The translations under genes and the position numbers were made by a program. Shown piece by piece: positions 1 to 61,213 of a DNA stretch of 61,213 nucleotides (position 1 is its first letter; each line of letters starts with the position of its first letter). Origin of the DNA: an uncultured beta proteobacterium (lineage in GTDB: Bacteria > Pseudomonadota > Gammaproteobacteria > Burkholderiales > Rhodocyclaceae); NCBI GenBank assembly GCA_903908065.1, contig CAIVQO010000076.1, positions 1-61,213 of the forward strand, read 5' to 3'. The notes under the pieces were generated by a model. It was not told where the DNA came from, searched no databases, and saw only the letters and a program-made list of their open reading frames with translations.

Positions 1-169
1 GGCGCCCAGTTTCGGCGCCAAGATCCGCGCCGACTTCATCGCCGGCATGGGCAAGATCGCCGGCAAGTTCGTGATCATCCTCGACATCCAGAAGGTCCTG
101 TCGGTGGATGAGATCGCCAGCCTGGCGAGCGTGGCCGACGGTGCCTCCGGCACCGCCACCGGAGGCTAA
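1..169 (+). CDS. cheW: CheW coupling protein, C-terminal fragment
   Basis: The window opens inside a gene read from base 2 to a TAA stop at 167-169. The 55 visible residues include [17 protein letters not shown], the typical end of a CheW domain, followed by a short Ala/Gly/Ser tail. CheW couples chemoreceptors to the kinase CheA at the inner membrane. The 5' part lies outside the window, so total length and domain makeup cannot be judged; a CheW-domain fusion is possible. A receptor gene starts 26 bases later, which suggests one transcript. Confidence 0.85.
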
Positions 170-195
170 ACCGTAGTCGCAGGGAGGAGGAAGCC

Positions 196-2085
196 ATGAA
201 CCTGAAATCGATCCGCGTACGTCTGCTGTTGCTGTTCGCCTTGTTGGCGATTGGTCTGATCTGGCATCTGGGGACCGGGGTCAAGGACGACATGGTTTCC
301 ATGCGCGAGGGCAGCAGGCTGGCCGGCATCGGCGAGGTTGCCGTTGCCGCCAGCGCGCTGGTGCATGAACTGCAGAAGGAACGCGGGCTCTCGGCCGGTT
401 ACATCGGCTCCAAGGGCGAGAAATTCCGCGAGCAACTCGAGAAGCAGCGCCGCGATACCGATGCCAAGCGCAAGGCGATGCAGGAAGCCTTTGCTGCGCG
501 CGCGGACGCCCTGCCCGAAAGCTATGCGCAAAACCTGCGCAAGGCCAACGACGCGCTGGCCGGGCTTGACGGCAAGCGCGCCGAAGTCAGCGGGCTCAAG
601 CTCGCCGGCCCGGCATCCTTCGCCTTCTATACCGGCTCCATCGACAACTACCTGGCAGCGCTGTCGGCGGTGCTGCCAACCATCGGCGATGTCAGGATGC
701 TGCGCGGCTTTTCCGCCTATTTCATGTTCCTTTCCGCCAAGGAATACGCCGGTCGCGAGCGGGCCACGGTCAATGGAATCTTCGCTGCCGGCCAACCGCA
801 GACCGTTGCCCTGTTCCAGCGCCTGCAAAGCCTGATCACGGCCCAGGACCACTATCTCGCCCAGTTCCGCAACCTCGCCTCGGGCGAACCGATCAAGGCG
901 CTGGATGCCCTGCTGGCATCGAAGCCGGCCCAGGACACCCTGCGCATGCGGAACATCGCCATCGAGCAGGCCTTCCTCGGCAATTACGACGTCGAACCGG
1001 CGACCTGGTTCGCCACCATTACGGCCAAGATCGACGCCATGAAGCTGATCGAGGATCAGCTGGCCACCGGCATCGCCAGCGCCGGAGCACAGCGGATTTC
1101 AGAAGCGCGCCTGGAGCTCGGAATCGGAACCGCCTCCACCTTGCTGCTGGTGGCCCTGGTGGTTGTGTTTGTACTGTTGCTGACCCGCATGTTGCGCGAT
1201 GTTCATGACGTCGCGCAGTCGGCGCGTAGCCTGGCCGACGGCGACCTGCGCATCACGGTGAGGATTGACCGCAAGGACGAAATCGGCGAACTGCAGGACT
1301 CGATTGCTCGCACCGTGGAAAAGCTGGCCCACACCATCGGCGATGTGCGCCTGGCTGCCGATTCGCTGAACAGCGCCGCCAGCCAGGTCTCGGCCACCGC
1401 CCAGTCGCTGTCGCAATCCTCCTCGCAACAGGCCGCGGCGGTGGAACAGACGTCCGCCAGCATCGAGCAGATGGCGGCATCGATCAGCCAGAACACCGAA
1501 AACGCAAAGGTTACCGACACCATGGCCGCCCGCTCGGCGAAAGAGGCCAGCGTGGGCGGCGCGACCGTCAAGGAGACGGTCGAGGCGATGAATTCGATCG
1601 CCGGCAAGATCGGCATCATCGACGATATTGCCTACCAGACCAACCTGCTGGCGCTCAACGCCGCGATCGAGGCAGCGCGTGCCGGCGAGCACGGCAAGGG
1701 CTTCGCCGTGGTCGCTGCCGAAGTGCGCAAGCTGGCCGAGCGCAGCCAGGTCGCCGCGCAGGAGATCGGCCAGCTCGCGACATCGAGCGTGACGACAGCC
1801 GAAAAGGCCGGCCACCTGCTCGACGAGATGGTGCCCAACATCAAGAAGACCTCCGACCTGGTGCAGGAAATCGCCGGCGCCAGCCAGGAGCAAAGCGCCG
1901 GCGTCGGCCAGATCAACGGTGCCATGGGCCAGCTGAACAAGGCCACGCAGCAGAACGCCAGCGCCTCCGAAGAACTGGCGGCCACGGCTGAAGAAATGGG
2001 TGGTCAGGCCGCCGAGCTACAGGAACTGATGGAGTTCTTCAAATTGCCGCCGATGGCGGAACACGGGTCGGAAAGGGCCTACTGA
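196..2085 (+). CDS. Methyl-accepting chemotaxis protein with NIT sensor domain
   Basis: A 629-residue transmembrane chemoreceptor. TM1 is at about residues 8-25. A large periplasmic helical region follows whose start ([16 protein letters not shown]) is the signature of the NIT (nitrate/nitrite-sensing) family. TM2 is at about 308-330, then HAMP and the signalling domain with the hairpin tip [20 protein letters not shown]. The ATG at 196 has a strong ribosome site, AGGGAGGAGG, nine bases before it. There is no C-terminal CheR-tethering pentapeptide. The ligand (nitrate or nitrite) is inferred from the family only. It sits between cheW and a second receptor, probably in one operon. Confidence 0.9.
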
Positions 2086-2093
2086 GAGGAAAT

Positions 2094-3629
2094 GTGATCG
2101 TGAAACGCGGCACCGCCATTCCGGTCTGGACACGCCTGGCAGCCCTGGTCGCCCTGATGATGACCGTGGTGCTGAGCGGAACCATTGCCTGGCAAAGCCG
2201 CATCAACCGCTCCCATGCCATCGAGCAGGCGGGCGACGTGGCGCGCAGCATCCACGAAATGACCATGGCCGGCCTGACCGGAATGATGATCACCGGCACC
2301 ATCGGCCAGCGCGAAGTCTTCCTTGACCAGATCAAGGAACTCAGCGTGCTGAAAGACCTCACGGTGCTGCGCAGCGATGCGCTGAACGCCATGTTCGGCC
2401 CGGGCAAGGAACGCGCGCCTGATGCGCTGGAAAAGGAAGCCATCGCCAGCGGCAAGGAAATCCTGCGGGTGGAGCAGGATGAGCGACATGGCAGCTACCT
2501 GCGGGTGATCCGTCCGGTGCTGGCGTCGAAGAACTACCTCGGCAAGGATTGCACCACCTGTCATCAGGCCAATGAAGGCACCCCGCTTGGCGCGGTGAGC
2601 ATGAAGATCTCGCTCGACAAGGTCGAATCGGCAGCGAGCGGATTCCTGCGCACCAGCGTGCTGATCGCGCTGCTGGTGTCGATTCCGCTGCTGGCCCTGC
2701 TTGCCTTCGGCATCCAGCGCTTCCTGCGCCAGGTTCTGGGAGGGGAACCGGCCTATGCGGTCGAGGTGATGCATCGCCTGGCCGATGGCGACCTCAGCGA
2801 CACCATCGCGCTGCGCGCCGGGGACAAGGGCAGCCTGTTGTTCGCCATCCGCAAGACCAGCGAAAGCCTGGCCCGCATCATCCACGAAGTCCGCCAGAAC
2901 GCCGACATGCTGGTCAATTCCTCGCAGCAGGTCTCGGCCACCGCGCAGTCCCTGTCGACGGCCTCGTCGGAGCAGGCGGCAGCGGTCGAAAAGACCACGG
3001 CGTCGATGGAGCAGATGACGGCAAGCATCAACCAGAACTCGGACAACGCCCGGGTTACCGACGCCATGGCCACCAAGTCCTCGACCGAAGCCGAGCAAGG
3101 CGGTGCGGCAGTCAAGGAAACCGTAGCGGCGATGAAAACCATCGCCGGCAAGATCGGCATCATCGACGACATCGCCTACCAGACCAATCTCCTGGCGCTC
3201 AACGCCGCGATCGAAGCAGCGCGCGCCGGGGTGCATGGCAAGGGCTTTGCCGTCGTGGCCGCGGAAGTCCGCAAGCTGGCCGAGCGCAGCCAGGTGGCCG
3301 CGCAGGAAATCGGCCAGCTCGCGGCGACCAGCGTGCAAACCGCCGAAAAAGCCGGCCTGGTGCTCGACGAGATGGTTCCCAACATCCGCAAGACGTCGGA
3401 ACTGGTTCAGGAGATCGCCGCCGCCAGCGCCGACCAATCCGCCGGCGTGGGCCAGATCAATCACGCCATGGGCCAGCTCACCAAGGCCACGCAGCAGAAC
3501 GCCTCTGCCTCCGAGGAACTGGCGGCCACCGCCGAGGAAATGGGCGGTCAGGCCGCGCAGCTACAGGATCTGATGGAGTTCTTCAAAGTCGGCGCCGGCA
3601 ACACGGCGATGCAGGAGAGAAAGGCCTAG
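2094..3629 (+). CDS. Methyl-accepting chemotaxis protein with periplasmic c-type haem motif
   Basis: A 511-residue receptor starting at GTG 2094 (a second GTG lies at 2100), eight bases after the previous stop, with GAGAGGAA as ribosome site. TM1 is at about 10-30; a compact periplasmic domain of about 160 residues follows; TM2 is at about 185-205, then HAMP and a canonical MCP signalling domain nearly identical to that of the upstream receptor. The periplasmic domain contains CTTCH (C153, C156, H157), a covalent c-haem attachment motif, near its membrane-proximal end. This suggests a redox or gas-sensing (O2, NO) receptor, as in Tll0287-like/DUF3365 or haem-PAS sensors. That role is inference. 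Confidence 0.88.
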
Positions 3630-3633
3630 TCCC

Positions 3634-4773
3634 ATGAACCACCCGCGCGAACTGAACGCTGAAGCGCCCTCGTTCACCGATGATGCGGTCAAGGGCTCAT
3701 TGATCCTGATCGTCGACGACGTTCCGGCCAATCTCAGCGTGCTTGGCGACCTGCTGCACGAAGCCGGTTATCAGGTCAAGGCGGCCACCTCCGGTCGCGC
3801 GGCGCTGCGCTATGCGGTTCAGGAGCCGCAGCCGGCGCTGGTGCTGCTGGACGTGATGATGCCGGAGATGGACGGCTATCAGGTCCTCGCCAGCCTGCGC
3901 AAGGATCCGCTGACGCAGAACATTCCGGTGATCTTCCTAACTGCTCTGGACAACGCACGCGACGAAGAGCGCGGCTTCCAGCATGGTGCCGCGGATTACA
4001 TCGCCAAGCCGATCAAGCCCGACGTGGTACTGGCCCGGGTGCGCAACCAGCTGCTGGCGCGCATCGCATCGAACTGGTTGCGTGACCAGAATGCCGCCCT
4101 GGAAGCCGAAGTGGCACGCCGCATGGAAGAGAACGAGCTGATCCAGGCAGCCAGTATCCGCGCCCTCGCCCACCTGGCCGAAACCCGCGATCCCGAAACC
4201 GGCAACCACATTCTGCGGACCCAGGGCTATGTGCGCCTGCTGGCGACCAAGCTGCAACAGCATCCACGCTTTGCGGAAACGCTCAACGACGCCTACATCA
4301 AGATGCTGGCGGACTCCGCACCGTTGCACGACATCGGCAAGGTCGGCATTCCCGATTCGATCCTGCAAAAGCCCGGCAAGCTGACGCCCGAGGAATGGGA
4401 GGTGATGAAGACCCACTCCAAGCTCGGCAGCGATGCCATCGAACAGGCCGAACGCGACATTGCCAGGCCGGTCGAATTCCTCGCCCTGGCCAAGGAAGTG
4501 GCCCACTGGCACCACGAGCGCTGGGATGGGCGCGGCTACCCGGACGGCCTGCTCGCCGAGGCGATCCCGATTTCCGCCCGCCTGATGACGATCGCCGACG
4601 TCTGCGATGCCCTGATCTCCCAACGCGTCTACAAGGATGCGATGCCGATCGAAAAGGTACGCGAAATCATCGCCAGCGAACGCGGCAAGCAGTTCGACCC
4701 CGATGCGACCGACAGCTTCCTGGCCAGCTTCAGCGAGTTTGCGGCGATCGCCGAACAATACAGCGACGGTTAG
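3634..4773 (+). CDS. Response regulator with HD-GYP c-di-GMP phosphodiesterase domain
   Basis: 379 residues, RpfG-like. The REC domain spans about 20-140, with phospho-acceptor D73 in [11 protein letters not shown]. The HD-GYP domain spans about 175-370, with [18 protein letters not shown] and [11 protein letters not shown], so the HD pair and GYP triad are intact. Members hydrolyse c-di-GMP when the REC domain is phosphorylated. The ATG at 3634 follows the receptor stop by four bases, and the hybrid kinase begins two bases after its stop. This tight coupling makes the kinase its likely phosphodonor. It probably links receptor-region signals to c-di-GMP level. Confidence 0.9.
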
Positions 4774-4774
4774 C

Positions 4775-7700
4775 GTGAAGCTTCCCCTGTCCCAGCCATC
4801 GCAAGGGCGGACCGGACTGGTCAGCGTGGTGCTCGGCTATGCGGCCTTGGGCACGTTGTGGATCCTGATATCGGACCGCGTGCTGGCTTGGCTGGTCACC
4901 GATCCGGCCCTGCTGGTGATTGCAAACACGCTCAAGGGCTGGGCCTTTATCGCCATATCTTCGCTGTTGCTCTATCTGGTGTTGCGGCGCAGGAGCGGCA
5001 GCGTCCCCATGCTGGCGCCGCACGCAGCGAGGTATCGGTCGCTGATGCTGCCCCTGACACTGGTCGGCATCACCGTTCTGGTAGCCACCGGCGGCGCCAT
5101 CAAACTGCAACTTCGCCACCAATACGAGACCGAGGCGGCAAGGATCCAGTCGGTGGCCGAACTCAAGACGCGCCAGATCTCGGACTGGATGCAAGAGCGT
5201 CGGGGCGACGCCGAGTATCTGGCCTACGACCAGCGACTGGCGGCCAGCTATCTGCGCTGGAGCCGGCAGGGAGATCAGGCCAGCCGCACTGAACTGGTCG
5301 GACAGCTGCAGAGGTATCGCGCCAGCAAGGACTACGCAAGCGTGCTGCTGGTCGACGTGCAAGGGCGGGTCCTATGGGATTCGGAAAATGAAGCCACCCA
5401 GACCGAAAGCCCCCTGCTCGAAGTTGTGCGAAATGCCGTGGCCCGCGACGAAGTGGCCAACCCGCCCCCTTACCGTGATGCCAAAGGGCGCTTGCGCCTG
5501 GATTTCGTTGCGCCCCTCGCAATCTATGGCGGCCCTCAGGCGCCTGCCGTGATCCTGCGCACCGATCCCGAAAACAATCTCTTTCCTTTGCTCAAGACCT
5601 GGCCGGTTCCCAGCGTCAGTGCGGAAACCCTGCTCTTCCGTCGCAACGGCGACCAGGTGATGTACCTCAATGACCTGGCATACCAACCGGACGCGGCGGC
5701 GCGCTTCCAGGCCCCGATCGCCACGCCCCGGCTGCTGGCGGCGCAGGTCCTGCGCGGCGAGATCCAGCCTGCGCGCCTGTTCGAAGGCGAAGACTATCGC
5801 GCCGTTGCCGTGCTCGGCGTGGTACGTGCGGTGCTCGGCACCGACTGGTTCCTGATCGCCAAGATGGATAGAACCGAGTTCTACGCCCAGGGCTGGCGCG
5901 ATAGCCTGTGGATTGCCCTGGCCGGCCTGCTGACGGTCCTCATGATCGCCAGCGGCGCCTTTGTCTGGCGCCAGCGCCAGTATCTGCGGGACAGCGTGCG
6001 GGAACGGGAGATCCAGGCCGAGCGACTGCACACCCTGGAACTGTTCGACAATCTGGCGCGCAGTTCCGATGACGTCATCTACGTCAAGGATGCCGAAGGA
6101 CGCTATGTCCTATTCAATCCGGCCGGATGCCGCTTCTTCGGCCGCGAGGAGGCCGATGTGCTGGGCAAGACGGTCGATGCCCTGCTACCGCAAGCCGAGG
6201 CGGAGGCCGTCAATGCCCTCGACAGGCAGCTGCGGGCGGGCAACCAGACGCTGACGGTAGAAGAAAGGCTCAGCGCATCCGGTGGTCCGCGCGTCCTGCT
6301 GTCGACCAAAGGCCCCCTGCACGACACCAATGGCGAGGTGGTGGGCACCTTTTGCGTGGCGCGCGACATCACCCAGCGCAAGCAGATGGAACTGGAACTC
6401 AAGGCGACCGCGACTTCGCTGCGCGAGTCGCTGTCCACCGCCCAACTGCTGGTCGAATCCTCACTGGATGCCGTGATCGGCATGGATCAGGACGGGTGCG
6501 TGACGACCTGGAATGCGAGTGCCGAGGCCTTGTTCTGGTATCCGGCGGAGAAAGCCCTGGGCCAGGAATTGGGTGACCTGATCGTACCTTCGGGCTTACG
6601 CGAGCGGCACCGCAACGGCCTCAGGCGATTTGTCGAAACCGGCGAACGGCATGCCATAGGCAAACGCCTCGAACTGGTGGCGATGCGATCGGATGGCCAC
6701 GAGTTCCCGGTTGAGCTGACGATCGGCGCCCTGAATGATGGCGAACGCCACCTGTTTACCGCCTACATTCGCGACATTACCGAGCGCAAAAACTCCGAAG
6801 CCATCCTCAAAGCCTCGGAGCGCCGCTTTCGCGATCTGGTCAATACCACCGACGGCATCGTTTGGGAAGCCGATGCCGAAAGCTTCGTATTTACCTTCGT
6901 CAGCGAACAGGCCGAACGCCTGCTGGGTTACACGGCAGAGGAATGGACGCGTCCCGGCTTCTGGCTTGAACACATGCACCCGGACGACGTCAGCTGGGCC
7001 CCGCGCTATTGCACCGAGCGCACGGCACGCATGGAACCCCACAAGTTCGAATATCGTCTGATCGCCCGCGACGGCCGCACGGTGTGGCTGCACGACACGG
7101 TCACGGTGGTCGAACAGGACGGCAAGCCGCGCTGGCTGCGCGGCATCATGCTCGACATCACCGAACGCAAGCAAGCCGACGAAATGCTGCGCAAGCTATC
7201 GCTGGCCGTGGAACAGAGTCCGGAAAGCATCGTCATCACCAACGTCAAGGCCGAGATCGAATACGTCAATGAAGCCTTTGCGCGCACAACGGGCTATGAC
7301 CGCTCGGAGATCGTCGGCAAGAATCCGCGCCTGCTGCAATCCGGTCTGACGCCGCCCAAGACCTATGCCGACATGTGGCGCTCGCTGGCGCAGGGAAAGC
7401 CATGGAAGGGTGAGTTCTTCAATCGGCGCAAGAGCGGCGAAGAGTATGTCGAGTTCGCCATTGTGACGCCGATCCGCCAGGCCGACGGCGCCATTACACA
7501 CTATGTGGCGGTCAAGGAAGACATTACCGAAAAGCGGCGGGTTGGCCGCGAACTGGACGAACACCGGCACCACCTCGAGGAACTGGTGACCAAACGTACC
7601 GCGCAGCTCGAGGAGGCCAGGGAGAAGGCCGAGGCGGCCAACGTCGCCAAGAGCGCGTTCCTCGCCAACATGAGCCACGAAATCCGCACGCCGATGAACG

Positions 7701-9442
7701 CCATCGTCGGCCTGACGTACATCCTGCGACGTACCCAGCCAACCCCGGAGCAAGCTGACAAGCTGGCCAAGATCAACGAAGCGGCCGAGCACCTGCTATC
7801 CATCATCAATGACATCCTCGACCTATCGAAAATCGAGGCGGGCAAGCTCGCGCTCGAACAAACCGATTTCTCGTTGTCCGCGATCCTTGACCATACGCGT
7901 TCGCTGATTGCCGAACCGGCCCGTGCCAAGGGCATTGCCCTCGATGTCGAATGCGAAGGCGTTCCGGCCTGGCTGCGCGGTGACCCGACGCGCCTGCGTC
8001 AGGCCTTGCTCAACTATGCGGGGAATGCGGTCAAGTTTACCAAGCAGGGCACCATCACCCTGCGCGCCAAGCTGCTGTCTGACAACGAAGACGGCGTCCG
8101 CATCCGCTTCGAAGTCCAAGACACCGGTATCGGCATTCCCGCAGATCAGCTGTCCAACCTGTTCCAGGCCTTCGTCCAGGCTGATGCCACCACCACGCGC
8201 ACGTATGGCGGCACCGGGCTGGGCCTCGCCATCAGCCGTCGCCTGGCCTACATGATGGACGGAGATTCCGGGGTCGAGAGCGAAGTCGGCAAGGGCAGCA
8301 CCTTCTGGTTCTCGGTGCGGCTGCAGCACGGGCACGGCATCGTTCCGGTTTTGCAGGCCGAAGGGGTACGCGAGGAAGACAGCGCGGAGTCGCGCTTGCG
8401 GCGAAGCCATTCCGGCGCACGGCTTCTGCTGGCGGAAGACAACGCGGTGAATCGCGAAGTCGCGCTCGAGTTGATCTATGCCGCCGGCCTGACCGCCGAC
8501 ACTGCGAAAACCGGACGCGAGGCGCTGGCCAAGGCATCGAACATCGCCTACGACTTGATACTCATGGATGTACAAATGCCGCAGATGAACGGACTCGATG
8601 CAACGCGCGCAATTCGCGCCTTGCCTGGTCACGGTGCGGTTCCGATTCTGGCAATGACGGCCAACGCCTTTACCGAGGACCGTCAAACCTGCATGGAGGC
8701 AGGAATGAACGACTTTATCGCCAAGCCCGTCAATCCGGAGCTGTTTTATGCAGCGCTCATGAAGTGGCTTCCGACCCCGGCCGCAAAACCCTCGGAAGCC
8801 GCGGTTGCGCCTGCTCCCGCCCTCAGCGACGAGGATCGCCGGCGCCACCTGGCCAGCATTCCCGGCCTCGATCTGCCGGTCGGCCTGGCGACCATGCGGG
8901 GTAACGTTGCCAAGTACACCCGTCTGCTGAACCTGTTCGCCGAGGGGTACCACGGCCATGCCGAACAGATTTTCGCCATGCTGGCCTCGGGCCAGCTGGA
9001 GGCGATCGAGCCGATCGTCCATTCCCTGCGCGGCGCTTCGGGAATGCTGGGGGCGACGCGGCTTTCGGACACGGCCAACAAGGTTCTCGTGGCCCTCGAA
9101 AACGATGCCGGAGCCGAGGAAGTCGGAAGCCTTTGCGCGTCGCTGACGGAAGACCTGTCGAAGCTGATCGAGGGCATCCGCCAGCACGCCGCCAACGATC
9201 CGCTGGAGAGCATCATCCCGCCGACGCCTGCACGTTACGCGGAAATTTTGGCGCGCCTGGAAACCCTGCTGGAACAGGGCGACATGGCGGCAAGCTATCT
9301 GGCCAAGGACGAGGCTGAAACCCTGCAAACCATACTAGGCGCCTCGGCCGCCACGCTGCAGGCGCGAATCGATGCTTTCGATTACGAAGCGGCTGCCACG
9401 ACGCTGAGGGAATTTCGGCAGCAAGCCACGGCAGCGGCCTGA
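4775..9442 (+). CDS. Hybrid sensor histidine kinase with four PAS domains, REC and HPt
   Basis: A 1555-residue membrane kinase. I chose GTG 4775 because it directly follows the upstream stop; the open frame extends upstream but only in a shadow frame of the HD-GYP gene. Order: TM1 15-38, TM2 53-69, TM3 87-107, a periplasmic sensor of about 270 residues, TM4 377-397, PAS domains near 424-535, 558-670, 685-800 and 809-925, HisKA with H968 in MSHEIRTP, HATPase with DTGIGIP and [12 protein letters not shown] with D1265 in LILMDVQMP, and an HPt with H1416 in [12 protein letters not shown]. The HPt could pass phosphate to the adjacent REC-HD-GYP protein. The ligand is unknown. Confidence 0.9.
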
Positions 9443-9471
9443 CGACGACGCGGCGGGAAAGCTACGGAGGT

Positions 9472-10140
9472 TCAGCCTTCCTTGCCGGGAAGGTTCTTGC
9501 CGGCAAGGCTGTTGCCGGGCATGAACTCCATGGTCAGGCGCACCAGTTCCGCGATCGACCCAGCCTGTAACTTCTGCATGATCAGATGACGGTAGGTTTC
9601 GGCGGTACGCTGGCTGATACCCAGTTCATGGGCGATGACCTTGGTCAGCTTGCCTTCGAAGACGCCTTCCAGCACTTCGCGTTCGCGCGGCGTCAGCAGC
9701 GACATGCGCTCGCCGATTTCGCGGCTGCGGGCCTGCAACTCGGAGCGCTGCTTGTCGATGCGCAGGCCGTCCTGGATGCGGTCGAGCAGGCGTTGGGTGG
9801 AAAACGGCTTCTGGAAGAAATCGAGTGCCCCGCCGCGCATGGCGCGGACTACGGAAGGCACTTCGGCGTAGCTGGAAATGAAGATGATCGGCAGGTCGAT
9901 GCCCTGATGGCGCAGTTCGTCCTGCAACTCCAGCCCGCTCATTCCCGGCATGCGCACGTCGGTGACGATGCAACCGGCGAGATCCGACAAATCCTGCTTG
10001 AGGAAACTCTGGGCATCGTTGAATACGGCATAGGGGAGCGCCACCGACTCGACGAGATCGACCAGCAAGAAGGTAATGACCGGGTCGTCATCAATGAGAT
10101 AGACCTTCGGTTGCGGGCGGCTGGGTTTCTTAACTTGCAT
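9472..10140 (-). CDS. FixJ/NarL-type response regulator
   Basis: 222 residues. An N-terminal REC domain begins VYLIDDDPVITFLLVDLVES, has the phospho-acceptor in IVTDVRMPGMSG and the FixJ-like ending DFFQKPF. A C-terminal LuxR-type helix-turn-helix follows: LTPREREVLEGVFEGK, then HELGISQRTAETYRHLIM. This is a FixJ/TtrR-like transcription factor. It converges on the hybrid kinase and diverges from cheR across a 251-base region carrying one copy of the CTACGTAG promoter block, so it may regulate cheR and itself. The cognate kinase is not obvious; the neighbouring hybrid kinase is a candidate. Confidence 0.88.
   Translation of the reverse strand: MQVKKPSRPQPKVYLIDDDPVITFLLVDLVESVALPYAVFNDAQSFLKQDLSDLAGCIVTDVRMPGMSGLELQDELRHQGIDLPIIFISSYAEVPSVVRAMRGGALDFFQKPFSTQRLLDRIQDGLRIDKQRSELQARSREIGERMSLLTPREREVLEGVFEGKLTKVIAHELGISQRTAETYRHLIMQKLQAGSIAELVRLTMEFMPGNSLAGKNLPGKEG
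9474..9510. terminator. Inverted repeats between convergent genes (weak terminator candidate)
   Basis: A perfect 6-bp stem, CCTTCC/GGAAGG with loop TTGCCG (9476-9493), is followed by the palindrome CTTGCCGGCAAG (9496-9507). Both lie in the last codons of the FixJ-type gene, just past the hybrid-kinase stop. No run of T follows, so intrinsic termination is doubtful. Confidence 0.25.
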
Positions 10141-10391
10141 CGATTGGCCGAATCCTTAAAGCCTTGTGGCGGAAACGTGATGAAGCATGAGGTGGCTCAG
10201 CATGCAAACCTACGTAGATACCGCAGTTTGTAGCGTAATTTCCGGATGCACAAGCTCGGGTCGCTTTGAGAAGATAGCCGAAAGAGTTTGAATCGTTTTA
10301 TTTATTTGAGGCGCATTGTAGCTGCGTTTGGGCTTGCCGTGGGAGTCGGAATTGTCAAAAACTTCAACGGCCCCGGCGCTCTCCGAGACCC
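10141..10391. other. Divergent intergenic region, FixJ-type regulator / cheR
   Basis: This 251-base region has no gene. It holds the CTACGTAG block at 10210-10277 and an A/T-rich stretch around 10290-10310. cheR has only a weak ribosome site (CCGAGACCC). No sigma-54 or sigma-28 consensus was seen here. Confidence 0.7.
10210..10277 (+). promoter_or_regulatory. CTACGTAG promoter block, copy A (cheR)
   Basis: The palindrome CTACGTAG (10210-10217) is followed after three bases by CCGCAGTTTG, then GCGTAATTTCCGGAT, then TTTGAGAAGATA at 10266-10276. It aligns without gaps with two other copies in the window (23651-23584 on the minus strand and 35639-35706). It points at cheR, whose start is 182 bases from the block start. 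I infer an activator or operator site plus a core promoter with a -10 near 10271-10276. Confidence 0.75.
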
Positions 10392-11213
10392 ATGGCCGCC
10401 AACGAAAACGCTGAAATCAGCACTGCCGAGTTTGCCCAGTTCCAGCGCCTGATCTACAAGATCGCCGGAATCAGCTTGGCCGACTCGAAAAAGATCCTGC
10501 TCGCCGGTCGCCTCGGCAAGCGGGTGCGCCATTTCAACCTCAGCAGCTTCGGCGAATACTATCGAATGGTCTCCAGCGGCAGCGAGCCGGCCGAGCTGCA
10601 GACCATGGTGGACCTGCTGACCACCAACGAAACCTACTTCTTCAGGGAGGAAGCCCATTTCGACTTCCTCAAGGACGTGATACTCGCGGATCACCCGGCG
10701 CATATCCCCTTCAATATCTGGAGCGCCGCCTCGTCGACCGGCGAGGAAATTTATACGCTGAGCTTCGTCCTCGCCGATACCCTGGGCCTGGATGCTCCTT
10801 GGCAGGTAACCGGTTCGGACATTTCGACCGCCGTCCTGGCCACAGCCGAACGCGGACTGTATTGGCTGGACCGCACCCGCGGCCTGCCCCAGTCCTACCT
10901 CAAGCGCTACTGCCTGAAGGGCGTGCGCAGCCACGAAGGCAGCTTCATGATCGCGCCCGAGATCAAGCGCCATACCCGCTTCCTCCAGGTCAACCTGAAC
11001 CAGACGTTGCCGAAGCTTGGCAAATTCGACGTCATCTTCCTGCGCAACGTGATGATTTATTTCGATGCCGACACCAAGCGACAGGTGGTGGCACGGCTGG
11101 TCGAACAACTGGTTCCCGGCGGCTACCTGATCGTCGGCCATTCCGAAAGCCTCAACGGCATCAACGATCGGGTCAAGCCGGTCAAGCCCACCATCTATCG
11201 ACTTCCCCACTGA
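10392..11213 (+). CDS. cheR: Chemotaxis protein methyltransferase CheR
   Basis: 273 residues. An N-terminal helical CheR domain (about 1-75) precedes a Rossmann-type methyltransferase domain with the SAM motif [16 protein letters not shown] and LRNVMIYFD. CheR methylates glutamates of receptors using S-adenosylmethionine, in adaptation. Family length is normal and there is no TPR tail. It is the first gene of the che operon; cheB starts two bases after its stop. Upstream is the CTACGTAG promoter block. Confidence 0.95.
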
Positions 11214-11215
11214 TC

Positions 11216-12292
11216 ATGGCAGCCAAAATCAAGGTTCTGATCGTCGACGATTCCGCGGTCGTGCGCCAGGTAAACCGGGAAACCATCGAGCGCGAGGCCG
11301 ACATGGAAGTGATCGGCGTCGCCTCCGACCCGATCTATGCCCTGGAAAAAATGAAACTCCAGTGGCCGGACGTGCTGGTGATCGATATCGAAATGCCGCG
11401 CATGGATGGCCTGACCTTCCTCAAGAAGATCATGAGCGAGCATCCGACGCCAACCATCGTTTGCTCCTCACTGGCTGAAAAGGGGGCGGCAGCGACCATG
11501 GAGGCCCTGGCGGCCGGCGCGCTGGCCATCATCACCAAGCCCAAGATGGGGGTGAAGCAGTTCCTCCAGGATGCCGGCGACGACCTTGCCAGCGCGGTTC
11601 GCGCTGCGGCACGGGCCAACATGAGCCACATGGCGCGACGTCCGACCGGCTTCCAGCCGCCGCCGAAACTGACCGCCGATGCGATGCTGGCGGCGCAAGC
11701 CGCCAGTTCCCGCGCCATGGCCGAAACCACTGATCGCGTGGTGGCGATCGGCACCTCGACCGGCGGCACCCAGGCCCTGGAAGCGGTGCTCACCCGCCTG
11801 CCCAACGTCGGCAGCGGCATCGTCATCGTCCAGCACATGCCGGAAAAATTTACCGCCATGTTCGCCGACCGCCTCAACAGCCTGTGCAAACTGGAGGTTC
11901 GCGAGGCGAAAAATGGCGATCGCGTGATCTCCGGGCGAGCCCTGATCGCGCCCGGCGGCCGTCACATGATGCTGCGGCGCAGTGGCGCCCAGTACTACGT
12001 CGAGGTCGCCGATGGGCCGCTGGTCAATCGCCACAAACCTTCGGTGGACGTCCTGTTTCGTTCCGTGGCCCAGATTGCCGGGCGCAATGCGCTGGGGGTG
12101 ATCATGACCGGGATGGGCGACGACGGCGCGCGCGGCCTCAAGGAAATGCACGACGCGGGCGCGCGGACCGTTGCCGAGGATGAATCGACCTGCGTGGTGT
12201 TCGGCATGCCCAAGGAAGCGATCAAGCTGGGCGCGGTTGATCGGGTGGTGCCGCTCGATTCGATTCCTGCCGAGATCATTTCCTACGGTTGA
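11216..12292 (+). CDS. cheB: Protein-glutamate methylesterase CheB
   Basis: 358 residues from ATG 11216. The REC domain (about 1-125) has [11 protein letters not shown] and [11 protein letters not shown]. After a linker, the methylesterase domain (about 165-355) carries the catalytic motifs [10 protein letters not shown] (Ser), [10 protein letters not shown] (His) and [11 protein letters not shown] (Asp). It demethylates and deamidates receptors when phosphorylated by CheA. An open frame extends upstream inside cheR but is a shadow. Confidence 0.95.
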
Positions 12293-12310
12293 CCTGCGCG
12301 GAGACCCATC

Positions 12311-12904
12311 ATGCCCGGCCCGTTGATCCACGATCCCAAGGAACTTGAGCGTCGCTCGCGCAACATCAATCCCGGCGGCTGGGCGGTGGAAACCGAGCGC
12401 CCGATCACCACCCTGCTGGGATCCTGCGTTGCGGTATGCCTTTACGATCCCAAGCTGCGAATTGCGGGCATGAACCATTTCCTCCTGCCCAGTCGCTCGA
12501 AAACCGCCAGCGACGACACCGACGTGATCATGGCCGGCGACTACTCGATGGAAGTCCTGCTCAACACCATGCTGAACAAGGGTGCGGCCAAACAACGCAT
12601 CGTCGCCAAGGCCTTCGGTGGCGGAACAATCGTCACCTCGATCCTGATGGCGATCGGCCAACGCAACGCCGAGTTTGCCAAGGAATGGCTGGATCGGGAG
12701 GGTATTCCCCTCGCCGCGCAGGACTTCGGCGGCGCCTGGTCGCGCAAGGTGCTGTTCACCCCGGATACCGGCGATGCCTACTGCCGCAGGCTGCCGATCA
12801 GCCAGCCCGACGTGCAGCAGGTCGTCAGTGCGGAAAGAGACTACGAGCAGTCGCTGATCAAGCCCAGCCGGCCGAGCGCCGAAAAGAAGATCGAACTGTT
12901 TTGA
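12311..12904 (+). CDS. cheD: Chemoreceptor glutamine deamidase CheD
   Basis: 197 residues. The catalytic cysteine lies in TTLLGSCVAVCLYDP, followed by the conserved GMNHFLLP. GGGTIV and the family's C-terminal half are also present. CheD deamidates receptor glutamines and can bind CheC/CheX-type phosphatases; here CheZ is present instead. The ATG at 12311 has GCGGAGA upstream. It is placed between cheB and an HDOD gene in the che operon. Confidence 0.93.
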   Translation: MPGPLIHDPKELERRSRNINPGGWAVETERPITTLLGSCVAVCLYDPKLRIAGMNHFLLPSRSKTASDDTDVIMAGDYSMEVLLNTMLNKGAAKQRIVAKAFGGGTIVTSILMAIGQRNAEFAKEWLDREGIPLAAQDFGGAWSRKVLFTPDTGDAYCRRLPISQPDVQQVVSAERDYEQSLIKPSRPSAEKKIELF

Positions 12905-12915
12905 GGCCGACCACC

Positions 12916-13812
12916 ATGAACACGAGCGCATTCTCCCCGCCTTCCACTCCCGGTCCGGCCCAGGCCATGGACGTCACGGCCATCCTGGCCAGTGTCACCG
13001 CGGCAGCGGAAAGCGGAAACCTGGTGTTCCCCACCACGGCCGAACTTGCGCTGAAGGTGCAGCGACTCATCGACGATCCCGATTGTTCGATCGACAGCCT
13101 CGCGAAGCTGGTGCAGGCCGATCCCGTGCTCGCCGCACGCGTGGTGGCGGTGGCGAATTCAGTGATCTACAACCGCTCCGGACGTGGCGTGGCGGATGTC
13201 CGCAGTGCCGTCTCGCGCCTCGGCCTCAACACGCTGCGCGTGCTTGCGGCGTCGGTCGTGGTGCGGCAAATGGAGGGCATGGCCGGAACGCCTGCCCACC
13301 GCAAGCTGGCAATCGCATTGTGGGAACACACTGCCCACGTCGCCGCCCTGGCGCAGGTCATCGCGCGCCGGGTAACCCACGTCAATCCGGATACCGCATT
13401 CTTCGCCGGGATCATCCACGAAATCGGCGGCTTCTACCTGATCGCCCGCGCCGGCGCCTATCCGGGACTTCTGGAGTCTGCCCATGGCAGCCTGCTGGCC
13501 TGGGACGAAGGCGGCGCCGCCGATGTCGGTCGTGCCGTGCTGAAGCACCTTGGCGCGCCCGCCGCAGTGATCGAGGCGATCGAAGGGATGTGGCAAGGCT
13601 ACCTGGCGATGCCGCCCCAGTCCCTGGCCGACACCCTGTTGCTGGCCGACCTGCTGGCACCCGTCGAATCGCCGCTTTCCCAACTGGCCGGCAACGGCCG
13701 CGAAGGCACCCAGGTGGACATCGACGTGGCAATCGACGACCAGACCCTGACCAGCATCCTCGACGAATCGAAAACCGAAGTGGAATCCCTGATCGCCGCC
13801 TTGCGCGCCTGA
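12916..13812 (+). CDS. HDOD domain protein
   Basis: 298 residues from ATG 12916. An HDOD domain (about 30-235) begins FPTTAELALKVQRLIDDP, with ADPVLAARVVAVANSV and IIHEIGGFYLIARAG. HDOD domains are HD-superfamily folds that usually lack catalysis and act in signal transduction. The HEIG at the expected HD position shows a degenerate metal site. It lies inside the che operon, 11 bases after cheD and 27 before the double cheV, so a role in chemotaxis signalling is likely but unproven. Confidence 0.85.
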   Translation: MNTSAFSPPSTPGPAQAMDVTAILASVTAAAESGNLVFPTTAELALKVQRLIDDPDCSIDSLAKLVQADPVLAARVVAVANSVIYNRSGRGVADVRSAVSRLGLNTLRVLAASVVVRQMEGMAGTPAHRKLAIALWEHTAHVAALAQVIARRVTHVNPDTAFFAGIIHEIGGFYLIARAGAYPGLLESAHGSLLAWDEGGAADVGRAVLKHLGAPAAVIEAIEGMWQGYLAMPPQSLADTLLLADLLAPVESPLSQLAGNGREGTQVDIDVAIDDQTLTSILDESKTEVESLIAALRA

Positions 13813-13839
13813 GACCGCTTCCAGCCTGGAAAACCGACC

Positions 13840-15786
13840 ATGTCCGAACTGCTCAAGAACGTCGATGCCCGTACCCGACTCGCGGGCACCAACAAGCTGG
13901 AAATCCTGCTTTTCTCGCTGGGCACGGATTCCCGCACCGGTCGGCGCGAAACCTTCGGCATCAACGTATTCAAGGTGCGCGAGGTGATGAATACGCCGCC
14001 GATCACCGCCGCTCCGGAAATGAATCCGGCCGTAATGGGCATGGTCAGCCTGCGTGGCGCACTGGTGCCGGTAGTCGACCTGGGCGACTATGTCGGCATC
14101 AGCAGCGACTCGCAACGCAAGGTGATGATCGTCACCGAGTACAACCATCACACGCAGGGCTTCCTGGTCGAGGCCGTGGATACCATCCTGCGCGTCGATT
14201 GGGCCCAGATGCGCGTGCCCCCGGAAATGCTCAGCAACAACCTCGGCGGCCTGGTGACGGCGGTCACCGAACTCGAAGACGGCAGGCTAGTGATGCTGCT
14301 CGACGTCGAACGCATCCTGGCGGAAACAGTCAAGCCTGACGACAGCATGTTGTTCTCCAATATCGCCCCGCTCGACCGGCAGGACTTGATGGTGCTGTAT
14401 GCCGACGATTCCTCGGTGGCGCGCAACCAGATCCAGCGGACCCTGGATGCGCTGGGCGTTCGCTCTACCGGCGCCGTCAATGGCCGTGCCGCCTGGGATG
14501 AACTGCGTCGCATCGCCGACCACGCCGAACGCTGCGGCCGGCCCGTTCGCGACTTCCTGCAGGTCGTTCTTACCGATGTCGAAATGCCGGAAATGGATGG
14601 TTACCTGCTCACCCGTTCGATCAAGGGCGACCCGCGCTTCAACGGCATTCCGGTGCTGATGCATTCGTCGCTGTCGTCGACCTCCAACCAGCAACTGGGG
14701 CAGTCGGTCGGTGTCGATGAATACATTCCGAAATTCGAACCGCAGCGCTTGTCCGAGGCCCTGGTCAGGCTGCTGGTCGGCAAGACCGCGGAGCCCGGCG
14801 CCAATCAGGTGGCCGGTGGTCAGGCCCGTGGCACGCAGCTCGCCATGTCGCCGCCCTCGCTGCTGGACAGCGTTGACGCCCGCACCCGGCTCGCCGGTTC
14901 CAACCGGATGGAAATCCTGTTGTTCTCCCTCGGGACCCATGAGTTGTTCGGCATCAATGTGTTCAAGGTAAGGGAAGTCAGCGAAACTCCCGACATCACC
15001 CGGACGCCCAACATGCCCGATGGCGTCGAGGGCCTGATCAGCCTGCGCGGCTCGGTGATTCCGGTGATCTCGCTGTCAACGGTGATGAAGCTCGCCGACG
15101 CGCCCCCCGGATTGGGCAGCGCCATGATGGTGGCCGAATACAGCAAGCGCAACCTGGGTTTCCTGGTGCATGAAGTCGATCGAATCATTCGCGTCGATTG
15201 GGAAAAGGTGCGCGCCCCGGACAGCCTCGCCGGCGGCGCCGACACCTACATCTCGGCAGTGACCGAACTGGCCGACGGCCGGCTGGTGTCCATCCTCGAC
15301 GTTGAGCAGATCCTGGCCAATACCTTCGGCGAGTCGGAGGTTGGCCAGATCGAGCAGATGGCAGGTGGCGAAACCATGAATGTCTTCTTCGTCGACGACT
15401 CGGTGGTGGCGCGCAAGAAGATTGCCGAAGTGCTGGACAAGCTCGCCGTCAATCACAAGTTTGCGCAGAACGGCCTCGAGGCCTGGACCCGCCTCTCTGG
15501 CTTGGCGTCCCGCGCCCAGCAAACCGGGAAGTCGCTGCACACGGAAATCGACCTGATCCTGGTCGATGCCGAAATGCCCGAAATGGACGGCTATGTGCTG
15601 ACCCGCAACATCAAATCCGACAAGCGTTTCGATGGCATCCCGGTGGTGATGCATTCATCGCTTTCGTCCCAGGCGAACCATGCCATGGGGCGTAGCGTGG
15701 GCGTCGATGCCTACGTGGCGAAATTCGATGCCGAAGCGCTGTCGCAGACTTTGCGTGCACAATTGACGCGTCGCGCAAACTCATAG
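13840..15786 (+). CDS. cheV: Tandem CheV fusion (CheW-REC-CheW-REC)
   Basis: 648 residues, twice the usual CheV length of about 310. Module 1 starts VDARTRLAGTNKLEILLFSL (residue 8) and has a REC domain with VLTDVEMPEMDG. Module 2 repeats VDARTRLAGSNRMEILLFSL from residue 345 and has LILVDAEMPEMDG. Each module is a CheW-like coupling domain followed by REC, both with acceptor Asp. The junction (about 320-338) is a short Gly/Ala/Gln-rich linker with no stop codon. CheV links receptors to CheA and is thought to act as a phosphate sink or adaptation element. An internal ATG near 14844 has no clear ribosome site. Confidence 0.92.
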   Translation: MSELLKNVDARTRLAGTNKLEILLFSLGTDSRTGRRETFGINVFKVREVMNTPPITAAPEMNPAVMGMVSLRGALVPVVDLGDYVGISSDSQRKVMIVTEYNHHTQGFLVEAVDTILRVDWAQMRVPPEMLSNNLGGLVTAVTELEDGRLVMLLDVERILAETVKPDDSMLFSNIAPLDRQDLMVLYADDSSVARNQIQRTLDALGVRSTGAVNGRAAWDELRRIADHAERCGRPVRDFLQVVLTDVEMPEMDGYLLTRSIKGDPRFNGIPVLMHSSLSSTSNQQLGQSVGVDEYIPKFEPQRLSEALVRLLVGKTAEPGANQVAGGQARGTQLAMSPPSLLDSVDARTRLAGSNRMEILLFSLGTHELFGINVFKVREVSETPDITRTPNMPDGVEGLISLRGSVIPVISLSTVMKLADAPPGLGSAMMVAEYSKRNLGFLVHEVDRIIRVDWEKVRAPDSLAGGADTYISAVTELADGRLVSILDVEQILANTFGESEVGQIEQMAGGETMNVFFVDDSVVARKKIAEVLDKLAVNHKFAQNGLEAWTRLSGLASRAQQTGKSLHTEIDLILVDAEMPEMDGYVLTRNIKSDKRFDGIPVVMHSSLSSQANHAMGRSVGVDAYVAKFDAEALSQTLRAQLTRRANS

Positions 15787-15801
15787 AACAAGGAGAACCC
15801 C

Positions 15802-16206
15802 ATGGCAACTGACCCGACAAAACTCAAATTCCTGGTGGTCGACGATTTTTCGACCATGCGCCGCATCGTGCGCAACCTGCTCAAGGAGCTGGGCTATACC
15901 AACGCAGACGAAGCGGAAGACGGCGCCATCGCCCTGCAGAAGCTCAAGGCCGGTGGCTTCGACTTCGTCGTCACCGACTGGAACATGCCCAACATGGATG
16001 GCCTGACCTTGCTGCAGTCGGTCCGTGCCGATCCCGTGCTGAAAGACCTGCCGGTACTGATGATCACCGCCGAAGCCAAACGCGAAAACATCATCATGGC
16101 GGCCCAGGCCGGCGCCTCCGGCTATATCGTCAAACCCTTCACTGCCGCCACGCTCGGCGAAAAGCTGGGAAAGATCTTCGAAAAGCTAGGCTGGACCACC
16201 GCCTGA
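15802..16206 (+). CDS. cheY: Chemotaxis response regulator CheY
   Basis: 134 residues, single REC domain. [16 protein letters not shown] holds the acidic pair D14-D15; D59 in [12 protein letters not shown] is the acceptor; [11 protein letters not shown] has the switch Thr; IVKPF has the conserved Lys. This is very close to the enterobacterial CheY consensus, so it is the likely motor-binding CheY acting on FliM. A strong ribosome site (AAGGAGAA) precedes ATG 15802. cheZ follows. Confidence 0.96.
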
Positions 16207-16270
16207 TCGGCCGCAGCCATCCGCCTCGACACGCCCAACCGCCGACGACCAACGATCAGAAAGCGCAACG

Positions 16271-17173
16271 ATGAACCTTCCCAGCATGCCTGATGACGGC
16301 AAGGACTCCGACGACCTGCAAGCCTTGTTCGACAGCGTTGCGGCAGCGGTCGTGCCGCCCGTCGCAGCTCCGGCCAACTCCGGTGGTGATTCTGCCGACT
16401 TGCAAGCCCTGTTCGACAGCGTGGCCGCCAGCGTCGCACCCGCTGTCACCAGCCCGGCCGATGATGCGGGCGGCGATTCCGATGAATTGCAGGCCCTGTT
16501 CGACAGCGTCAGCAACAGCGCAAGCCCGGCCGTCGCCGTGGCGCCCGCGCCGACTTTCGATGCCGCGTCGCAGGAAGTCGTATTCAACCGCCTGGGCAAT
16601 CTGGCGCGGCAGCTTCACGACAGCCTGCGCGGCCTCGGCATGGACAAGCTGATCCAGGAATCGGCGCAACAGATCCCAGACGCCCGCGAACGCCTCGATT
16701 ACATTGCAAAAATGACCGAGCAGGCAGCATCGCGGGTGCTAAATGCCACCGACATCGCCAAGCCGATCCAGGACGGGCTGATTGCCCAGTCGCGCGCAAT
16801 GTCCGAACGCTGGGAGCGCATGTTCTCCAACCAGCTTACGGTGGATGAGTTCAAGCAGCTCGCCGCCGATACCCGCGGCTATTTTGCCCAGGCCCCGGGA
16901 CAATTGAAGCTGACCAATGACCAGTTGATGGAAATCATCCTGGCACAGGACTTCCAGGACCTGACCGGCCAGGTGATCAAGAAGATCGTCGAACTGGTAC
17001 AGGGAATGGAAACCCAGCTTCTGGCCGTGCTGCTGGAAGCGATGCCCGCCGAACGCAAACTCGACGCGCCGGAAGGCCTGCTCAACGGCCCGGTCATCGG
17101 CGGTGAGGGCCGCCGCGACGTCGTCACCAACCAATCGCAGGTCGATGACCTGCTGGAAAGCCTGGGCTTCTAA
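16271..17173 (+). CDS. cheZ: CheY-P phosphatase CheZ with N-terminal repeats
   Basis: 300 residues, longer than E. coli CheZ (214). The core has AQDFQDLTGQVIKKIVELV, containing the catalytic Gln of the DFQDLTGQ motif, and the C-terminus SQVDDLLESLGF is the CheY-binding peptide. The extra N-terminal 90 residues carry three repeats, at residues 12-23, 40-51 and 69-80, each reading D-S-x-D/E-L-Q-A-L-F-D-S-V in a Pro/Ala-rich linker. They resemble the EIDALL CheY-binding peptide of FliM. CheZ dephosphorylates CheY-P. Encoded between cheY and cheA. Confidence 0.93.
   Translation: MNLPSMPDDGKDSDDLQALFDSVAAAVVPPVAAPANSGGDSADLQALFDSVAASVAPAVTSPADDAGGDSDELQALFDSVSNSASPAVAVAPAPTFDAASQEVVFNRLGNLARQLHDSLRGLGMDKLIQESAQQIPDARERLDYIAKMTEQAASRVLNATDIAKPIQDGLIAQSRAMSERWERMFSNQLTVDEFKQLAADTRGYFAQAPGQLKLTNDQLMEIILAQDFQDLTGQVIKKIVELVQGMETQLLAVLLEAMPAERKLDAPEGLLNGPVIGGEGRRDVVTNQSQVDDLLESLGF
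16304..16512 (+). repeat. Three tandem coding repeats in cheZ
   Basis: Three units of about 84-87 bases encode DLQALFDSV plus a variable linker. The conserved core reads TGCA(A/G)GCC(T/C)TGTTCGACAGCG. Copies begin near 16304, 16388 and 16475. Synonymous differences show that the repeats are not very recent. Confidence 0.85.
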
Positions 17174-17197
17174 CCGGAAGCTGCCAAGGAGCGCGCC

Positions 17198-19102
17198 ATG
17201 AGCGGATTTGAAGGAATGGAAGACCTGCTGCAGGATTTCCTGGTCGAAGCAGGCGAACTGCTTGCCGGCGTCGACAACAAGCTGGTCGACCTGGAACAGA
17301 GCCCGGACGACCATACCCTGCTCAACGAAATCTTTCGCGGTTTCCACACCATCAAGGGCGGCGCAGGGTTCCTCAATGCCACCGAACTGGTGACGCTGTG
17401 CCACCTGACCGAAAACCTGTTCGACAAGCTGCGCAACAATCAGATGAGCCTGACGCCGGAGATCATGGACGTCATCATGGCGGCCACCGCCGGGGTGCGA
17501 GGCATGTTCGACACCCTGGAGCGCGGCATGCAACCCAGCGCCGCCGATCCGGCGGTGATTGCCGCACTGAAGCAGGTGCTATCTGGCAATGCGCCAGCTC
17601 CGGCAAATGCCACTACGGCGGCGGCTCCGGCGGCCGTGGCACCGATGGTTGCATCCGCCTCCGGTCCCGACTGGAACACGATGTTCCAGGCGGTGGTCGG
17701 CAAACCGGGTGTTCCCGACGCAAGCCTTGCGGCAACGCCTGCAGTACCGGTTCCGGCGATGAGCCACGAGGTGGTCGGAGTCCCGGCGGAACAGGTCATT
17801 GCCGCGGCCGTCGGCCGCCGCGCCACCGACAAGCCCGGGGCCACCGCTCCTGCCGGACGTCGCGACAGCGAGAAAAGCCGTGACACCTCGATCCGCGTCG
17901 ATACGGCCCGCCTCGACCAGGTCCTCAACCTGTCCGGCGAAATCGGCTTGACCAAGAACCGGCTCAACGCCCTGCGCTCCGAGATCCTCAACGGCCATAC
18001 CGACACCGAGACCCTGCATGCCCTGGACCAGGCCGTCAGCCAGCTCGACCTGCTGGTCTCCGACATGCAGAACGCGGTCATGAAAACCCGCATGCAGCCG
18101 GTTGGCCGCCTGTTCCAGAAGTACCCACGCATCGCCCGCGACCTGGCCCGCAGCCTGGGCAAGGATGTCGAGCTGGAACTGGTCGGCGAAGACACCGAAA
18201 TCGACAAGACCATGATCGAGGACCTGGGCGACCCGATCATCCACCTGATTCGCAATGCCGTCGATCACGGTGTCGAGTCGACGGAAGAGCGGCGCGCCGC
18301 CGGCAAGCCCGAAAAGTCCCATGTGCGCCTCGAAGCCCGGCAAGAAGGCGACCACATCGTGATCCTGATCAACGACGACGGTCGCGGCATGAATGCGGAA
18401 AAGCTGCGCGCCAAGGCCCTGGAAAAGGGCTTGATCTCCGTCGACCAGGCCAACGTCATGGACGAGCGCCAGAGTTTCGAACTGGTCATGCTGCCCGGCT
18501 TTTCGACCAAGGATGTGGCCTCGGACGTTTCCGGCCGGGGGGTCGGCATGGATGTGGTGAAAACCAACATCCAGAAGCTGAAGGGCAGCATCGACATCCG
18601 GTCCACGCCGGGGCGCGGTTCGACCTTTGTCATTTCCCTGCCGCTGACACTGGCCATCCTGCCGGTCCTGCTGGTGCAGCTCGAACAACAGCCCTTTGCC
18701 GTGCCGCTGTCGATGGTGCGCGAGATCATCCCGATCCGCGCCGAGGCAGTCCAGGAAATCGGCGGCCGCGCCACCATGGTGGTGCGCGGCGAAGTCATGC
18801 CGATGTACCCGCTCAACCACCTGCTCGGCTGGAATGCCAAGCGCCCGCCGGCGTTTGGCGTCCTGATGCAGGGCATCGACCAGTCTTCGTTCATCCTCGC
18901 CATCGACGGCTTCATGGGGCGCGAGGATGCCGTGGTCAAGTCGCTCGACGACTTCCGGCCGAAGGGGGTATCCGGCGTAACCACCCTGTCCAACGGCAAG
19001 ATCGTGCTGATCCTCGACATGAAGGAACTCTTCGCCATGACCGGAAGCGGGCGCGGCGTGCCGCGCTCCGTCTTCCTCCTGCCCCAGGACCAAGCGGCCT
19101 GA
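17198..19102 (+). CDS. cheA: Chemotaxis histidine kinase CheA
   Basis: 634 residues. P1 (HPt, about 5-110) has the phospho-His H50 in FRGFHTIKGGAGFL. A Pro/Ala-rich stretch (about 125-225) follows with no recognisable P2 domain. P3 dimerisation begins RLDQVLNLSGEIGLTKNRL; P4 ATPase has HLIRNAVDHGVES, NDDGRGMN and GRGVGMDVVK; P5 is CheW-like and ends KIVLILDMKELF. CheA phosphorylates CheY, CheB and CheV in receptor arrays. ATG 17198 has AAGGAGCG upstream. It is the last classical che gene of the operon; a J-domain gene follows after one base. Confidence 0.95.
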   Translation: MSGFEGMEDLLQDFLVEAGELLAGVDNKLVDLEQSPDDHTLLNEIFRGFHTIKGGAGFLNATELVTLCHLTENLFDKLRNNQMSLTPEIMDVIMAATAGVRGMFDTLERGMQPSAADPAVIAALKQVLSGNAPAPANATTAAAPAAVAPMVASASGPDWNTMFQAVVGKPGVPDASLAATPAVPVPAMSHEVVGVPAEQVIAAAVGRRATDKPGATAPAGRRDSEKSRDTSIRVDTARLDQVLNLSGEIGLTKNRLNALRSEILNGHTDTETLHALDQAVSQLDLLVSDMQNAVMKTRMQPVGRLFQKYPRIARDLARSLGKDVELELVGEDTEIDKTMIEDLGDPIIHLIRNAVDHGVESTEERRAAGKPEKSHVRLEARQEGDHIVILINDDGRGMNAEKLRAKALEKGLISVDQANVMDERQSFELVMLPGFSTKDVASDVSGRGVGMDVVKTNIQKLKGSIDIRSTPGRGSTFVISLPLTLAILPVLLVQLEQQPFAVPLSMVREIIPIRAEAVQEIGGRATMVVRGEVMPMYPLNHLLGWNAKRPPAFGVLMQGIDQSSFILAIDGFMGREDAVVKSLDDFRPKGVSGVTTLSNGKIVLILDMKELFAMTGSGRGVPRSVFLLPQDQAA

Positions 19103-19103
19103 G

Positions 19104-20465
19104 GTGCCCGGCACGAACGATCCTGCCCGCGACGCCAGCCTCTGGTTCGCCCGGGTCGCCGGGAAGGCCACGTCGCCCATGCCTTTCGAGGCCGACCTGC
19201 CGGCGCGGCCAATGGCCAGCCTGGCCGCATTCGTCGCCCGTGTCCTGGCCGAAGAGCGCGAGCTGCTGCTGCTGGTACCCGGCGACGATGTCTTGCCGGA
19301 GCTTTCCGCCGCCGTCGATCTCGCGCTGCGCCCCCTCTGCCTGATCCTGCCGCAAGCCGAATTCGCCACCGGAATCGCGCTGCGCGCTACCCTGCTGCTG
19401 CTCAAAAGTCGGCTCTGGCGGGACGGCGATGACAGCCGCGACGTGGCCTGGACAAGGCAGCGTTGCCGCCTGGAAGCGAATGCCGAGCTCTGGCAACGGG
19501 CGCAGGCCTGGTTGTCCTCGAACGAACCGGACGATCCGCTGCCGTCGGAGTTCGCCGACCTGTTTTCGATCGTGGTGCTGCCCGTTGCCGGCTGGCGAAC
19601 CCTGCCCTTGCGCAAAAGCGCCATCGTCCTGCTGTATTGCTGCGATGCCCCGGCTGAGCTCGACGCGATGGCCTTGCGCATGGTGCGCGTGGGAACCCAA
19701 CCTGCCATGGCACCGCCGCAGTTGCCAGCCTGCAGCGACGAGACGACCCGCCTGCTCCTGGAACGAACCCGCCTGAGCCAGGACATCGCCGACCTCGAAC
19801 TGGAATTGGCCAACGTGCAGGGCGAACTGGCCGATTTCATGCGCGACTACTATCGGCGGATTGCCCCCCTGATGGCGGAACAGGATCGTTTGCAGGCCCG
19901 TATTGCATCCCTGAAGGCGGCTGCCGATCCGGGCAACCCGACACTGGACGCATCGGCGGCGCAACAGCGGCAGCAGGCCGAGGAGTCAGCGGCCGATGCC
20001 GGGCGCTTCAGTGCTGCCCTGCCTGACGATGCCCCAGCTTTCGATCCCGATCGCAAAACACGACAGGAATTTCGTCGCCTGGCGCAGCAGATCCATCCGG
20101 ATCGCGCCATCGACGAGGACGACCGTGCCTGGCGCACCCAGCTGATGAGCGAAGCCAACCGGGCCTATCGCATCGGCGATCGCGCCGGCTTGCGCGAGAT
20201 CGCGGCACTGTGGGAGGAACAGGCGGGAAGCCGAACCGGCGCCGCAATCCCGGCACGCTCCCAACTCGAGGCGCAACTGTCGCGGCTGCGGGCCCGGCTG
20301 GCGCGCATCGAAGGCGAACTGCATCGCTTGTTCGGCTCGCAGCTGTACGCCCTTTACATCGCCGCTCGCCAGGCGCGACGCCAGGGGCGCGATCTGCTGG
20401 CCGAGATGATGGAGCAGCTCGACGCTGCGATTGTTGAACTGCGCCGCGTGGCCTACCCCGACTAG
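19104..20465 (+). CDS. J-domain (DnaJ-like) protein of unknown function
   Basis: 453 residues from GTG 19104, one base after the cheA stop; ATG 19179 is an alternative start. The N-terminal 200 residues have no family I recognise. A coiled coil is likely at about 210-275. At about 318-370 lies a J-domain-like segment, FRRLAQQIHPDRA, with the invariant HPD at 331-333. A second coiled coil ends the protein. J domains stimulate DnaK-type Hsp70 ATPase. No Cys-rich zinc domain and no G/F region, so it is a specialised J protein. Position suggests co-expression with cheA. Confidence 0.7.
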   Translation: MPGTNDPARDASLWFARVAGKATSPMPFEADLPARPMASLAAFVARVLAEERELLLLVPGDDVLPELSAAVDLALRPLCLILPQAEFATGIALRATLLLLKSRLWRDGDDSRDVAWTRQRCRLEANAELWQRAQAWLSSNEPDDPLPSEFADLFSIVVLPVAGWRTLPLRKSAIVLLYCCDAPAELDAMALRMVRVGTQPAMAPPQLPACSDETTRLLLERTRLSQDIADLELELANVQGELADFMRDYYRRIAPLMAEQDRLQARIASLKAAADPGNPTLDASAAQQRQQAEESAADAGRFSAALPDDAPAFDPDRKTRQEFRRLAQQIHPDRAIDEDDRAWRTQLMSEANRAYRIGDRAGLREIAALWEEQAGSRTGAAIPARSQLEAQLSRLRARLARIEGELHRLFGSQLYALYIAARQARRQGRDLLAEMMEQLDAAIVELRRVAYPD

Positions 20466-22342
20466 GAACCCGGGCTCGCGGTAATCCTCTGCAGCGCGGC
20501 AAGGCAAGCGGGATGCCCGAGGGCAACACCCGCACGCAACCAGCGCAGGGCGCGGCGCCAGCGCCCCCCGGCCGCGGAGGCGTGCAGGTGATGCATTCCC
20601 AGTTCAAGGCAGGCGTCGCCGTCACCCTGCTCGGCGGCACGCCGCAGCCAGCGCAGCCCAGTCACGACGTCGGGTTCCGCACCATGCCCGTGCAGCAGGC
20701 AGAAGCCGCAGCTATACATGGCATGAGTATCTTGATGCTGGATCGCAGCGCGCAGATACCACTGCAAGGCCTCTTCACGATCCTGCGCTACGCCGCGCCC
20801 GAAATACAGCAGCTCGCCCAGGATCAACTGGGCATCGACCATGCCGCCGGCCCGGCGATACCACGCAAGTGCCGCTCGCGGGTCCGGTGCGGTGCCTGTT
20901 CCATGACGCAGGCATTCGCCCAGCAGGTAGGCGGCACGGACATGCCCGTGTTCGGCGGCTTGCCGCAGGCAGGAAACCGCCTGCGCAAGCATTGCGTCGC
21001 CGGCGTCCGTCGCCGAGTTCAGCAAGGTCAGTCCGCGTTCGTACCAAAAGCGCTGCAATTCACCGCCTGCCTGCGTCCAGCCGGCCTGGGCAGCAAGTTC
21101 CAGTTCCACGATGCCGCGCGCGACATCCGTCGCGCCGCCGATTCCAAGCAGCAGGCAGCGGCCGAATTCGGCGCGTCCATGGGCATCGCCGGCCTGGGCC
21201 GCGAGCCGGTAGGCGCGTCGTGCCGCGCTCGCGTCGACCTCACCGCCCTCGCCCTGTTCCAGGCATTCGCCCAGCCAGGTCCAGGCCTGGGCCTCACCTT
21301 TATCCGCCGCGGCCCGATACCAGCGCAAGGCTTCGGCGCCGTCGTGTGCGATGCCATCGCCGCCGCGATGGGCATGGCCGATCATCAGGTGGGCGCGCAC
21401 ATGGCCTGCCCGCGCCGCCTGCTTCCAGTGAAGTAGCGCACCCTGCGGATCGCGGGCAAGGCCGACACCGCGGGAAAGGCAAACGCCAAGCTCGAACTCG
21501 GCTTCACGGCTGCCGCCGGCGGCCGCGCGGCGATACCACTCCATGGCCTGATCCGGATCGCGCGGTAGACCGTTGCCGAACATCGCGCATTGGCCGAGCA
21601 GGAACATTGCGCCGGGTATGCCTTGGCCGGCCGCCTTATTCAAGTAACCAAGCGCCTCCCGTTTCTGCCGGGCATCCCTGGCCGCCACGTGCAAGCACAA
21701 TCCGAGGCAGTAGTCTGCCGCCGTGTTGCCAGCGGCGGCGGCCCGCCGCCACAGCTCAATTGCCGCTTCACGGTCTTCGACCACGCCACGGCCGTGGAAA
21801 TGGCAGCGTGCCAGCAGCTCCATCGCATCGGCATGTCCGGCCTCGGCGGCTCGGCGCAGCAGGGGAACTGCCGCCACGGGATCACTGGGCATGCCGATCC
21901 CAAAATACAGCATGCGCCCAAGCCCAACGCAGGCGAGGGAGGAATCGCGTGCTGCGGCGATGGCGAAGAGGCGCGCCGCTTCGCCATCGTCCCGCGGCAT
22001 CCCGATGCCCTGCTGCAACAGCCAGCCGAGAACGGCAATCCCTTCGGTGCAATCGGCTTCCGCACTTTTAAGCGCCCACGCGATGGCCTGGTCCGGATTT
22101 GGCGGTGCCGCCGTGGCATGGCGCCACGCCAGTTCAGCCTGGGCCGCCGGATTGCCGCCACGCGCCATGCGGGCCAGTTCGGTCGGCGACAACCCGCCCC
22201 AGAACTCCTTGACGCCGAGCATGGCGATGCCCTGCACCGCCCCTCGAACGACCAGCGGCGTCTCAAGCTCGCCGCGGAATATTCCCAGCAGCGCCGCCGG
22301 CGCCAGCGGCACCAACTCACCTACCGGATTCATGGCATCCAC
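20462..22342 (-). CDS. Sel1-repeat (SLR) protein
   Basis: 626 residues made almost wholly of Sel1-like repeats of about 36 residues (for example AARLFAIAAARDSSLACVGL and LLRRAAEAGHADAMELLARC), roughly a dozen copies. There is no signal peptide or TM segment, so it is probably cytoplasmic. The start is GTG 22342 or ATG 22333. SLR proteins are scaffolds for protein interactions. It lies 24 bases downstream of the CZB receptor in the same direction and its 3' end overlaps the convergent J-domain gene by four bases. Function unknown. Confidence 0.85.
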   Translation of the reverse strand: MDAMNPVGELVPLAPAALLGIFRGELETPLVVRGAVQGIAMLGVKEFWGGLSPTELARMARGGNPAAQAELAWRHATAAPPNPDQAIAWALKSAEADCTEGIAVLGWLLQQGIGMPRDDGEAARLFAIAAARDSSLACVGLGRMLYFGIGMPSDPVAAVPLLRRAAEAGHADAMELLARCHFHGRGVVEDREAAIELWRRAAAAGNTAADYCLGLCLHVAARDARQKREALGYLNKAAGQGIPGAMFLLGQCAMFGNGLPRDPDQAMEWYRRAAAGGSREAEFELGVCLSRGVGLARDPQGALLHWKQAARAGHVRAHLMIGHAHRGGDGIAHDGAEALRWYRAAADKGEAQAWTWLGECLEQGEGGEVDASAARRAYRLAAQAGDAHGRAEFGRCLLLGIGGATDVARGIVELELAAQAGWTQAGGELQRFWYERGLTLLNSATDAGDAMLAQAVSCLRQAAEHGHVRAAYLLGECLRHGTGTAPDPRAALAWYRRAGGMVDAQLILGELLYFGRGVAQDREEALQWYLRAAIQHQDTHAMYSCGFCLLHGHGAEPDVVTGLRWLRRAAEQGDGDACLELGMHHLHASAAGGRWRRALRWLRAGVALGHPACLAALQRITASPGS

Positions 22343-22366
22343 GAGGGGTGCCCTGGCCGACAGGCC

Positions 22367-23488
22367 CTAGCGGTTGAGCAGGCTGCGGTCGCCCTCGACC
22401 ACTGCGGCGAGGCGATCCAGCGCATCGACCAGCTTGCTGCTCGCATCTTCCATGCGCGCCAGCGCCTCGATTCCGGACGAGCGGCTACCGTTACGCAGCG
22501 CCGTCAGCGCATCGGCGGCGGCGCGATGCATCGCGGCATGCGGGATTTCGGTTTCCTGGAATCCGGGCAGATGGGCATAGTGTTCGCGCCCCTCGCCACT
22601 GGCATGCCATTGCCCCAGGCGACAGCGTCGATGATCCAGCAGGTCGGCGCCACCGGTCTCCCCCAGTCCGAGGTAGGCGCGATAGACATCGAACTTGAAC
22701 TGGACATGTTCGACCTTGGCCATTTCAATGAAACTGCCAAGCGTTGACGCGGCGATCGCGCCCTCCATCCGCGTTGCCAGACCAAGCAGGCGCTGCATGT
22801 TTTCCGATGCGGCGCCGCCTTCAGCGCTGGCGCGTTGGGTTTCACGGGCCAGCACGGCCATGCTCTCCGTGGCGCCGCCGGTATCCTCGCCGATCTGGCC
22901 GACCAGGGCCGATATTTCCGAGGTGGCGCTACCGGTACGTTCGGCCAGCTTGCGTACCTCATCGGCAACCACGGCAAAGCCACGACCCTGCTCACCCGCG
23001 CGCGCCGCCTCGATGGCGGCGTTCAAGGCCAGCAGATTGGTCTGGTCGGCAATTTCCTTGATCAGATTGACGATGCTGACGATGCGAGTGGCGCGTTCAC
23101 CGAGGGCTGCCACTTTTTCGGCGGCGGTGGCGGAGTTCGCCGACAGCTGCGACAAGGTTCCGGAAATGCGGTCGATGGCATCGCGATTGGCCTCGGCAAC
23201 GCCAAAGGTTTCGCTGGCGCTGCCGCGCTCGGCGTCCATCATCATGGCCAGGCGGTCCAGGCTCTGTTGCGACAGTCCGATCGACAGGCCGAAGCTGTCC
23301 AGCAGGGCCGCCAATGCCCGATATTGTTCAAGCTGCGCTTCCAGCTCGCCTGCCCGCATGCCGGCATCCGCCAGGCGGGCTTCCAGTGAATTAATGGTGT
23401 CGCGAGCCTCGGTTTGCTCGGATTGGCAAAGCAGCAACTGCTGCTGCAATTTTTCGAGTTCGTCGCGCTTGGCAGAGCCGAAAAACAT
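22367..23488 (-). CDS. Soluble chemoreceptor with C-terminal CZB zinc-binding domain
   Basis: 373 residues with no TM segment. An N-terminal coiled coil (about 5-60) precedes an MCP signalling domain with [19 protein letters not shown] and [12 protein letters not shown]. The C-terminus (about 255-365) is a CZB domain, with [16 protein letters not shown], the [11 protein letters not shown] motif and later PHAAMH supplying the His/Cys zinc ligands. Known CZB proteins (TlpD, DgcZ) sense zinc or hypochlorite. The ribosome site GAGGAGCAAACG precedes the ATG. It heads an operon with the Sel1 gene and has copy B of the CTACGTAG block upstream. Confidence 0.9.
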
Positions 23489-23682
23489 CGTTTGCTCCTC
23501 GATCAGAATTTAGCTGGCTGGCCTGCCCTGGCGCGGCTTCCGACGGCCTCGCGACGGGCGTGGCGAGTTCATGTTGACTGCGAAAATCTTCGCAGAATGC
23601 CGGGCGGATGTTTATCCGTGAATCACGCGGCAAACTGCGGTACCTACGTAGCCCGCTGCCATCCCGCGGCATGCCGCCCCGA
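23489..23682. other. Intergenic region, diguanylate cyclase / CZB receptor
   Basis: 194 bases between two minus-strand genes. It holds the CTACGTAG block on the minus strand and the receptor's leader of about 90 bases. No terminator hairpin with a T-tract was seen after the cyclase gene. Confidence 0.65.
23584..23651 (-). promoter_or_regulatory. CTACGTAG promoter block, copy B (CZB receptor operon)
   Basis: Read on the minus strand from 23651: CTACGTAG, GTA, CCGCAGTTTG, CC, GCGTGATTCACGGAT, then TCTGCGAAGATT near 23596-23585. Ungapped alignment with copies A and C covers all 68 positions. It points at the receptor start codon 163 bases away. Confidence 0.75.
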
Positions 23683-25479
23683 TCAGGCGGGTATCACCCG
23701 ATTCTTGCCGGCGCGCTTGGCCCGGTACATGGCGCCGTCGGCACGCTTCAGGGCCTCGTAGGGATCTTCCGCATCACGGATTTCCGCAACCCCGCAACTG
23801 AAGGTGATCAGCACCTTTTCGTTGTTGGTGAGGAAGAACTCGCGCGTCAGTTCGCGTTGCACGCGGGTCATGGTCGCGACGGCGTCTTCCATCGTCGTAT
23901 TCGGCAGCAAGACCACGAATTCCTCGCCGCCGTAACGGGCGAGCATGTCCTGCGGTCGCACGGTCGCCTGCACGATCTTGGACAGGTGGACCAGGGCCGC
24001 GTCGCCTACCAGCTTGCCATGCTCTTCGTTGAGCCGCTTGAAGTTGTCGACATCGAGCAGGGCCACGCTCAGCGTGCCGTTCTGCCGCCGCAGGCGGGCG
24101 ATTTCCTTCTCCAGCGCTTCGTCCAGCCCCTTGCGGTTGAGCGCCCCGGTCAGCAGGTCGTGACGCACCAGTTCGCTGGCATTCGACAATTCGTTCTGCA
24201 AGCGGGCCACAACCTCTTCGGCCTCGGTGACGCGGACCCGCATGCTGCCCAGCTCGTCGCGCGACCGGGCGGCATTCACCTGTACCACGCGCGTTTCCCG
24301 CATCACTTCGTCGAGGACCTCGGTCAGTTCCGTGATGTCGCCGGCCTTGCTGATCTTGTCGGCATAGCCTTCGATCTTGTTGTGGTAATCGCTGGTGGTT
24401 TCCGAAAAATCGGCCAGGCGATCGACAAAGGTGGCCAGCATCAGCTTGAGCCGCTCGTTGGCCTCGTTGAGGCTCTTCTTCAGCGCGCTCTGCTTGACGA
24501 TCACATCCTTCATGCGGCGCTCGACGTCATCCAGACGCCGCAGACTGAGCGGTTGCTGGATCAGGTCGCGAACGACCTTGATCTGACCGGTAAGCCATTT
24601 GTCCTCGACCACCAGCTCGCTGATGTTGTCGATGATCAACTGCACCAGATGCAGCAAGGCGCCGCCGAGTTCGGACTGGTCCTCGGCGACAAACAGGGCG
24701 CGATAGCAAAGCTTCTTTAGACGCTCGGAAAGCCCGACCAGTGCGTCGCCATTGCGGGCCTCGCGCACGGCCGCCGCAATTGCCGTGGCCTCGGCCGCCA
24801 GGTCCGGCGTATCGCGCAGGACGATGGACAGGGTGTTATCCACCAGTTGGGCGATGATGTCACGCAGGTCGAGGATTCCGCCCTGCCATGGCAATGCAAC
24901 ATCTGGCAGGGCGGCTCCGGCGGCGACAGCTGCCGCAGCAGCAGGCGGTGCCGGCGGCAGCACCGGCAAGGGCTCGGAACTGGGCTGCGCGCTTCGCTCC
25001 GCGGGCGCCTGCTGGCTCCAGGAGCGGATCAGGGCCTGCAAGCGCGTCACCAGCACATCCGGCGTACCTGAGCCGGAGATCACCTGGTCGATGGCATCTT
25101 TTTTCTTCGCCGCGGTCAGTCCTGCATGGTGCGTTTCGAGCTGAAGCAGCAGGTCGCGGATGACATTCCCCCAGGGGGGCGGCTCGCCGCTGCGGGCAAG
25201 GAACTCGCTCAGAGCCGTGCCGACGTTTTCCCAGCTGCCCTTGCTAACTGCCGCCTCGAACTGGCGCACGAACTTGAGCTGGTCTGCGCTGGCGCGTGGC
25301 AGGGCATTCACCAGGGTCTTGAATTCACGATCAGGGAACGCCGCTTGCGGGGTCAAGCCGGCGATTTCGCAGTACAGGGTTCGGTAGTTGTCCGGTGTCG
25401 GTGGAATCTTGCGCGTGGCGAGCAGGCGCAAGGTGTCACGCGCGATTTCGATCTCGGATGCTTGCTTTGACTCGGCCAT
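23683..25479 (-). CDS. GGDEF diguanylate cyclase
   Basis: 598 residues. The C-terminal GGDEF domain (about 440-595) begins HDLLTGALNRKGLDEAL, has the active site RYGGEEF and an inhibitory I-site RPQD five residues before it. So it is probably an active, product-inhibited cyclase making c-di-GMP. The N-terminal 430 residues are helical with a Pro/Ala-rich linker (about 165-200) and coiled coils; no TM segments or named sensor domain were recognised. It is the last of a minus-strand run of c-di-GMP-related genes and may be co-transcribed with the methyltransferase 84 bases upstream. Confidence 0.9.
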   Translation of the reverse strand: MAESKQASEIEIARDTLRLLATRKIPPTPDNYRTLYCEIAGLTPQAAFPDREFKTLVNALPRASADQLKFVRQFEAAVSKGSWENVGTALSEFLARSGEPPPWGNVIRDLLLQLETHHAGLTAAKKKDAIDQVISGSGTPDVLVTRLQALIRSWSQQAPAERSAQPSSEPLPVLPPAPPAAAAAVAAGAALPDVALPWQGGILDLRDIIAQLVDNTLSIVLRDTPDLAAEATAIAAAVREARNGDALVGLSERLKKLCYRALFVAEDQSELGGALLHLVQLIIDNISELVVEDKWLTGQIKVVRDLIQQPLSLRRLDDVERRMKDVIVKQSALKKSLNEANERLKLMLATFVDRLADFSETTSDYHNKIEGYADKISKAGDITELTEVLDEVMRETRVVQVNAARSRDELGSMRVRVTEAEEVVARLQNELSNASELVRHDLLTGALNRKGLDEALEKEIARLRRQNGTLSVALLDVDNFKRLNEEHGKLVGDAALVHLSKIVQATVRPQDMLARYGGEEFVVLLPNTTMEDAVATMTRVQRELTREFFLTNNEKVLITFSCGVAEIRDAEDPYEALKRADGAMYRAKRAGKNRVIPA

Positions 25480-25563
25480 GATTCACCCTATGACAAGGCT
25501 GTATTTCCGTTCAAGACGCAAAACGCATGCCGTTTCCCGGCGGGCCCTGGTATCGGCCTGGCG

Positions 25564-26382
25564 TCATGTCGCAGCGATTGTAGACCGCGGCCCGCCCGGC
25601 CGATATACGTAGAAATACGTCATCGACCTGTCGTTTACCGCAATTCGGGCATCCTCGCCGGTGTCTGGCACCGGGAAGCTGTTGCTCACCAGCGTTGCTC
25701 CAGGTCGCATCTCCCGACAGGCCTTGAGCCATAGCCGGGACATGGGCGCCGGCGAGAGGAAGGCATAGACCAGGTCGTAATCGGACAGCGGCAGGTTCCA
25801 GAAATCGCGGCGAAGGATTTCCAGGTTGCCCAGCGACGCGCCGGCCAGCCGCGCCCAAAGCCAGGGCAGCGGCGCGTACTCGACACCGACGAAGCGACAG
25901 TCCGGGCGCCTGCGGGCAAGGTAGCGCAGCAGGCGTCCATCGCCACAACCAAGGTCGAGCACGCGACATGGCCGATCCGGCAACATCTGCAACAGGCGCT
26001 CCGCGCTTTGCCGGCTGCTCAGGTACAGCGGAACGCGATTGCGATCATTGCGCCAGAACACTAGGACCAGTAACAGCAAGCCGAACGGCCAGAGCCGACC
26101 CGGCAAATCCAGCCAGCGCACCACCACTGCCAGCGGCATGAAGCCGAGATGGATGACCAGCCACCAGGGGGGGGCCCGCATCCAGCGGGCAAGCAGCGCA
26201 GCCACAAGGCCCTGAAGCAGCGCGACCGTTAGCGGGTGGGCCAGCAAAGCGGGAAAAAAGGCCAGTACCGGAACGCCGACAACGACAAGACTGATGCACT
26301 GGGCCGCCAGCGCGGGCAGCAAGGGGTGGCGCGACTCCCGGCTCAGGGCGCCCAAAGCCGTTCGATGTTGCTGAGCCCCCAT
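25564..26382 (-). CDS. Membrane-anchored class I methyltransferase
   Basis: 272 residues from ATG 26382; a TTG about 27 bases later is an alternative. Residues 20-110 form about four hydrophobic segments (for example LVVVGVPVLAFFPALL and WPFGLLLLVLVFW). The C-terminal half is a Rossmann methyltransferase with the SAM motif RVLDLGCGDGRLLRYLA and acidic FVGVEYAPLPW. The substrate is unknown. The 5' end overlaps the upstream HD-GYP gene by 40 bases, implying translational coupling. The longer open frame further upstream is a shadow of the HD-GYP gene. Confidence 0.75.
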   Translation of the reverse strand: MGAQQHRTALGALSRESRHPLLPALAAQCISLVVVGVPVLAFFPALLAHPLTVALLQGLVAALLARWMRAPPWWLVIHLGFMPLAVVVRWLDLPGRLWPFGLLLLVLVFWRNDRNRVPLYLSSRQSAERLLQMLPDRPCRVLDLGCGDGRLLRYLARRRPDCRFVGVEYAPLPWLWARLAGASLGNLEILRRDFWNLPLSDYDLVYAFLSPAPMSRLWLKACREMRPGATLVSNSFPVPDTGEDARIAVNDRSMTYFYVYRPGGPRSTIAAT

Positions 26383-27572
26383 TTCGCCGCGTCTTCCCGG
26401 CTGACGATGCGATCGCGCGTACCAGCATGGGAAAGATCGATCAATTCGGGCGGGATGTGGGCCGTCGAGCGGGTCGAGAAGAATATCTTGACGGTCGGGG
26501 TCAGCAGGGAGTGACCGGACTGCTCGATCACCACGCCAAGGCGCCCGGACTCCAGCTTGACCAGCGAGCCGATCGGATAAATGCCGATACACTTAACGAA
26601 GGCTTGGAAAATGCGCTCGTCGAAATGGCCTTTGCACCAGTCGGCCATGCGTCGCAGCGATTCCGCCGGGTCCCAGCCGGCCTTGTAGGGGCGGTTGGAT
26701 GTAATGGCGTCATAGACGTCGCAGACCGCCCCCATCTTGGCGTAAAGGCTGATCTGATCCCCTTTAAGGCGGTGCGGATAACCACCGCCGTCGGTCTTCT
26801 CGTGATGATGCAGCACCACGTCGAGCGGTATCTCGCCGACCGCGGCTCCCTCGACCAGCAGCCGATGTCCTTCGGCCGGATGGCCCTTCATGATTGCAAA
26901 CTCTTCGTCGGTGAACTTGCCGGGCTTGTTGAGGATTTCGTTGGGCACCATGGCCTTGCCCAGGTCATGCAGCAAGCCGGCCAGCCCGAGTTCGCGCGTG
27001 GTGGACTCGTCGAGGCCCAGTTGCCGCGCCAGGGCGACCATCAGGGCGCACACCGCGACCGAATGCATGTAGGTGTAGTCGTCAGCCGACTTGAGTCGCG
27101 CCAGGCTGATCAATGCGCCCGGGTTGCGCTGCACCGAGCTCGATATCTCGTCGACCAGGGAACCGGCCAGGTCCGGCGAGACGGCGCGACCCATGCGCAC
27201 TTCCTGGAACATCGATACCACAGCCTGCTTGCTCTTGTCGCAGATCTTCTTGGCGCGGGCGATTTCCTCGACCATCGCCACCCGTGTCGGAGCGATCTCC
27301 GTTTCGGCCGCATTGATCAGCGTGCGCTCGGTTTCGGCGATGACTTCGGCTTCGTCATTTGCTTCGGCCAGGGTTTCCTGCCGGGTAACGTCGTGCCCCT
27401 TGGCCGTGTCGATCCAGACCTCGGCCACCGCGCTTTCACGCAGCCGCCGAATGTCTTCGGCATCGTCCAAAAGGAATTTGGTGCGCCAGAAGGGATGATC
27501 CATCCAGGAGCCGCACAGCTCGTGGATATACATCCCGAGCCGCAGGTGTTGAACTCCGACTTTCTTCAGCAT
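26343..27572 (-). CDS. DUF3391-HD-GYP c-di-GMP phosphodiesterase
   Basis: 409 residues from ATG 27572 (MLKKVGVQHLRLGMYIHEL), the normal DUF3391 start. DUF3391 covers about 1-130. The HD-GYP domain (about 175-345) has LLHDLGKAMVPNEILNKPGK and HHHEKTDGGGYPHRL, with HD and GYP motifs intact, so it is probably active against c-di-GMP. Its function is antagonistic to the cyclase two genes downstream. It sits 38 bases after a lipoprotein gene and overlaps the methyltransferase gene. Confidence 0.9.
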   Translation of the reverse strand: MLKKVGVQHLRLGMYIHELCGSWMDHPFWRTKFLLDDAEDIRRLRESAVAEVWIDTAKGHDVTRQETLAEANDEAEVIAETERTLINAAETEIAPTRVAMVEEIARAKKICDKSKQAVVSMFQEVRMGRAVSPDLAGSLVDEISSSVQRNPGALISLARLKSADDYTYMHSVAVCALMVALARQLGLDESTTRELGLAGLLHDLGKAMVPNEILNKPGKFTDEEFAIMKGHPAEGHRLLVEGAAVGEIPLDVVLHHHEKTDGGGYPHRLKGDQISLYAKMGAVCDVYDAITSNRPYKAGWDPAESLRRMADWCKGHFDERIFQAFVKCIGIYPIGSLVKLESGRLGVVIEQSGHSLLTPTVKIFFSTRSTAHIPPELIDLSHAGTRDRIVSREDAAKWGLSNIERLWAP

Positions 27573-27610
27573 GGGCGTTTCGGGCTTTCCTTGGTGCGCA
27601 AGCGGACGCC

Positions 27611-28060
27611 TCAGCGTTTGGCCGGCTTGTCGGCGATAAATTCCAGGGACTTGTTGCGGACCTCGAAGCGCCCGACGGCTTCGCCGGGAAAGGGAGGCGG
27701 TGTTCGGTAGATCTGGAATTCGCAATTCTGCAATTCGGTGACAAACCAGCGTGGCCCCGCATTCAGGATGAAAACTCCCTGCTCCGGCCGATAAACCTTG
27801 AGCAGGAAATCACCGTCGGCCATGCCTTCCAGGGCATGGCGCTTCTGGCAACGCGGGGTGGCGGCGGAAACCAGCGTCGATTTCCACGGACCCAGGAGAT
27901 ACTTCTGCTCCCGCACCACGGAAAGCGATTGACCTCCACCGTTGTCGAGATAGGCAAACTGGTTGTCGCCGCACCCCGCGAGCAACAACCCCAGGCCGCA
28001 GATCAGGAAGCGCAGCCCGGTGTCACCCTGCGAGAGTGCAGTATTGGCAAGCCGATTCAT
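27611..28060 (-). CDS. Hypothetical lipoprotein
   Basis: 149 residues from ATG 28060. A signal peptide with lipobox LLLAGC (cleavage before the Cys at about residue 30) predicts outer-membrane or periplasmic anchoring. The mature part has two more cysteines (in TPRCQKRHAL and LQNCEFQIY) that could pair. I do not recognise the family. It lies between the carbonic anhydrase gene (101 bases upstream) and the HD-GYP gene (38 bases downstream), probably in one transcript. Confidence 0.7.
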   Translation of the reverse strand: MNRLANTALSQGDTGLRFLICGLGLLLAGCGDNQFAYLDNGGGQSLSVVREQKYLLGPWKSTLVSAATPRCQKRHALEGMADGDFLLKVYRPEQGVFILNAGPRWFVTELQNCEFQIYRTPPPFPGEAVGRFEVRNKSLEFIADKPAKR

Positions 28061-28161
28061 GGGTTGGAGAGGTGGAATGCGGTTCGGACTGGCGGCGCGA
28101 TGCGATGCATGGGCGCGAATGTTACTGCAATCGTTCGCCAAATCCCTTACGGTGACCCGGG

Positions 28162-29691
28162 CTAACGGGTTTCCTTGATCAAACGCCCGTTAAGCGCCTG
28201 AATCGGCCTCGCGTTGTTGCGGAACACGCGAGAGAAAATCGCGACCTGTTCGCTGCCGACCTGGAGCGCTTGCTTCATCACCATCCAGAGCACACCTTCG
28301 GTACAGGGCGGCGTCGTGAGAGACCCCATGTAGGTCCAGTAGGCACGGTTCTCCGGCAGGAGTTTGCCGGGGTCGATGGCTTCCTCGGGCGCCATTTCGG
28401 TGTCCTGCTCCAGCGGGAGGTTGTTGAGCAGAGTCTGGATCAGCGGATGGTCGGCGCCTTTTTCGAGCAAAACCCCCAGCACGGCAAGTTGGCCTTCGTC
28501 GTTGCGATGGACCAGATGGATCGACATGTCGTAACTGCGGCCGTTGACGCGCTCCTCGGAAGGCCGATGGAAGTGGAACTGCTGCAGGGCATAGCGTTTT
28601 CCCATCACCATCAGGCTGGAACCCTCGCCGAGGTTGACCTGAACCGTATGCCCGTTATCGACGATGCGGAACTGCATCGGTTTGTAGTCGAAACGGATCG
28701 CTTCGAGATTGACGCGAATGCCATCGCGGATGTCGACCGGCGATTGGCGCTTGCCGCTGGCACAGGCGGCGTAATCCGGCCGCAATTTGGCCCAGTGGGC
28801 GGGACCGGTTTCACCGTCGTAGGACCAGTGCTTGTGCATCTGCTGCGCCGGGTTTTCAGGGTCGGCGGCCGGGGCGGCGGCCGACTTCTTGCGGCTGGCC
28901 CGCGGCGGACCGGAATTGGCATAATGCAGTTCGCGGATGCGCTTTTCGCTGAGGGCTTCCGTTTCGCGGGCTTCGGTCTTGGCAACCGACACGGGCTTTG
29001 GCACCACGGCTGCTGCCGGTTTGCCGACGCCGCTCTTCGCCCCTGCCTCCTGGCTGGCACGCGCCGCCGCTTCCTGCGCCGCTGCGGCCTGGGACAGGGC
29101 GGCCTTGTCGATGGTGGGCAACTGAATCAGTTTGGGCTTGTCCGCAGGAGCCGTGTCTGCAACGGCAAAAACCTTTGCGCCGTCGCCCTCCTCGCCCCGG
29201 CGCAGGTCGGCATGCATGGGTACCGGACGGGCCACAGCCGGCGCGTTGCCGGCCTCGCCAGCCGGCGCCGCGATCCTGTCCGGCGTAGCGAGTTCCGCAG
29301 GGGGGGCCTGACAGGCCAGCTTCATCAAGCGCTCGTCGAGGCTGCCGGGCTGCACCGGATTCGCGCGACGACGGGCAACTTCCTCCTCGCGCACCAAGCC
29401 GCCTGACTGGAAATAGGCCCGACGCAGCGTGGTGAAACGCCGCTGTGCGCAATCGTAAAGATTCTCGGCGCGGATAGTGTCATAGCTTCCGGCAACATCC
29501 CTGGCCTCCCGTTCCAGCCGCACCCGGCTCCAGGCACGCACGCCAGCGGAATCCTTGCGGATGCTGTCGCGATCGATTTCGACGACATCGGTCCCGGCAT
29601 GCACAATCGTCCAGTTCGCGTCGGCGAACCGCGGCAGCACGATCAACGCTGCCAAAACGGCAACTACGGCAGGAATGCGGGTCGATTTCAT
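28162..29691 (-). CDS. Secreted alpha-carbonic anhydrase with N-terminal extension
   Basis: 509 residues from ATG 29691, which starts a clear signal peptide (MKSTRIPAVVAVLAALIVLP). Residues 25-130 resemble surface-adhesin-E-like domains (NWTIVHAGTDVVEIDRDSI). An Ala/Pro/Lys-rich linker follows (about 130-275). The C-terminal 220 residues are an alpha-class carbonic anhydrase: HWSYDG, RQSPVDI, zinc ligands H373 and H375 in FHFHRP and H392 in IHLVHRN, proton shuttle H348 in DNGHTV, and LTTPPCTEGVLW. All catalytic residues are present. It hydrates CO2 in the periplasm; a role beside motility genes is unknown. Confidence 0.88.
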   Translation of the reverse strand: MKSTRIPAVVAVLAALIVLPRFADANWTIVHAGTDVVEIDRDSIRKDSAGVRAWSRVRLEREARDVAGSYDTIRAENLYDCAQRRFTTLRRAYFQSGGLVREEEVARRRANPVQPGSLDERLMKLACQAPPAELATPDRIAAPAGEAGNAPAVARPVPMHADLRRGEEGDGAKVFAVADTAPADKPKLIQLPTIDKAALSQAAAAQEAAARASQEAGAKSGVGKPAAAVVPKPVSVAKTEARETEALSEKRIRELHYANSGPPRASRKKSAAAPAADPENPAQQMHKHWSYDGETGPAHWAKLRPDYAACASGKRQSPVDIRDGIRVNLEAIRFDYKPMQFRIVDNGHTVQVNLGEGSSLMVMGKRYALQQFHFHRPSEERVNGRSYDMSIHLVHRNDEGQLAVLGVLLEKGADHPLIQTLLNNLPLEQDTEMAPEEAIDPGKLLPENRAYWTYMGSLTTPPCTEGVLWMVMKQALQVGSEQVAIFSRVFRNNARPIQALNGRLIKETR

Positions 29692-29785
29692 TGGAATTGA
29701 GGCCATGGGTGGTAGCGATAACGGCATGCCTTAGCCATCTTGAGCAGATGACAGGAACCGCCAGCAACAGCTTCGGCGACGAACG

Positions 29786-30115
29786 CTAGACCTGGATGTT
29801 CATGATGTCGTGATAGGCCGACACCAGGCGGTTGCGCACCTGAACCATCTGCTGGAAGGACAGGCTGGCCTTTTGCAGGTTGATCATCACGTCCTGCAAA
29901 TTGACATCGCTCTGGCCGCTGGAAAAATCCTCGGCCATCTTTTGCGCATCAACCTGCGCGGCACTGACCTGGTCTATGGTGTTCTTCAGAACCTCCGCGA
30001 AGTCCGGCCCGCCCGCAGGCGCCTGCCCCGCCGCCGGCGACTTGGCGCCGGTCAGCGCTGCCGCCGACTTGAGCTCGGCCAGCATCTGGTCTATCTGTCG
30101 TGTATCGATGGCCAT
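29786..30115 (-). CDS. fliE: Flagellar hook-basal body protein FliE
   Basis: 109 residues. The C-terminal half (DVMINLQKASLSFQQMVQVRNRLVSAYHDIMNIQV region) is the FliE signature. FliE joins the MS ring to the proximal rod and is an early export substrate. It has its own sigma-54 promoter in the 66-base gap after fleR. The next gene downstream is the unrelated carbonic anhydrase, so fliE here is separated from fliF, unlike the common fliEF order. Confidence 0.94.
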   Translation of the reverse strand: MAIDTRQIDQMLAELKSAAALTGAKSPAAGQAPAGGPDFAEVLKNTIDQVSAAQVDAQKMAEDFSSGQSDVNLQDVMINLQKASLSFQQMVQVRNRLVSAYHDIMNIQV

Positions 30116-30151
30116 GACGACCCCTCGTTGTTGTGCGCTCGCGCCACCATC

Positions 30152-30167
30152 AGCAATCGCCGTGCCA
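30152..30167 (-). promoter_or_regulatory. Sigma-54 promoter of fliE
   Basis: Minus-strand TGGCACGGCGATTGCT matches the consensus TGGCACR-N4-TTGCW at every specified position. It lies in the fleR-fliE gap, with the predicted start near 30141, about 26 bases before the fliE ATG. Confidence 0.88.
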
Positions 30168-30181
30168 ATACGCTAAGGATG

Positions 30182-31573
30182 TCAGTCGTCATCGCCGGGA
30201 ATGCTGAACCCCTCGGCGCGATACTGGTTGATCTTGTAGCGCAGCGTGCGTTCCGAGATGCCAAGGATGGCGACGGCCTTCTTGCGCGAACCGCCGACGC
30301 TGGCCAGCACGTCCTGGATGTGCTGGCGCTCAAGGGTCTTCATGTCGGGTGCCGCCCCCCCAGAGGCCACAGCCGGCGCGGAAGTCGGCGCTGGCGATAC
30401 GGCGCCGGACGGCGGTGGAAAGGGTGTGCCGCTCGCTGCCGCCATCACTGCCACGTCGGGCAGAGGCAAGGCATCGGCCTCGATCACATCGCCGGCTTCG
30501 AGGATCAGGGCCCGCTGGACCACGTTTTCGAGTTCGCGCACATTGCCCGGCCAGGTATGGGCGCGCAACCGAGCCTCGGCGCCGGCGGCAAATCTTGCCG
30601 CCCGGTTTGCCGCCGCGGCAAGATGCGCCAGTGTCTTGCGCGCGAGGGGCACGATGTCCTCCGGCCGCTCGCGCAGGGAGGAAATTTCAAGCGGAAACAC
30701 GTTCAGGCGGTAGTAAAGGTCCTCCCGGAAATGCCCGGCCTTGACCTCGGCAGCCATGTCGCGGTTTGAGGTGGCCAGGATGCGGATATCGAGCGGCACG
30801 GGCTTCTTGCCGCCAACCCGTTCCACTTCGCGCTCCTGCAATACCCGCAGCAGCTTGGCCTGAAGACCGAGCGGCATTTCGGAGATTTCGTCGAGCAGCA
30901 AGGTGCCGCCATTGGCCTGCTCGAACTTTCCCGCCTGGGCGACCTGGGCGCCGGTAAACGCCCCTTTTTCGTGCCCGAACAGGGTGGCTTCCAGCAGGTT
31001 GTCGGGGATTGCCGCGCAGTTGATGGCGACGAAGGGCCCCTTGGCGCGGGCCGACTGCTCGTGGATGTAACGGGCAAAGACTTCCTTGCCGACGCCGGAT
31101 TCGCCGGTCAGCAGCACGGTCGCGTCGGTACGTGCCACGCGCGAGGCCATCAGCAATGTGGCGCGTGTCTTGGCATCGACCGCCACCACGCCTGCCGCAG
31201 GCGCCGGAGGGGTGGCGTAGCGCTCGATCTGCTGGATCAGGGCCTTTGGCTCGAAGGGTTTGAGCATGAAATCGCAGGCCCCGCCGCGCATCGCAGCCAC
31301 CGCCTTGTCCACATCGCCGAATGCGGTCATCAACAACACCGGCAAAGCGGGATGCCGATTGCGGATTTCGCCCAGCAAGGTCAGGCCGTCCATCGGGCTC
31401 ATGCGCAGGTCGGACACCACCATGTTGTAGGACTTGCGCCGCAAGGCTTCGAGTGCGGCGGGCCCGCCGTCGGCGACATCGGTATCGTGCCCCGCTGTTT
31501 CCAGCGTGACCTGCAGCGCGTCGCGCAGGGCTTCGTCGTCCTCGACGACCAGGATGCTCAGTTTTTCTGACAT
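30182..31573 (-). CDS. fleR: Sigma-54-dependent flagellar response regulator FleR/FlrC
   Basis: 463 residues. REC (about 5-120) has [12 protein letters not shown] and [12 protein letters not shown]. The AAA+ domain has Walker [10 protein letters not shown], the sigma-54 contact loop EKGAFTGAQ and Walker [14 protein letters not shown] Fis-type HTH ends the protein ([20 protein letters not shown]). In Pseudomonas and Vibrio this regulator activates basal-body and hook genes. It is encoded after fleS with a 16-base overlap. The many sigma-54 promoters in this window are its likely targets. Confidence 0.93.
30586..30600. promoter_or_regulatory. CGGCA-N5-TGCCG palindrome inside fleR
   Basis: CGGCAA-ATC-TTGCCG, the same 15-bp form found in the fliF, flgK and flgB/flgA intergenic regions. 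It is coding sequence and lies about 420 bases upstream of the fliE promoter. It may be a distant enhancer or chance. Confidence 0.35.
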
Positions 31574-32763
31574 GGGAGGCTGAAGGTAAATATGGCGCCG
31601 GCGCCGGGGCTGGATTGCACGTCGATGCTGCCGCCATGGGCACGCACGATGCCGTGGGCGATCGCCAGGCCCAGGCCGGTGCCCTCACTGCGGGTGGTAA
31701 AGAACGGCTGGAACAGGCGCGACACCGTCCCCTTGTCCATGCCCGGCCCGTTGTCGCCGACGGCGATGAATACGGTAGTTTCGTCGCGCCGGGCGGAAAG
31801 TTCGATGCGCCCCTGTCCATCGGCATCGACGACCTGCAAGGCGTTCTCCAGCAGGCTGGTCAACGCGGAAATCAGGGACTTGCGGTTGCCCACCAGGCGC
31901 GCATCAGCGGTTTCATCGATCACCACCAGCCGCACCCCGGTCTTCGCGAGCAATGGTTCGAAGTTCTGCGCCAGCTCGGCCAGCAAATCCCTTACCGCAA
32001 ACCTGTCCTGCCCCAGCGCCTCGCCCCGAGCGAACAGCAGCATGTCCTGGATCAGGCGTTCGATGTGCTTGAGCCGCGCCACGGTTTTCTGGGCAATCGA
32101 GCTGCGACTCGCGGCAGGCAGATCGACGTTTTCGAGGTTTCCCGCGTACAGCAGCGCTGCCGCCAGCGGCGTGCGCAGCTGATGGGCCAACTGCGCCGCC
32201 ATCTCCCCCATGGCAGCCAGACGTTGGGTCCGCTCCGCCTGGTCCTTGAGCTGCTGGGCTTCGGTAACGTCGTGCAACAGCACGATGCGGCCGCCGGAAG
32301 CGCCTAGCGGAGTCACGTCGATTGCCAGGTGGCGCCGGTCGAGGAGAAACTCGCCGGGGGTTTCGCCGGGCAGCAGTTTGTCGCCATAGATGCTCATCCA
32401 GCTGTCGCCAACCTGCACGTCGCCAAGGAATTCGACCGCCGCAGGGTTGATCTGCACCACACGTCCGGCATCGTCGAGCACCACGACGCCGGCCGGCAGC
32501 GCATCCAGCAGGGTGCTCAGACGCTCGGTCAAGGCGGCCTTCTCGAGGTACTGCTGGCGCAGCGCGCCATTGGCGGCTTCCAATTCACCGGTCAGGCGGG
32601 CCATCTGGCCCTGCAATTCGCTGTAAGCCCCGCTCAATTCCTCCGAGGCACGGCTGAACATGCGGAAGGCCTCGGCCAGCCGCAGGGCCTCTTCAGGCGC
32701 GACGACGCCGGGTGCGGCCACGGCGCCCACCCCCGTGTCGGCTTTGCTGACGGGAACTTGCAT
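31558..32763 (-). CDS. fleS: Flagellar sensor histidine kinase FleS/FlrB
   Basis: 401 residues from ATG 32763, without TM segments, so cytoplasmic like FleS and FlrB. An N-terminal coiled coil (about 30-80) leads to a PAS domain (about 85-185, LLDALPAGVVVLDDAGRVV), HisKA with AAQLAHQLRTPLAAALL and an HATPase domain with DNGPGMD and [12 protein letters not shown]. It phosphorylates FleR in response to basal-body assembly in relatives. It overlaps fleR and diverges from fliF. Confidence 0.92.
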   Translation of the reverse strand: MQVPVSKADTGVGAVAAPGVVAPEEALRLAEAFRMFSRASEELSGAYSELQGQMARLTGELEAANGALRQQYLEKAALTERLSTLLDALPAGVVVLDDAGRVVQINPAAVEFLGDVQVGDSWMSIYGDKLLPGETPGEFLLDRRHLAIDVTPLGASGGRIVLLHDVTEAQQLKDQAERTQRLAAMGEMAAQLAHQLRTPLAAALLYAGNLENVDLPAASRSSIAQKTVARLKHIERLIQDMLLFARGEALGQDRFAVRDLLAELAQNFEPLLAKTGVRLVVIDETADARLVGNRKSLISALTSLLENALQVVDADGQGRIELSARRDETTVFIAVGDNGPGMDKGTVSRLFQPFFTTRSEGTGLGLAIAHGIVRAHGGSIDVQSSPGAGAIFTFSLPCQKN

Positions 32764-32821
32764 GGGCCCGGATGATGGCAGAATCGGTCCCCCGCCACAA
32801 GAAAGCCGCCAGCCGATATGC

Positions 32822-32836
32822 CGGCAAAAATTGCCG
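32822..32836. promoter_or_regulatory. CGGCAA-N3-TTGCCG palindrome upstream of fliF
   Basis: CGGCAA-AAA-TTGCCG, centred about 15 bases upstream of the -24 element of the fliF promoter. It is shared with the flgK and flgB/flgA regions. Inferred FleR binding site. Confidence 0.6.
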
Positions 32837-32844
32837 CTTCTTTG

Positions 32845-32860
32845 TGGAACCGGTCTTGCT
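32845..32860 (+). promoter_or_regulatory. Sigma-54 promoter of fliF
   Basis: TGGAACCGGTCTTGCT keeps the GG and GC dinucleotides at the right spacing and differs from consensus at one of the -24 bases (A for C) and at the R position. The fliF ATG is 73 bases downstream. Confidence 0.7.
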
Positions 32861-32932
32861 ACGCCAGTCCATACTTCGCACGCGGGTGGTATCGACCCGA
32901 AACGACCGGGCAGACAGGAAAACTCCGAAAAC

Positions 32933-34588
32933 ATGGCAGACACCGCAGCGGCCGCAACGTCCTTTCCGCTTTCGCCGGAGGCCTTCGGTCGCCTGGGCAT
33001 CACCCAGAAACTGATGACGCTCGTCATCCTCGCCATGCTGGCGGCGGTGCTGATCGCCGGCGTGATGTGGGCGCGCGAACCCACCTACGCCGTGCTGTTT
33101 TCGATCCAGGACGAAAAGGACGGCGGCAATGTCGTCACCGCGCTGCAGCAGCAGAACGTGCCATACCGCTTCAGCCCGGGCGGCCATACCATCCTGGTGC
33201 CGCAGACCATGGTTCATGACACGCGCCTGCGTCTCGCCGCCCAGGGCCTGCCCAAGGGCGGGCTGGCCGGGTTCGAACTGCTTGAAAACCAGAAGATGGG
33301 CATCAGCCAGTTTGCCGAGCAGGTCAACTACCAGCGCGGCCTCGAAGGCGAACTGGCCCGCTCGATCCAGTCCCTGGCCGTGGTCAAGGGCGCCCGCGTG
33401 CATCTGGCGATTCCCAAGCAGTCGGCCTTCCTGCGCGAAGACCAGAAACCCTCGGCCTCGGTACTGGTCACGCTGGCGCCCGGCCGCAGCCTGGACCAGG
33501 CGCAGGTCGTGGGTATCGTCAATCTGGTGGCCTTCAGCGTTCCCCAGCTGAATCCAAAGAACGTCAGCGTGGTCGACCAGGAAGGCAAGCTGATTTCGCA
33601 ACAGATCGACCCGCTGCGCGACGCCGGCCTCGACGCGGCGCAGATCCGCTATGTGCGCGAAATCGAAGCAGCCTATGTGCAGCGCATCGAATCCATCCTG
33701 GCGCCGATTGTCGGCGCGAGCAACGTGCGCGCCCAGGTGGCTGCCGACATCGATTTTTCGCAGACCGACCAGGTCGCCGAAACCTATCGCCCCAATCCGG
33801 CACCGGCCACAGCGATACGCAGCCAGCTGACTTCGGAAACCGGCAGCGGCACGCCGCCGGCCGCAGGCATTCCCGGCGCGTTGAGCAACCAGCCCCCGGC
33901 ACCGGCCACGGCGCCTTTGGTACAACCGGCACAGACAGGGGCCGCGGCGGCCTCGGCAGCCGCCCAGAACTTCAGCCGCAATTCGACGGTGAATTACGAG
34001 ATCGACAAGACCATACGCCATACCAAAGGTACGCCGGGTGCGGTGCGCCGACTGTCGGTTGCCGTGGTGGTCAATTACCGCAAGGAAGCCCCGAAGGATC
34101 CGAAAGACGCCCCCAAAGACGCGAAGGATGCCGCCAAGGCCCAGGCCATTCCATTGTCGGAAAACGATCTCAAGCAGATCAACGAACTGGCGCGTGAAGC
34201 GATGGGCTTCAACAAAGAGCGCGGCGACTCCCTCAATGTCGCCAATGCCGCTTTCACGCCGGTGGAAAAGGAAGTGGTGCCCGACGCCCCGATCTGGCAA
34301 AGCCCGACCCTGATTTCGCTGCTGCTGGAAGGGGGTCGCTATCTGTTGATCGCGGTCGTCGCCTTCTGGCTCTGGTCAAAGGTGGTTCGACCGGTGCTGA
34401 TCAGCTTTGCCGAAGCAGCCGCTCGCGCTGCGGCCGAGCAGGCAGCGGCGGCAGTCGAGGAGAGGCCGGTTTCCGCTCATCAGCATAGTTACGAAAACAA
34501 ACTGGCGGCCGCGCGAGAGATGGCGAAATCCGACCCCAAGGCCGTCGCCGCCATGATCAAGGACTGGGTGGGCCGCGGTGAAGCCTGA
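32933..34588 (+). CDS. fliF: Flagellar MS-ring protein FliF
   Basis: 551 residues from ATG 32933. TM1 is at about 27-46 (LMTLVILAMLAAVLIAGVMW) and TM2 near 460-480. The YscJ/FliF secretin-like domains carry GLPKGGLAGFELLENQKMGI and the RGLEGELARSIQSL motif. The C-terminal cytosolic tail binds FliG. Length is typical. It starts the fliFG unit, driven by a sigma-54 promoter; fliG overlaps its end by 11 bases. Confidence 0.95.
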   Translation: MADTAAAATSFPLSPEAFGRLGITQKLMTLVILAMLAAVLIAGVMWAREPTYAVLFSIQDEKDGGNVVTALQQQNVPYRFSPGGHTILVPQTMVHDTRLRLAAQGLPKGGLAGFELLENQKMGISQFAEQVNYQRGLEGELARSIQSLAVVKGARVHLAIPKQSAFLREDQKPSASVLVTLAPGRSLDQAQVVGIVNLVAFSVPQLNPKNVSVVDQEGKLISQQIDPLRDAGLDAAQIRYVREIEAAYVQRIESILAPIVGASNVRAQVAADIDFSQTDQVAETYRPNPAPATAIRSQLTSETGSGTPPAAGIPGALSNQPPAPATAPLVQPAQTGAAAASAAAQNFSRNSTVNYEIDKTIRHTKGTPGAVRRLSVAVVVNYRKEAPKDPKDAPKDAKDAAKAQAIPLSENDLKQINELAREAMGFNKERGDSLNVANAAFTPVEKEVVPDAPIWQSPTLISLLLEGGRYLLIAVVAFWLWSKVVRPVLISFAEAAARAAAEQAAAAVEERPVSAHQHSYENKLAAAREMAKSDPKAVAAMIKDWVGRGEA

Positions 34589-35579
34589 AGAAGGCATAGA
34601 AAAAAGCGCCATCCTGCTGCTCTCCCTGGGTCAGGACGAGGCAGCCGAAGTCCTCAAAAACCTCGGCCCCAAGGAAGTCCAGAAGCTGGGCCATGCCATG
34701 GCCGCCCTCAAGCAGGTGCCGCGCGAACGCGTGGAATCGGTGATCGACGAGTTTGCCGAGCACGCCTCCAAGGGCGCACCGGTCGCGGTGGACAACGAGG
34801 CGATCAAGACCATGCTGACCAAGGCGCTCGGCGACGATCGCGCCGCGGGCCTGATCAATCGCATCATGGCGGGCAACGACACGGCGGGCATCGAAGGTCT
34901 GAAATGGATGGATGCCAACAGCGTCGCCGACCTGATCCGCAACGAACACCCGCAGATCATCGCCACCATCCTGGTGCATCTGGAATTCGACCACGCCGGC
35001 GACATCCTCAAGAATTTCACCGACCGCCTGCGCAACGACGTCCTGCTGCGCATCGCCACCCTCGACGGCGTGCAGCCGGTCGCCTTGCGCGAACTGAACG
35101 AGGCGCTGACCCGCATCCTTGCCAACTCCGCCGCGAACGTCAAGAAGACCGCCATGGGAGGCATTCGTCACGCCGCCGAAATCCTCAACTTTGTCGGCCA
35201 GTCGAACGAGACGGCGATCATCGACAACGTGCGCGAATACGATCCGGACCTGGCGCAAAAGATCCTCGACGAAATGTTCGTCTTCGAGAACCTGCTCGAC
35301 GTCGATGATCGCGGCATCCAGTTGCTGTTGCGCGAAATCCAGTCCGACGCGCTGATCATCGCGCTCAAGGGGGCATCGCCCGAACTGCGCGAAAAAGTAT
35401 TCAAGAACATGTCCCAGCGCGCCGCCGAAATGCTGCGCGAGGATCTGGAATCGAAGGGCCCGGTGCGCCTGTCCGAGGTCGAGAACGAGCAGAAGGAAAT
35501 CCTCAAGGTCGCCCGCCGCCTTGCCGAGGAAGGTCAGATCCAGCTGGGCGGCGGTGGCGGCGACGACGCTTTCGTTTGA
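34578..35579 (+). CDS. fliG: Flagellar motor switch protein FliG
   Basis: 333 residues from GTG 34578. It has the FliG N, middle (EHPQIIATILVHL) and C domains, with the torque helix region VFENLLDVDDRGIQLLLREI containing the charged residues that face the stator, and the C-terminal SEVENEQKEIL. Part of the rotor C ring. Overlap with fliF indicates translational coupling. A 196-base gap with the CTACGTAG block separates it from fliH. Confidence 0.96.
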   Translation: MKPEEGIEKSAILLLSLGQDEAAEVLKNLGPKEVQKLGHAMAALKQVPRERVESVIDEFAEHASKGAPVAVDNEAIKTMLTKALGDDRAAGLINRIMAGNDTAGIEGLKWMDANSVADLIRNEHPQIIATILVHLEFDHAGDILKNFTDRLRNDVLLRIATLDGVQPVALRELNEALTRILANSAANVKKTAMGGIRHAAEILNFVGQSNETAIIDNVREYDPDLAQKILDEMFVFENLLDVDDRGIQLLLREIQSDALIIALKGASPELREKVFKNMSQRAAEMLREDLESKGPVRLSEVENEQKEILKVARRLAEEGQIQLGGGGGDDAFV

Positions 35580-35775
35580 TGCCTGCCGTGGCGCCGGGCG
35601 GATACCGAACCAAGGACGCCGGATTCGAATTCGGCTACCTACGTAGTCTCCGCAGTTTGCCGCGTCATTCACGGATCAACAAAATCTGCCTGCTCTGAGA
35701 GCATACTTCTTCCGGCAGGCCTACTTCCCCGTGCGTTCCGGGGGCAAGCTGACGATTCATCCTGAAACACGAGCC
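35580..35775. other. Intergenic region fliG / fliH
   Basis: 196 bases that split fliFG from fliHIJ, which are often one operon. It holds copy C of the CTACGTAG block. No sigma-54 sequence was seen. If GTG 35731 is the fliH start instead of ATG 35776, the leader is 45 bases shorter. Confidence 0.7.
35639..35706 (+). promoter_or_regulatory. CTACGTAG promoter block, copy C (fliHIJ)
   Basis: CTACGTAG (35639-35646), TCT, CCGCAGTTTG, CC, GCGTCATTCACGGAT, and CTCTGAGAGCATA near 35693-35705. Copies B and C share CCGCAGTTTGCCGCGT and ATTCACGGAT exactly. The block points at fliH, 137 bases from the block start to the ATG. Confidence 0.75.
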
Positions 35776-36462
35776 ATGAAAAACCCCGCATCGACGTCCG
35801 CAACCGCCGAGCCGAACTGGGAGCGTTGGGAGCCCGGTAGTTTCAGCCAGCCTGCTGGCAAGCCGTCAATCGGTGGCCTGCAAAAGGTGGCTGCAACGGG
35901 CGCCAAGCCGGTTGCCGAGAAGGTCGATGTCGACGCTATGCGCCGTGCGGCGCAGGAGGAAGGGTATCGCGCCGGTTTCGACAGGGGCCATGCCGAGGGC
36001 TACCAGGCCGGACGGGAAGCCGCCCAGGCCGAAGGCCGACAGTTGGCCGCGCAGCTCGGCGCGGCCATCGAGCGTTTCGACCAGGGCGTCGCGAACCTGG
36101 AACAGGATGTCGCCCAGCAATTGCTCAATCTGGCGCTGGGTATCGCCCGCCGCATCGTCGGCGATACCCTCGAAGCCCAACCGGAAACGGTGCTGGCCAG
36201 CATTCGCGAAGCCCTTGCCCAACTACCGGCCCAGCACGCGGTGATTTACCTAAACAGCGAAGACGCCGAACTGATCCGCACCCACAGCGGGGATGCCCTG
36301 GCCCGCGCCGGGCATCGCATCCTCGATAATCCCCAGCTTTCACGCGGCGACGTGCTGGTCGAAGCTGGCGGCACCCAGGTCGATGCCCGCCTTGCCACGC
36401 GCTGGCAGCGGGTCTGGGAAGCACTCGAGCCCGAGCCGACAGCCAAGCGGAACACGCCGTGA
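35776..36462 (+). CDS. fliH: Flagellar export regulator FliH
   Basis: 228 residues from ATG 35776. A Gly-rich heptad-like region ([20 protein letters not shown]) typical of FliH is followed by the stalk-like C-terminal domain with [13 protein letters not shown]. FliH binds and restrains the ATPase FliI and docks it to the export gate. The last codon overlaps the fliI start by four bases. Confidence 0.93.
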
Positions 36463-37847
36463 ATACCCAAAACCTGGCCCGCTACCTCGAGCAATGCCAG
36501 GTGCATGTGGCCGGGGTGCAGACTTGGCAGCTGACCGGTCGCCTCACCCGCATCAACGGCCTGGTCATGGAGGCCTCGGGCCTCAAGCTGCCGCTGGGAG
36601 CATCGGCGCGCATACAGTTGCCCGGCGAAGGCATGGTCGAAGCTGAAGTGGTGGGCTTTGCCGGTGACCGCCTGTTCATGATGCCTGCGGAAGACGTTTA
36701 CGGCCTGGCGCCGGGAGCGGTGGTCCTGCCGCAGGAAATCAAGCCGACGGCGCCGGTGCTGGGACAGCCAAGGCCAGTCCGCCGGCGCGCCGCCGACCGC
36801 ACCAAGCACCTGCCGGTCGGCGACCAGTTGCTGGGGCGCGTGGTCGACGGCAGCGGCAAGCCGCTCGACGATTTGGGATCGCTGCACACCGACCAGCGCC
36901 GCTCCCTCGCCAGCCGGCCGCTGAACCCATTGCAGCGGGAACCGATCCGCCACGGCATGGATGTCGGCATCCGCGCCATCAACGGCCTGCTGACTGTCGG
37001 TCGCGGCCAGCGCCTGGGCTTGTTCGCTGGGTCCGGCGTCGGTAAAAGCGTGCTGCTCGGCATGATGGCGCGGTATACCGAGGCCGATCGCATCGTGGTC
37101 GGACTGATTGGCGAACGCGGACGCGAAGTACAGGAATTCCTCGAACAGAACCTCGGCGAAGATGGCCGCGCCCGCTCGGTGGTGGTCGCCGCGCCGGCCG
37201 ACGTCAGCCCCCTGCTGCGCCTGCAGGGCGCTTCGTACGCTACGGCAATCGCCGAGCATTTCCGCGACCAGGGTCATCACGTGCTCCTGATCATGGATTC
37301 GCTGACACGCTATGCCATGGCGCAGCGGGAAATCGCGTTGGCCATCGGCGAGCCGCCGGTAACGCGCGGCTATCCGCCGTCGGTCTTTGCCCGACTGCCA
37401 CAACTGGTGGAACGCGCCGGCAACGGACCCGTCGGCGGCGGATCGATCACCGCGTTCTACACCGTGCTGACCGAAGGCGACGACCAGCAGGACCCGATTG
37501 CCGACGCGGCACGCGCCATCCTCGACGGACACATCGTCCTCAGCCGCTCGCTGGCCGATGCCGGCCACTATCCGGCGATCGACATCGAGCAGTCGATCTC
37601 GCGGGCCATGACGCAGCTGATCGACCAGGATCAATTCGAACTTGCCCGCCAGTTCAAGCAGCTTTACTCGCGGCATGCCCGCGCCCGCGACCTGCTTGCG
37701 GTCGGCGCCTATTCCCCAGGCTCGGACCCCTTGCTGGACCGCGCGATCGCGCTCTTTCCGCGCCTCGAGGCCTTCCTGCAACAGCCGATTGCGCAGCGCG
37801 CCGACAGTCGTTCATCCCGCGATCAGCTGCGCGCACTTTTTGCTTGA
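36459..37847 (+). CDS. fliI: Flagellar export ATPase FliI
   Basis: 462 residues from GTG 36459. F1-beta-like ATPase: Walker [15 protein letters not shown], catalytic [17 protein letters not shown], Walker [15 protein letters not shown] and the type III-specific [14 protein letters not shown]. It hydrolyses ATP to unfold and deliver export substrates. Full length. Confidence 0.97.
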
Positions 37848-37876
37848 TATCGGCCAAATAGTCGCCGGAGCACTTC

Positions 37877-38377
37877 ATGTCGCCGCCCTTCCGCCTGCAA
37901 CCCCTGCTCGACCTGTCGAAACTGCGACTGGACGAAGCCAGCCGTGAACTCGGGAAATTGATCGCGGGCGAACAGGAAGCCTCGCAACGGTTGGCCATGC
38001 TGATGCAGTACCGCGAGGAGTACCAGGCCCAGTTCCGCGCCGCCGCCGAGCGCGGCATGGGCCCCGCCGAATGGAGCAACTACAGTTCCTTCCTGGCCCG
38101 CATCGACGACGCCATCGTGCCAGCGGCCCAGGCAGTCTCCCTGACCCAGCAACGCACATTGGCCGGAAAACAGAACTGGGTCGGCAAACAGGGCCGCGTA
38201 CGCGCCTTCGACACCCTGGCCGAACGCCATCGGGCCGAAATTGCCGGTCAGGCGCAAAAGAGCGAACAAAAGCTCAACGACGAGCACGGCGCCCGTCGTC
38301 ATGTCGAAAAAAGCGCCGAGGCCGACCTGCTGGCCAGCCTGCTGAGCGATCGGTCCAAAACCGGAGCATCTCTCTGA
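37877..38377 (+). CDS. fliJ: Flagellar export chaperone FliJ
   Basis: 166 residues, almost wholly coiled coil, with the FliJ pattern LQPLLDLSKLRLDEASRELG and many charged heptads. Somewhat longer than E. coli FliJ (147). FliJ is the central stalk of the export ATPase. It is 29 bases after fliI; the sigma-54 promoter of fliK lies just past its stop. Confidence 0.85.
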   Translation: MSPPFRLQPLLDLSKLRLDEASRELGKLIAGEQEASQRLAMLMQYREEYQAQFRAAAERGMGPAEWSNYSSFLARIDDAIVPAAQAVSLTQQRTLAGKQNWVGKQGRVRAFDTLAERHRAEIAGQAQKSEQKLNDEHGARRHVEKSAEADLLASLLSDRSKTGASL

Positions 38378-38382
38378 GAGAT

Positions 38383-38398
38383 TGGCACACGCCTTGCA
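38383..38398 (+). promoter_or_regulatory. Sigma-54 promoter of fliK
   Basis: TGGCACACGCCTTGCA matches TGGCACR-N4-TTGCW fully. The predicted start is near 38410; the fliK ATG at 38439 has AAGGAG before it. Confidence 0.9.
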
Positions 38399-38438
38399 GT
38401 AGGCAGACCATCACGGCTGCGGCCGCAAGGAGAAACAC

Positions 38439-39695
38439 ATGTCAGACCCCGTCAAGATCCCCCAACTCGCCATCCAGGTGTCCAAGTCAGTACGCACCGA
38501 GGAATCCCTTGCGACGCCCGACGGCACCACGGAGCAAGGCACAACACCATCCAGTTTTGCCGACGTATTGAAGGCAAAGTCGCTGAGCCCGTCCGTCGAT
38601 TCGGAGGTTTCCGAGCCCGGCAAGGTGGTTGCCCTGGAACGCAATGAGGCGGCGGCAGAATTGATGGCTGCCATGTTTGCCGGGAGTAGCAGTTTGCTGC
38701 GTACGCCGGCAACGGCGACCGCCGAGCCTGCCGATGAAACCTTTGACCCACAGGCGGCCCTTGATCCGGCGGTGTCGCAGCCGGCAATTCAGCCTGCCGA
38801 CGGACTCGCGGCAGACAGTCCGATCCTCGCCGTCGCGCTCCCCGAGTCTGCCACCGCAGCAATACCCGGAACTGCCCCATTGCCAGAAGGCGCCACGGTT
38901 GCGCTACCCTTCGTTCCTCCGTTTGCGCCCCAAGTCGCTCCCAATGCCGTCCAGGCCGCCGTGTCGCCAGCGCCGACTTCCGTGTCGACGGCGGTCCCAG
39001 CGCATCACGAAAGCCCCGTGCTCCAGCCGGTTGCAGGCACGCCGCCGCCCCCGCGGCAAATTGCAGCCGTTCAGTCAGCGCCTGCCGCTGCAGCGGCAAA
39101 TTCTGCCGAGGGCGACAAATCGATGCTGACTCCCGAACTTCCGGAAGCCAAAGGAGAATTCCGTCCCCTGATGGAACGCATGAGTTCCCACGCCGACGGC
39201 ATCGCCGTACAGGCAAGCGCAACACCTCAGAACGCGCCCGTCACTGCGGAAGCCCAGCAGATTCGCGTCGCCACGCCATTCAACCAGACCGGATGGGCCC
39301 AGGAAGTGGAACAAAAGCTTGCCTGGGTGGTCACCAATTCGCGCCAACAGGCGGACCTAGTGCTGAATCCGCCGGAACTGGGTCGCATCGAAGTCAGCGT
39401 GGTCGTCAAGGGCGATGAAGTCAGCGCCAGTTTTGCCTCGCCGCACCAGGCAGTACGTGAGGCCATCGAGGAATCCCTGGTCCGCCTGCGCGAGAACCTC
39501 GCGGACGCCGGCATCAACCTCGGCCAGACCCATGTCGGCCGCGAATCCAGCCGCGATGCCGCGTTTGCGCGGCCCGAAGCCTGGGAAGGCACGGGTCGCC
39601 AGGCCGGAACGGGTTCAGGAGAGGCGGAACGCCCCCTGGGCAACACCCTCTGGCAACCGGCCCGAAGCCGTGGCCTGGTTGACGTCTTTGCCTGA
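38439..39695 (+). CDS. fliK: Flagellar hook-length control protein FliK
   Basis: 418 residues. The N-terminal 270 residues are Pro/Ala/Thr-rich and poorly conserved (ruler region). The C-terminal Flg_hook domain has LVLNPPELGRIEVSVVV and LRENLADAGINLGQTHV. FliK measures the hook and switches export specificity through FlhB, which is not in this window. It has its own sigma-54 promoter. Confidence 0.92.
   Translation: MSDPVKIPQLAIQVSKSVRTEESLATPDGTTEQGTTPSSFADVLKAKSLSPSVDSEVSEPGKVVALERNEAAAELMAAMFAGSSSLLRTPATATAEPADETFDPQAALDPAVSQPAIQPADGLAADSPILAVALPESATAAIPGTAPLPEGATVALPFVPPFAPQVAPNAVQAAVSPAPTSVSTAVPAHHESPVLQPVAGTPPPPRQIAAVQSAPAAAAANSAEGDKSMLTPELPEAKGEFRPLMERMSSHADGIAVQASATPQNAPVTAEAQQIRVATPFNQTGWAQEVEQKLAWVVTNSRQQADLVLNPPELGRIEVSVVVKGDEVSASFASPHQAVREAIEESLVRLRENLADAGINLGQTHVGRESSRDAAFARPEAWEGTGRQAGTGSGEAERPLGNTLWQPARSRGLVDVFA
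39094..39108. promoter_or_regulatory. CGGCA-N5-TGCCG palindrome inside fliK
   Basis: CGGCAA-ATT-CTGCCG, a near-copy of the palindrome at fliF, flgK and flgB. It is about 700 bases downstream of the fliK promoter in low-complexity coding sequence, so it may be chance. Confidence 0.25.
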
Positions 39696-39790
39696 GCCGG
39701 AAAGCAGCAGCCCCGAAAAAATTACATTTACCTCCGGCTGCCCTCCCCGGTTTGACCTGATGGGCAGCTTCACCGGACCCGGAGTACACC
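39696..39790 (+). other. fliK-fliL gap
   Basis: 95 bases. AGCCGGA near 39695 and TCCGGCT near 39735 could form a stem with a long A/T-rich loop, but no T-tract follows. No sigma-54 or sigma-28 match was found. fliL may depend on readthrough from fliK or on an unrecognised promoter. Confidence 0.4.
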
Positions 39791-40417
39791 ATGGCCGATG
39801 CCAAGAAAACCGAAGCCGATGCCGTCGTTGCGGCACCGAAGAAAAGCAAAACCAAATGGATACTGATCGCCGTCATCGCCTTGCTGGTGCTCGGCGGCGG
39901 CGGCGCGGCGGCATTCTTCATGCTCAAGAAGCCGCCGGCCGAAGGCGCCGAGGCCGCAGCGGCGAAGAAAAAGGCCGAACCGGTCGCTCCACCTGTGTTC
40001 TACAAATTCGACAAGCCCTTTACCGTCAAGCTTGCCACCGAGCAACAGGACGCCTACCTGCAAGCCGAAGTGCAACTCAAATTGCTTGATGCTACCGGCA
40101 CCGACCTGATCAAGCAGAACGAGCCGGAACTGAAACACAAGATCACCCTCACCCTGATGGGCCGGAAGGCTTCCATGCTGGCGACATCAGAGGGCGTGCA
40201 GAAACTGGCCAACGAGTTGCGCGACATCATCAACAAGGTGGTGTCGCCGGCGGCACCCGGCAAGGACAAGGCAGCCGAGAAAACTGCGGAAAAGAAGGCG
40301 GAAGCGCCAGCGGCCGGCGAAGCCCCGAAACCCGCGGAAAAGCCTGAGCCTGCCGAGCTTGCCGACCCCTCAGCCATGGTGCAATCCGTGCTATTCTCAA
40401 GCTTCATCATTCAGTAA
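39791..40417 (+). CDS. fliL: Flagellar basal body-associated protein FliL
   Basis: 208 residues. A short cytosolic N-terminus, one TM (about 18-38, WILIAVIALLVLGGGGAAAF), then the periplasmic FliL domain. FliL forms a ring around stators. An Ala/Lys/Glu/Pro-rich insert of about 40 residues (152-192) separates the last helix from the terminal strand VQSVLFSSFIIQ; most FliL proteins lack it. First of the fliLMNOPQR run. Confidence 0.9.
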   Translation: MADAKKTEADAVVAAPKKSKTKWILIAVIALLVLGGGGAAAFFMLKKPPAEGAEAAAAKKKAEPVAPPVFYKFDKPFTVKLATEQQDAYLQAEVQLKLLDATGTDLIKQNEPELKHKITLTLMGRKASMLATSEGVQKLANELRDIINKVVSPAAPGKDKAAEKTAEKKAEAPAAGEAPKPAEKPEPAELADPSAMVQSVLFSSFIIQ

Positions 40418-40444
40418 TTCCCGCCCCTTTGGGCGTGGATCTCC

Positions 40445-41422
40445 ATGGCCCAGGATTTCCTTTCCCAGGAAGAAGTCGACGCACTGCTGAAGGGGGTTTC
40501 CGGCGAAGCCGACGAGGCGCCGCCCGAATCCGCGGAAACGGGTTCGGTTCGCACCTACGACCTGGGAAGGCAGGAACGCATCGTCCGCGGCCGCATGCCG
40601 ACGATGGAGTTGATCAACGAGCGCTTTGCCCGTTACCTGCGCATCGGCCTGTTCAACTACATGCACAAGGGTGTCGAAGTCTCGGTCGCCCCGATCAAGG
40701 TCCAGAAGTACAGCGAATTCATCCGCAACCTGGTGGTGCCTACCAACCTGAACCTGATCCAGGCTAAGCCCTTGCGCGGCACTGGCCTGATAGTGCTCGA
40801 TCCGAGCCTGGTCTTCCTGGTGGTGGACAACATGTTCGGCGGCGACGGGCGTTTCCATACGAGGGTCGAAGGCCGCGATTTCACCCCCACCGAACAGCGC
40901 ATCATCCGCGGCCTGCTGGGGGTGGTGTTCGAGGAGTACCAGCGTGCCTGGCAACCCGTGCATCCCTTGGTGTTCGAATACGTGCGCTCGGAAATGAATA
41001 CCCAGTTCGCCAATATCGCGACCCCCTCGGAAGTGGTAATCGCGATGAGCTTCACCCTTGAGTTCTCGGGCAACTCGTCGGAACTGCACATCTGCCTGCC
41101 GTATTCGATGATCGAACCGATACGCGACCTGCTGCACAGTGCCATGCACAGCGAGCAGGCGTCGGCCGACAATCGCTGGACCACCATGCTGACCCGCGAA
41201 CTGCAGACCGCCGAAGTTGAACTGGTGGCCACGCTTGCCTCGGCCAACCTGACGGTCGCCGACGTGGTCAAGCTGAAAGTCGGCGACGTGGTGCCGATCG
41301 AAATCCAGGAAACCGCGACCACCTCGGTCGACGGCGTTCCGATCATGGCGTCCCGCTACGGCATCCAGAGCGGCCAGTATGCCTTGAAAGTCGAGCGTTT
41401 TTTTGCCGAAGAAGATTCCTGA
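40445..41422 (+). CDS. fliM: Flagellar motor switch protein FliM
   Basis: 325 residues. The N-terminal peptide FLSQEEVDALLKGV is the CheY-P binding site. The CheC-like middle domain has NERFARYLRIGLFNYM and the C-terminal SpoA domain resembles FliN. It passes the CheY-P signal to FliG in the C ring. Full length. Confidence 0.97.
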   Translation: MAQDFLSQEEVDALLKGVSGEADEAPPESAETGSVRTYDLGRQERIVRGRMPTMELINERFARYLRIGLFNYMHKGVEVSVAPIKVQKYSEFIRNLVVPTNLNLIQAKPLRGTGLIVLDPSLVFLVVDNMFGGDGRFHTRVEGRDFTPTEQRIIRGLLGVVFEEYQRAWQPVHPLVFEYVRSEMNTQFANIATPSEVVIAMSFTLEFSGNSSELHICLPYSMIEPIRDLLHSAMHSEQASADNRWTTMLTRELQTAEVELVATLASANLTVADVVKLKVGDVVPIEIQETATTSVDGVPIMASRYGIQSGQYALKVERFFAEEDS

Positions 41423-41476
41423 TCCCGTGACTGCTGCGCTTCCAACCCTTGATTTTCCAGATGCCCGGAGCATGAA

Positions 41477-41884
41477 ATGAACCAAGACGCCGCCGAACAA
41501 CAGGTATCGGAAGACGATTGGGCCGCCGCCATGAGCGAACAGGCCGCGACACCGGCCGCCGCGGCACAACCGGCGCAGATCTTCGAACAGTTCGCGGAAG
41601 GCGCGGCGCCGGCCGCCGCGCCGCGCGGCTTCGACATGATCATGGACATCCCGGTGGCGCTGACCGTGGAACTCGGCCGTACCAAGATTTCAATCCGCAA
41701 TCTGCTGCAACTGGCCCATGGTTCGGTGGTCGAGCTCGACGGCCTGGCCGGCGAACCGATGGACGTCCTGATCAACGGCACGCTCATCGCCCAAGGCGAA
41801 GTGGTTGTGGTCAACGACAAGTTCGGCATACGGCTGACCGACATCATCACTCTGCAAGAGCGCATCCGCAAACTGAATCGCTGA
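41477..41884 (+). CDS. fliN: Flagellar motor switch protein FliN
   Basis: 135 residues. An acidic N-terminus (EDDWAAAMSEQ) and an Ala/Pro linker precede the SpoA domain (about 55-135) with MDIPVALTVELGRTKISIRN and NDKFGIRLTDIITLQERI. Forms the lower C ring and helps dock FliH. It is 54 bases after fliM. Confidence 0.95.
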   Translation: MNQDAAEQQVSEDDWAAAMSEQAATPAAAAQPAQIFEQFAEGAAPAAAPRGFDMIMDIPVALTVELGRTKISIRNLLQLAHGSVVELDGLAGEPMDVLINGTLIAQGEVVVVNDKFGIRLTDIITLQERIRKLNR

Positions 41885-41996
41885 TAAGTCGGCGCTTCGC
41901 CCCTTTGCTTCTCGGCTGCACGGCGCGGCCGGCACCGTATCCTCGCCAGTGTCGATCCGTCGCGTTTTCCGCGACGGCGTTCTGCCTCAGGAAGCG

Positions 41997-42410
41997 ATGC
42001 GCATTTCCGTTGTCCCTGTCCGTTTTGCCCCCCTGCTCGCCCTCTTGATTGCAAATCAGGCATGGGCACAGCAGGCTGCTCAGCCCTCGTTCGGCGCCGG
42101 AATCCTGCAGATGCTGCTGGGCCTGGGTGGCGTTCTGGCCCTGCTGGTGGGCAGCCTCTGGCTGCTCAAGCGCCTCACTGCGGTTCGCGGCCCGGGCGCC
42201 GGCATGATGCGGGTCGTTGCAGCAACGGCGGTCGGCGGACGCGAGCGCGTGGTGATCGTCGAAGTCGGCAGCACCTGGCTGGTGCTGGGCGTCGCGCCAG
42301 GTCGGGTCTCCGCGCTGGCCGAGATTCCTCGCCAGGCGCTGCCGGAGCCACCCCAGGGAAACAGCCCGCCCGCGCCGGAGTGGCTGCAACGCTTCATGTC
42401 CCGTCGCTGA
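41997..42410 (+). CDS. fliO: Flagellar export protein FliO
   Basis: 137 residues from ATG 41997, preceded by CAGGAAG; a GTG at 41949 would add 16 residues. A signal-like N-terminus ([13 protein letters not shown]) and a TM at about 37-57 ([20 protein letters not shown]) fit FliO. The cytosolic part has [20 protein letters not shown]. FliO assists FliP ring assembly in the export gate. Confidence 0.85.
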
Positions 42411-42411
42411 G

Positions 42412-43143
42412 ATGCCTGGCTTACTGGCGCTGCTGCTGATCCTGCTGCCGGAACTGGCGCTGGCCCAGGCCATGCCCGCGGTGACAAGCACCCCGGCGGC
42501 CGGTGGCGGCACACAATGGTCGCTGTCGATCCAGACGCTGCTGCTCCTGACCAGCCTGACCTTCATCCCGGCCCTGGTGCTGATGATGACCAGCTTCACC
42601 CGCATCATTATTGTCTTCTCCCTGCTGCGCCATGCGCTCGGTACCCAGACTTCGCCGCCCAACCAGGTGCTGGTCGGGCTTGCCTTGTTCCTGACTTTTT
42701 TCATCATGGCGCCGGTGGGCGATCGCATTTACACCGAAGCCTACGTGCCGCTATCCGAAAACCGCATCAGCTTCCAGCAGGCGCTGGAGACGGGCGCAGT
42801 GCCGCTGCGCGCCTTCATGCTCAAGCAGGTCAGGGAGGCGGACCTGGCCACCTTTACCAAGGTGGCCAAGCAGCCCAAGCCGGCGCGCGCCGAAGAGATC
42901 CCGCTGCGGGTGCTGATCCCCGCCTTCGTCACCTCGGAACTGAAGACCGCATTCCAGATCGGCTTCATCGTATTCATACCGTTCCTGATCATCGACATGG
43001 TGGTGGCATCGGTGCTGATGTCGATGGGCATGATGATGATGTCGCCCGTCATCGTCGCCCTGCCTTTCAAGATCATGCTATTTGTGCTTGTCGATGGTTG
43101 GAATCTGCTGATCGGCTCGCTGGTGATGAGTTTCGGCACATGA
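42412..43143 (+). CDS. fliP: Flagellar export gate protein FliP
   Basis: 243 residues. Cleavable signal peptide, then four TM segments. The family motifs [20 protein letters not shown] and [19 protein letters not shown] are present. FliP forms the core of the type III export gate with FliQ and FliR. It begins one base after fliO and overlaps fliQ by four bases. Confidence 0.96.
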
Positions 43144-43409
43144 CCCCCACCACCGTGATCGAGATCGGGCGTGGCGCCGTCGAACTCACGCTGCTCATCT
43201 CGGCGCCGCTGTTTCTGGCGGCGCTGGTCACCGGCCTCATCATCAGCATTTTTCAGGCTGCGACGCAGATCAACGAATCGACGCTCTCCTTCGTGCCAAA
43301 ACTGATCGCGATATTCGTCACCCTGGTGCTGGCCGGCCCCTGGATGATCACCCTGATGACCGACTACATGCGTCGGCTCTACGAGTCGATCCCCAACATC
43401 ATCGGCTAG
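43140..43409 (+). CDS. fliQ: Flagellar export gate protein FliQ
   Basis: 89 residues from ATG 43140 in an ATGA overlap with fliP. Two TM helices. The family motif [20 protein letters not shown] is complete, as is [17 protein letters not shown]. The open frame extends upstream inside fliP but is a shadow there. Confidence 0.95.
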
Positions 43410-43439
43410 CGTCGACCGCGGCGACCCCGCCAGCCTGCG

Positions 43440-44228
43440 ATGATTTCGATCACCTCCGCCCAACTCGACGCCTGGCTGGCGCTGTTCATCTTCCCTCTGA
43501 CTCGCGTCCTGGCCCTGCTGGCCACGGCGCCGGTACTCAACAATGCGGCGTTGCCGGCACGCATGCGGCTCGTCGCCGGGCTCGCCATCGCCATCGCGGT
43601 GGCGCCCACCCTGCCCACGCCACCGGCGATCCCGGCGGGCTCCTGGCTGGGCCTGACCGTGATCGTCGAGCAGATCCTGATCGGCACCATGATGGGGTTC
43701 GCACTGCGCATCGCATTTGCCGCGCTGGACGTCGCCGGCGAACTGATCGGCTTGCAGATGGGCCTTTCCTTCGCCACGTTTTTCGATCCCGTGGCCGGTG
43801 GTCAGACGCCGGTGATCACGCAGTTCCTCGGCCTGCTCACGGCGCTATTCTTCCTCGCCATGAACGGGCATCTGCTGGCCATCTACCTGGTGGCGGAAAG
43901 TTTCACCGTGCTGCCGATCGGCACTTTGCCGTTTCAGGCCCTGTCGCTCGCGGCCCTGGTGAAGTCGGCGGCGATGATGTTTTCGCTGGGCGTGCTGCTG
44001 GCGCTGCCGCTGATCACCGCCTTGCTGGTGACCAACCTGGCGCTCGGCATCCTGTCACGCGTGGCGCCGGCGCTAAACCTCTTCGCCGTCGGCTTTCCGG
44101 TAACCATGGCCCTCGGGTTCATCGTGCTCCTGCTTTGCCTGCCCTACCTCGGCGCGGCCATAGAGCCGGTGTTCAGTCGCGGCTTCGAGACGCTCGAAGC
44201 CGTGGTGCGGATGGCGGCGGGTACCTAA
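43440..44228 (+). CDS. fliR: Flagellar export gate protein FliR
   Basis: 262 residues with about six TM segments. FPLTRVLALLATAPVLNNAA and GLQMGLSFATFFDPVAGGQ are FliR signatures. flhB, which usually follows fliR, is absent; instead a convergent lipoprotein gene overlaps the fliR stop by four bases. Confidence 0.95.
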   Translation: MISITSAQLDAWLALFIFPLTRVLALLATAPVLNNAALPARMRLVAGLAIAIAVAPTLPTPPAIPAGSWLGLTVIVEQILIGTMMGFALRIAFAALDVAGELIGLQMGLSFATFFDPVAGGQTPVITQFLGLLTALFFLAMNGHLLAIYLVAESFTVLPIGTLPFQALSLAALVKSAAMMFSLGVLLALPLITALLVTNLALGILSRVAPALNLFAVGFPVTMALGFIVLLLCLPYLGAAIEPVFSRGFETLEAVVRMAAGT

Positions 44229-44719
44229 CCCGGGCGCCGGGTCAGGTGGATGACGCCGCGGGCAAAGCGCTGCGAGCCCAGTACCGAAGACTCTAGTCCC
44301 TCGTTGTACTCGACCACCGAGTAGCCCTCGTAGCCGTTCTGACGCATCAAGTCCTTGGCCCGCTGATGGAACACCATGCGCGCCTCGCCGGCACCTCCGG
44401 CATAGACCCGCTTCATTTTCAGGAACAGGTGGAAATGCTGGTCCGGAAAATCGGCCTGTTCGATTTCCCAGTTCGGCGCAAGGGGGTCGAGGATCAACCA
44501 GGCCGCGCCGGCATACAACCCCCAGGAGACGATCTTCTCCAGCGGGATCTGCACCTGATTGCTCAGGTTCAGCGTGGCATCCGGAATCAGCGGGCCCTGG
44601 GCCGGAATGGGGCCGCTCAGGGCGGTGGTGCCGGGATAGTTCAGCGCGCCGCAACCGGATAGCAGGCTGGCGACGGCCAGGGTGGCCAAAAGTCGGCGCT
44701 GGGGGAACGGCGTTTTCAT
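44225..44719 (-). CDS. Lipoprotein translationally coupled to flgL
   Basis: 164 residues. The signal peptide ends in the lipobox LLSGC, so the mature protein is lipidated at about residue 23. The rest is a soluble domain I do not recognise (VEYNEGLESSVLGSQRFARG near the end). Its ATG overlaps the flgL stop in an ATGA arrangement, so it should be expressed with flgKL. It is a candidate accessory flagellar or surface protein; function unknown. Confidence 0.7.
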   Translation of the reverse strand: MKTPFPQRRLLATLAVASLLSGCGALNYPGTTALSGPIPAQGPLIPDATLNLSNQVQIPLEKIVSWGLYAGAAWLILDPLAPNWEIEQADFPDQHFHLFLKMKRVYAGGAGEARMVFHQRAKDLMRQNGYEGYSVVEYNEGLESSVLGSQRFARGVIHLTRRPG

Positions 44720-46011
44720 AGGAAGTTGAACAGGGAGAGTTGCGAAACGCGTAGGAAGGATTGCTGCGCGGCCTCAAGTTCGGCCTGGCGCCGGGTGAGC
44801 TCGGTGATCGCCTTGGAGTAATCCACGTCCTGCAATTCGGAAAGCGATTGCTGGTATTGCACGCTCATGTCGCCGCTCATGGTCTGCAGGGCCTCGATCT
44901 CGTTCATCCGCGTGCCAACCTGGGCGCGCACGCGCACCACGTTTTCGATCGACTGGGCGATGTTGCTGATGCCGGTGCGCACATCGCTGATGTAGCGTGC
45001 ATCGGCGGCCGGCGTCGTGCCACCGGCTTCCAGAGCGCCGATCAGCTTGGCGACCGAGGCGAATACGCTTTGCGAACTGCTCGGCTCGACAGTGAACTTG
45101 TCGCCGCTGGCGGCGTTGCCGGTGATGCTGACGCTGCCGCCAAGATCGAAGGCCGGTTCCGCGTCCTGCGACTTGAGTTGGATCAGCTGACCCGACTGAT
45201 AGCTGCGCTGGCTGCCGAGCGGGGCCGGTGCTGCGCCCCCGGTCAGCAGCGAATTGCCGCTGGCAGTATCGACCAGGTCATAAGTGGTGACGCCCGCATT
45301 GACCGTGAACCTGATTTCGACGTCCTGCACGGCCGAGCCGCGCCACGCCGCCGGATCGCTGATCGAGCCGGCATTGATGGTCGCGGTGCCGGTGTTGGCG
45401 GCGTCGTAGTCGGTGGCGAAATATCCGTTGCCATTGGGAATGCGCCTGAAGACATCGATCCCCGAATCGCTGATTTCGATATGGCGGCTGCTCGACACCT
45501 GCAGGGTACGCTGGCCCTCGTCGCCCTGATAATCGATTTCGCCCCCTGCCATCAACGCGTCGATGGAGCCGCCGAAGGGAATCGTCTCGCTCTTGAAGCC
45601 TCCGAACACATGGTTGCCGGCGGCATCTTTGCTATTGGCGATGCCCAGCAACTGGTCGTAGGTGCCCCGCAATTCGGTGGAGATGGCCTTGCGTGCGGTG
45701 GGCGTCAAACTGGTGCTGCCAGCCTGGATGGCCAGCTCATGCACCCGTTGCAGCAAGTCCTCGGCATGAGCCAGATGCACTTCCTCCTGGCCGAGGATGC
45801 CCATTGCAGTTTCCTGGTTCCGGCTGAACTGGGTAACGACGTCATTGGCCTGGGATACCTCCAGCGCCCGCGCCGAAGCTACGGGATCATCACCCGGCGT
45901 GAGTATGCGACGGCCGCTGGAAAGCTGCTGCTGCACCTTGAGCAGGGCCGAGGTCTGGCGCGAAATTCCTGTCGCGCCGGCCTCGAAAATCATTGAGCTA
46001 CTGACTCTCAT
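44716..46011 (-). CDS. flgL: Hook-filament junction protein FlgL
   Basis: 431 residues. Flagellin-like D0/D1 ends: N-terminal TGISRQTSALLKVQQQLSSG, C-terminal coiled region ending SQLSLFNFL. The variable middle makes it longer than E. coli FlgL (317). FlgL (HAP3) joins the hook to the filament together with FlgK. It starts 26 bases after flgK in the same operon. Confidence 0.92.
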   Translation of the reverse strand: MRVSSSMIFEAGATGISRQTSALLKVQQQLSSGRRILTPGDDPVASARALEVSQANDVVTQFSRNQETAMGILGQEEVHLAHAEDLLQRVHELAIQAGSTSLTPTARKAISTELRGTYDQLLGIANSKDAAGNHVFGGFKSETIPFGGSIDALMAGGEIDYQGDEGQRTLQVSSSRHIEISDSGIDVFRRIPNGNGYFATDYDAANTGTATINAGSISDPAAWRGSAVQDVEIRFTVNAGVTTYDLVDTASGNSLLTGGAAPAPLGSQRSYQSGQLIQLKSQDAEPAFDLGGSVSITGNAASGDKFTVEPSSSQSVFASVAKLIGALEAGGTTPAADARYISDVRTGISNIAQSIENVVRVRAQVGTRMNEIEALQTMSGDMSVQYQQSLSELQDVDYSKAITELTRRQAELEAAQQSFLRVSQLSLFNFL

Positions 46012-46037
46012 GTCTGTTTACCTCCATCGCTCCCGGC

Positions 46038-47966
46038 CTAGCGGCCAAGTGCAAGAACTTCCTCGAACAGCTTGCCGGCAATCTCGATCACCTTGGCGGC
46101 AGCCTGGTAAGCCTGCTGGTAACGCAGCAGGTTGGCCGCTTCCTCGTCGAGGTTGACCCCCGCCACTGACTGCAGGGAGGTGGTCGACTGGTCGGCCAGG
46201 CTCTGCTGCGCCGCTCCGATCGCCTCGACCTCGTTGGCCTTGCTGCCGATGTTGCTGACCATCTGCGCGTAGGCACCCTGGTAGCTCGCCGTGGCCTGGC
46301 CGCCGCTGGGCGCATTCATCGTGCTGCGCGTCTGCAGGGCGCCGATCAGCGATGCGTTGCGATTGTCGGCGACGCCATTGACATTGCTTTCGACGACGAA
46401 GGAGTCGCCGCTCGAGGGTGTGCCCCGTATCCGCGTGGTCCAGCCGTTGTAGCTGATCGCTGCGCCGGCGGTGTAGGCAACGCCCGAAGCCAGGGTCGAT
46501 CCGGCGGTGACATCCACCACGTCGAAGCTGGTGGCGCTGGTGAAGGTGATAGTGACCTTGTGCTGCAGATTGGCATTGGCGGGCGGCGGGCCATTCACCA
46601 CGCCGGCCTCGATGCTGCCCAGACCGGTGTTGCCGAGCGTCGCGCTGCTGCGTATTGGTGCCGCCGCGGCGAGAGCGCGCACGTCGGAGATCGCCACCGA
46701 CAGGTTGTGCGCCCCGTCGCGGGTCGGCTGGATCAGCACGCTGTCATTCGCGGCCGGCGCCCAGCTGCCGGCGGTGATGGTGATCCCGTCCACCGTCTGC
46801 GGCAGGCTTCCGTAATTGCGCACCACTTGGTCCGAAAGGCGGGTCAGCTGGTAATTGCCGCCGACATAGGCCAGCTCGTAGTTGCTGGTTGTCAGCTCGG
46901 CGATGCTGGCGGCGTCAATGGCCACCGTCGGCGCGCCACTGCCGGCATTGTTGCTGCTGGCGGTCACGCGCGGCGACGAAAGATTGAAGAGGTTTTGCCC
47001 CATCGCACCGGCCAGGTCCTGCCCCAGGCGATGCTGGTCATTGACGTTCTGAGCCAGGCTGAGGGCAATGCGACCGAGGGCATTCTGCGTCTGGTCCAGG
47101 GTCTCGCTGCGAAAACGCAGGACGCCGCCCAGGCTGCCGCCGGTGATCTGCGATTCGGCGATCGGTTGCGCAGTGCCGCCGGGACCCACCAGGCCCACGG
47201 TGACGCGTTCCGGATCGTCCGGCGCGCGAACTGCCTTGAGCTGATAGGCCTGGTTGCCGACCACCAGCGGCTGGCCGGCGCCGATAAATATGTTGTAGCT
47301 GCCATCGCTCTGGCTGACGGCGGTGACGCGCACCAGCTTGTTCAAGTCCTTGAGGACCTGTTCGCGCTGGTCGAGCAGGTCGTTCGGTTCGTGGCCGACT
47401 TCGCTGGCACGCGCCAGGACGACGCGGTGGTTGATTTCCGACAGTTGGGAACTGTAGGCATTGATCTGGGTGATCTGGGTCGCCACCTGGGCATTGGTGC
47501 CGTCGCGCACTTCGGCAAGTCGCTGGTCGAGCGTCTGGAAGCGCGTCGACAAGGCCTGCGATGCCGACAACATGGCCTGGCGCGCTGCCATCGACGTCGG
47601 GTTGGCGGCCACTTCCTGAACGCCCTTGAAAAAGCTGGCCAGGCTCGGCGACAGGCCGGCATCCGAGTCTGCCAGCATGTTGTCGATCTGGCGGATCTGC
47701 GACAGGTAGCTGTCCATTTCGGAGGCACCGGCCTCGGCGCTCAGCACCTGGCGGCTGAGGATCTGGTCGTAGTTGCGGCGTATGGTTTCAACGTGAGCGC
47801 CCTGACCGACGAAACCGGCACCGCTGTACAGGTAAACGTTGGTCGACTGGACCGTCTGCTGGCGGCTGTAACCCGGCGTCGAGGCGTTGGCAATATTGTG
47901 ACTGGTCGTCAGCAAGCCCGACTGGGCTGCATTCAATCCGCTGACGCCAATGTTCAGGATACCCAT
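46038..47966 (-). CDS. flgK: Hook-filament junction protein FlgK
   Basis: 642 residues. The N-terminus (LNAAQSGLLTTSHNIANAST) and the C-terminal EEAANLLRYQQAYQAAAKVI are the D0 regions of HAP1. The middle is variable. The gene has a perfect sigma-54 promoter and a CGGCAA-N3-TTGCCG palindrome in its 96-base upstream gap, which is notable because flgKL in many bacteria are late genes. Confidence 0.95.
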   Translation of the reverse strand: MGILNIGVSGLNAAQSGLLTTSHNIANASTPGYSRQQTVQSTNVYLYSGAGFVGQGAHVETIRRNYDQILSRQVLSAEAGASEMDSYLSQIRQIDNMLADSDAGLSPSLASFFKGVQEVAANPTSMAARQAMLSASQALSTRFQTLDQRLAEVRDGTNAQVATQITQINAYSSQLSEINHRVVLARASEVGHEPNDLLDQREQVLKDLNKLVRVTAVSQSDGSYNIFIGAGQPLVVGNQAYQLKAVRAPDDPERVTVGLVGPGGTAQPIAESQITGGSLGGVLRFRSETLDQTQNALGRIALSLAQNVNDQHRLGQDLAGAMGQNLFNLSSPRVTASSNNAGSGAPTVAIDAASIAELTTSNYELAYVGGNYQLTRLSDQVVRNYGSLPQTVDGITITAGSWAPAANDSVLIQPTRDGAHNLSVAISDVRALAAAAPIRSSATLGNTGLGSIEAGVVNGPPPANANLQHKVTITFTSATSFDVVDVTAGSTLASGVAYTAGAAISYNGWTTRIRGTPSSGDSFVVESNVNGVADNRNASLIGALQTRSTMNAPSGGQATASYQGAYAQMVSNIGSKANEVEAIGAAQQSLADQSTTSLQSVAGVNLDEEAANLLRYQQAYQAAAKVIEIAGKLFEEVLALGR

Positions 47967-47992
47967 GATCGCTCCACGTTAGCCCCCGGTAA

Positions 47993-48007
47993 CGGCAAGA
48001 ATTGCCG
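47993..48007. promoter_or_regulatory. CGGCAA-N3-TTGCCG palindrome in the flgK leader
   Basis: CGGCAA-GAA-TTGCCG lies between the sigma-54 promoter (predicted start near 48022) and the flgK ATG at 47966. Enhancers downstream of the start are known for flagellar sigma-54 activators such as FlrC and FlbD. Inferred FleR site. Confidence 0.6.
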
Positions 48008-48032
48008 CGCCTTGAGGCTTCACGCAGAGAAC

Positions 48033-48048
48033 TGCAATGCCCGTGCCA
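48033..48048 (-). promoter_or_regulatory. Sigma-54 promoter of flgK
   Basis: Minus-strand TGGCACGGGCATTGCA is a full match to TGGCACR-N4-TTGCW. It lies in the flgJ-flgK gap, about 70 bases before the flgK start codon. Confidence 0.9.
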
Positions 48049-48062
48049 GGGGCTGAGGATGT

Positions 48063-48992
48063 TTAGCTGACCGTCGTCTGACGCAGGACCCCGGCTCCAA
48101 TCACGCGTTCCAGCTTGCTGGCGTAGTTCGGATCGGTAGCGTAACCGGCGGCCTGCAGGCCGCGGGCGAACTGCTGTGGTTCGCGCGCACCCAGTACGCC
48201 CGCGTAGCGTGGCTGTGTGGCCAGCAGTCGGGCGTAGTCGGCAAAGGCTTCAGCGTGGGATGCATAGGCCCGGAAGCGTTCGCTGCGGGTTTGCGCCAGA
48301 CCGGCAATAACTTCCGTCGTGCTTGCCTCGACCGTCGGCCCCTGCCAGTCGCGCCCCACCTTGATGCCAAAAATGTTGTGGCTGCTGCGGCCATCGGCGG
48401 TCTTCGGCTCGGCTCGTCCCCAGCCGGTTTCGAGCGCCGCCTGCGCCACCATGAAATGCGCGGGAATGCCGGTCTGCTGCTCGGCCTCCAGCGCCGCCGG
48501 CATCAGGCGATCGACAAAGGCGCGCTGTGAGGCACTGGCGGCAAGCGGCTCGGAAGTCGGCGCGGGCGACACGGCGGGCGCCGCCTTGGGCGGCAAGCCA
48601 AGACCGCGCAGACTCGACGGGCTCGATGGGTCGAGCGGCAAGGCACGCGGCTCGCGGCGCAAAGGCATGGCCCCCAGCGGCTCGACGAGTTCGTTCCGCT
48701 GCATCATTTGCTTTTCGATCATCGCGGCGAGGCCGAGGCCTTTGCCGCCGCCGAGCTGCAGGCTCAGCTGCTGGTCGTGCAGGGATTCGTAGAGACGCGA
48801 GGCCTGGCTGTCGAACAAGCCCTCGCGCGGCACCGCGTCGCGCATCGACTTCAGCACCATCTGCATGAACAGCGATTCGAACTGTTTCGCCACCTCCCGG
48901 GCCGCCGCCGGATCGCCGGCCTTGGCCTGGCGCTTGAGCGCGGTCAGGCGTCCGGTATCGAGGACATTGGCGGCAGCGAGGTCGGCACTCAT
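48063..48992 (-). CDS. flgJ: Rod-capping peptidoglycan hydrolase FlgJ
   Basis: 309 residues. The N-terminal rod-cap domain (about 20-105) has AREVAKQFESLFMQMVLKSM. After a Pro/Ser linker, the glucosaminidase domain (about 155-305) has ESGLN-type motif equivalents in MVAQAALETGWGRAEP and NIFGIKVGRDWQG. This is the bifunctional gamma/betaproteobacterial form that cuts peptidoglycan for rod passage. A weak sigma-54 sequence lies upstream. Confidence 0.94.
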   Translation of the reverse strand: MSADLAAANVLDTGRLTALKRQAKAGDPAAAREVAKQFESLFMQMVLKSMRDAVPREGLFDSQASRLYESLHDQQLSLQLGGGKGLGLAAMIEKQMMQRNELVEPLGAMPLRREPRALPLDPSSPSSLRGLGLPPKAAPAVSPAPTSEPLAASASQRAFVDRLMPAALEAEQQTGIPAHFMVAQAALETGWGRAEPKTADGRSSHNIFGIKVGRDWQGPTVEASTTEVIAGLAQTRSERFRAYASHAEAFADYARLLATQPRYAGVLGAREPQQFARGLQAAGYATDPNYASKLERVIGAGVLRQTTVS

Positions 48993-49033
48993 GTTGGTCG
49001 GAAGTGTCTCAGGTACGGATGATCGGCAATGAA

Positions 49034-49049
49034 TGCAAAAACCGTCCCA
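49034..49049 (-). promoter_or_regulatory. Possible sigma-54 promoter of flgJ
   Basis: Minus-strand TGGGACGGTTTTTGCA has one mismatch in the -24 element; GG and GC are kept at correct spacing. It lies about 42 bases before flgJ in a 78-base gap. Confidence 0.45.
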
Positions 49050-49070
49050 CTCCCGCCCTGCTCCGCGTTT

Positions 49071-50183
49071 TCAGATGATTTCCAGCTCGGCGCGCAGTGC
49101 GCCGGCGGACTTCATGGCCTGCAGGATGGCGATCAGGTCCTGTGGATTCGCACCCAGCGAGTTCAACGCGCGTACGATCTCGGCCAGGTTGGCGCCGGCC
49201 TTCAGATTCATCAGCGCCGCGCCCTCCTGCTTGATCTCGACTTGCGCATTGGCCACCGGCGCGGTCTGCCCGCCCGACAAGGCACCGGGCTGGCTGACGG
49301 CATTGTCGGTGCTGACCGAAACGGACAGGTTGCCGTGGGCGACGGCGCAGTTGTCGAGCAATACCGCCTGGTTCATCACCACCGAACCGGTGCGGCTGTT
49401 CACGATCACCTTGGCGGCCATTTTTGCCGGCGTGACGTCGAGGTTCTCTATCCTGCCGATGAAAGCGACGCGTTCGTCCGGATTGGCCGGCGCCTTGACC
49501 CGCACCTGGCGACCGTCAGCCGCCGACGCCACGCCCGGCGCCATGCGATTGATGGCCTCGACCATCTGTTGTGCGGTGCTGAAGTCGGTGCTGTTGAGTT
49601 CGAGATGGACGAACTCGCCCTGCCCCAGCGGCATCGGCACTTCGCGCTCGACCGTGGCCCCGGCGGCAATGCGGCCGACAGAAAGGTGGTTCACGGTGAC
49701 CTTGGAACCGGCACCGGAGGCCCCGGCACCCACCACGGTGACGTTACCCTGGGCCATGGCATAGATCTGCCCGTCGGCGCCCTTGAGCGGAGTCAGGATC
49801 AGCGTGCCACCGCGCAGGCTCTTGGCATTGCCGATCGAGGAAACGGTAATGTCGATGGTCTGGCCGGCGCGGGCAAAGGCCGGCAGGCTGGCGGTGACCA
49901 TCACGGCGGCCACGTTCTTCAGTTGCAGCGACTGACCGGGCGGCATGTTGATGCCCATGGCGGAAAGCATGCTGATCATGCTTTGCACCGTAAAGGGGGT
50001 CTGGGTGGTCTGGTCGCCACTGCCGTCGAGGCCGACCACCACGCCGTAGCCGACCAACTGGTTGGCACGCACGCCGGCCACCGAGGCGATGTCCTTGATG
50101 CGCTCGGCATTGGCCGGTGCGGCGGCGAAAACGGCGCCGGCCAGGCACAGCGCAGTCAGCAGTTTGCGGTTCAGGGTTTTCAT
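49071..50183 (-). CDS. flgI: Flagellar P-ring protein FlgI
   Basis: 370 residues. A Sec signal peptide (LLTALCLAGAVFAAAPANA) is followed by AERIKDIASVAGVRANQLVG and VGLDGSGDQTTQTPFT, the family signatures. It forms the periplasmic P ring around the rod. It starts 10 bases after flgH. Confidence 0.97.
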   Translation of the reverse strand: MKTLNRKLLTALCLAGAVFAAAPANAERIKDIASVAGVRANQLVGYGVVVGLDGSGDQTTQTPFTVQSMISMLSAMGINMPPGQSLQLKNVAAVMVTASLPAFARAGQTIDITVSSIGNAKSLRGGTLILTPLKGADGQIYAMAQGNVTVVGAGASGAGSKVTVNHLSVGRIAAGATVEREVPMPLGQGEFVHLELNSTDFSTAQQMVEAINRMAPGVASAADGRQVRVKAPANPDERVAFIGRIENLDVTPAKMAAKVIVNSRTGSVVMNQAVLLDNCAVAHGNLSVSVSTDNAVSQPGALSGGQTAPVANAQVEIKQEGAALMNLKAGANLAEIVRALNSLGANPQDLIAILQAMKSAGALRAELEII

Positions 50184-50193
50184 GTCGAATTCC

Positions 50194-50871
50194 TCAGAAA
50201 GGCATGAAGCTCAGGAAGAAGCGGCCCAGCCAGCCCATGACCTGGGCCGAATCGATGAAACCGTTGGCCTTGTATTCGATGCGCGCATCGGCGATCTGGG
50301 TCGAAGTGACGGTGTTCGCCGAGGTGATGGTGTTGGGGTTGACCACGCCGGAGAAGCGCACGAACTCTTCGCCCTCCTTCAGGCCGATCTGCTTCTCGCC
50401 CGACACCAGTAGGTTGCCGTTGGGGTAGACCTCGATCACGGTGACGGTGATGGTGCCAGTGAAATCATTGGACGAGGTGTTCTGCCCCGAGCCGGTGAAA
50501 TTGTTGGTATCGCTGGCGGCCAGCGTGGTGCCCTGGGCGCCCTTGAACGGCAGGCCGACGATGGTCGGCACGCTGACATCCACGGCCTGGCTGCGCGTGG
50601 TCTTGTTTTCCGACTTCTTCGAGGCCTGGACTTTCTCGGCGATGTTGATGGTCAGGGTATCGCCGACAAAGCGTGCGCGGCGGTCTTCGAACAGCGGACG
50701 CGCGGAGGCCACGTTGAAGATGGCGCCATTGCTGGGCGCGATGTAGTTCCGGGCTTCCGGGCGCACGCTCATCGGCTGGTGGATCGCCGTGGTCGGCGCG
50801 GTGGTGACGCAGCCGGCCAGCAGGGCCAGCAGCGGGATCAGGACGATCGTATTTTTCATGTTGTCATTCAT
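50194..50871 (-). CDS. flgH: Flagellar L-ring lipoprotein FlgH
   Basis: 225 residues from ATG 50871; an ATG four codons later (50859) is an alternative. The lipobox LLAGC marks a lipoprotein. LFEDRRARFVGDTLTINIAE and LLVSGEKQIGLKEGEEFVRF are FlgH signatures. It forms the outer-membrane L ring, which confirms a two-membrane cell. No clear ribosome site precedes either start. Confidence 0.95.
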   Translation of the reverse strand: MNDNMKNTIVLIPLLALLAGCVTTAPTTAIHQPMSVRPEARNYIAPSNGAIFNVASARPLFEDRRARFVGDTLTINIAEKVQASKKSENKTTRSQAVDVSVPTIVGLPFKGAQGTTLAASDTNNFTGSGQNTSSNDFTGTITVTVIEVYPNGNLLVSGEKQIGLKEGEEFVRFSGVVNPNTITSANTVTSTQIADARIEYKANGFIDSAQVMGWLGRFFLSFMPF

Positions 50872-50885
50872 CCATGGTTGGCGGA

Positions 50886-51668
50886 TCAGATGTTGCTGAG
50901 CTTCGACAGCATCTGGTCGCAGGTGGTGACCGCCTTGGAGTTCATTTCGTAGCCGCGCTGAGCCACGATCATGTTCACCAGCTCCTCGGCCACATTGACG
51001 TTGGAGGTTTCGATGTAGCCCTGGTTGATCAGGCCGGTGCCGTTGGTTCCCGGCGTGGTCGGCGTACCGGTTCCCGACGATGCGGTTTCGACGAACAGGT
51101 TCTGGCCGGTGCTCTGCAGGCCGCCGTTATTGACGAAGCCGACCAGCTGGATATTGCCCGCCGGTTGCGGCGCGTTGTTGCCGGGCTGGGAATAGGTGAC
51201 GATGCCGTCGGGCGAGATGGTCACGCTGATGGCGTTGGCCGGGATGGTGATCGGCGGGCTCAGCGGGTAGCCGTTGGCGGTAACGATCTGGCCGTTCGCA
51301 TCCTTGGTGAAGGACCCATCGCGGGTGTAGGCCAGGGTGCCGTCGGGCATCTGGATCTGGAAGAAGCCATTGCCCTGGATCGCGAGGTCGAGCGGGTTGT
51401 CGGTCTTCTGCACCGTGCCCTGGGTGAAGATGTGCTCGGTGGCCACCACGCGCACGCCGGTGCCCAGGGTCAAGCCCGATGGAATCGCCGTCTGTTGTGA
51501 CGAAGACGAGCCCGGCTGGCGCAGGGTCTGGTAAAGAAGATCTTCGAACACGGGGCGCGAACGCTTGAAGCCGGTGGTGCTGACGTTGGCGAGGTTGCTG
51601 GTGATCACGTCCATCGATGTCTGGTGGGCATCGAGGCCGGTCTTGGCAATCCAGAGGGAACGCATCAT
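50886..51668 (-). CDS. flgG: Flagellar distal rod protein FlgG
   Basis: 260 residues, the standard FlgG length. N-terminal [20 protein letters not shown], then [20 protein letters not shown] (the distal-rod insertion region) and C-terminal [20 protein letters not shown]. Located between the second flgE-like gene and flgH. Confidence 0.96.
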
Positions 51669-51705
51669 TTGGGATTACTCCTGGGGAATGTTCAGGGTCC
51701 TGCGC

Positions 51706-53031
51706 TTATTGCGAACGCATGTTGGCTAGGTTCTGCAAAACCTGGTCGAGGATCTTGAAGGTCTGGGCGCTGGCCTGGTAATTACGCTGTTGCTCGATTA
51801 ACGCCACCAGTTCGGTAGCCAGATCGACGTTGGATTGTTCGCGGGCATAACCCTGCAGGGAACCCATGCCCTCTGCCGGATCGCTGTTGCCCTGGAAGCC
51901 GGCAATTTTCTCGGTGGCGAACTTGGGGAAGCCCAAGCTGATGGTGCCGGTGCCCTTGACCGGATCGTCGTTGGCCACCCACTGGTTTTCGCCCATGTTG
52001 ATCAGGGCGTTGGGATTGGCAAAGTTGGCCAGCACCACCTGGGCGACGTTGCGCCGCTGGCCGTTGGAGTAGCGTGCGCTGATGTGGCCATCGGCCTGGA
52101 CGCTGAACTCATAGCCATCCTGCAGGCTGCCTTCGCCATAGCCATCCTGGCTCAGGGCATTCACGCTCAGGGGGGTGCCAAACTGGGTCGTGCCGCGCAG
52201 GTCGATCGCGATCGACAGGGTCTCGCCACCGGCGGTGGTATAGCTGGTCGCGGCGAGGGGCATCTTCGTCGCGAGGATGCCGGCGGTGTCGAAGGCGACG
52301 TCGATCGGCCCGGTAACCGGCGTCGGATTCGACGGGCTGTAATCCAGCGTCGTGTACATGTCCCAGTGATTGCCGCCCCCGGGAGTGGCAAAGTAGAGCC
52401 GCAGCTGGTGCTCGGCGCCGGTCGAGTCGAATACCGTGGCCACGGTGGAGCCGTTGTAGCTCGTTGCATCGTCAGGGTCGAAGGGCACCGAGGCGGCCGC
52501 CAGGCGCGGGTCGAGATTGATGCTTAGTTCGACCTTGGTGCTGGCCTTGGGCGGGAAATAGGGATCGATGGTGATCACTACCGGGTTCGGCACATTGTCG
52601 ATGGTGCCGAAGGGGTCGGTGGTGAAGTCCGGCAGATTGCCGGTCAGGCTGAGGCCGGCGCGGGTCACCAGGCGCGGATTGCTGTTGGCATCGAAGGAAA
52701 GGCGGAACTGGCCGTCGCGCGTGTAGCTGATCTTGCCGGTCTCGGCGTTGTAGAGGCGGAAGAACCCCTGACCGTTGATCGCCATGTCGAGCGGGTTGTT
52801 GGTCAGTTCGAAACGGCCCTGCTCGAAGTTCTGGGCGATGTTGTCGGCACTGACACCGGCACTCGCGGCAGAATCTGCCGGTCCGCTGCCCTTTCCTGCC
52901 GCCGCGACATTGGTGAAGCGTGCGACGGAGGACTTGAAGCCGATGGTTTGCGAGTTGGCGATGTTGTTGCCGATCACGTCAAGCGCCTTGCCGGCGGCAA
53001 TCAGGCCACTCAAGCTGTTTGCAAATGCCAT
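51706..53031 (-). CDS. Second FlgE-like hook protein
   Basis: 441 residues. N-terminus SLSGLIAAGKALDVIGNNIA and C-terminus DLATELVALIEQQRNYQASA are flagellar rod/hook D0 regions, and the middle (SVNALSQDGYGEGSLQDGYE) is FlgE-specific. It is clearly homologous to, but not a recent copy of, the flgE at 53879-55168, and it lacks the FlgG rod insertion. It sits between flgF and flgG, an unusual place. It has its own consensus sigma-54 promoter and a good ribosome site (AGGAAGGA). It may be an alternative hook subunit or a specialised hook segment; function is unproven. Confidence 0.88.
   Translation of the reverse strand: MAFANSLSGLIAAGKALDVIGNNIANSQTIGFKSSVARFTNVAAAGKGSGPADSAASAGVSADNIAQNFEQGRFELTNNPLDMAINGQGFFRLYNAETGKISYTRDGQFRLSFDANSNPRLVTRAGLSLTGNLPDFTTDPFGTIDNVPNPVVITIDPYFPPKASTKVELSINLDPRLAAASVPFDPDDATSYNGSTVATVFDSTGAEHQLRLYFATPGGGNHWDMYTTLDYSPSNPTPVTGPIDVAFDTAGILATKMPLAATSYTTAGGETLSIAIDLRGTTQFGTPLSVNALSQDGYGEGSLQDGYEFSVQADGHISARYSNGQRRNVAQVVLANFANPNALINMGENQWVANDDPVKGTGTISLGFPKFATEKIAGFQGNSDPAEGMGSLQGYAREQSNVDLATELVALIEQQRNYQASAQTFKILDQVLQNLANMRSQ
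52866..52880. promoter_or_regulatory. CGGCAG-N3-CTGCCG palindrome in the second flgE-like gene
   Basis: CGGCAG-AAT-CTGCCG has the 15-bp architecture of the fliF/flgK/flgB palindromes with one symmetric change. It lies about 180 bases downstream of the promoter at 53069-53084, inside coding sequence. Possible downstream enhancer. Confidence 0.35.
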
Positions 53032-53068
53032 TTTTGGATTCCTTCCTGGTTACGCTTATGCCTCTAAC

Positions 53069-53084
53069 AGCAAGGCATGTGCCA
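53069..53084 (-). promoter_or_regulatory. Sigma-54 promoter of the second flgE-like gene
   Basis: Minus-strand TGGCACATGCCTTGCT matches TGGCACR-N4-TTGCW at all specified positions. It lies in the 57-base gap after flgF, with the predicted start about 27 bases before the ATG at 53031. It probably also drives flgGHI. Confidence 0.88.
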
Positions 53085-53088
53085 GGGA

Positions 53089-53841
53089 TCAGCGGGAGCT
53101 GAGAAGTTGCGCGGCCGCCTTGTCGTTGGCGTCGGCGATCGACACCATGCGCAACTGCATCTCGAACTGGCGCGCCAGCGAGATCATGTTCACCATCTGT
53201 TCCGCAGGATTGACGTTGCTGCCTTCGAGCGTGCCGGCCACGATGGAGACGGTTTCGTCCATCGGCAGCGCATCGCCGCCGCGCGGTCGGAACAGCCCAT
53301 CCTCGCCGCGCACCAGCTCCGCGGTCGGCGGATTCACCAGCTTGATGCGGCCGATCACGCTGGGCGTGTTCTGCGCGCCGGATTCCGGCAGGGCCGACAT
53401 CGTGCCGTCGACACCGATACTGAGTTTGACTTCCGGCGGCACGCTGATGGTGCCGCCATCGCCCATCACCGGGATGCCCTTGCGAGTTTGCAGCACACCG
53501 TTGACGTCGAGTTGGAACGAGCCGTTGCGGGTATAGGCCTCGCTGCCGTCAGGCAGTTGCAGCGCGATCCAGCCCGGCCCCTGCACCGCCACGTCCAGCG
53601 GACGTCCGGTCCCCGTCATGGCACCCGCAGTGAAATCGGTATGGGTGCTGGCATCGATGGCAAAGGCGCGGGTCGGCAGGCCCTTGACGGCTGCTTGCGA
53701 TTGCACCTGGACCGCGCGCAGGCGATGCTCCTCGGCCTTGTAGCCGGTGGAATTCGCATTCGCCAGGTTGTGCGCGACGGCTGCTTGGCGAGCCATGGTC
53801 TGGCTCGCCCCGCTCATCGCCGTGTAGATCATGCGGTCCAT
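53089..53841 (-). CDS. flgF: Flagellar proximal rod protein FlgF
   Basis: 250 residues, the usual FlgF length. N-terminal MIYTAMSGASQTMARQAAVA with HNLANANSTGYKAEEHRL; C-terminal GSNVNPAEQMVNMISLARQF. Rod subunit exported by the type III system. It follows flgE by 37 bases. Confidence 0.95.
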   Translation of the reverse strand: MDRMIYTAMSGASQTMARQAAVAHNLANANSTGYKAEEHRLRAVQVQSQAAVKGLPTRAFAIDASTHTDFTAGAMTGTGRPLDVAVQGPGWIALQLPDGSEAYTRNGSFQLDVNGVLQTRKGIPVMGDGGTISVPPEVKLSIGVDGTMSALPESGAQNTPSVIGRIKLVNPPTAELVRGEDGLFRPRGGDALPMDETVSIVAGTLEGSNVNPAEQMVNMISLARQFEMQLRMVSIADANDKAAAQLLSSR

Positions 53842-53878
53842 CGTCGCCCTTCCCTCGCCGTGTCCTCAGCGCCGACTA

Positions 53879-55168
53879 TTAGCGCAGGTTGACCAGGGTT
53901 TGCAGGATGCTGTCCTGGGTCTTGATGGTTTGCGCATTGGCCTGATAGGAACGCTGCATGGTGATCATGTTCACTAGTTCGGCGGTCAGATCGACGTTGG
54001 ATTCTTCCAGCGCGGCCGATTGCAGCACGCCGTACTGGCCCGAGGAGCCCGGCACGCCGACGATGGAATCGCCGGAACCCGGGGTCTGCGCCCAGACGTT
54101 GTCGCCCAGGGGTTGCAGGCCTTGCGAATTGCGGAAGGAGGCCAGGATCACCTGCCCGACCACGGCGGTCTGGCCGTTGGTATAGCGGCCGAGGATGGTG
54201 CCGTCCTGACCGACGTTGAAGCCGGCCAGCGTGCCGGAACCGTAGCCGTCCTGAACCATGGCGTTGACCGAGAACGAAGAACCGAACTGGGTCGAGCCGC
54301 CGAAGTTGACCGGGAAGGACAGGTTGCTGATGGCACCGGTGTAACCCAGCTGGGCATCGGTGATCGCCGCCGTGAAGGCCGAAGACGTAAGTTCTCCTGA
54401 GGCGTCGAAGGTTAGCGTGCCGAGCTTGCCACCCGCCGAAAGATCGGTGAATTGGGGCGACGCGCCCGGCGGATTGGTCAGCGTGGTGTAGACATCCCAG
54501 GTACTCGCCGCCGCCATCTTGACGAAATACATCGAGTAGGTGTGGGGATTGCCAAGGCTGTCATACACCGTGACGGCGGTCGACTGGTTGTAGGTGGTCG
54601 GGTTGTTGTAGTCGAACGGCGATGCCGAGGGGGGACCCAGGCGCGCATCGAGGTTGACGTTCACTTCGACACCGGTGTTGCCGGGGCTGCCGCCCGTCAT
54701 CTGGGGCGGGCCGGCCAGGCTCTGCGTCGGATCGAACAGGCGCAGCGGCACGGCAGGCGAACCTTGGGAGATCACGCCCTTGTCAGCCATGATGCCCTTC
54801 AGCTTGAGGCCGCTGCTGTTGACGATGTAGCCCGACTGGTCGAGCTGGAACTGGCCATTGCGGCTATACACCGTGGCGCCGTTGCCGTCATCGACCTGAA
54901 AGAAGCCGCCACCGTTGATCGCGATGTCGAGCGGATTGCTGGTCACGCCGATGCTGCCCTGCGTGAATTGCTGTACCACCGCCGAGATCTTGGTGCCGAG
55001 GCCGACCGGGGCCGCACCGGCACCGGAAAGGGAAGCGGCAAACACGTCGGAGAACTGGGTCGACCCCGTCTTGTAGCCGATCGTGCTGGCGTTGGCGATG
55101 TTGTTGCCGATGGTGTCGAGAGCCTTGGAGGAAGCATTCAGACCGGCCAGACCTTGTTGGAATCCCAT
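53879..55168 (-). CDS. flgE: Flagellar hook protein FlgE
   Basis: 429 residues. N-terminal GLAGLNASSKALDTIGNNIA, ASTIGYKTGSTQFSDVFAAS, hook-domain segment SVNAMVQDGYGSGTLAGFNV and C-terminal LTAELVNMITMQRSYQANAQ are all FlgE features. Position directly after the hook-cap gene flgD supports it as the main hook protein. A second FlgE-like protein is encoded two genes downstream. Confidence 0.95.
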   Translation of the reverse strand: MGFQQGLAGLNASSKALDTIGNNIANASTIGYKTGSTQFSDVFAASLSGAGAAPVGLGTKISAVVQQFTQGSIGVTSNPLDIAINGGGFFQVDDGNGATVYSRNGQFQLDQSGYIVNSSGLKLKGIMADKGVISQGSPAVPLRLFDPTQSLAGPPQMTGGSPGNTGVEVNVNLDARLGPPSASPFDYNNPTTYNQSTAVTVYDSLGNPHTYSMYFVKMAAASTWDVYTTLTNPPGASPQFTDLSAGGKLGTLTFDASGELTSSAFTAAITDAQLGYTGAISNLSFPVNFGGSTQFGSSFSVNAMVQDGYGSGTLAGFNVGQDGTILGRYTNGQTAVVGQVILASFRNSQGLQPLGDNVWAQTPGSGDSIVGVPGSSGQYGVLQSAALEESNVDLTAELVNMITMQRSYQANAQTIKTQDSILQTLVNLR

Positions 55169-55181
55169 GATGTTCTCCTGC

Positions 55182-55865
55182 TTAGAAAATTTGCTTGAGG
55201 TCGCTCAGCTTCACCAGACCCAGACTGCCCAGATTCAGTGTGACGCCTTGCGTGCTCCTGTTGATGTTGGTGACGCCGGAGAGTTGCAATGCCGACGCCG
55301 TTACTTTTTCCGTTCCGCGCTTGGCACTCACCGCGATGCTGTAATTGCCATTCACTGCCTGTGCACCAGCATCAGTCGTGCCATCCCAGCTGAAGTTGTG
55401 AATTCCGCCGTCGAGATTGCCCAAGTCGATGGTTTTCATGACCAATCCGTTGGGATCCTTGACCGTGACCACGACTTGATCGGCTGCCGAGGCGAGTTCG
55501 ACGCCGCCCACGGCACCGTTGTCGCCGAGTTGCAGCCCAGAACCGGCAATCATTACCTGGTGACCGACAAGATTTGCCGCCTGCATGGCTTCACCATCGA
55601 CGCTGCTGGCTACCAGCTTCTGCAGGGTGGCGTTGAGCTTCTCGATGCCATCGACGGTGCTGATCTGTGCCAGTTGCGACGTCATCTGTGCGTTGTCCAT
55701 CGGGTTCAGCGGATCCTGGTTCTTCAACTGCGTGGTCAGCAGCTTGAGGAAGCGGTTCTGCGCATCGGTCATCGCATTGCTGGACGATGCGGAATCGGTC
55801 GACTTGCTGGCGTCGATCAGCGCCTGGGTGGTGGTGGCGTTGCTGCCGATGGTATTGACTGCCAT
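55182..55865 (-). CDS. flgD: Hook-capping protein FlgD
   Basis: 227 residues. N-terminal FLKLLTTQLKNQDPLNPMDN and AQMTSQLAQISTVDGIEKLN are the FlgD signature. The C-terminal half has the FlgD Ig and tudor-like regions (LGNLDGGIHNFSWDGTTDAG). It caps the growing hook. Located 13 bases before flgE. Confidence 0.95.
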   Translation of the reverse strand: MAVNTIGSNATTTQALIDASKSTDSASSSNAMTDAQNRFLKLLTTQLKNQDPLNPMDNAQMTSQLAQISTVDGIEKLNATLQKLVASSVDGEAMQAANLVGHQVMIAGSGLQLGDNGAVGGVELASAADQVVVTVKDPNGLVMKTIDLGNLDGGIHNFSWDGTTDAGAQAVNGNYSIAVSAKRGTEKVTASALQLSGVTNINRSTQGVTLNLGSLGLVKLSDLKQIF

Positions 55866-55883
55866 GATCCTGCTCCCGAAAAT

Positions 55884-56285
55884 TTACTGGCCGATGGCGA
55901 GGGTCTTTTGCACCAGCGACTTGGCGGCGCCCAGGACCTCGACATTGTTTTGGTAGGAACGCGATGCGGCGATCATGTTCACCATCTCCTCGATGGGATT
56001 CACGTTCGGCATCGCGACATAGCCCTGCTCATTGGCTGCCGGGCTGCTGGGGTCATACACCAGGCGCGGGGGCGCGGCACTTTCGACGACCTGTGTCGCA
56101 CGTACGCCCAGCGCGCCACCTTCGACCGACATGGCGCGGAACATCACCTGCTTAGCGCGGTAGGGCTGGCCATCGGCGCCCACCATGCTATCGGCGTTGG
56201 CGAGGTTGCTGGCCACCGCATTGAGCCGCGCCGACTGTGCCGTCAGCGCCGACCCAGCGATGTTCATTACATTGAAAAGGCTCAT
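55884..56285 (-). CDS. flgC: Flagellar proximal rod protein FlgC
   Basis: 133 residues. N-terminal [41 protein letters not shown]-terminal [20 protein letters not shown]. Normal FlgC. It follows flgB by 8 bases. Confidence 0.96.
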
Positions 56286-56293
56286 GGTCTTCC

Positions 56294-56698
56294 TTACTGG
56301 CTCAGTGCGGTTTGGAGGTCCTTGAAGCTGCCGCGGACAAACGTCAGGGCTGCTTCGAGTCGCAGCGCCGTTTCGGCGAAGGCTGCGCGTTCGACATCCA
56401 TGTTCACCGTGTTGCCGTCCACGCCGGGCTGGAACTCGGTGCGGTATTTCATCGATGCGGGCGCCTGTACTTCACCGCTGCCGCGCAAATGCCCGCGCGC
56501 CGTGACCGCCAGGGCAACGCCCTGCTCGCGTCGTCCGGCCATGCGGTTTTCCAGCGCTCCCTTGAAATCGATGTCACGCGCCTTGTAATGCGGGGTATCG
56601 GCGTTAGCGATGTTCGACGCGATCAGTTCCTGGCGCTGCACGAGCAGATTCAGGGCACTGCGCTGGACCTTAAGATGTTCGCCGATTCTGTCGTTCAT
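56294..56698 (-). CDS. flgB: Flagellar proximal rod protein FlgB
   Basis: 134 residues from ATG 56698 ([20 protein letters not shown]). [20 protein letters not shown] is the FlgB motif. The open frame extends about 55 codons upstream through the promoter region, without FlgB homology. It heads the flgBCDEF unit; a sigma-54-like promoter lies 45 bases upstream. Confidence 0.94.
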
Positions 56699-56742
56699 GG
56701 TTTTGCTCGCAAAGCGCTGTGGATGGACTGCGACACAGCAAA

Positions 56743-56758
56743 TGCAGCAACCATGCCA
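56743..56758 (-). promoter_or_regulatory. Sigma-54 promoter of flgB
   Basis: Minus-strand TGGCATGGTTGCTGCA keeps GG and GC with correct spacing; it differs from consensus at two positions (T for C in -24, C for T in -12). The flgB ATG is 45 bases downstream. Confidence 0.6.
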
Positions 56759-56829
56759 GCGATGAAACCGCTTGATCCGCTTGATTTTCCGGCGGTTCAC
56801 CGGGGAATGACGGCAAGTCTGGCGGGTGC

Positions 56830-56848
56830 TCCGGCAAGTTTTGCCGGA
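56830..56848. promoter_or_regulatory. TCCGGCAA-N3-TTGCCGGA palindrome between flgB and flgA
   Basis: A perfect 8-bp inverted repeat with a 3-base spacer (GTT), about 75 bases upstream of the flgB promoter. Its 15-bp core CGGCAA-N3-TTGCCG (56832-56846) is shared with fliF and flgK. Inferred FleR enhancer. Confidence 0.6.
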
Positions 56849-56895
56849 ACCTGCGCGTCGCATTCGGAACCGCCCAAGCTGAGATAATTGCCGAC

Positions 56896-57636
56896 ATGAA
56901 CTGCCTTTTGCACCCTTGCCCCCCTCGCCGCTCCTCTATTGCCCGATCCACGTTTGCGGCCCTCGCCGTGCTTGCCCTGACCGCCCACGCCACAGCCGCC
57001 ACATCTGCCGCCTCCGCCGAAGAAGAAGCCCTGCGCAAGGCCATCACAAGCTATCTGGAGCAACAGGCGGGCGCCCTGCCCGGCCCGGCCCGGCACGAGA
57101 TCGGCACCATCAAGACCGGCAACCTGGCAGCGGGGTGTCGTCGCATGGCCGTCAGCACGCCGAGCGGCGCCCGTCCCTGGGGGCGAACCCACGTCCAGGT
57201 CAGATGCAGCGAGGGCGCCAACTGGAGCCTGTTCGTGCCAGTGGACATCCATGTCGAGGCCGATTACGTCGTCAGCGCGCGGCCCCTCCGCGCGGGGCAG
57301 CTCGTGACCGACGCCGACTTGACGACCCGCCGTGGCGACCTGGCGGAACTCCCGCCCACGGTCCTCACCGACCCGCGCCAGGCGCTGGGCCAGATTGCCA
57401 ACGCCGCCCTGCCTGCCGACCGGCCGCTGCGGTCGGACGGGTTGCGCAAGCCGGTGGTGATCCGCCAGGGGCAAAGCGCCCGGGTGACCTCCGGCGGCAG
57501 CAGCTTCCAGGTTTCCAGCGAAGGCAAGGCAATGGGTAACGCGGTGGCCGGCCAAGTGGTGCAAATGCGCATGGCCTCTGGGCAGATCGTCAGCGGCGTG
57601 GCCCAGGCCGACGGATCGGTGCGCGTGGGCCAATAG
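56896..57636 (+). CDS. flgA: P-ring assembly chaperone FlgA
   Basis: 246 residues with a Sec signal peptide (STFAALAVLALTAHATA). The C-terminal SAF domain has SARPLRAGQLVTDADL, RPLRSDGLRKPVVIRQGQ and GQIVSGVAQADGSVRV. FlgA helps FlgI assemble in the periplasm. Divergent from flgB; flgM follows with its own promoter. Confidence 0.94.
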   Translation: MNCLLHPCPPRRSSIARSTFAALAVLALTAHATAATSAASAEEEALRKAITSYLEQQAGALPGPARHEIGTIKTGNLAAGCRRMAVSTPSGARPWGRTHVQVRCSEGANWSLFVPVDIHVEADYVVSARPLRAGQLVTDADLTTRRGDLAELPPTVLTDPRQALGQIANAALPADRPLRSDGLRKPVVIRQGQSARVTSGGSSFQVSSEGKAMGNAVAGQVVQMRMASGQIVSGVAQADGSVRVGQ

Positions 57637-57668
57637 TCACGAATCGGGAAATTCTTGCCCCGGAATGC

Positions 57669-57695
57669 TAAAGTCGGACCGTATCGCGCCGTTAA
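57669..57695 (+). promoter_or_regulatory. Sigma-28 (FliA) promoter of flgM
   Basis: TAAAGTCG, 11 bases, GCCGTTAA. This matches the FliA consensus TAAAGTTT-N11-GCCGATAA except for two bases in -35 and one in -10. The flgM ATG is 37 bases downstream. FliA itself is encoded at 60074-60835. Confidence 0.85.
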
Positions 57696-57731
57696 GACAC
57701 GCAAGCTCAGAACCCTTTGCAGGTGCCCGCC

Positions 57732-58016
57732 ATGAAGATCGACTCCACTACCCCCTCGGCCGTAACACTGGCCAAGACCCGTCAGCAAAGGCCGGCAGCC
57801 AGCGGCCCGGCGGCCGGAGCGGCCAGCGAAAGCACCGTAGCCACCCTCAGCCACAGCCAGGCAACGGACCAGACCGGTGCCCCGGTCGATAGCGAGCGCA
57901 TTGCCGAGATTCGCCAGGCGATCGCCGACGGCAAGCTCCAGATCAACGCCGAGCGCATTGCCGACCGCCTGATCCAGGGCGCACGCGAGCAGTTCGCGAA
58001 GGGACAGACGTCCTGA
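57732..58016 (+). CDS. flgM: Anti-sigma-28 factor FlgM
   Basis: 94 residues from ATG 57732. The disordered N-terminal half is followed by the sigma-binding helices (SERIAEIRQAIADGKLQINA, ERIADRLIQGAREQF). It holds FliA inactive until exported through the finished hook. Its sigma-28 promoter gives the classic feedback. Directly upstream of flgN. Confidence 0.93.
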   Translation: MKIDSTTPSAVTLAKTRQQRPAASGPAAGAASESTVATLSHSQATDQTGAPVDSERIAEIRQAIADGKLQINAERIADRLIQGAREQFAKGQTS

Positions 58017-58027
58017 GCCGGCCCCAC

Positions 58028-58498
58028 GTGGCCAGTATCGAAAACCTGTTGCAGGAGGAACTTGCCGCCCTCGGCGAGTTCCTCGCCGCCATCGCCGCCG
58101 AGCGACGCGCCCTCACCGACGGTGCGCTCGACGTCCTTCCCGGTACTACCGAACAAAAGTCGGCGCTGGCGGCACGCCTCGCCAAGCTCGAAAGCCAGCG
58201 CGAGGCCCTGCTCGGCGATGCCCGCCAGACAGCTGGGCGCGAGGGAATGGAAAGCTGGCTGGCCAGCCAACCGACCGCGTCCCGCGGCGCGCTGCAGGCC
58301 CGCTGGAATGCCCTGCTGGAAGCCGCCGCAAAAGCCAGGTCGGAGAACGCAATCAACGGCAAGCTGATCGCCACCCGCCTGCAGCAAAACCAGCAGGCGT
58401 TGGGTGGATTGCTCGGGGAGTCATCCGAGGCGTCGACCTACGGCGCCGACGGTCAGCGCAGCTCCGGCGCCAATCGCCGAACCCTGGGCAGCGCCTGA
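58028..58498 (+). CDS. flgN: Export chaperone FlgN
   Basis: 156 residues from GTG 58028, helical, starting IENLLQEELAALGEFLAAIA and fitting the FlgN family in length and helical pattern. It chaperones FlgK and FlgL to the export gate. It is 11 bases after flgM and converges on motD with a 24-base gap that lacks a visible terminator. Confidence 0.85.
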   Translation: MASIENLLQEELAALGEFLAAIAAERRALTDGALDVLPGTTEQKSALAARLAKLESQREALLGDARQTAGREGMESWLASQPTASRGALQARWNALLEAAAKARSENAINGKLIATRLQQNQQALGGLLGESSEASTYGADGQRSSGANRRTLGSA

Positions 58499-58522
58499 CT
58501 GACTTCCTCTTCCCGCGGTCCC

Positions 58523-59317
58523 TTATTCGGCCAGCGGAACATCGACCACGTTGTCGGGGGCCTTGGCCTCGATGCTGATCGCCACCCGGCGATTGCTCTG
58601 CCGCCCTTCGGCGCTTGCATTGTCCGCGACAGGCCGCTGATCAGCATGGCCGACGGCGCTTAGGCGCCGCGGATCCATTCCCGTATCGATGAACAGACGC
58701 ACCACGCTCGCCGCGCGTGCCGCGGACAATTCCCAGTTGGAGGGGAACTGGGGGGTACTGATCGGGATATTGTCGGTATGGCCTTCGACCACGATGGGGA
58801 AATCGGCTGCGGCCAACACGCGCCCCACTGCTCCAAGCGCGCGGATCGCGCCCAGGTCGAGACGGGCTTCGCCCGGTGCGAACAGGGCGCTGGCGCTGAT
58901 ATCGACCTGGATGCCAAAGGCACCTTCGGAGATCCTTACCTTCCCCTGTGCGGCGAGCGGAGCCAGGGCCTGATTCAGGTCGCGTGCCAGACCGCGCAGC
59001 GTTTCCTTCTTGATGGCCTGGCTCTCATCGGCGCGCGTACGTACCGGCGGGCGACGCAGCGGCGAGGTCATCGGATTCTCGGCAAAGCCGGTGGCGACTT
59101 GTGCGCCCGGCGCCTGCCCCGGATCGCTGCGAAAGGCAAACACGATCGAATCTGACATCACCCGGTACTTGCCCTCGTTGATCGAGGAAATGCCGTACAT
59201 CACGACGAAGAATGCAAACAGCAGGGTAATGAAGTCGGCGTAGGACACCAGCCAGCGGTCGTGGTTTTCGGGATCGTCGGCTTCGCGGCGACGGCGACGG
59301 CGGCGGAAATGGGCCAT
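58523..59317 (-). CDS. motD: Stator protein MotD (MotB family)
   Basis: 264 residues from ATG 59317. A basic N-terminus (FRRRRRRREADD), one TM with the proton-carrying Asp in YADFITLLFAFFVVMYG, then an OmpA-like peptidoglycan-binding domain with VEGHTDNIPI and RRLSAVGHADQRP. It pairs with MotC to form a proton-driven stator. The open frame extends upstream into motC as a shadow. Encoded 13 bases after motC. Confidence 0.92.
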   Translation of the reverse strand: MAHFRRRRRRREADDPENHDRWLVSYADFITLLFAFFVVMYGISSINEGKYRVMSDSIVFAFRSDPGQAPGAQVATGFAENPMTSPLRRPPVRTRADESQAIKKETLRGLARDLNQALAPLAAQGKVRISEGAFGIQVDISASALFAPGEARLDLGAIRALGAVGRVLAAADFPIVVEGHTDNIPISTPQFPSNWELSAARAASVVRLFIDTGMDPRRLSAVGHADQRPVADNASAEGRQSNRRVAISIEAKAPDNVVDVPLAE

Positions 59318-59330
59318 GGCGCTTGCCTGT

Positions 59331-60071
59331 TCAGGCGAAATAGCCGTGCAGCCGGCTTTCCAGCATGCGCGGATTGTCGCCATTGGCGATGCCGACCAGG
59401 CCATCGATCAGCATTTCGCGCAATGTCACGATACGGGCAATGATCGATAGCAGCTTCTTGGCCACCGGCAGGAAGATCAGATTGGCCGCGCCGACGCCAT
59501 AGATGGTGGCAACAAAGGCGACCGCAATGCCGCTGCCCAGCTTGGAAGGGTCGGAAAGGTTTTCCATGACATGGATCAGCCCCATCACCGCGCCGAGGAT
59601 GCCTATCGTCGGTGCGTAACCGCCGGCCGATTCCCAGATCTTCGCCGCCGATTTGAGCCCGCTTTCCACCGAGGTCAGCTCGACTTCCAGCACTTCACGC
59701 AGGCGGTCCGGTTCAGCGCCATCGACCAGCAGTTGCAGGCCCTTGACCGCAAACGGATCCTTGATCGTACCCAGATAGGCCTCCAGCGAAAGCAGGCCTT
59801 CCTTGCGCGCAATCTGGCTCCAGCGGGAAATCTCTGCGATCTGCCGATTCGGATCGATCACCGGCGGCACGAACACCCATTTCCCCATCCGCACGCCTTC
59901 GCGAAATACCCGCAGCGGGCTTTGCAGCATCACCGCACCGAGGGTGCCTCCGACCACGATTAGGAAGGCCGTGGGTTGCAGCAGGGATGAAACATGTCCG
60001 CCTTCGAGCACCTGCCCGGCAACGATCGCCGCCAGACCGAGCAACAAGCCGACGACGCTGATCTTGTCCAT
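59331..60071 (-). CDS. motC: Stator protein MotC (MotA family)
   Basis: 246 residues from ATG 60071. Four TM segments. The channel prolines lie in GGYAPTIGILGAVMGLIHVM and AANLIFLPVAKKL. The cytosolic loop carries SRWSQIARKEGLLSLEAYL. MotCD stators are a second stator type in Pseudomonas and relatives, often linked to swarming or high load. It starts two bases after the fliA stop. Confidence 0.93.
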   Translation of the reverse strand: MDKISVVGLLLGLAAIVAGQVLEGGHVSSLLQPTAFLIVVGGTLGAVMLQSPLRVFREGVRMGKWVFVPPVIDPNRQIAEISRWSQIARKEGLLSLEAYLGTIKDPFAVKGLQLLVDGAEPDRLREVLEVELTSVESGLKSAAKIWESAGGYAPTIGILGAVMGLIHVMENLSDPSKLGSGIAVAFVATIYGVGAANLIFLPVAKKLLSIIARIVTLREMLIDGLVGIANGDNPRMLESRLHGYFA

Positions 60072-60073
60072 GA

Positions 60074-60835
60074 TCAGGCCCGCGCCGCCGTCGCTCCGCT
60101 GCCGCGCCGCCCGCGCTGCGGTTTGGCCTGGCCGGTGACGGCGCAGCGCAGCCGGGCCACGGCCTGGCTGTGCAACTGGCATACGCGCGACTCGGTGACG
60201 CCCATGATCTCGCCGATTTCCTTGAGGTTCAGATCCTGTTCATAGTACAGCGACATCATCAGTTTTTCGCGTTCCGGCAGCTCCTCGATCGCCGCGACCA
60301 GCATCCGTCGGGTGCCGGCGTCTTCCAGAATGCTCAGGGGATCGGGGACGCTGGTGGCGCTATGGCGGTCGAGGTAGTCCTCGCCATTGCCCTCGGAAAC
60401 CTCCTCGATGTACACCAGCTGGTGGCCGCGCGCATCGAGCAGCAGCTTCTGGTAGTCGGCCAGCGGCATCTCCAGCGCCTTGGCCAGTTCGGTTTCGCTT
60501 GGCTGGCGGCCATTCTCGTGTTCGAGGACGCGGATCGCCTCCTCGACGCGCCGCATCTCCTTGCGCACGCTGCGCGGTACCCAGTCGTTTTCGCGCAGGC
60601 CGTCGAGCATCGCGCCACGAATCCGCTGCACCGCATAGGTCTCGAACTGGGCACCCTGCCCGTCCTCGAAGCGATCCATTGCATCGAGCAGGCCGATCAG
60701 GCCGTTCTGGATCAGGTCGTCGACTTCCACGCTGGCCGGCAGGCGCGCCATCAGCAGGTAGGCAATGCGCTTTACCAGCGGCAGATAGCCCGCAACCTGT
60801 TTGTCCTTGGTCAGTGTGCCCTGGGCGGTATACAT
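60074..60835 (-). CDS. fliA: Flagellar sigma factor FliA (sigma-28)
   Basis: 253 residues. Region 2 has DDLIQNGLIGLLDAMDRFED and YAVQRIRGAMLDGLRENDWV; region 4 has the HTH LKEIGEIMGVTESRVCQLHS. It transcribes late flagellar and chemotaxis genes and is held by FlgM. It lies between a cheY and motCD on the minus strand, probably one transcript. Confidence 0.96.
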   Translation of the reverse strand: MYTAQGTLTKDKQVAGYLPLVKRIAYLLMARLPASVEVDDLIQNGLIGLLDAMDRFEDGQGAQFETYAVQRIRGAMLDGLRENDWVPRSVRKEMRRVEEAIRVLEHENGRQPSETELAKALEMPLADYQKLLLDARGHQLVYIEEVSEGNGEDYLDRHSATSVPDPLSILEDAGTRRMLVAAIEELPEREKLMMSLYYEQDLNLKEIGEIMGVTESRVCQLHSQAVARLRCAVTGQAKPQRGRRGSGATAARA

Positions 60836-60864
60836 GGTTGGCGAGCGTGCCTGTGGGCCGTGCC

Positions 60865-61213
60865 TCAGCGCAATACCAGCTTGATGGTGTTGAGCAGCTC
60901 GTCGGCGGTGGCCGGCTTCACCAGCCAGCCCGACGCACCCGCAGCCTTGGCTTCCATCCGCTTGGCCTGCTGCGATTCCGTCGTCAGGAACAGGATCGGC
61001 ATGAACTTGTAGTTCGGCAGCCCGCGCACTTCCTTGATGAACTCGATCCCGTTCATCCCCGGCATGTTCAGATCCGTGATCAGCAGGTCCACCTTCATCC
61101 CGCTCTTGAACTTGCCCAAGCCTTCCGCCGCGTTGCTCGCCTTTTCTACTGCGTAACCCGCCTTGCTCAGGATGTTCGAGATCGACAACAGGATCGTCGC
61201 CGAATCGTCCACC
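60865..61213 (-). CDS. CheY-like response regulator, 5' end cut by the window edge
   Basis: About 115 residues of a single REC domain. It enters the window at VDDSATILL, so only a few N-terminal residues are missing. The acceptor Asp lies in LLITDLNMPGMNG; FLTTES has the switch Thr and WLVKP the Lys. It resembles stand-alone CheY proteins but differs clearly from the CheY at 15802, so it may act as a phosphate sink or on a different target. It is 29 bases upstream of fliA. Confidence 0.85.
   Translation of the reverse strand, partial: VDDSATILLSISNILSKAGYAVEKASNAAEGLGKFKSGMKVDLLITDLNMPGMNGIEFIKEVRGLPNYKFMPILFLTTESQQAKRMEAKAAGASGWLVKPATADELLNTIKLVLR

Follow-up and report, generated by a model that had tools for sequence, protein, structure and literature searches.

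A conserved 68-base promoter-like block before chemotaxis and flagellar genes that co-occurs with a FixJ-type response regulator

In some environmental bacteria, genes for chemotaxis and flagella are preceded by a conserved 68-base element, which is confirmed as real; it has a promoter-like consensus and is found in the same genomes as the gene for a FixJ/NarL-type response regulator. We analysed three copies of this block in a 61,213-nucleotide stretch of DNA from an uncultured beta proteobacterium (the window), together with further copies in its own genome and in related genomes. Since the block tracks the regulator so closely, the regulator is very probably its switch, the activator of what appears from sequence to be a complete activator-dependent sigma70 promoter.

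Copies of the block and the genes behind them

The initial annotation had described three ungapped 68-bp copies in the window, and their coordinates, strands and shared words all proved exact (Table 1). Copy A is identical to copy B, and likewise to copy C, at 48 of 68 positions without gaps, whereas its next best ungapped match in the whole window reaches 33 (mean 16.8, s.d. 3.5). The word CTACGTAG, given as common to the copies, is indeed present in all of them; it is found 3 times in the window, where dinucleotide shuffles give an expectation of 0.03, and each occurrence falls in one of these copies; it is now read as part of a 37-bp box. The distances of 137 to 182 bases to the start codons were reproduced (182, 163 and 137 bases from the first block base in A, B and C, respectively). 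The leaders are not conserved, as had been claimed: across 75 sites, the flanking columns (−19 to 0 and 67 to 120) all stay at or below 0.36 bits. The genes behind the copies were also named correctly, namely cheR, the CZB chemoreceptor gene with that of the Sel1 protein after it, and fliH, with fliI next in line.

A motif scan of the genome and its relatives, as the initial annotation had suggested, enlarged this set. The own genome holds 7 sites at ≤3 mismatches, copies A to C among them, and 12 copies at E 0.01 or better by profile search, the last two being weak. With related genomes included, 77 distinct copies were gathered. When 101 family genomes were searched with the profile, blocks were found in 3, but the first look scored just 50 of the roughly 500 to 1800 candidates that each genome offered; we therefore relied on pattern searches, by which the block was present in 19 of 395 genomes.

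A downstream frame could be assigned for 66 of the 77 sites, and it was mostly a signalling or motility gene. The targets include cheR, cheY, fliA, fliH, many chemoreceptors, kinases and c-di-GMP enzymes; the predicted regulon is chemosensory first and flagellar second. The earlier proposal of co-controlled che, export ATPase and receptor-Sel1 operons holds in that those genes do lie behind blocks, and is widened to this chiefly chemosensory regulon. The end of contig C58 carries flhA-flhF-flhG-block and an apparent cheY start (genes named by eye). This contig appears to join the window contig, which would place a block before cheY-fliA; in the related locus L022, the block is followed by cheY and then fliA.

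Table 1. Block copies, regulator, kinase and target genes in the window. The −35 and −10 assignments in the three copies were read by us from the aligned sites.
Feature	Position	Strand	Remarks
Hybrid sensor kinase (PAS repeats, HisKA, HATPase, receiver, Hpt)	4775..9442	+	convergent with the regulator; proposed partner
FixJ/NarL-type response regulator (receiver + LuxR-type HTH)	9472..10140	-	from Pfam, NCBIfam, PDB relatives and co-occurrence; proposed block activator
Block copy A	10210..10277	+	upstream of cheR; 70 bp from start of divergent regulator
Copy A elements			predicted activator box 10210-10246; −35 TGCACA 10247-10252; extended −10 TGAGAAGAT 10267-10275
cheR	10392..11213	+	target of copy A
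Sel1-repeat protein	20462..22342	-	downstream of CZB receptor
Chemoreceptor, MCP signalling + CZB domains	22367..23488	-	target of copy B
Block copy B	23584..23651	-	upstream of CZB chemoreceptor gene
Copy B elements			predicted activator box 23615-23651; −35 TAAACA 23609-23614; −10 GAAGAT 23586-23591
Block copy C	35639..35706	+	upstream of fliH
Copy C elements			predicted activator box 35639-35675; −35 TCAACA 35676-35681; −10 GAGCAT 35699-35704
fliH (from the ATG)	35776..36462	+	target of copy C
fliI, export ATPase	36459..37847	+	downstream of fliH; ATP-synt_ab and T3SS ATPase C-terminal domains
fliA (sigma28)	60074..60835	-	from NCBIfam; behind cheY-like gene cut at window end
cheY-like gene cut by contig end	60865..61212	-	named by eye; between fliA and the proposed C58 block

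Promoter-like consensus and the predicted activator site

The block reads as a sigma70 promoter with a −35 like TAAACA, a 17-bp spacer and an extended −10, TGaGAnnAT. Over 75 sites the arrangement is TAAACA-17-GAnnAT with the TG extension, which agrees with −35 and −10 elements at 16-18 bp spacing. Compared with the sigma70 consensus, the block agrees at 4 of 6 bases in the −35 and at 3 of 6 in the −10. Columns 39-70 were not used in choosing the sites. At fixed spacing, A41, C42 and A43 are found in 69-73 of the 75 sites, and T58, G59, G61, A62, A65 and T66 in 71-75. Within the −35, columns 39 and 40 have A in just 54 and 59 sites, respectively. The spacer columns 47-55 are variable, whereas the arms and the −10 are conserved. 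A conserved element does lie at positions 55-67, where a box had been noted before; it is here read as the −10.

Directly upstream of the −35 we predict a 37-bp activator site consisting of two FixJ-like arms about 21 bp apart. Dyad symmetry is marginal in genus g1, where 108 of 2000 column permutations attain it. The g52 set comprised 11 sites, one per ortholog-bearing g52 genome with G324 left out, and there the test is weaker than it looks, since the search pattern itself had fixed the columns joined in 5 of the 19 pairs. For the remaining arm pairs (columns 2-16 with 23-37), the share of matching sites among the 11 is 36-100%, with pair 3/36 lower at 27%. For FixJ, PMC4999443 quotes the SELEX motifs GTAMGTAG and GTAGTTTCCC, and footprints at S. 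meliloti fixK from −69 to −44 and from −57 to −31. Judged by eye, with no statistic attached, CTACGTAG in the g1 block and GTAGTTTCCGCA or GTAGTTCCCGCA in the arms of many g52 sites resemble these motifs.

In the mechanism that we propose, positions 1-37 would be a double site for the phosphorylated regulator, with the hybrid kinase encoded convergently as the proposed source of the phosphate. With a predicted start near position 73, the arm centres would fall at about −63 and −42, so placed that two regulator dimers could sit on one face of the DNA beside the weak −35 and recruit RNA polymerase. The genes switched on in this way would be the che operons, cheY and fliA, fliH onward, chemoreceptors, kinases and c-di-GMP enzymes.

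The regulator, its partner kinase and their co-occurrence with the block

The regulator has an N-terminal receiver domain (PF00072, E 2.6e-22) and a C-terminal LuxR-type (GerE) helix-turn-helix (PF00196, E 2.1e-16). Its IDDD, VTDVRMPG and QKPF motifs, corresponding to the acidic pocket, the phospho-acceptor Asp and the Lys, align with its closest PDB relatives, 1yio (E 6e-44) and then FixJ 5xso (E 5e-43). The former, listed in the PDB as a response regulatory protein, we take to be StyR of Pseudomonas fluorescens. The score of 189 bits is below the NCBIfam FixJ equivalog cut-off of 255; the regulator is a NarL/FixJ-family member but not FixJ proper. Similarly, the hybrid kinase, whose open frame also reaches upstream to 4637, scores 185 against 850 bits for FixL and is not FixL-type. 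Of 33 regulator loci, 27 have a relative of this kinase next to the regulator gene.

Co-occurrence was examined in 76 genomes of four genera, 33 of which carry an ortholog of the regulator (69% identity or more). The block was present in all 33 of these, but in only 3 of the 43 genomes without the ortholog (Fisher p 2e-18, phylogeny ignored). The three exceptions are two fragmented assemblies and one probable chance hit; G396 and G397, in which 4 and 6 blocks were found and the ortholog was not detected, consist of about 590-600 contigs and are 83% and 70% complete. These counts support the FixJ-type protein, which the initial annotation had named as the first candidate, and its idea of one regulator for all copies survives the tests made. 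In the window's genus, 17 of 18 ortholog genomes have a block on the opposite strand at a distance of 67-94 bp from where the regulator match starts, and in the 18th the contig is cut at that place. In g52, by contrast, the 300 bp on either side of the regulator are free of blocks in all 11 genomes, which nevertheless all carry blocks; in G105, one precedes a cheY operon 13.6 kb from the regulator. Simple adjacency is therefore not the cause of the co-occurrence. The trait is patchy, with 9 parsimony changes of regulator presence on a tree of flhDC DNA from 30 genomes; in genus g18, the ortholog is present in 1 of 21 genomes, G186, which is also the only block carrier. Comparison of recognition helix and box by eye gave no clean case of covariation.

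As the regulator is co-inherited with the che cluster, its co-occurrence with the block is also compatible with another factor of that cluster. The activator could be such a factor, or a GerE-only protein that is itself a block target, while the FixJ-type regulator merely travels along. We consider this unlikely. The kinase and the regulator do tend to be found together with the close cheR relative, and a GerE-only protein lacking a receiver lies behind the block in locus L032, with a similar protein, by eye, behind a degenerate block on the own contig C67. Among the clustered sites, however, such a protein was seen behind just two, besides that on C67. Moreover, the regulator is the sole DNA-binding protein among the nine che-cluster genes of the window that were scanned, and published sites of its family resemble the arms.

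Other activators and relation to known systems

Our first guess was FlhDC, in which case the block would be an FlhDC box and FlhD4C2 would bind its inverted repeat and drive the promoters. Chemotaxis genes and fliA are among the targets, and the own genome encodes FlhC with FlhD adjoining. The E. coli class II regulon likewise has activator-dependent fliA and flagellar promoters, and its box, too, is an inverted repeat, whose spacer measures 10-12 bp and whose inner sequence, AAATAGCG, partly resembles the inner half-sites of the block (PMC9962212). By eye, however, the AAYGSSNNAAATAGCG-N10-12-CGCTATTTNNSSCRTT box is matched only in its inner part, the outer AAYG being absent, and the block's occurrence does not follow that of the activator genes. 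The association of FlhC with the block in the 76 genomes is weak (20/36 versus 12/40, Fisher p 0.036). Strong FlhC is missing in 16 of 36 block genomes, including G105 (98% complete, 4 contigs) and G186 (100%), and the block is absent in 12 of 32 genomes with strong FlhC. One of the block-free genomes, G069, has FlhC 95% and FlhD 97% identical to those of the window genome. Among 41 fliA upstream regions of other genomes (33 FlhC-bearing; two regions short at contig ends), none came near a real-site score, the best being −48 against −3 to 103 for own-genome sites; a few were slightly above the best of 20 shuffles, and none was block-like. Because the block occurs in genomes without strong FlhC, FlhDC is refuted as the sole explanation; this distribution and the near-identical FlhDC of G069 led us to reject it as sole activator, and that the block is an FlhDC box is very improbable.

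There is likewise little to recommend an alternative-sigma promoter, such as one for FliA (sigma28), working with no separate activator. The flagellar and chemotaxis targets would suit it, and TAAA at 38-41 resembles part of the sigma28 −35 consensus. On the other hand, no GCCGATAA-like −10 was seen by eye at the right spacing, and the conserved 37-bp box upstream of the −35 lies far outside sigma contacts. A FliA-like protein was found in 90 of 101 family genomes, whereas the block is present in few. That the block is a mobile or repeated element scattered before genes, as many near-identical copies per genome might suggest, is scarcely credible and was rejected because conserved flanks are lacking; selective conservation of arms and −10 over the spacer, and the predominance of signalling and motility genes downstream, also speak against it.

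The FixJ-type regulator, our preferred activator, shares with FixJ of rhizobia the receiver and LuxR-type helix-turn-helix; FixJ targets fixK or nifA, whereas chemotaxis and motility genes are the targets here. StyR controls styrene catabolism, in contrast to the many promoters with one rigid block in the present system; its main site lies at about −40 with a second site upstream, and it activates from the former (PMC2442086). The present regulator can be likened by description to AcrR of Acidovorax citrulli, a receiver-HTH LuxR-family regulator needed for flagella, whose mutant shows a fall in flhDC expression itself; the portion of that account available gives no binding site (PMC7060138). 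Among the literature matches listed, by titles and abstract starts, no paper dealt with the motif CTACGTAG and a promoter, and among matches for the present regulon none described it.

Comparative genomics alone here ties a response regulator to a defined site. The regulon assigned with it, made up of chemoreceptors, che operons, fliA and c-di-GMP enzymes, belongs to a clade represented here chiefly by metagenome assemblies, and the block is a ready matrix for its annotation. We tentatively suggest that a Rhodocyclales FixJ-type two-component system, travelling with the chemosensory cluster, may have brought class II flagellar genes (fliA, fliH onward) under its control through the one rigid block. 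It would have taken the place of FlhDC there, although FlhDC is still encoded, and a comparison of sister genomes would show a swap of master regulators caught midway. Whether flagellar control was rewired in this way can be tested with sister genomes that have or lack the system.

Copies of the block in the window and in related genomes

The initial annotation had placed three copies of the 68-bp block in the window, and both their positions and the genes assigned downstream proved exact (see table). The window contains three instances of CTACGTAG, the word that it described as shared, where shuffles lead one to expect 0.03. Copy A is identical to copy B, and likewise to copy C, at 48 of 68 positions; the runner-up match in the window reaches 33 (mean 16.8, s.d. 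3.5).

Features of the window discussed in the text
Feature	Position	Strand	Gene downstream or nature
Block copy A	10210-10277	+	cheR
Block copy B	23651-23584	-	CZB chemoreceptor and Sel1 protein
Block copy C	35639-35706	+	fliH-fliI
Regulator	9472-10140	-	FixJ/NarL-type response regulator
Kinase	4775-9442	+	hybrid sensor kinase
NtrC-type regulator	30182-31573		best NCBIfam match FlbD
cheY-like gene	60865-61213		cut by the contig end

A scan with a 38-bp pattern allowing up to 3 mismatches found 7 sites in the window genome, where the reversed pattern gave no match. Across the family, the block was present at the same threshold in 19 of 395 genomes, belonging to 4 of 68 genera, and the control pattern matched nowhere in these 395 genomes. 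In a species-level collection, 75 stretches carried the exact 21-base seed; their records bear the names Sulfuritalea, Rhodocyclales, uncultured beta proteobacterium, Sterolibacterium and Candidatus Accumulibacter necessarius. From 82 loci (7 of them in the window genome), 77 distinct sites with up to 7 mismatches were chosen, dropping those identical over the first 60 bases, and all 77 aligned without gaps. A profile made from them detected 12 sites in the window genome at E 0.01 or better, including weak members on contigs C67 (E 9e-6) and C48 (E 1e-3).

Predicted promoter and inverted repeat within the block

The seed determined columns 1-8 and 12-21 when the sites were chosen; columns 22-38 were lightly filtered, and columns 39-70 were unused. 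In the 75 sites, of 77, whose flanks are complete, columns 38-43 are TAAACA-like (T38 75, A39 54, A40 59, A41 69, C42 72, A43 73), and columns 58-66 read T-G-a-G-A-n-n-A-T, with each capital base in 71-75 sites and the lower-case a in 56. We read these as a predicted −35 element, which agrees with the consensus at 4 of 6 bases, and an extended −10 element; the spacer is 17 bases (columns 44-60). This reading predicts a transcription start near columns 72-74.

Upstream lies an imperfect inverted repeat (columns 2-15 and 24-37), T.CGT..AT..CGC - 8 bp - GCG..AT..ACG.A. Its symmetry within the genus of the window genome was equalled by 108 of 2000 column permutations. The arms are closer to symmetric in a second block genus, g52, near CGTAGTTTCCGCA and TGCGnAAACTACG, and none of 2000 permutations equalled them (11 sites; 5 of 19 pairs join pattern-fixed columns). 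CGTA at columns 4-7 and 25-28 also forms a direct repeat, 21 bp apart. AGTTTG at 16-21 is conserved in the window's genus, where it belongs to the seed, and is variable in g52 and a third genus, g6.

Co-occurrence of the block with the regulator and with FlhDC

The regulator, which the initial annotation named as first candidate, has a receiver and a LuxR-type HTH domain. It scores below the FixJ equivalog cut-off, and its nearest PDB relatives are FixJ and 1yio, which we take to be StyR. We surveyed 31 genomes of its genus and 45 of g6, g18 and g52 for orthologs (69-100% identity; other relatives, 45% or less) and for the block, searching with a shortened box pattern that tolerated up to 2 mismatches; its reversed control matched once in each of 3 genomes. 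Orthologs were found in 33 of the 76 genomes (18 in the genus, 3 in g6, 1 in g18, 11 in g52). All 33 carried the block, and 40 of the 43 ortholog-free genomes, many surveyed genomes being in many contigs, did not (Fisher p 2e-18, phylogeny ignored), a pattern that favors the regulator as the probable activator. Two of the exceptions, G396 (4 sites; 83% complete) and G397 (6 sites; 70%), are fragmented assemblies; the third, G324, has a single site, which carries 2 mismatches and is not followed by promoter-like sequence. On a DNA tree of flhDC from 30 genomes, regulator presence changed 9 times with G396 and G397 coded absent. G397 is sister there to ortholog-bearing G417. G396 belongs to this small group too, next to G339, a genome lacking both ortholog and block.

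In this analysis, which draws on sequence throughout, the main confounder of the co-occurrence is a co-inherited che cluster. Within the genus, 17 of 18 ortholog-bearing genomes have a block on the opposite strand whose distance to the start of the regulator match is 67-94 bp; a contig break interrupts this region in the 18th. Within g52, none of 11 genomes had a block within 300 bp of the regulator, and 5 of 11 loci viewed (one site per locus) had one before a cheY-like gene. In G105, another block heads an apparent cheY-receptor-STAS-cheA-receptor-cheW-receiver-kinase run lying tail to tail with the regulator (by eye). G186 (C28, 4000-23999; L327) holds the regulator, two blocks and che cluster remains with a degenerate cheY-like frame (by eye); its 20 sister genomes lack the ortholog.

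FlhC occurs in 76 of the 101 genomes scanned in the family and in 28 of the 31 from the genus. Among the 76 genomes surveyed for the block, its strong matches are weakly associated with it (20 of 36 block genomes versus 12 of 40 others; Fisher p 0.036). FlhDC was rejected as sole activator because the block occurs without strong FlhC in G186 and all eleven ortholog-bearing g52 genomes (G382 has one weak match), and is absent from G069, whose FlhC and FlhD are 95% and 97% identical to those of the window genome.

The highly conserved flhDC (L208 on G000:C31; L209 on G069:C1) also occurs in G001, where FliA was not detected at cut-off. Downstream of it are motAB and che-like genes in G069, not in the window genome (by eye). 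Several genomes encode an extra FlhC-like protein of very divergent sequence (E about 1e-7 to 1e-14; e.g. G001:C55:28719, G117:C42:167438).

Proposed activation and target genes

In the mechanism that we propose as the best explanation, the kinase would phosphorylate the regulator, which would then bind both arms, predicted at about −63 and −42, and recruit sigma70 polymerase. The published FixJ footprints (PMC4999443) and the −40 site of StyR (PMC2442086) are compatible with this geometry. A kinase relative adjoins the regulator in 27 of 33 loci (tblastn, 1e-20); the six loci lacking a match span no more than about 3.6 kb each. G186 has a 1314-aa frame (unscanned) further along. In G006 and G105, a block-headed run closes with a frame in the kinase's place, an arrangement that would create a positive loop.

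A downstream frame could be chosen at 66 of 77 sites, starting a median of 157 bases from the first base of the block; several of the other 11 sites lie near contig ends. The choice was mechanical, some frames are wrong, and orthologs count repeatedly in the Pfam tallies: MCP signalling 17, receiver 11, CheR 9, FliH 8, HisKA 7, CZB 6, GGDEF 5 and sigma70 region 2 3 (FliA by eye). Clusters and nine scanned representatives gave cheR, cheY, fliA, receptors, PAS kinases, EAL/GGDEF and HDOD proteins, and one GerE-only regulator. In L032 (4535-5266), the block is followed by a LuxR-type protein in which no receiver domain was detected, and a similar one follows a degenerate block near 24239 of G000:C67 (L216; by eye); such a protein is possibly a downstream regulator within the same regulon.

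The contig of the window breaks off within a cheY-like gene. Contigs C58 and C73 of its genome (L085, L086) stop right after near-identical block-cheY starts (by eye), and these repeated units are probably assembly break points. The NtrC-type regulator (422 bits to FlbD; cut-off 750) is encoded close to an apparent fliE. Structural genes may be sigma54-controlled, with the block serving chemotaxis, fliA and fliH.
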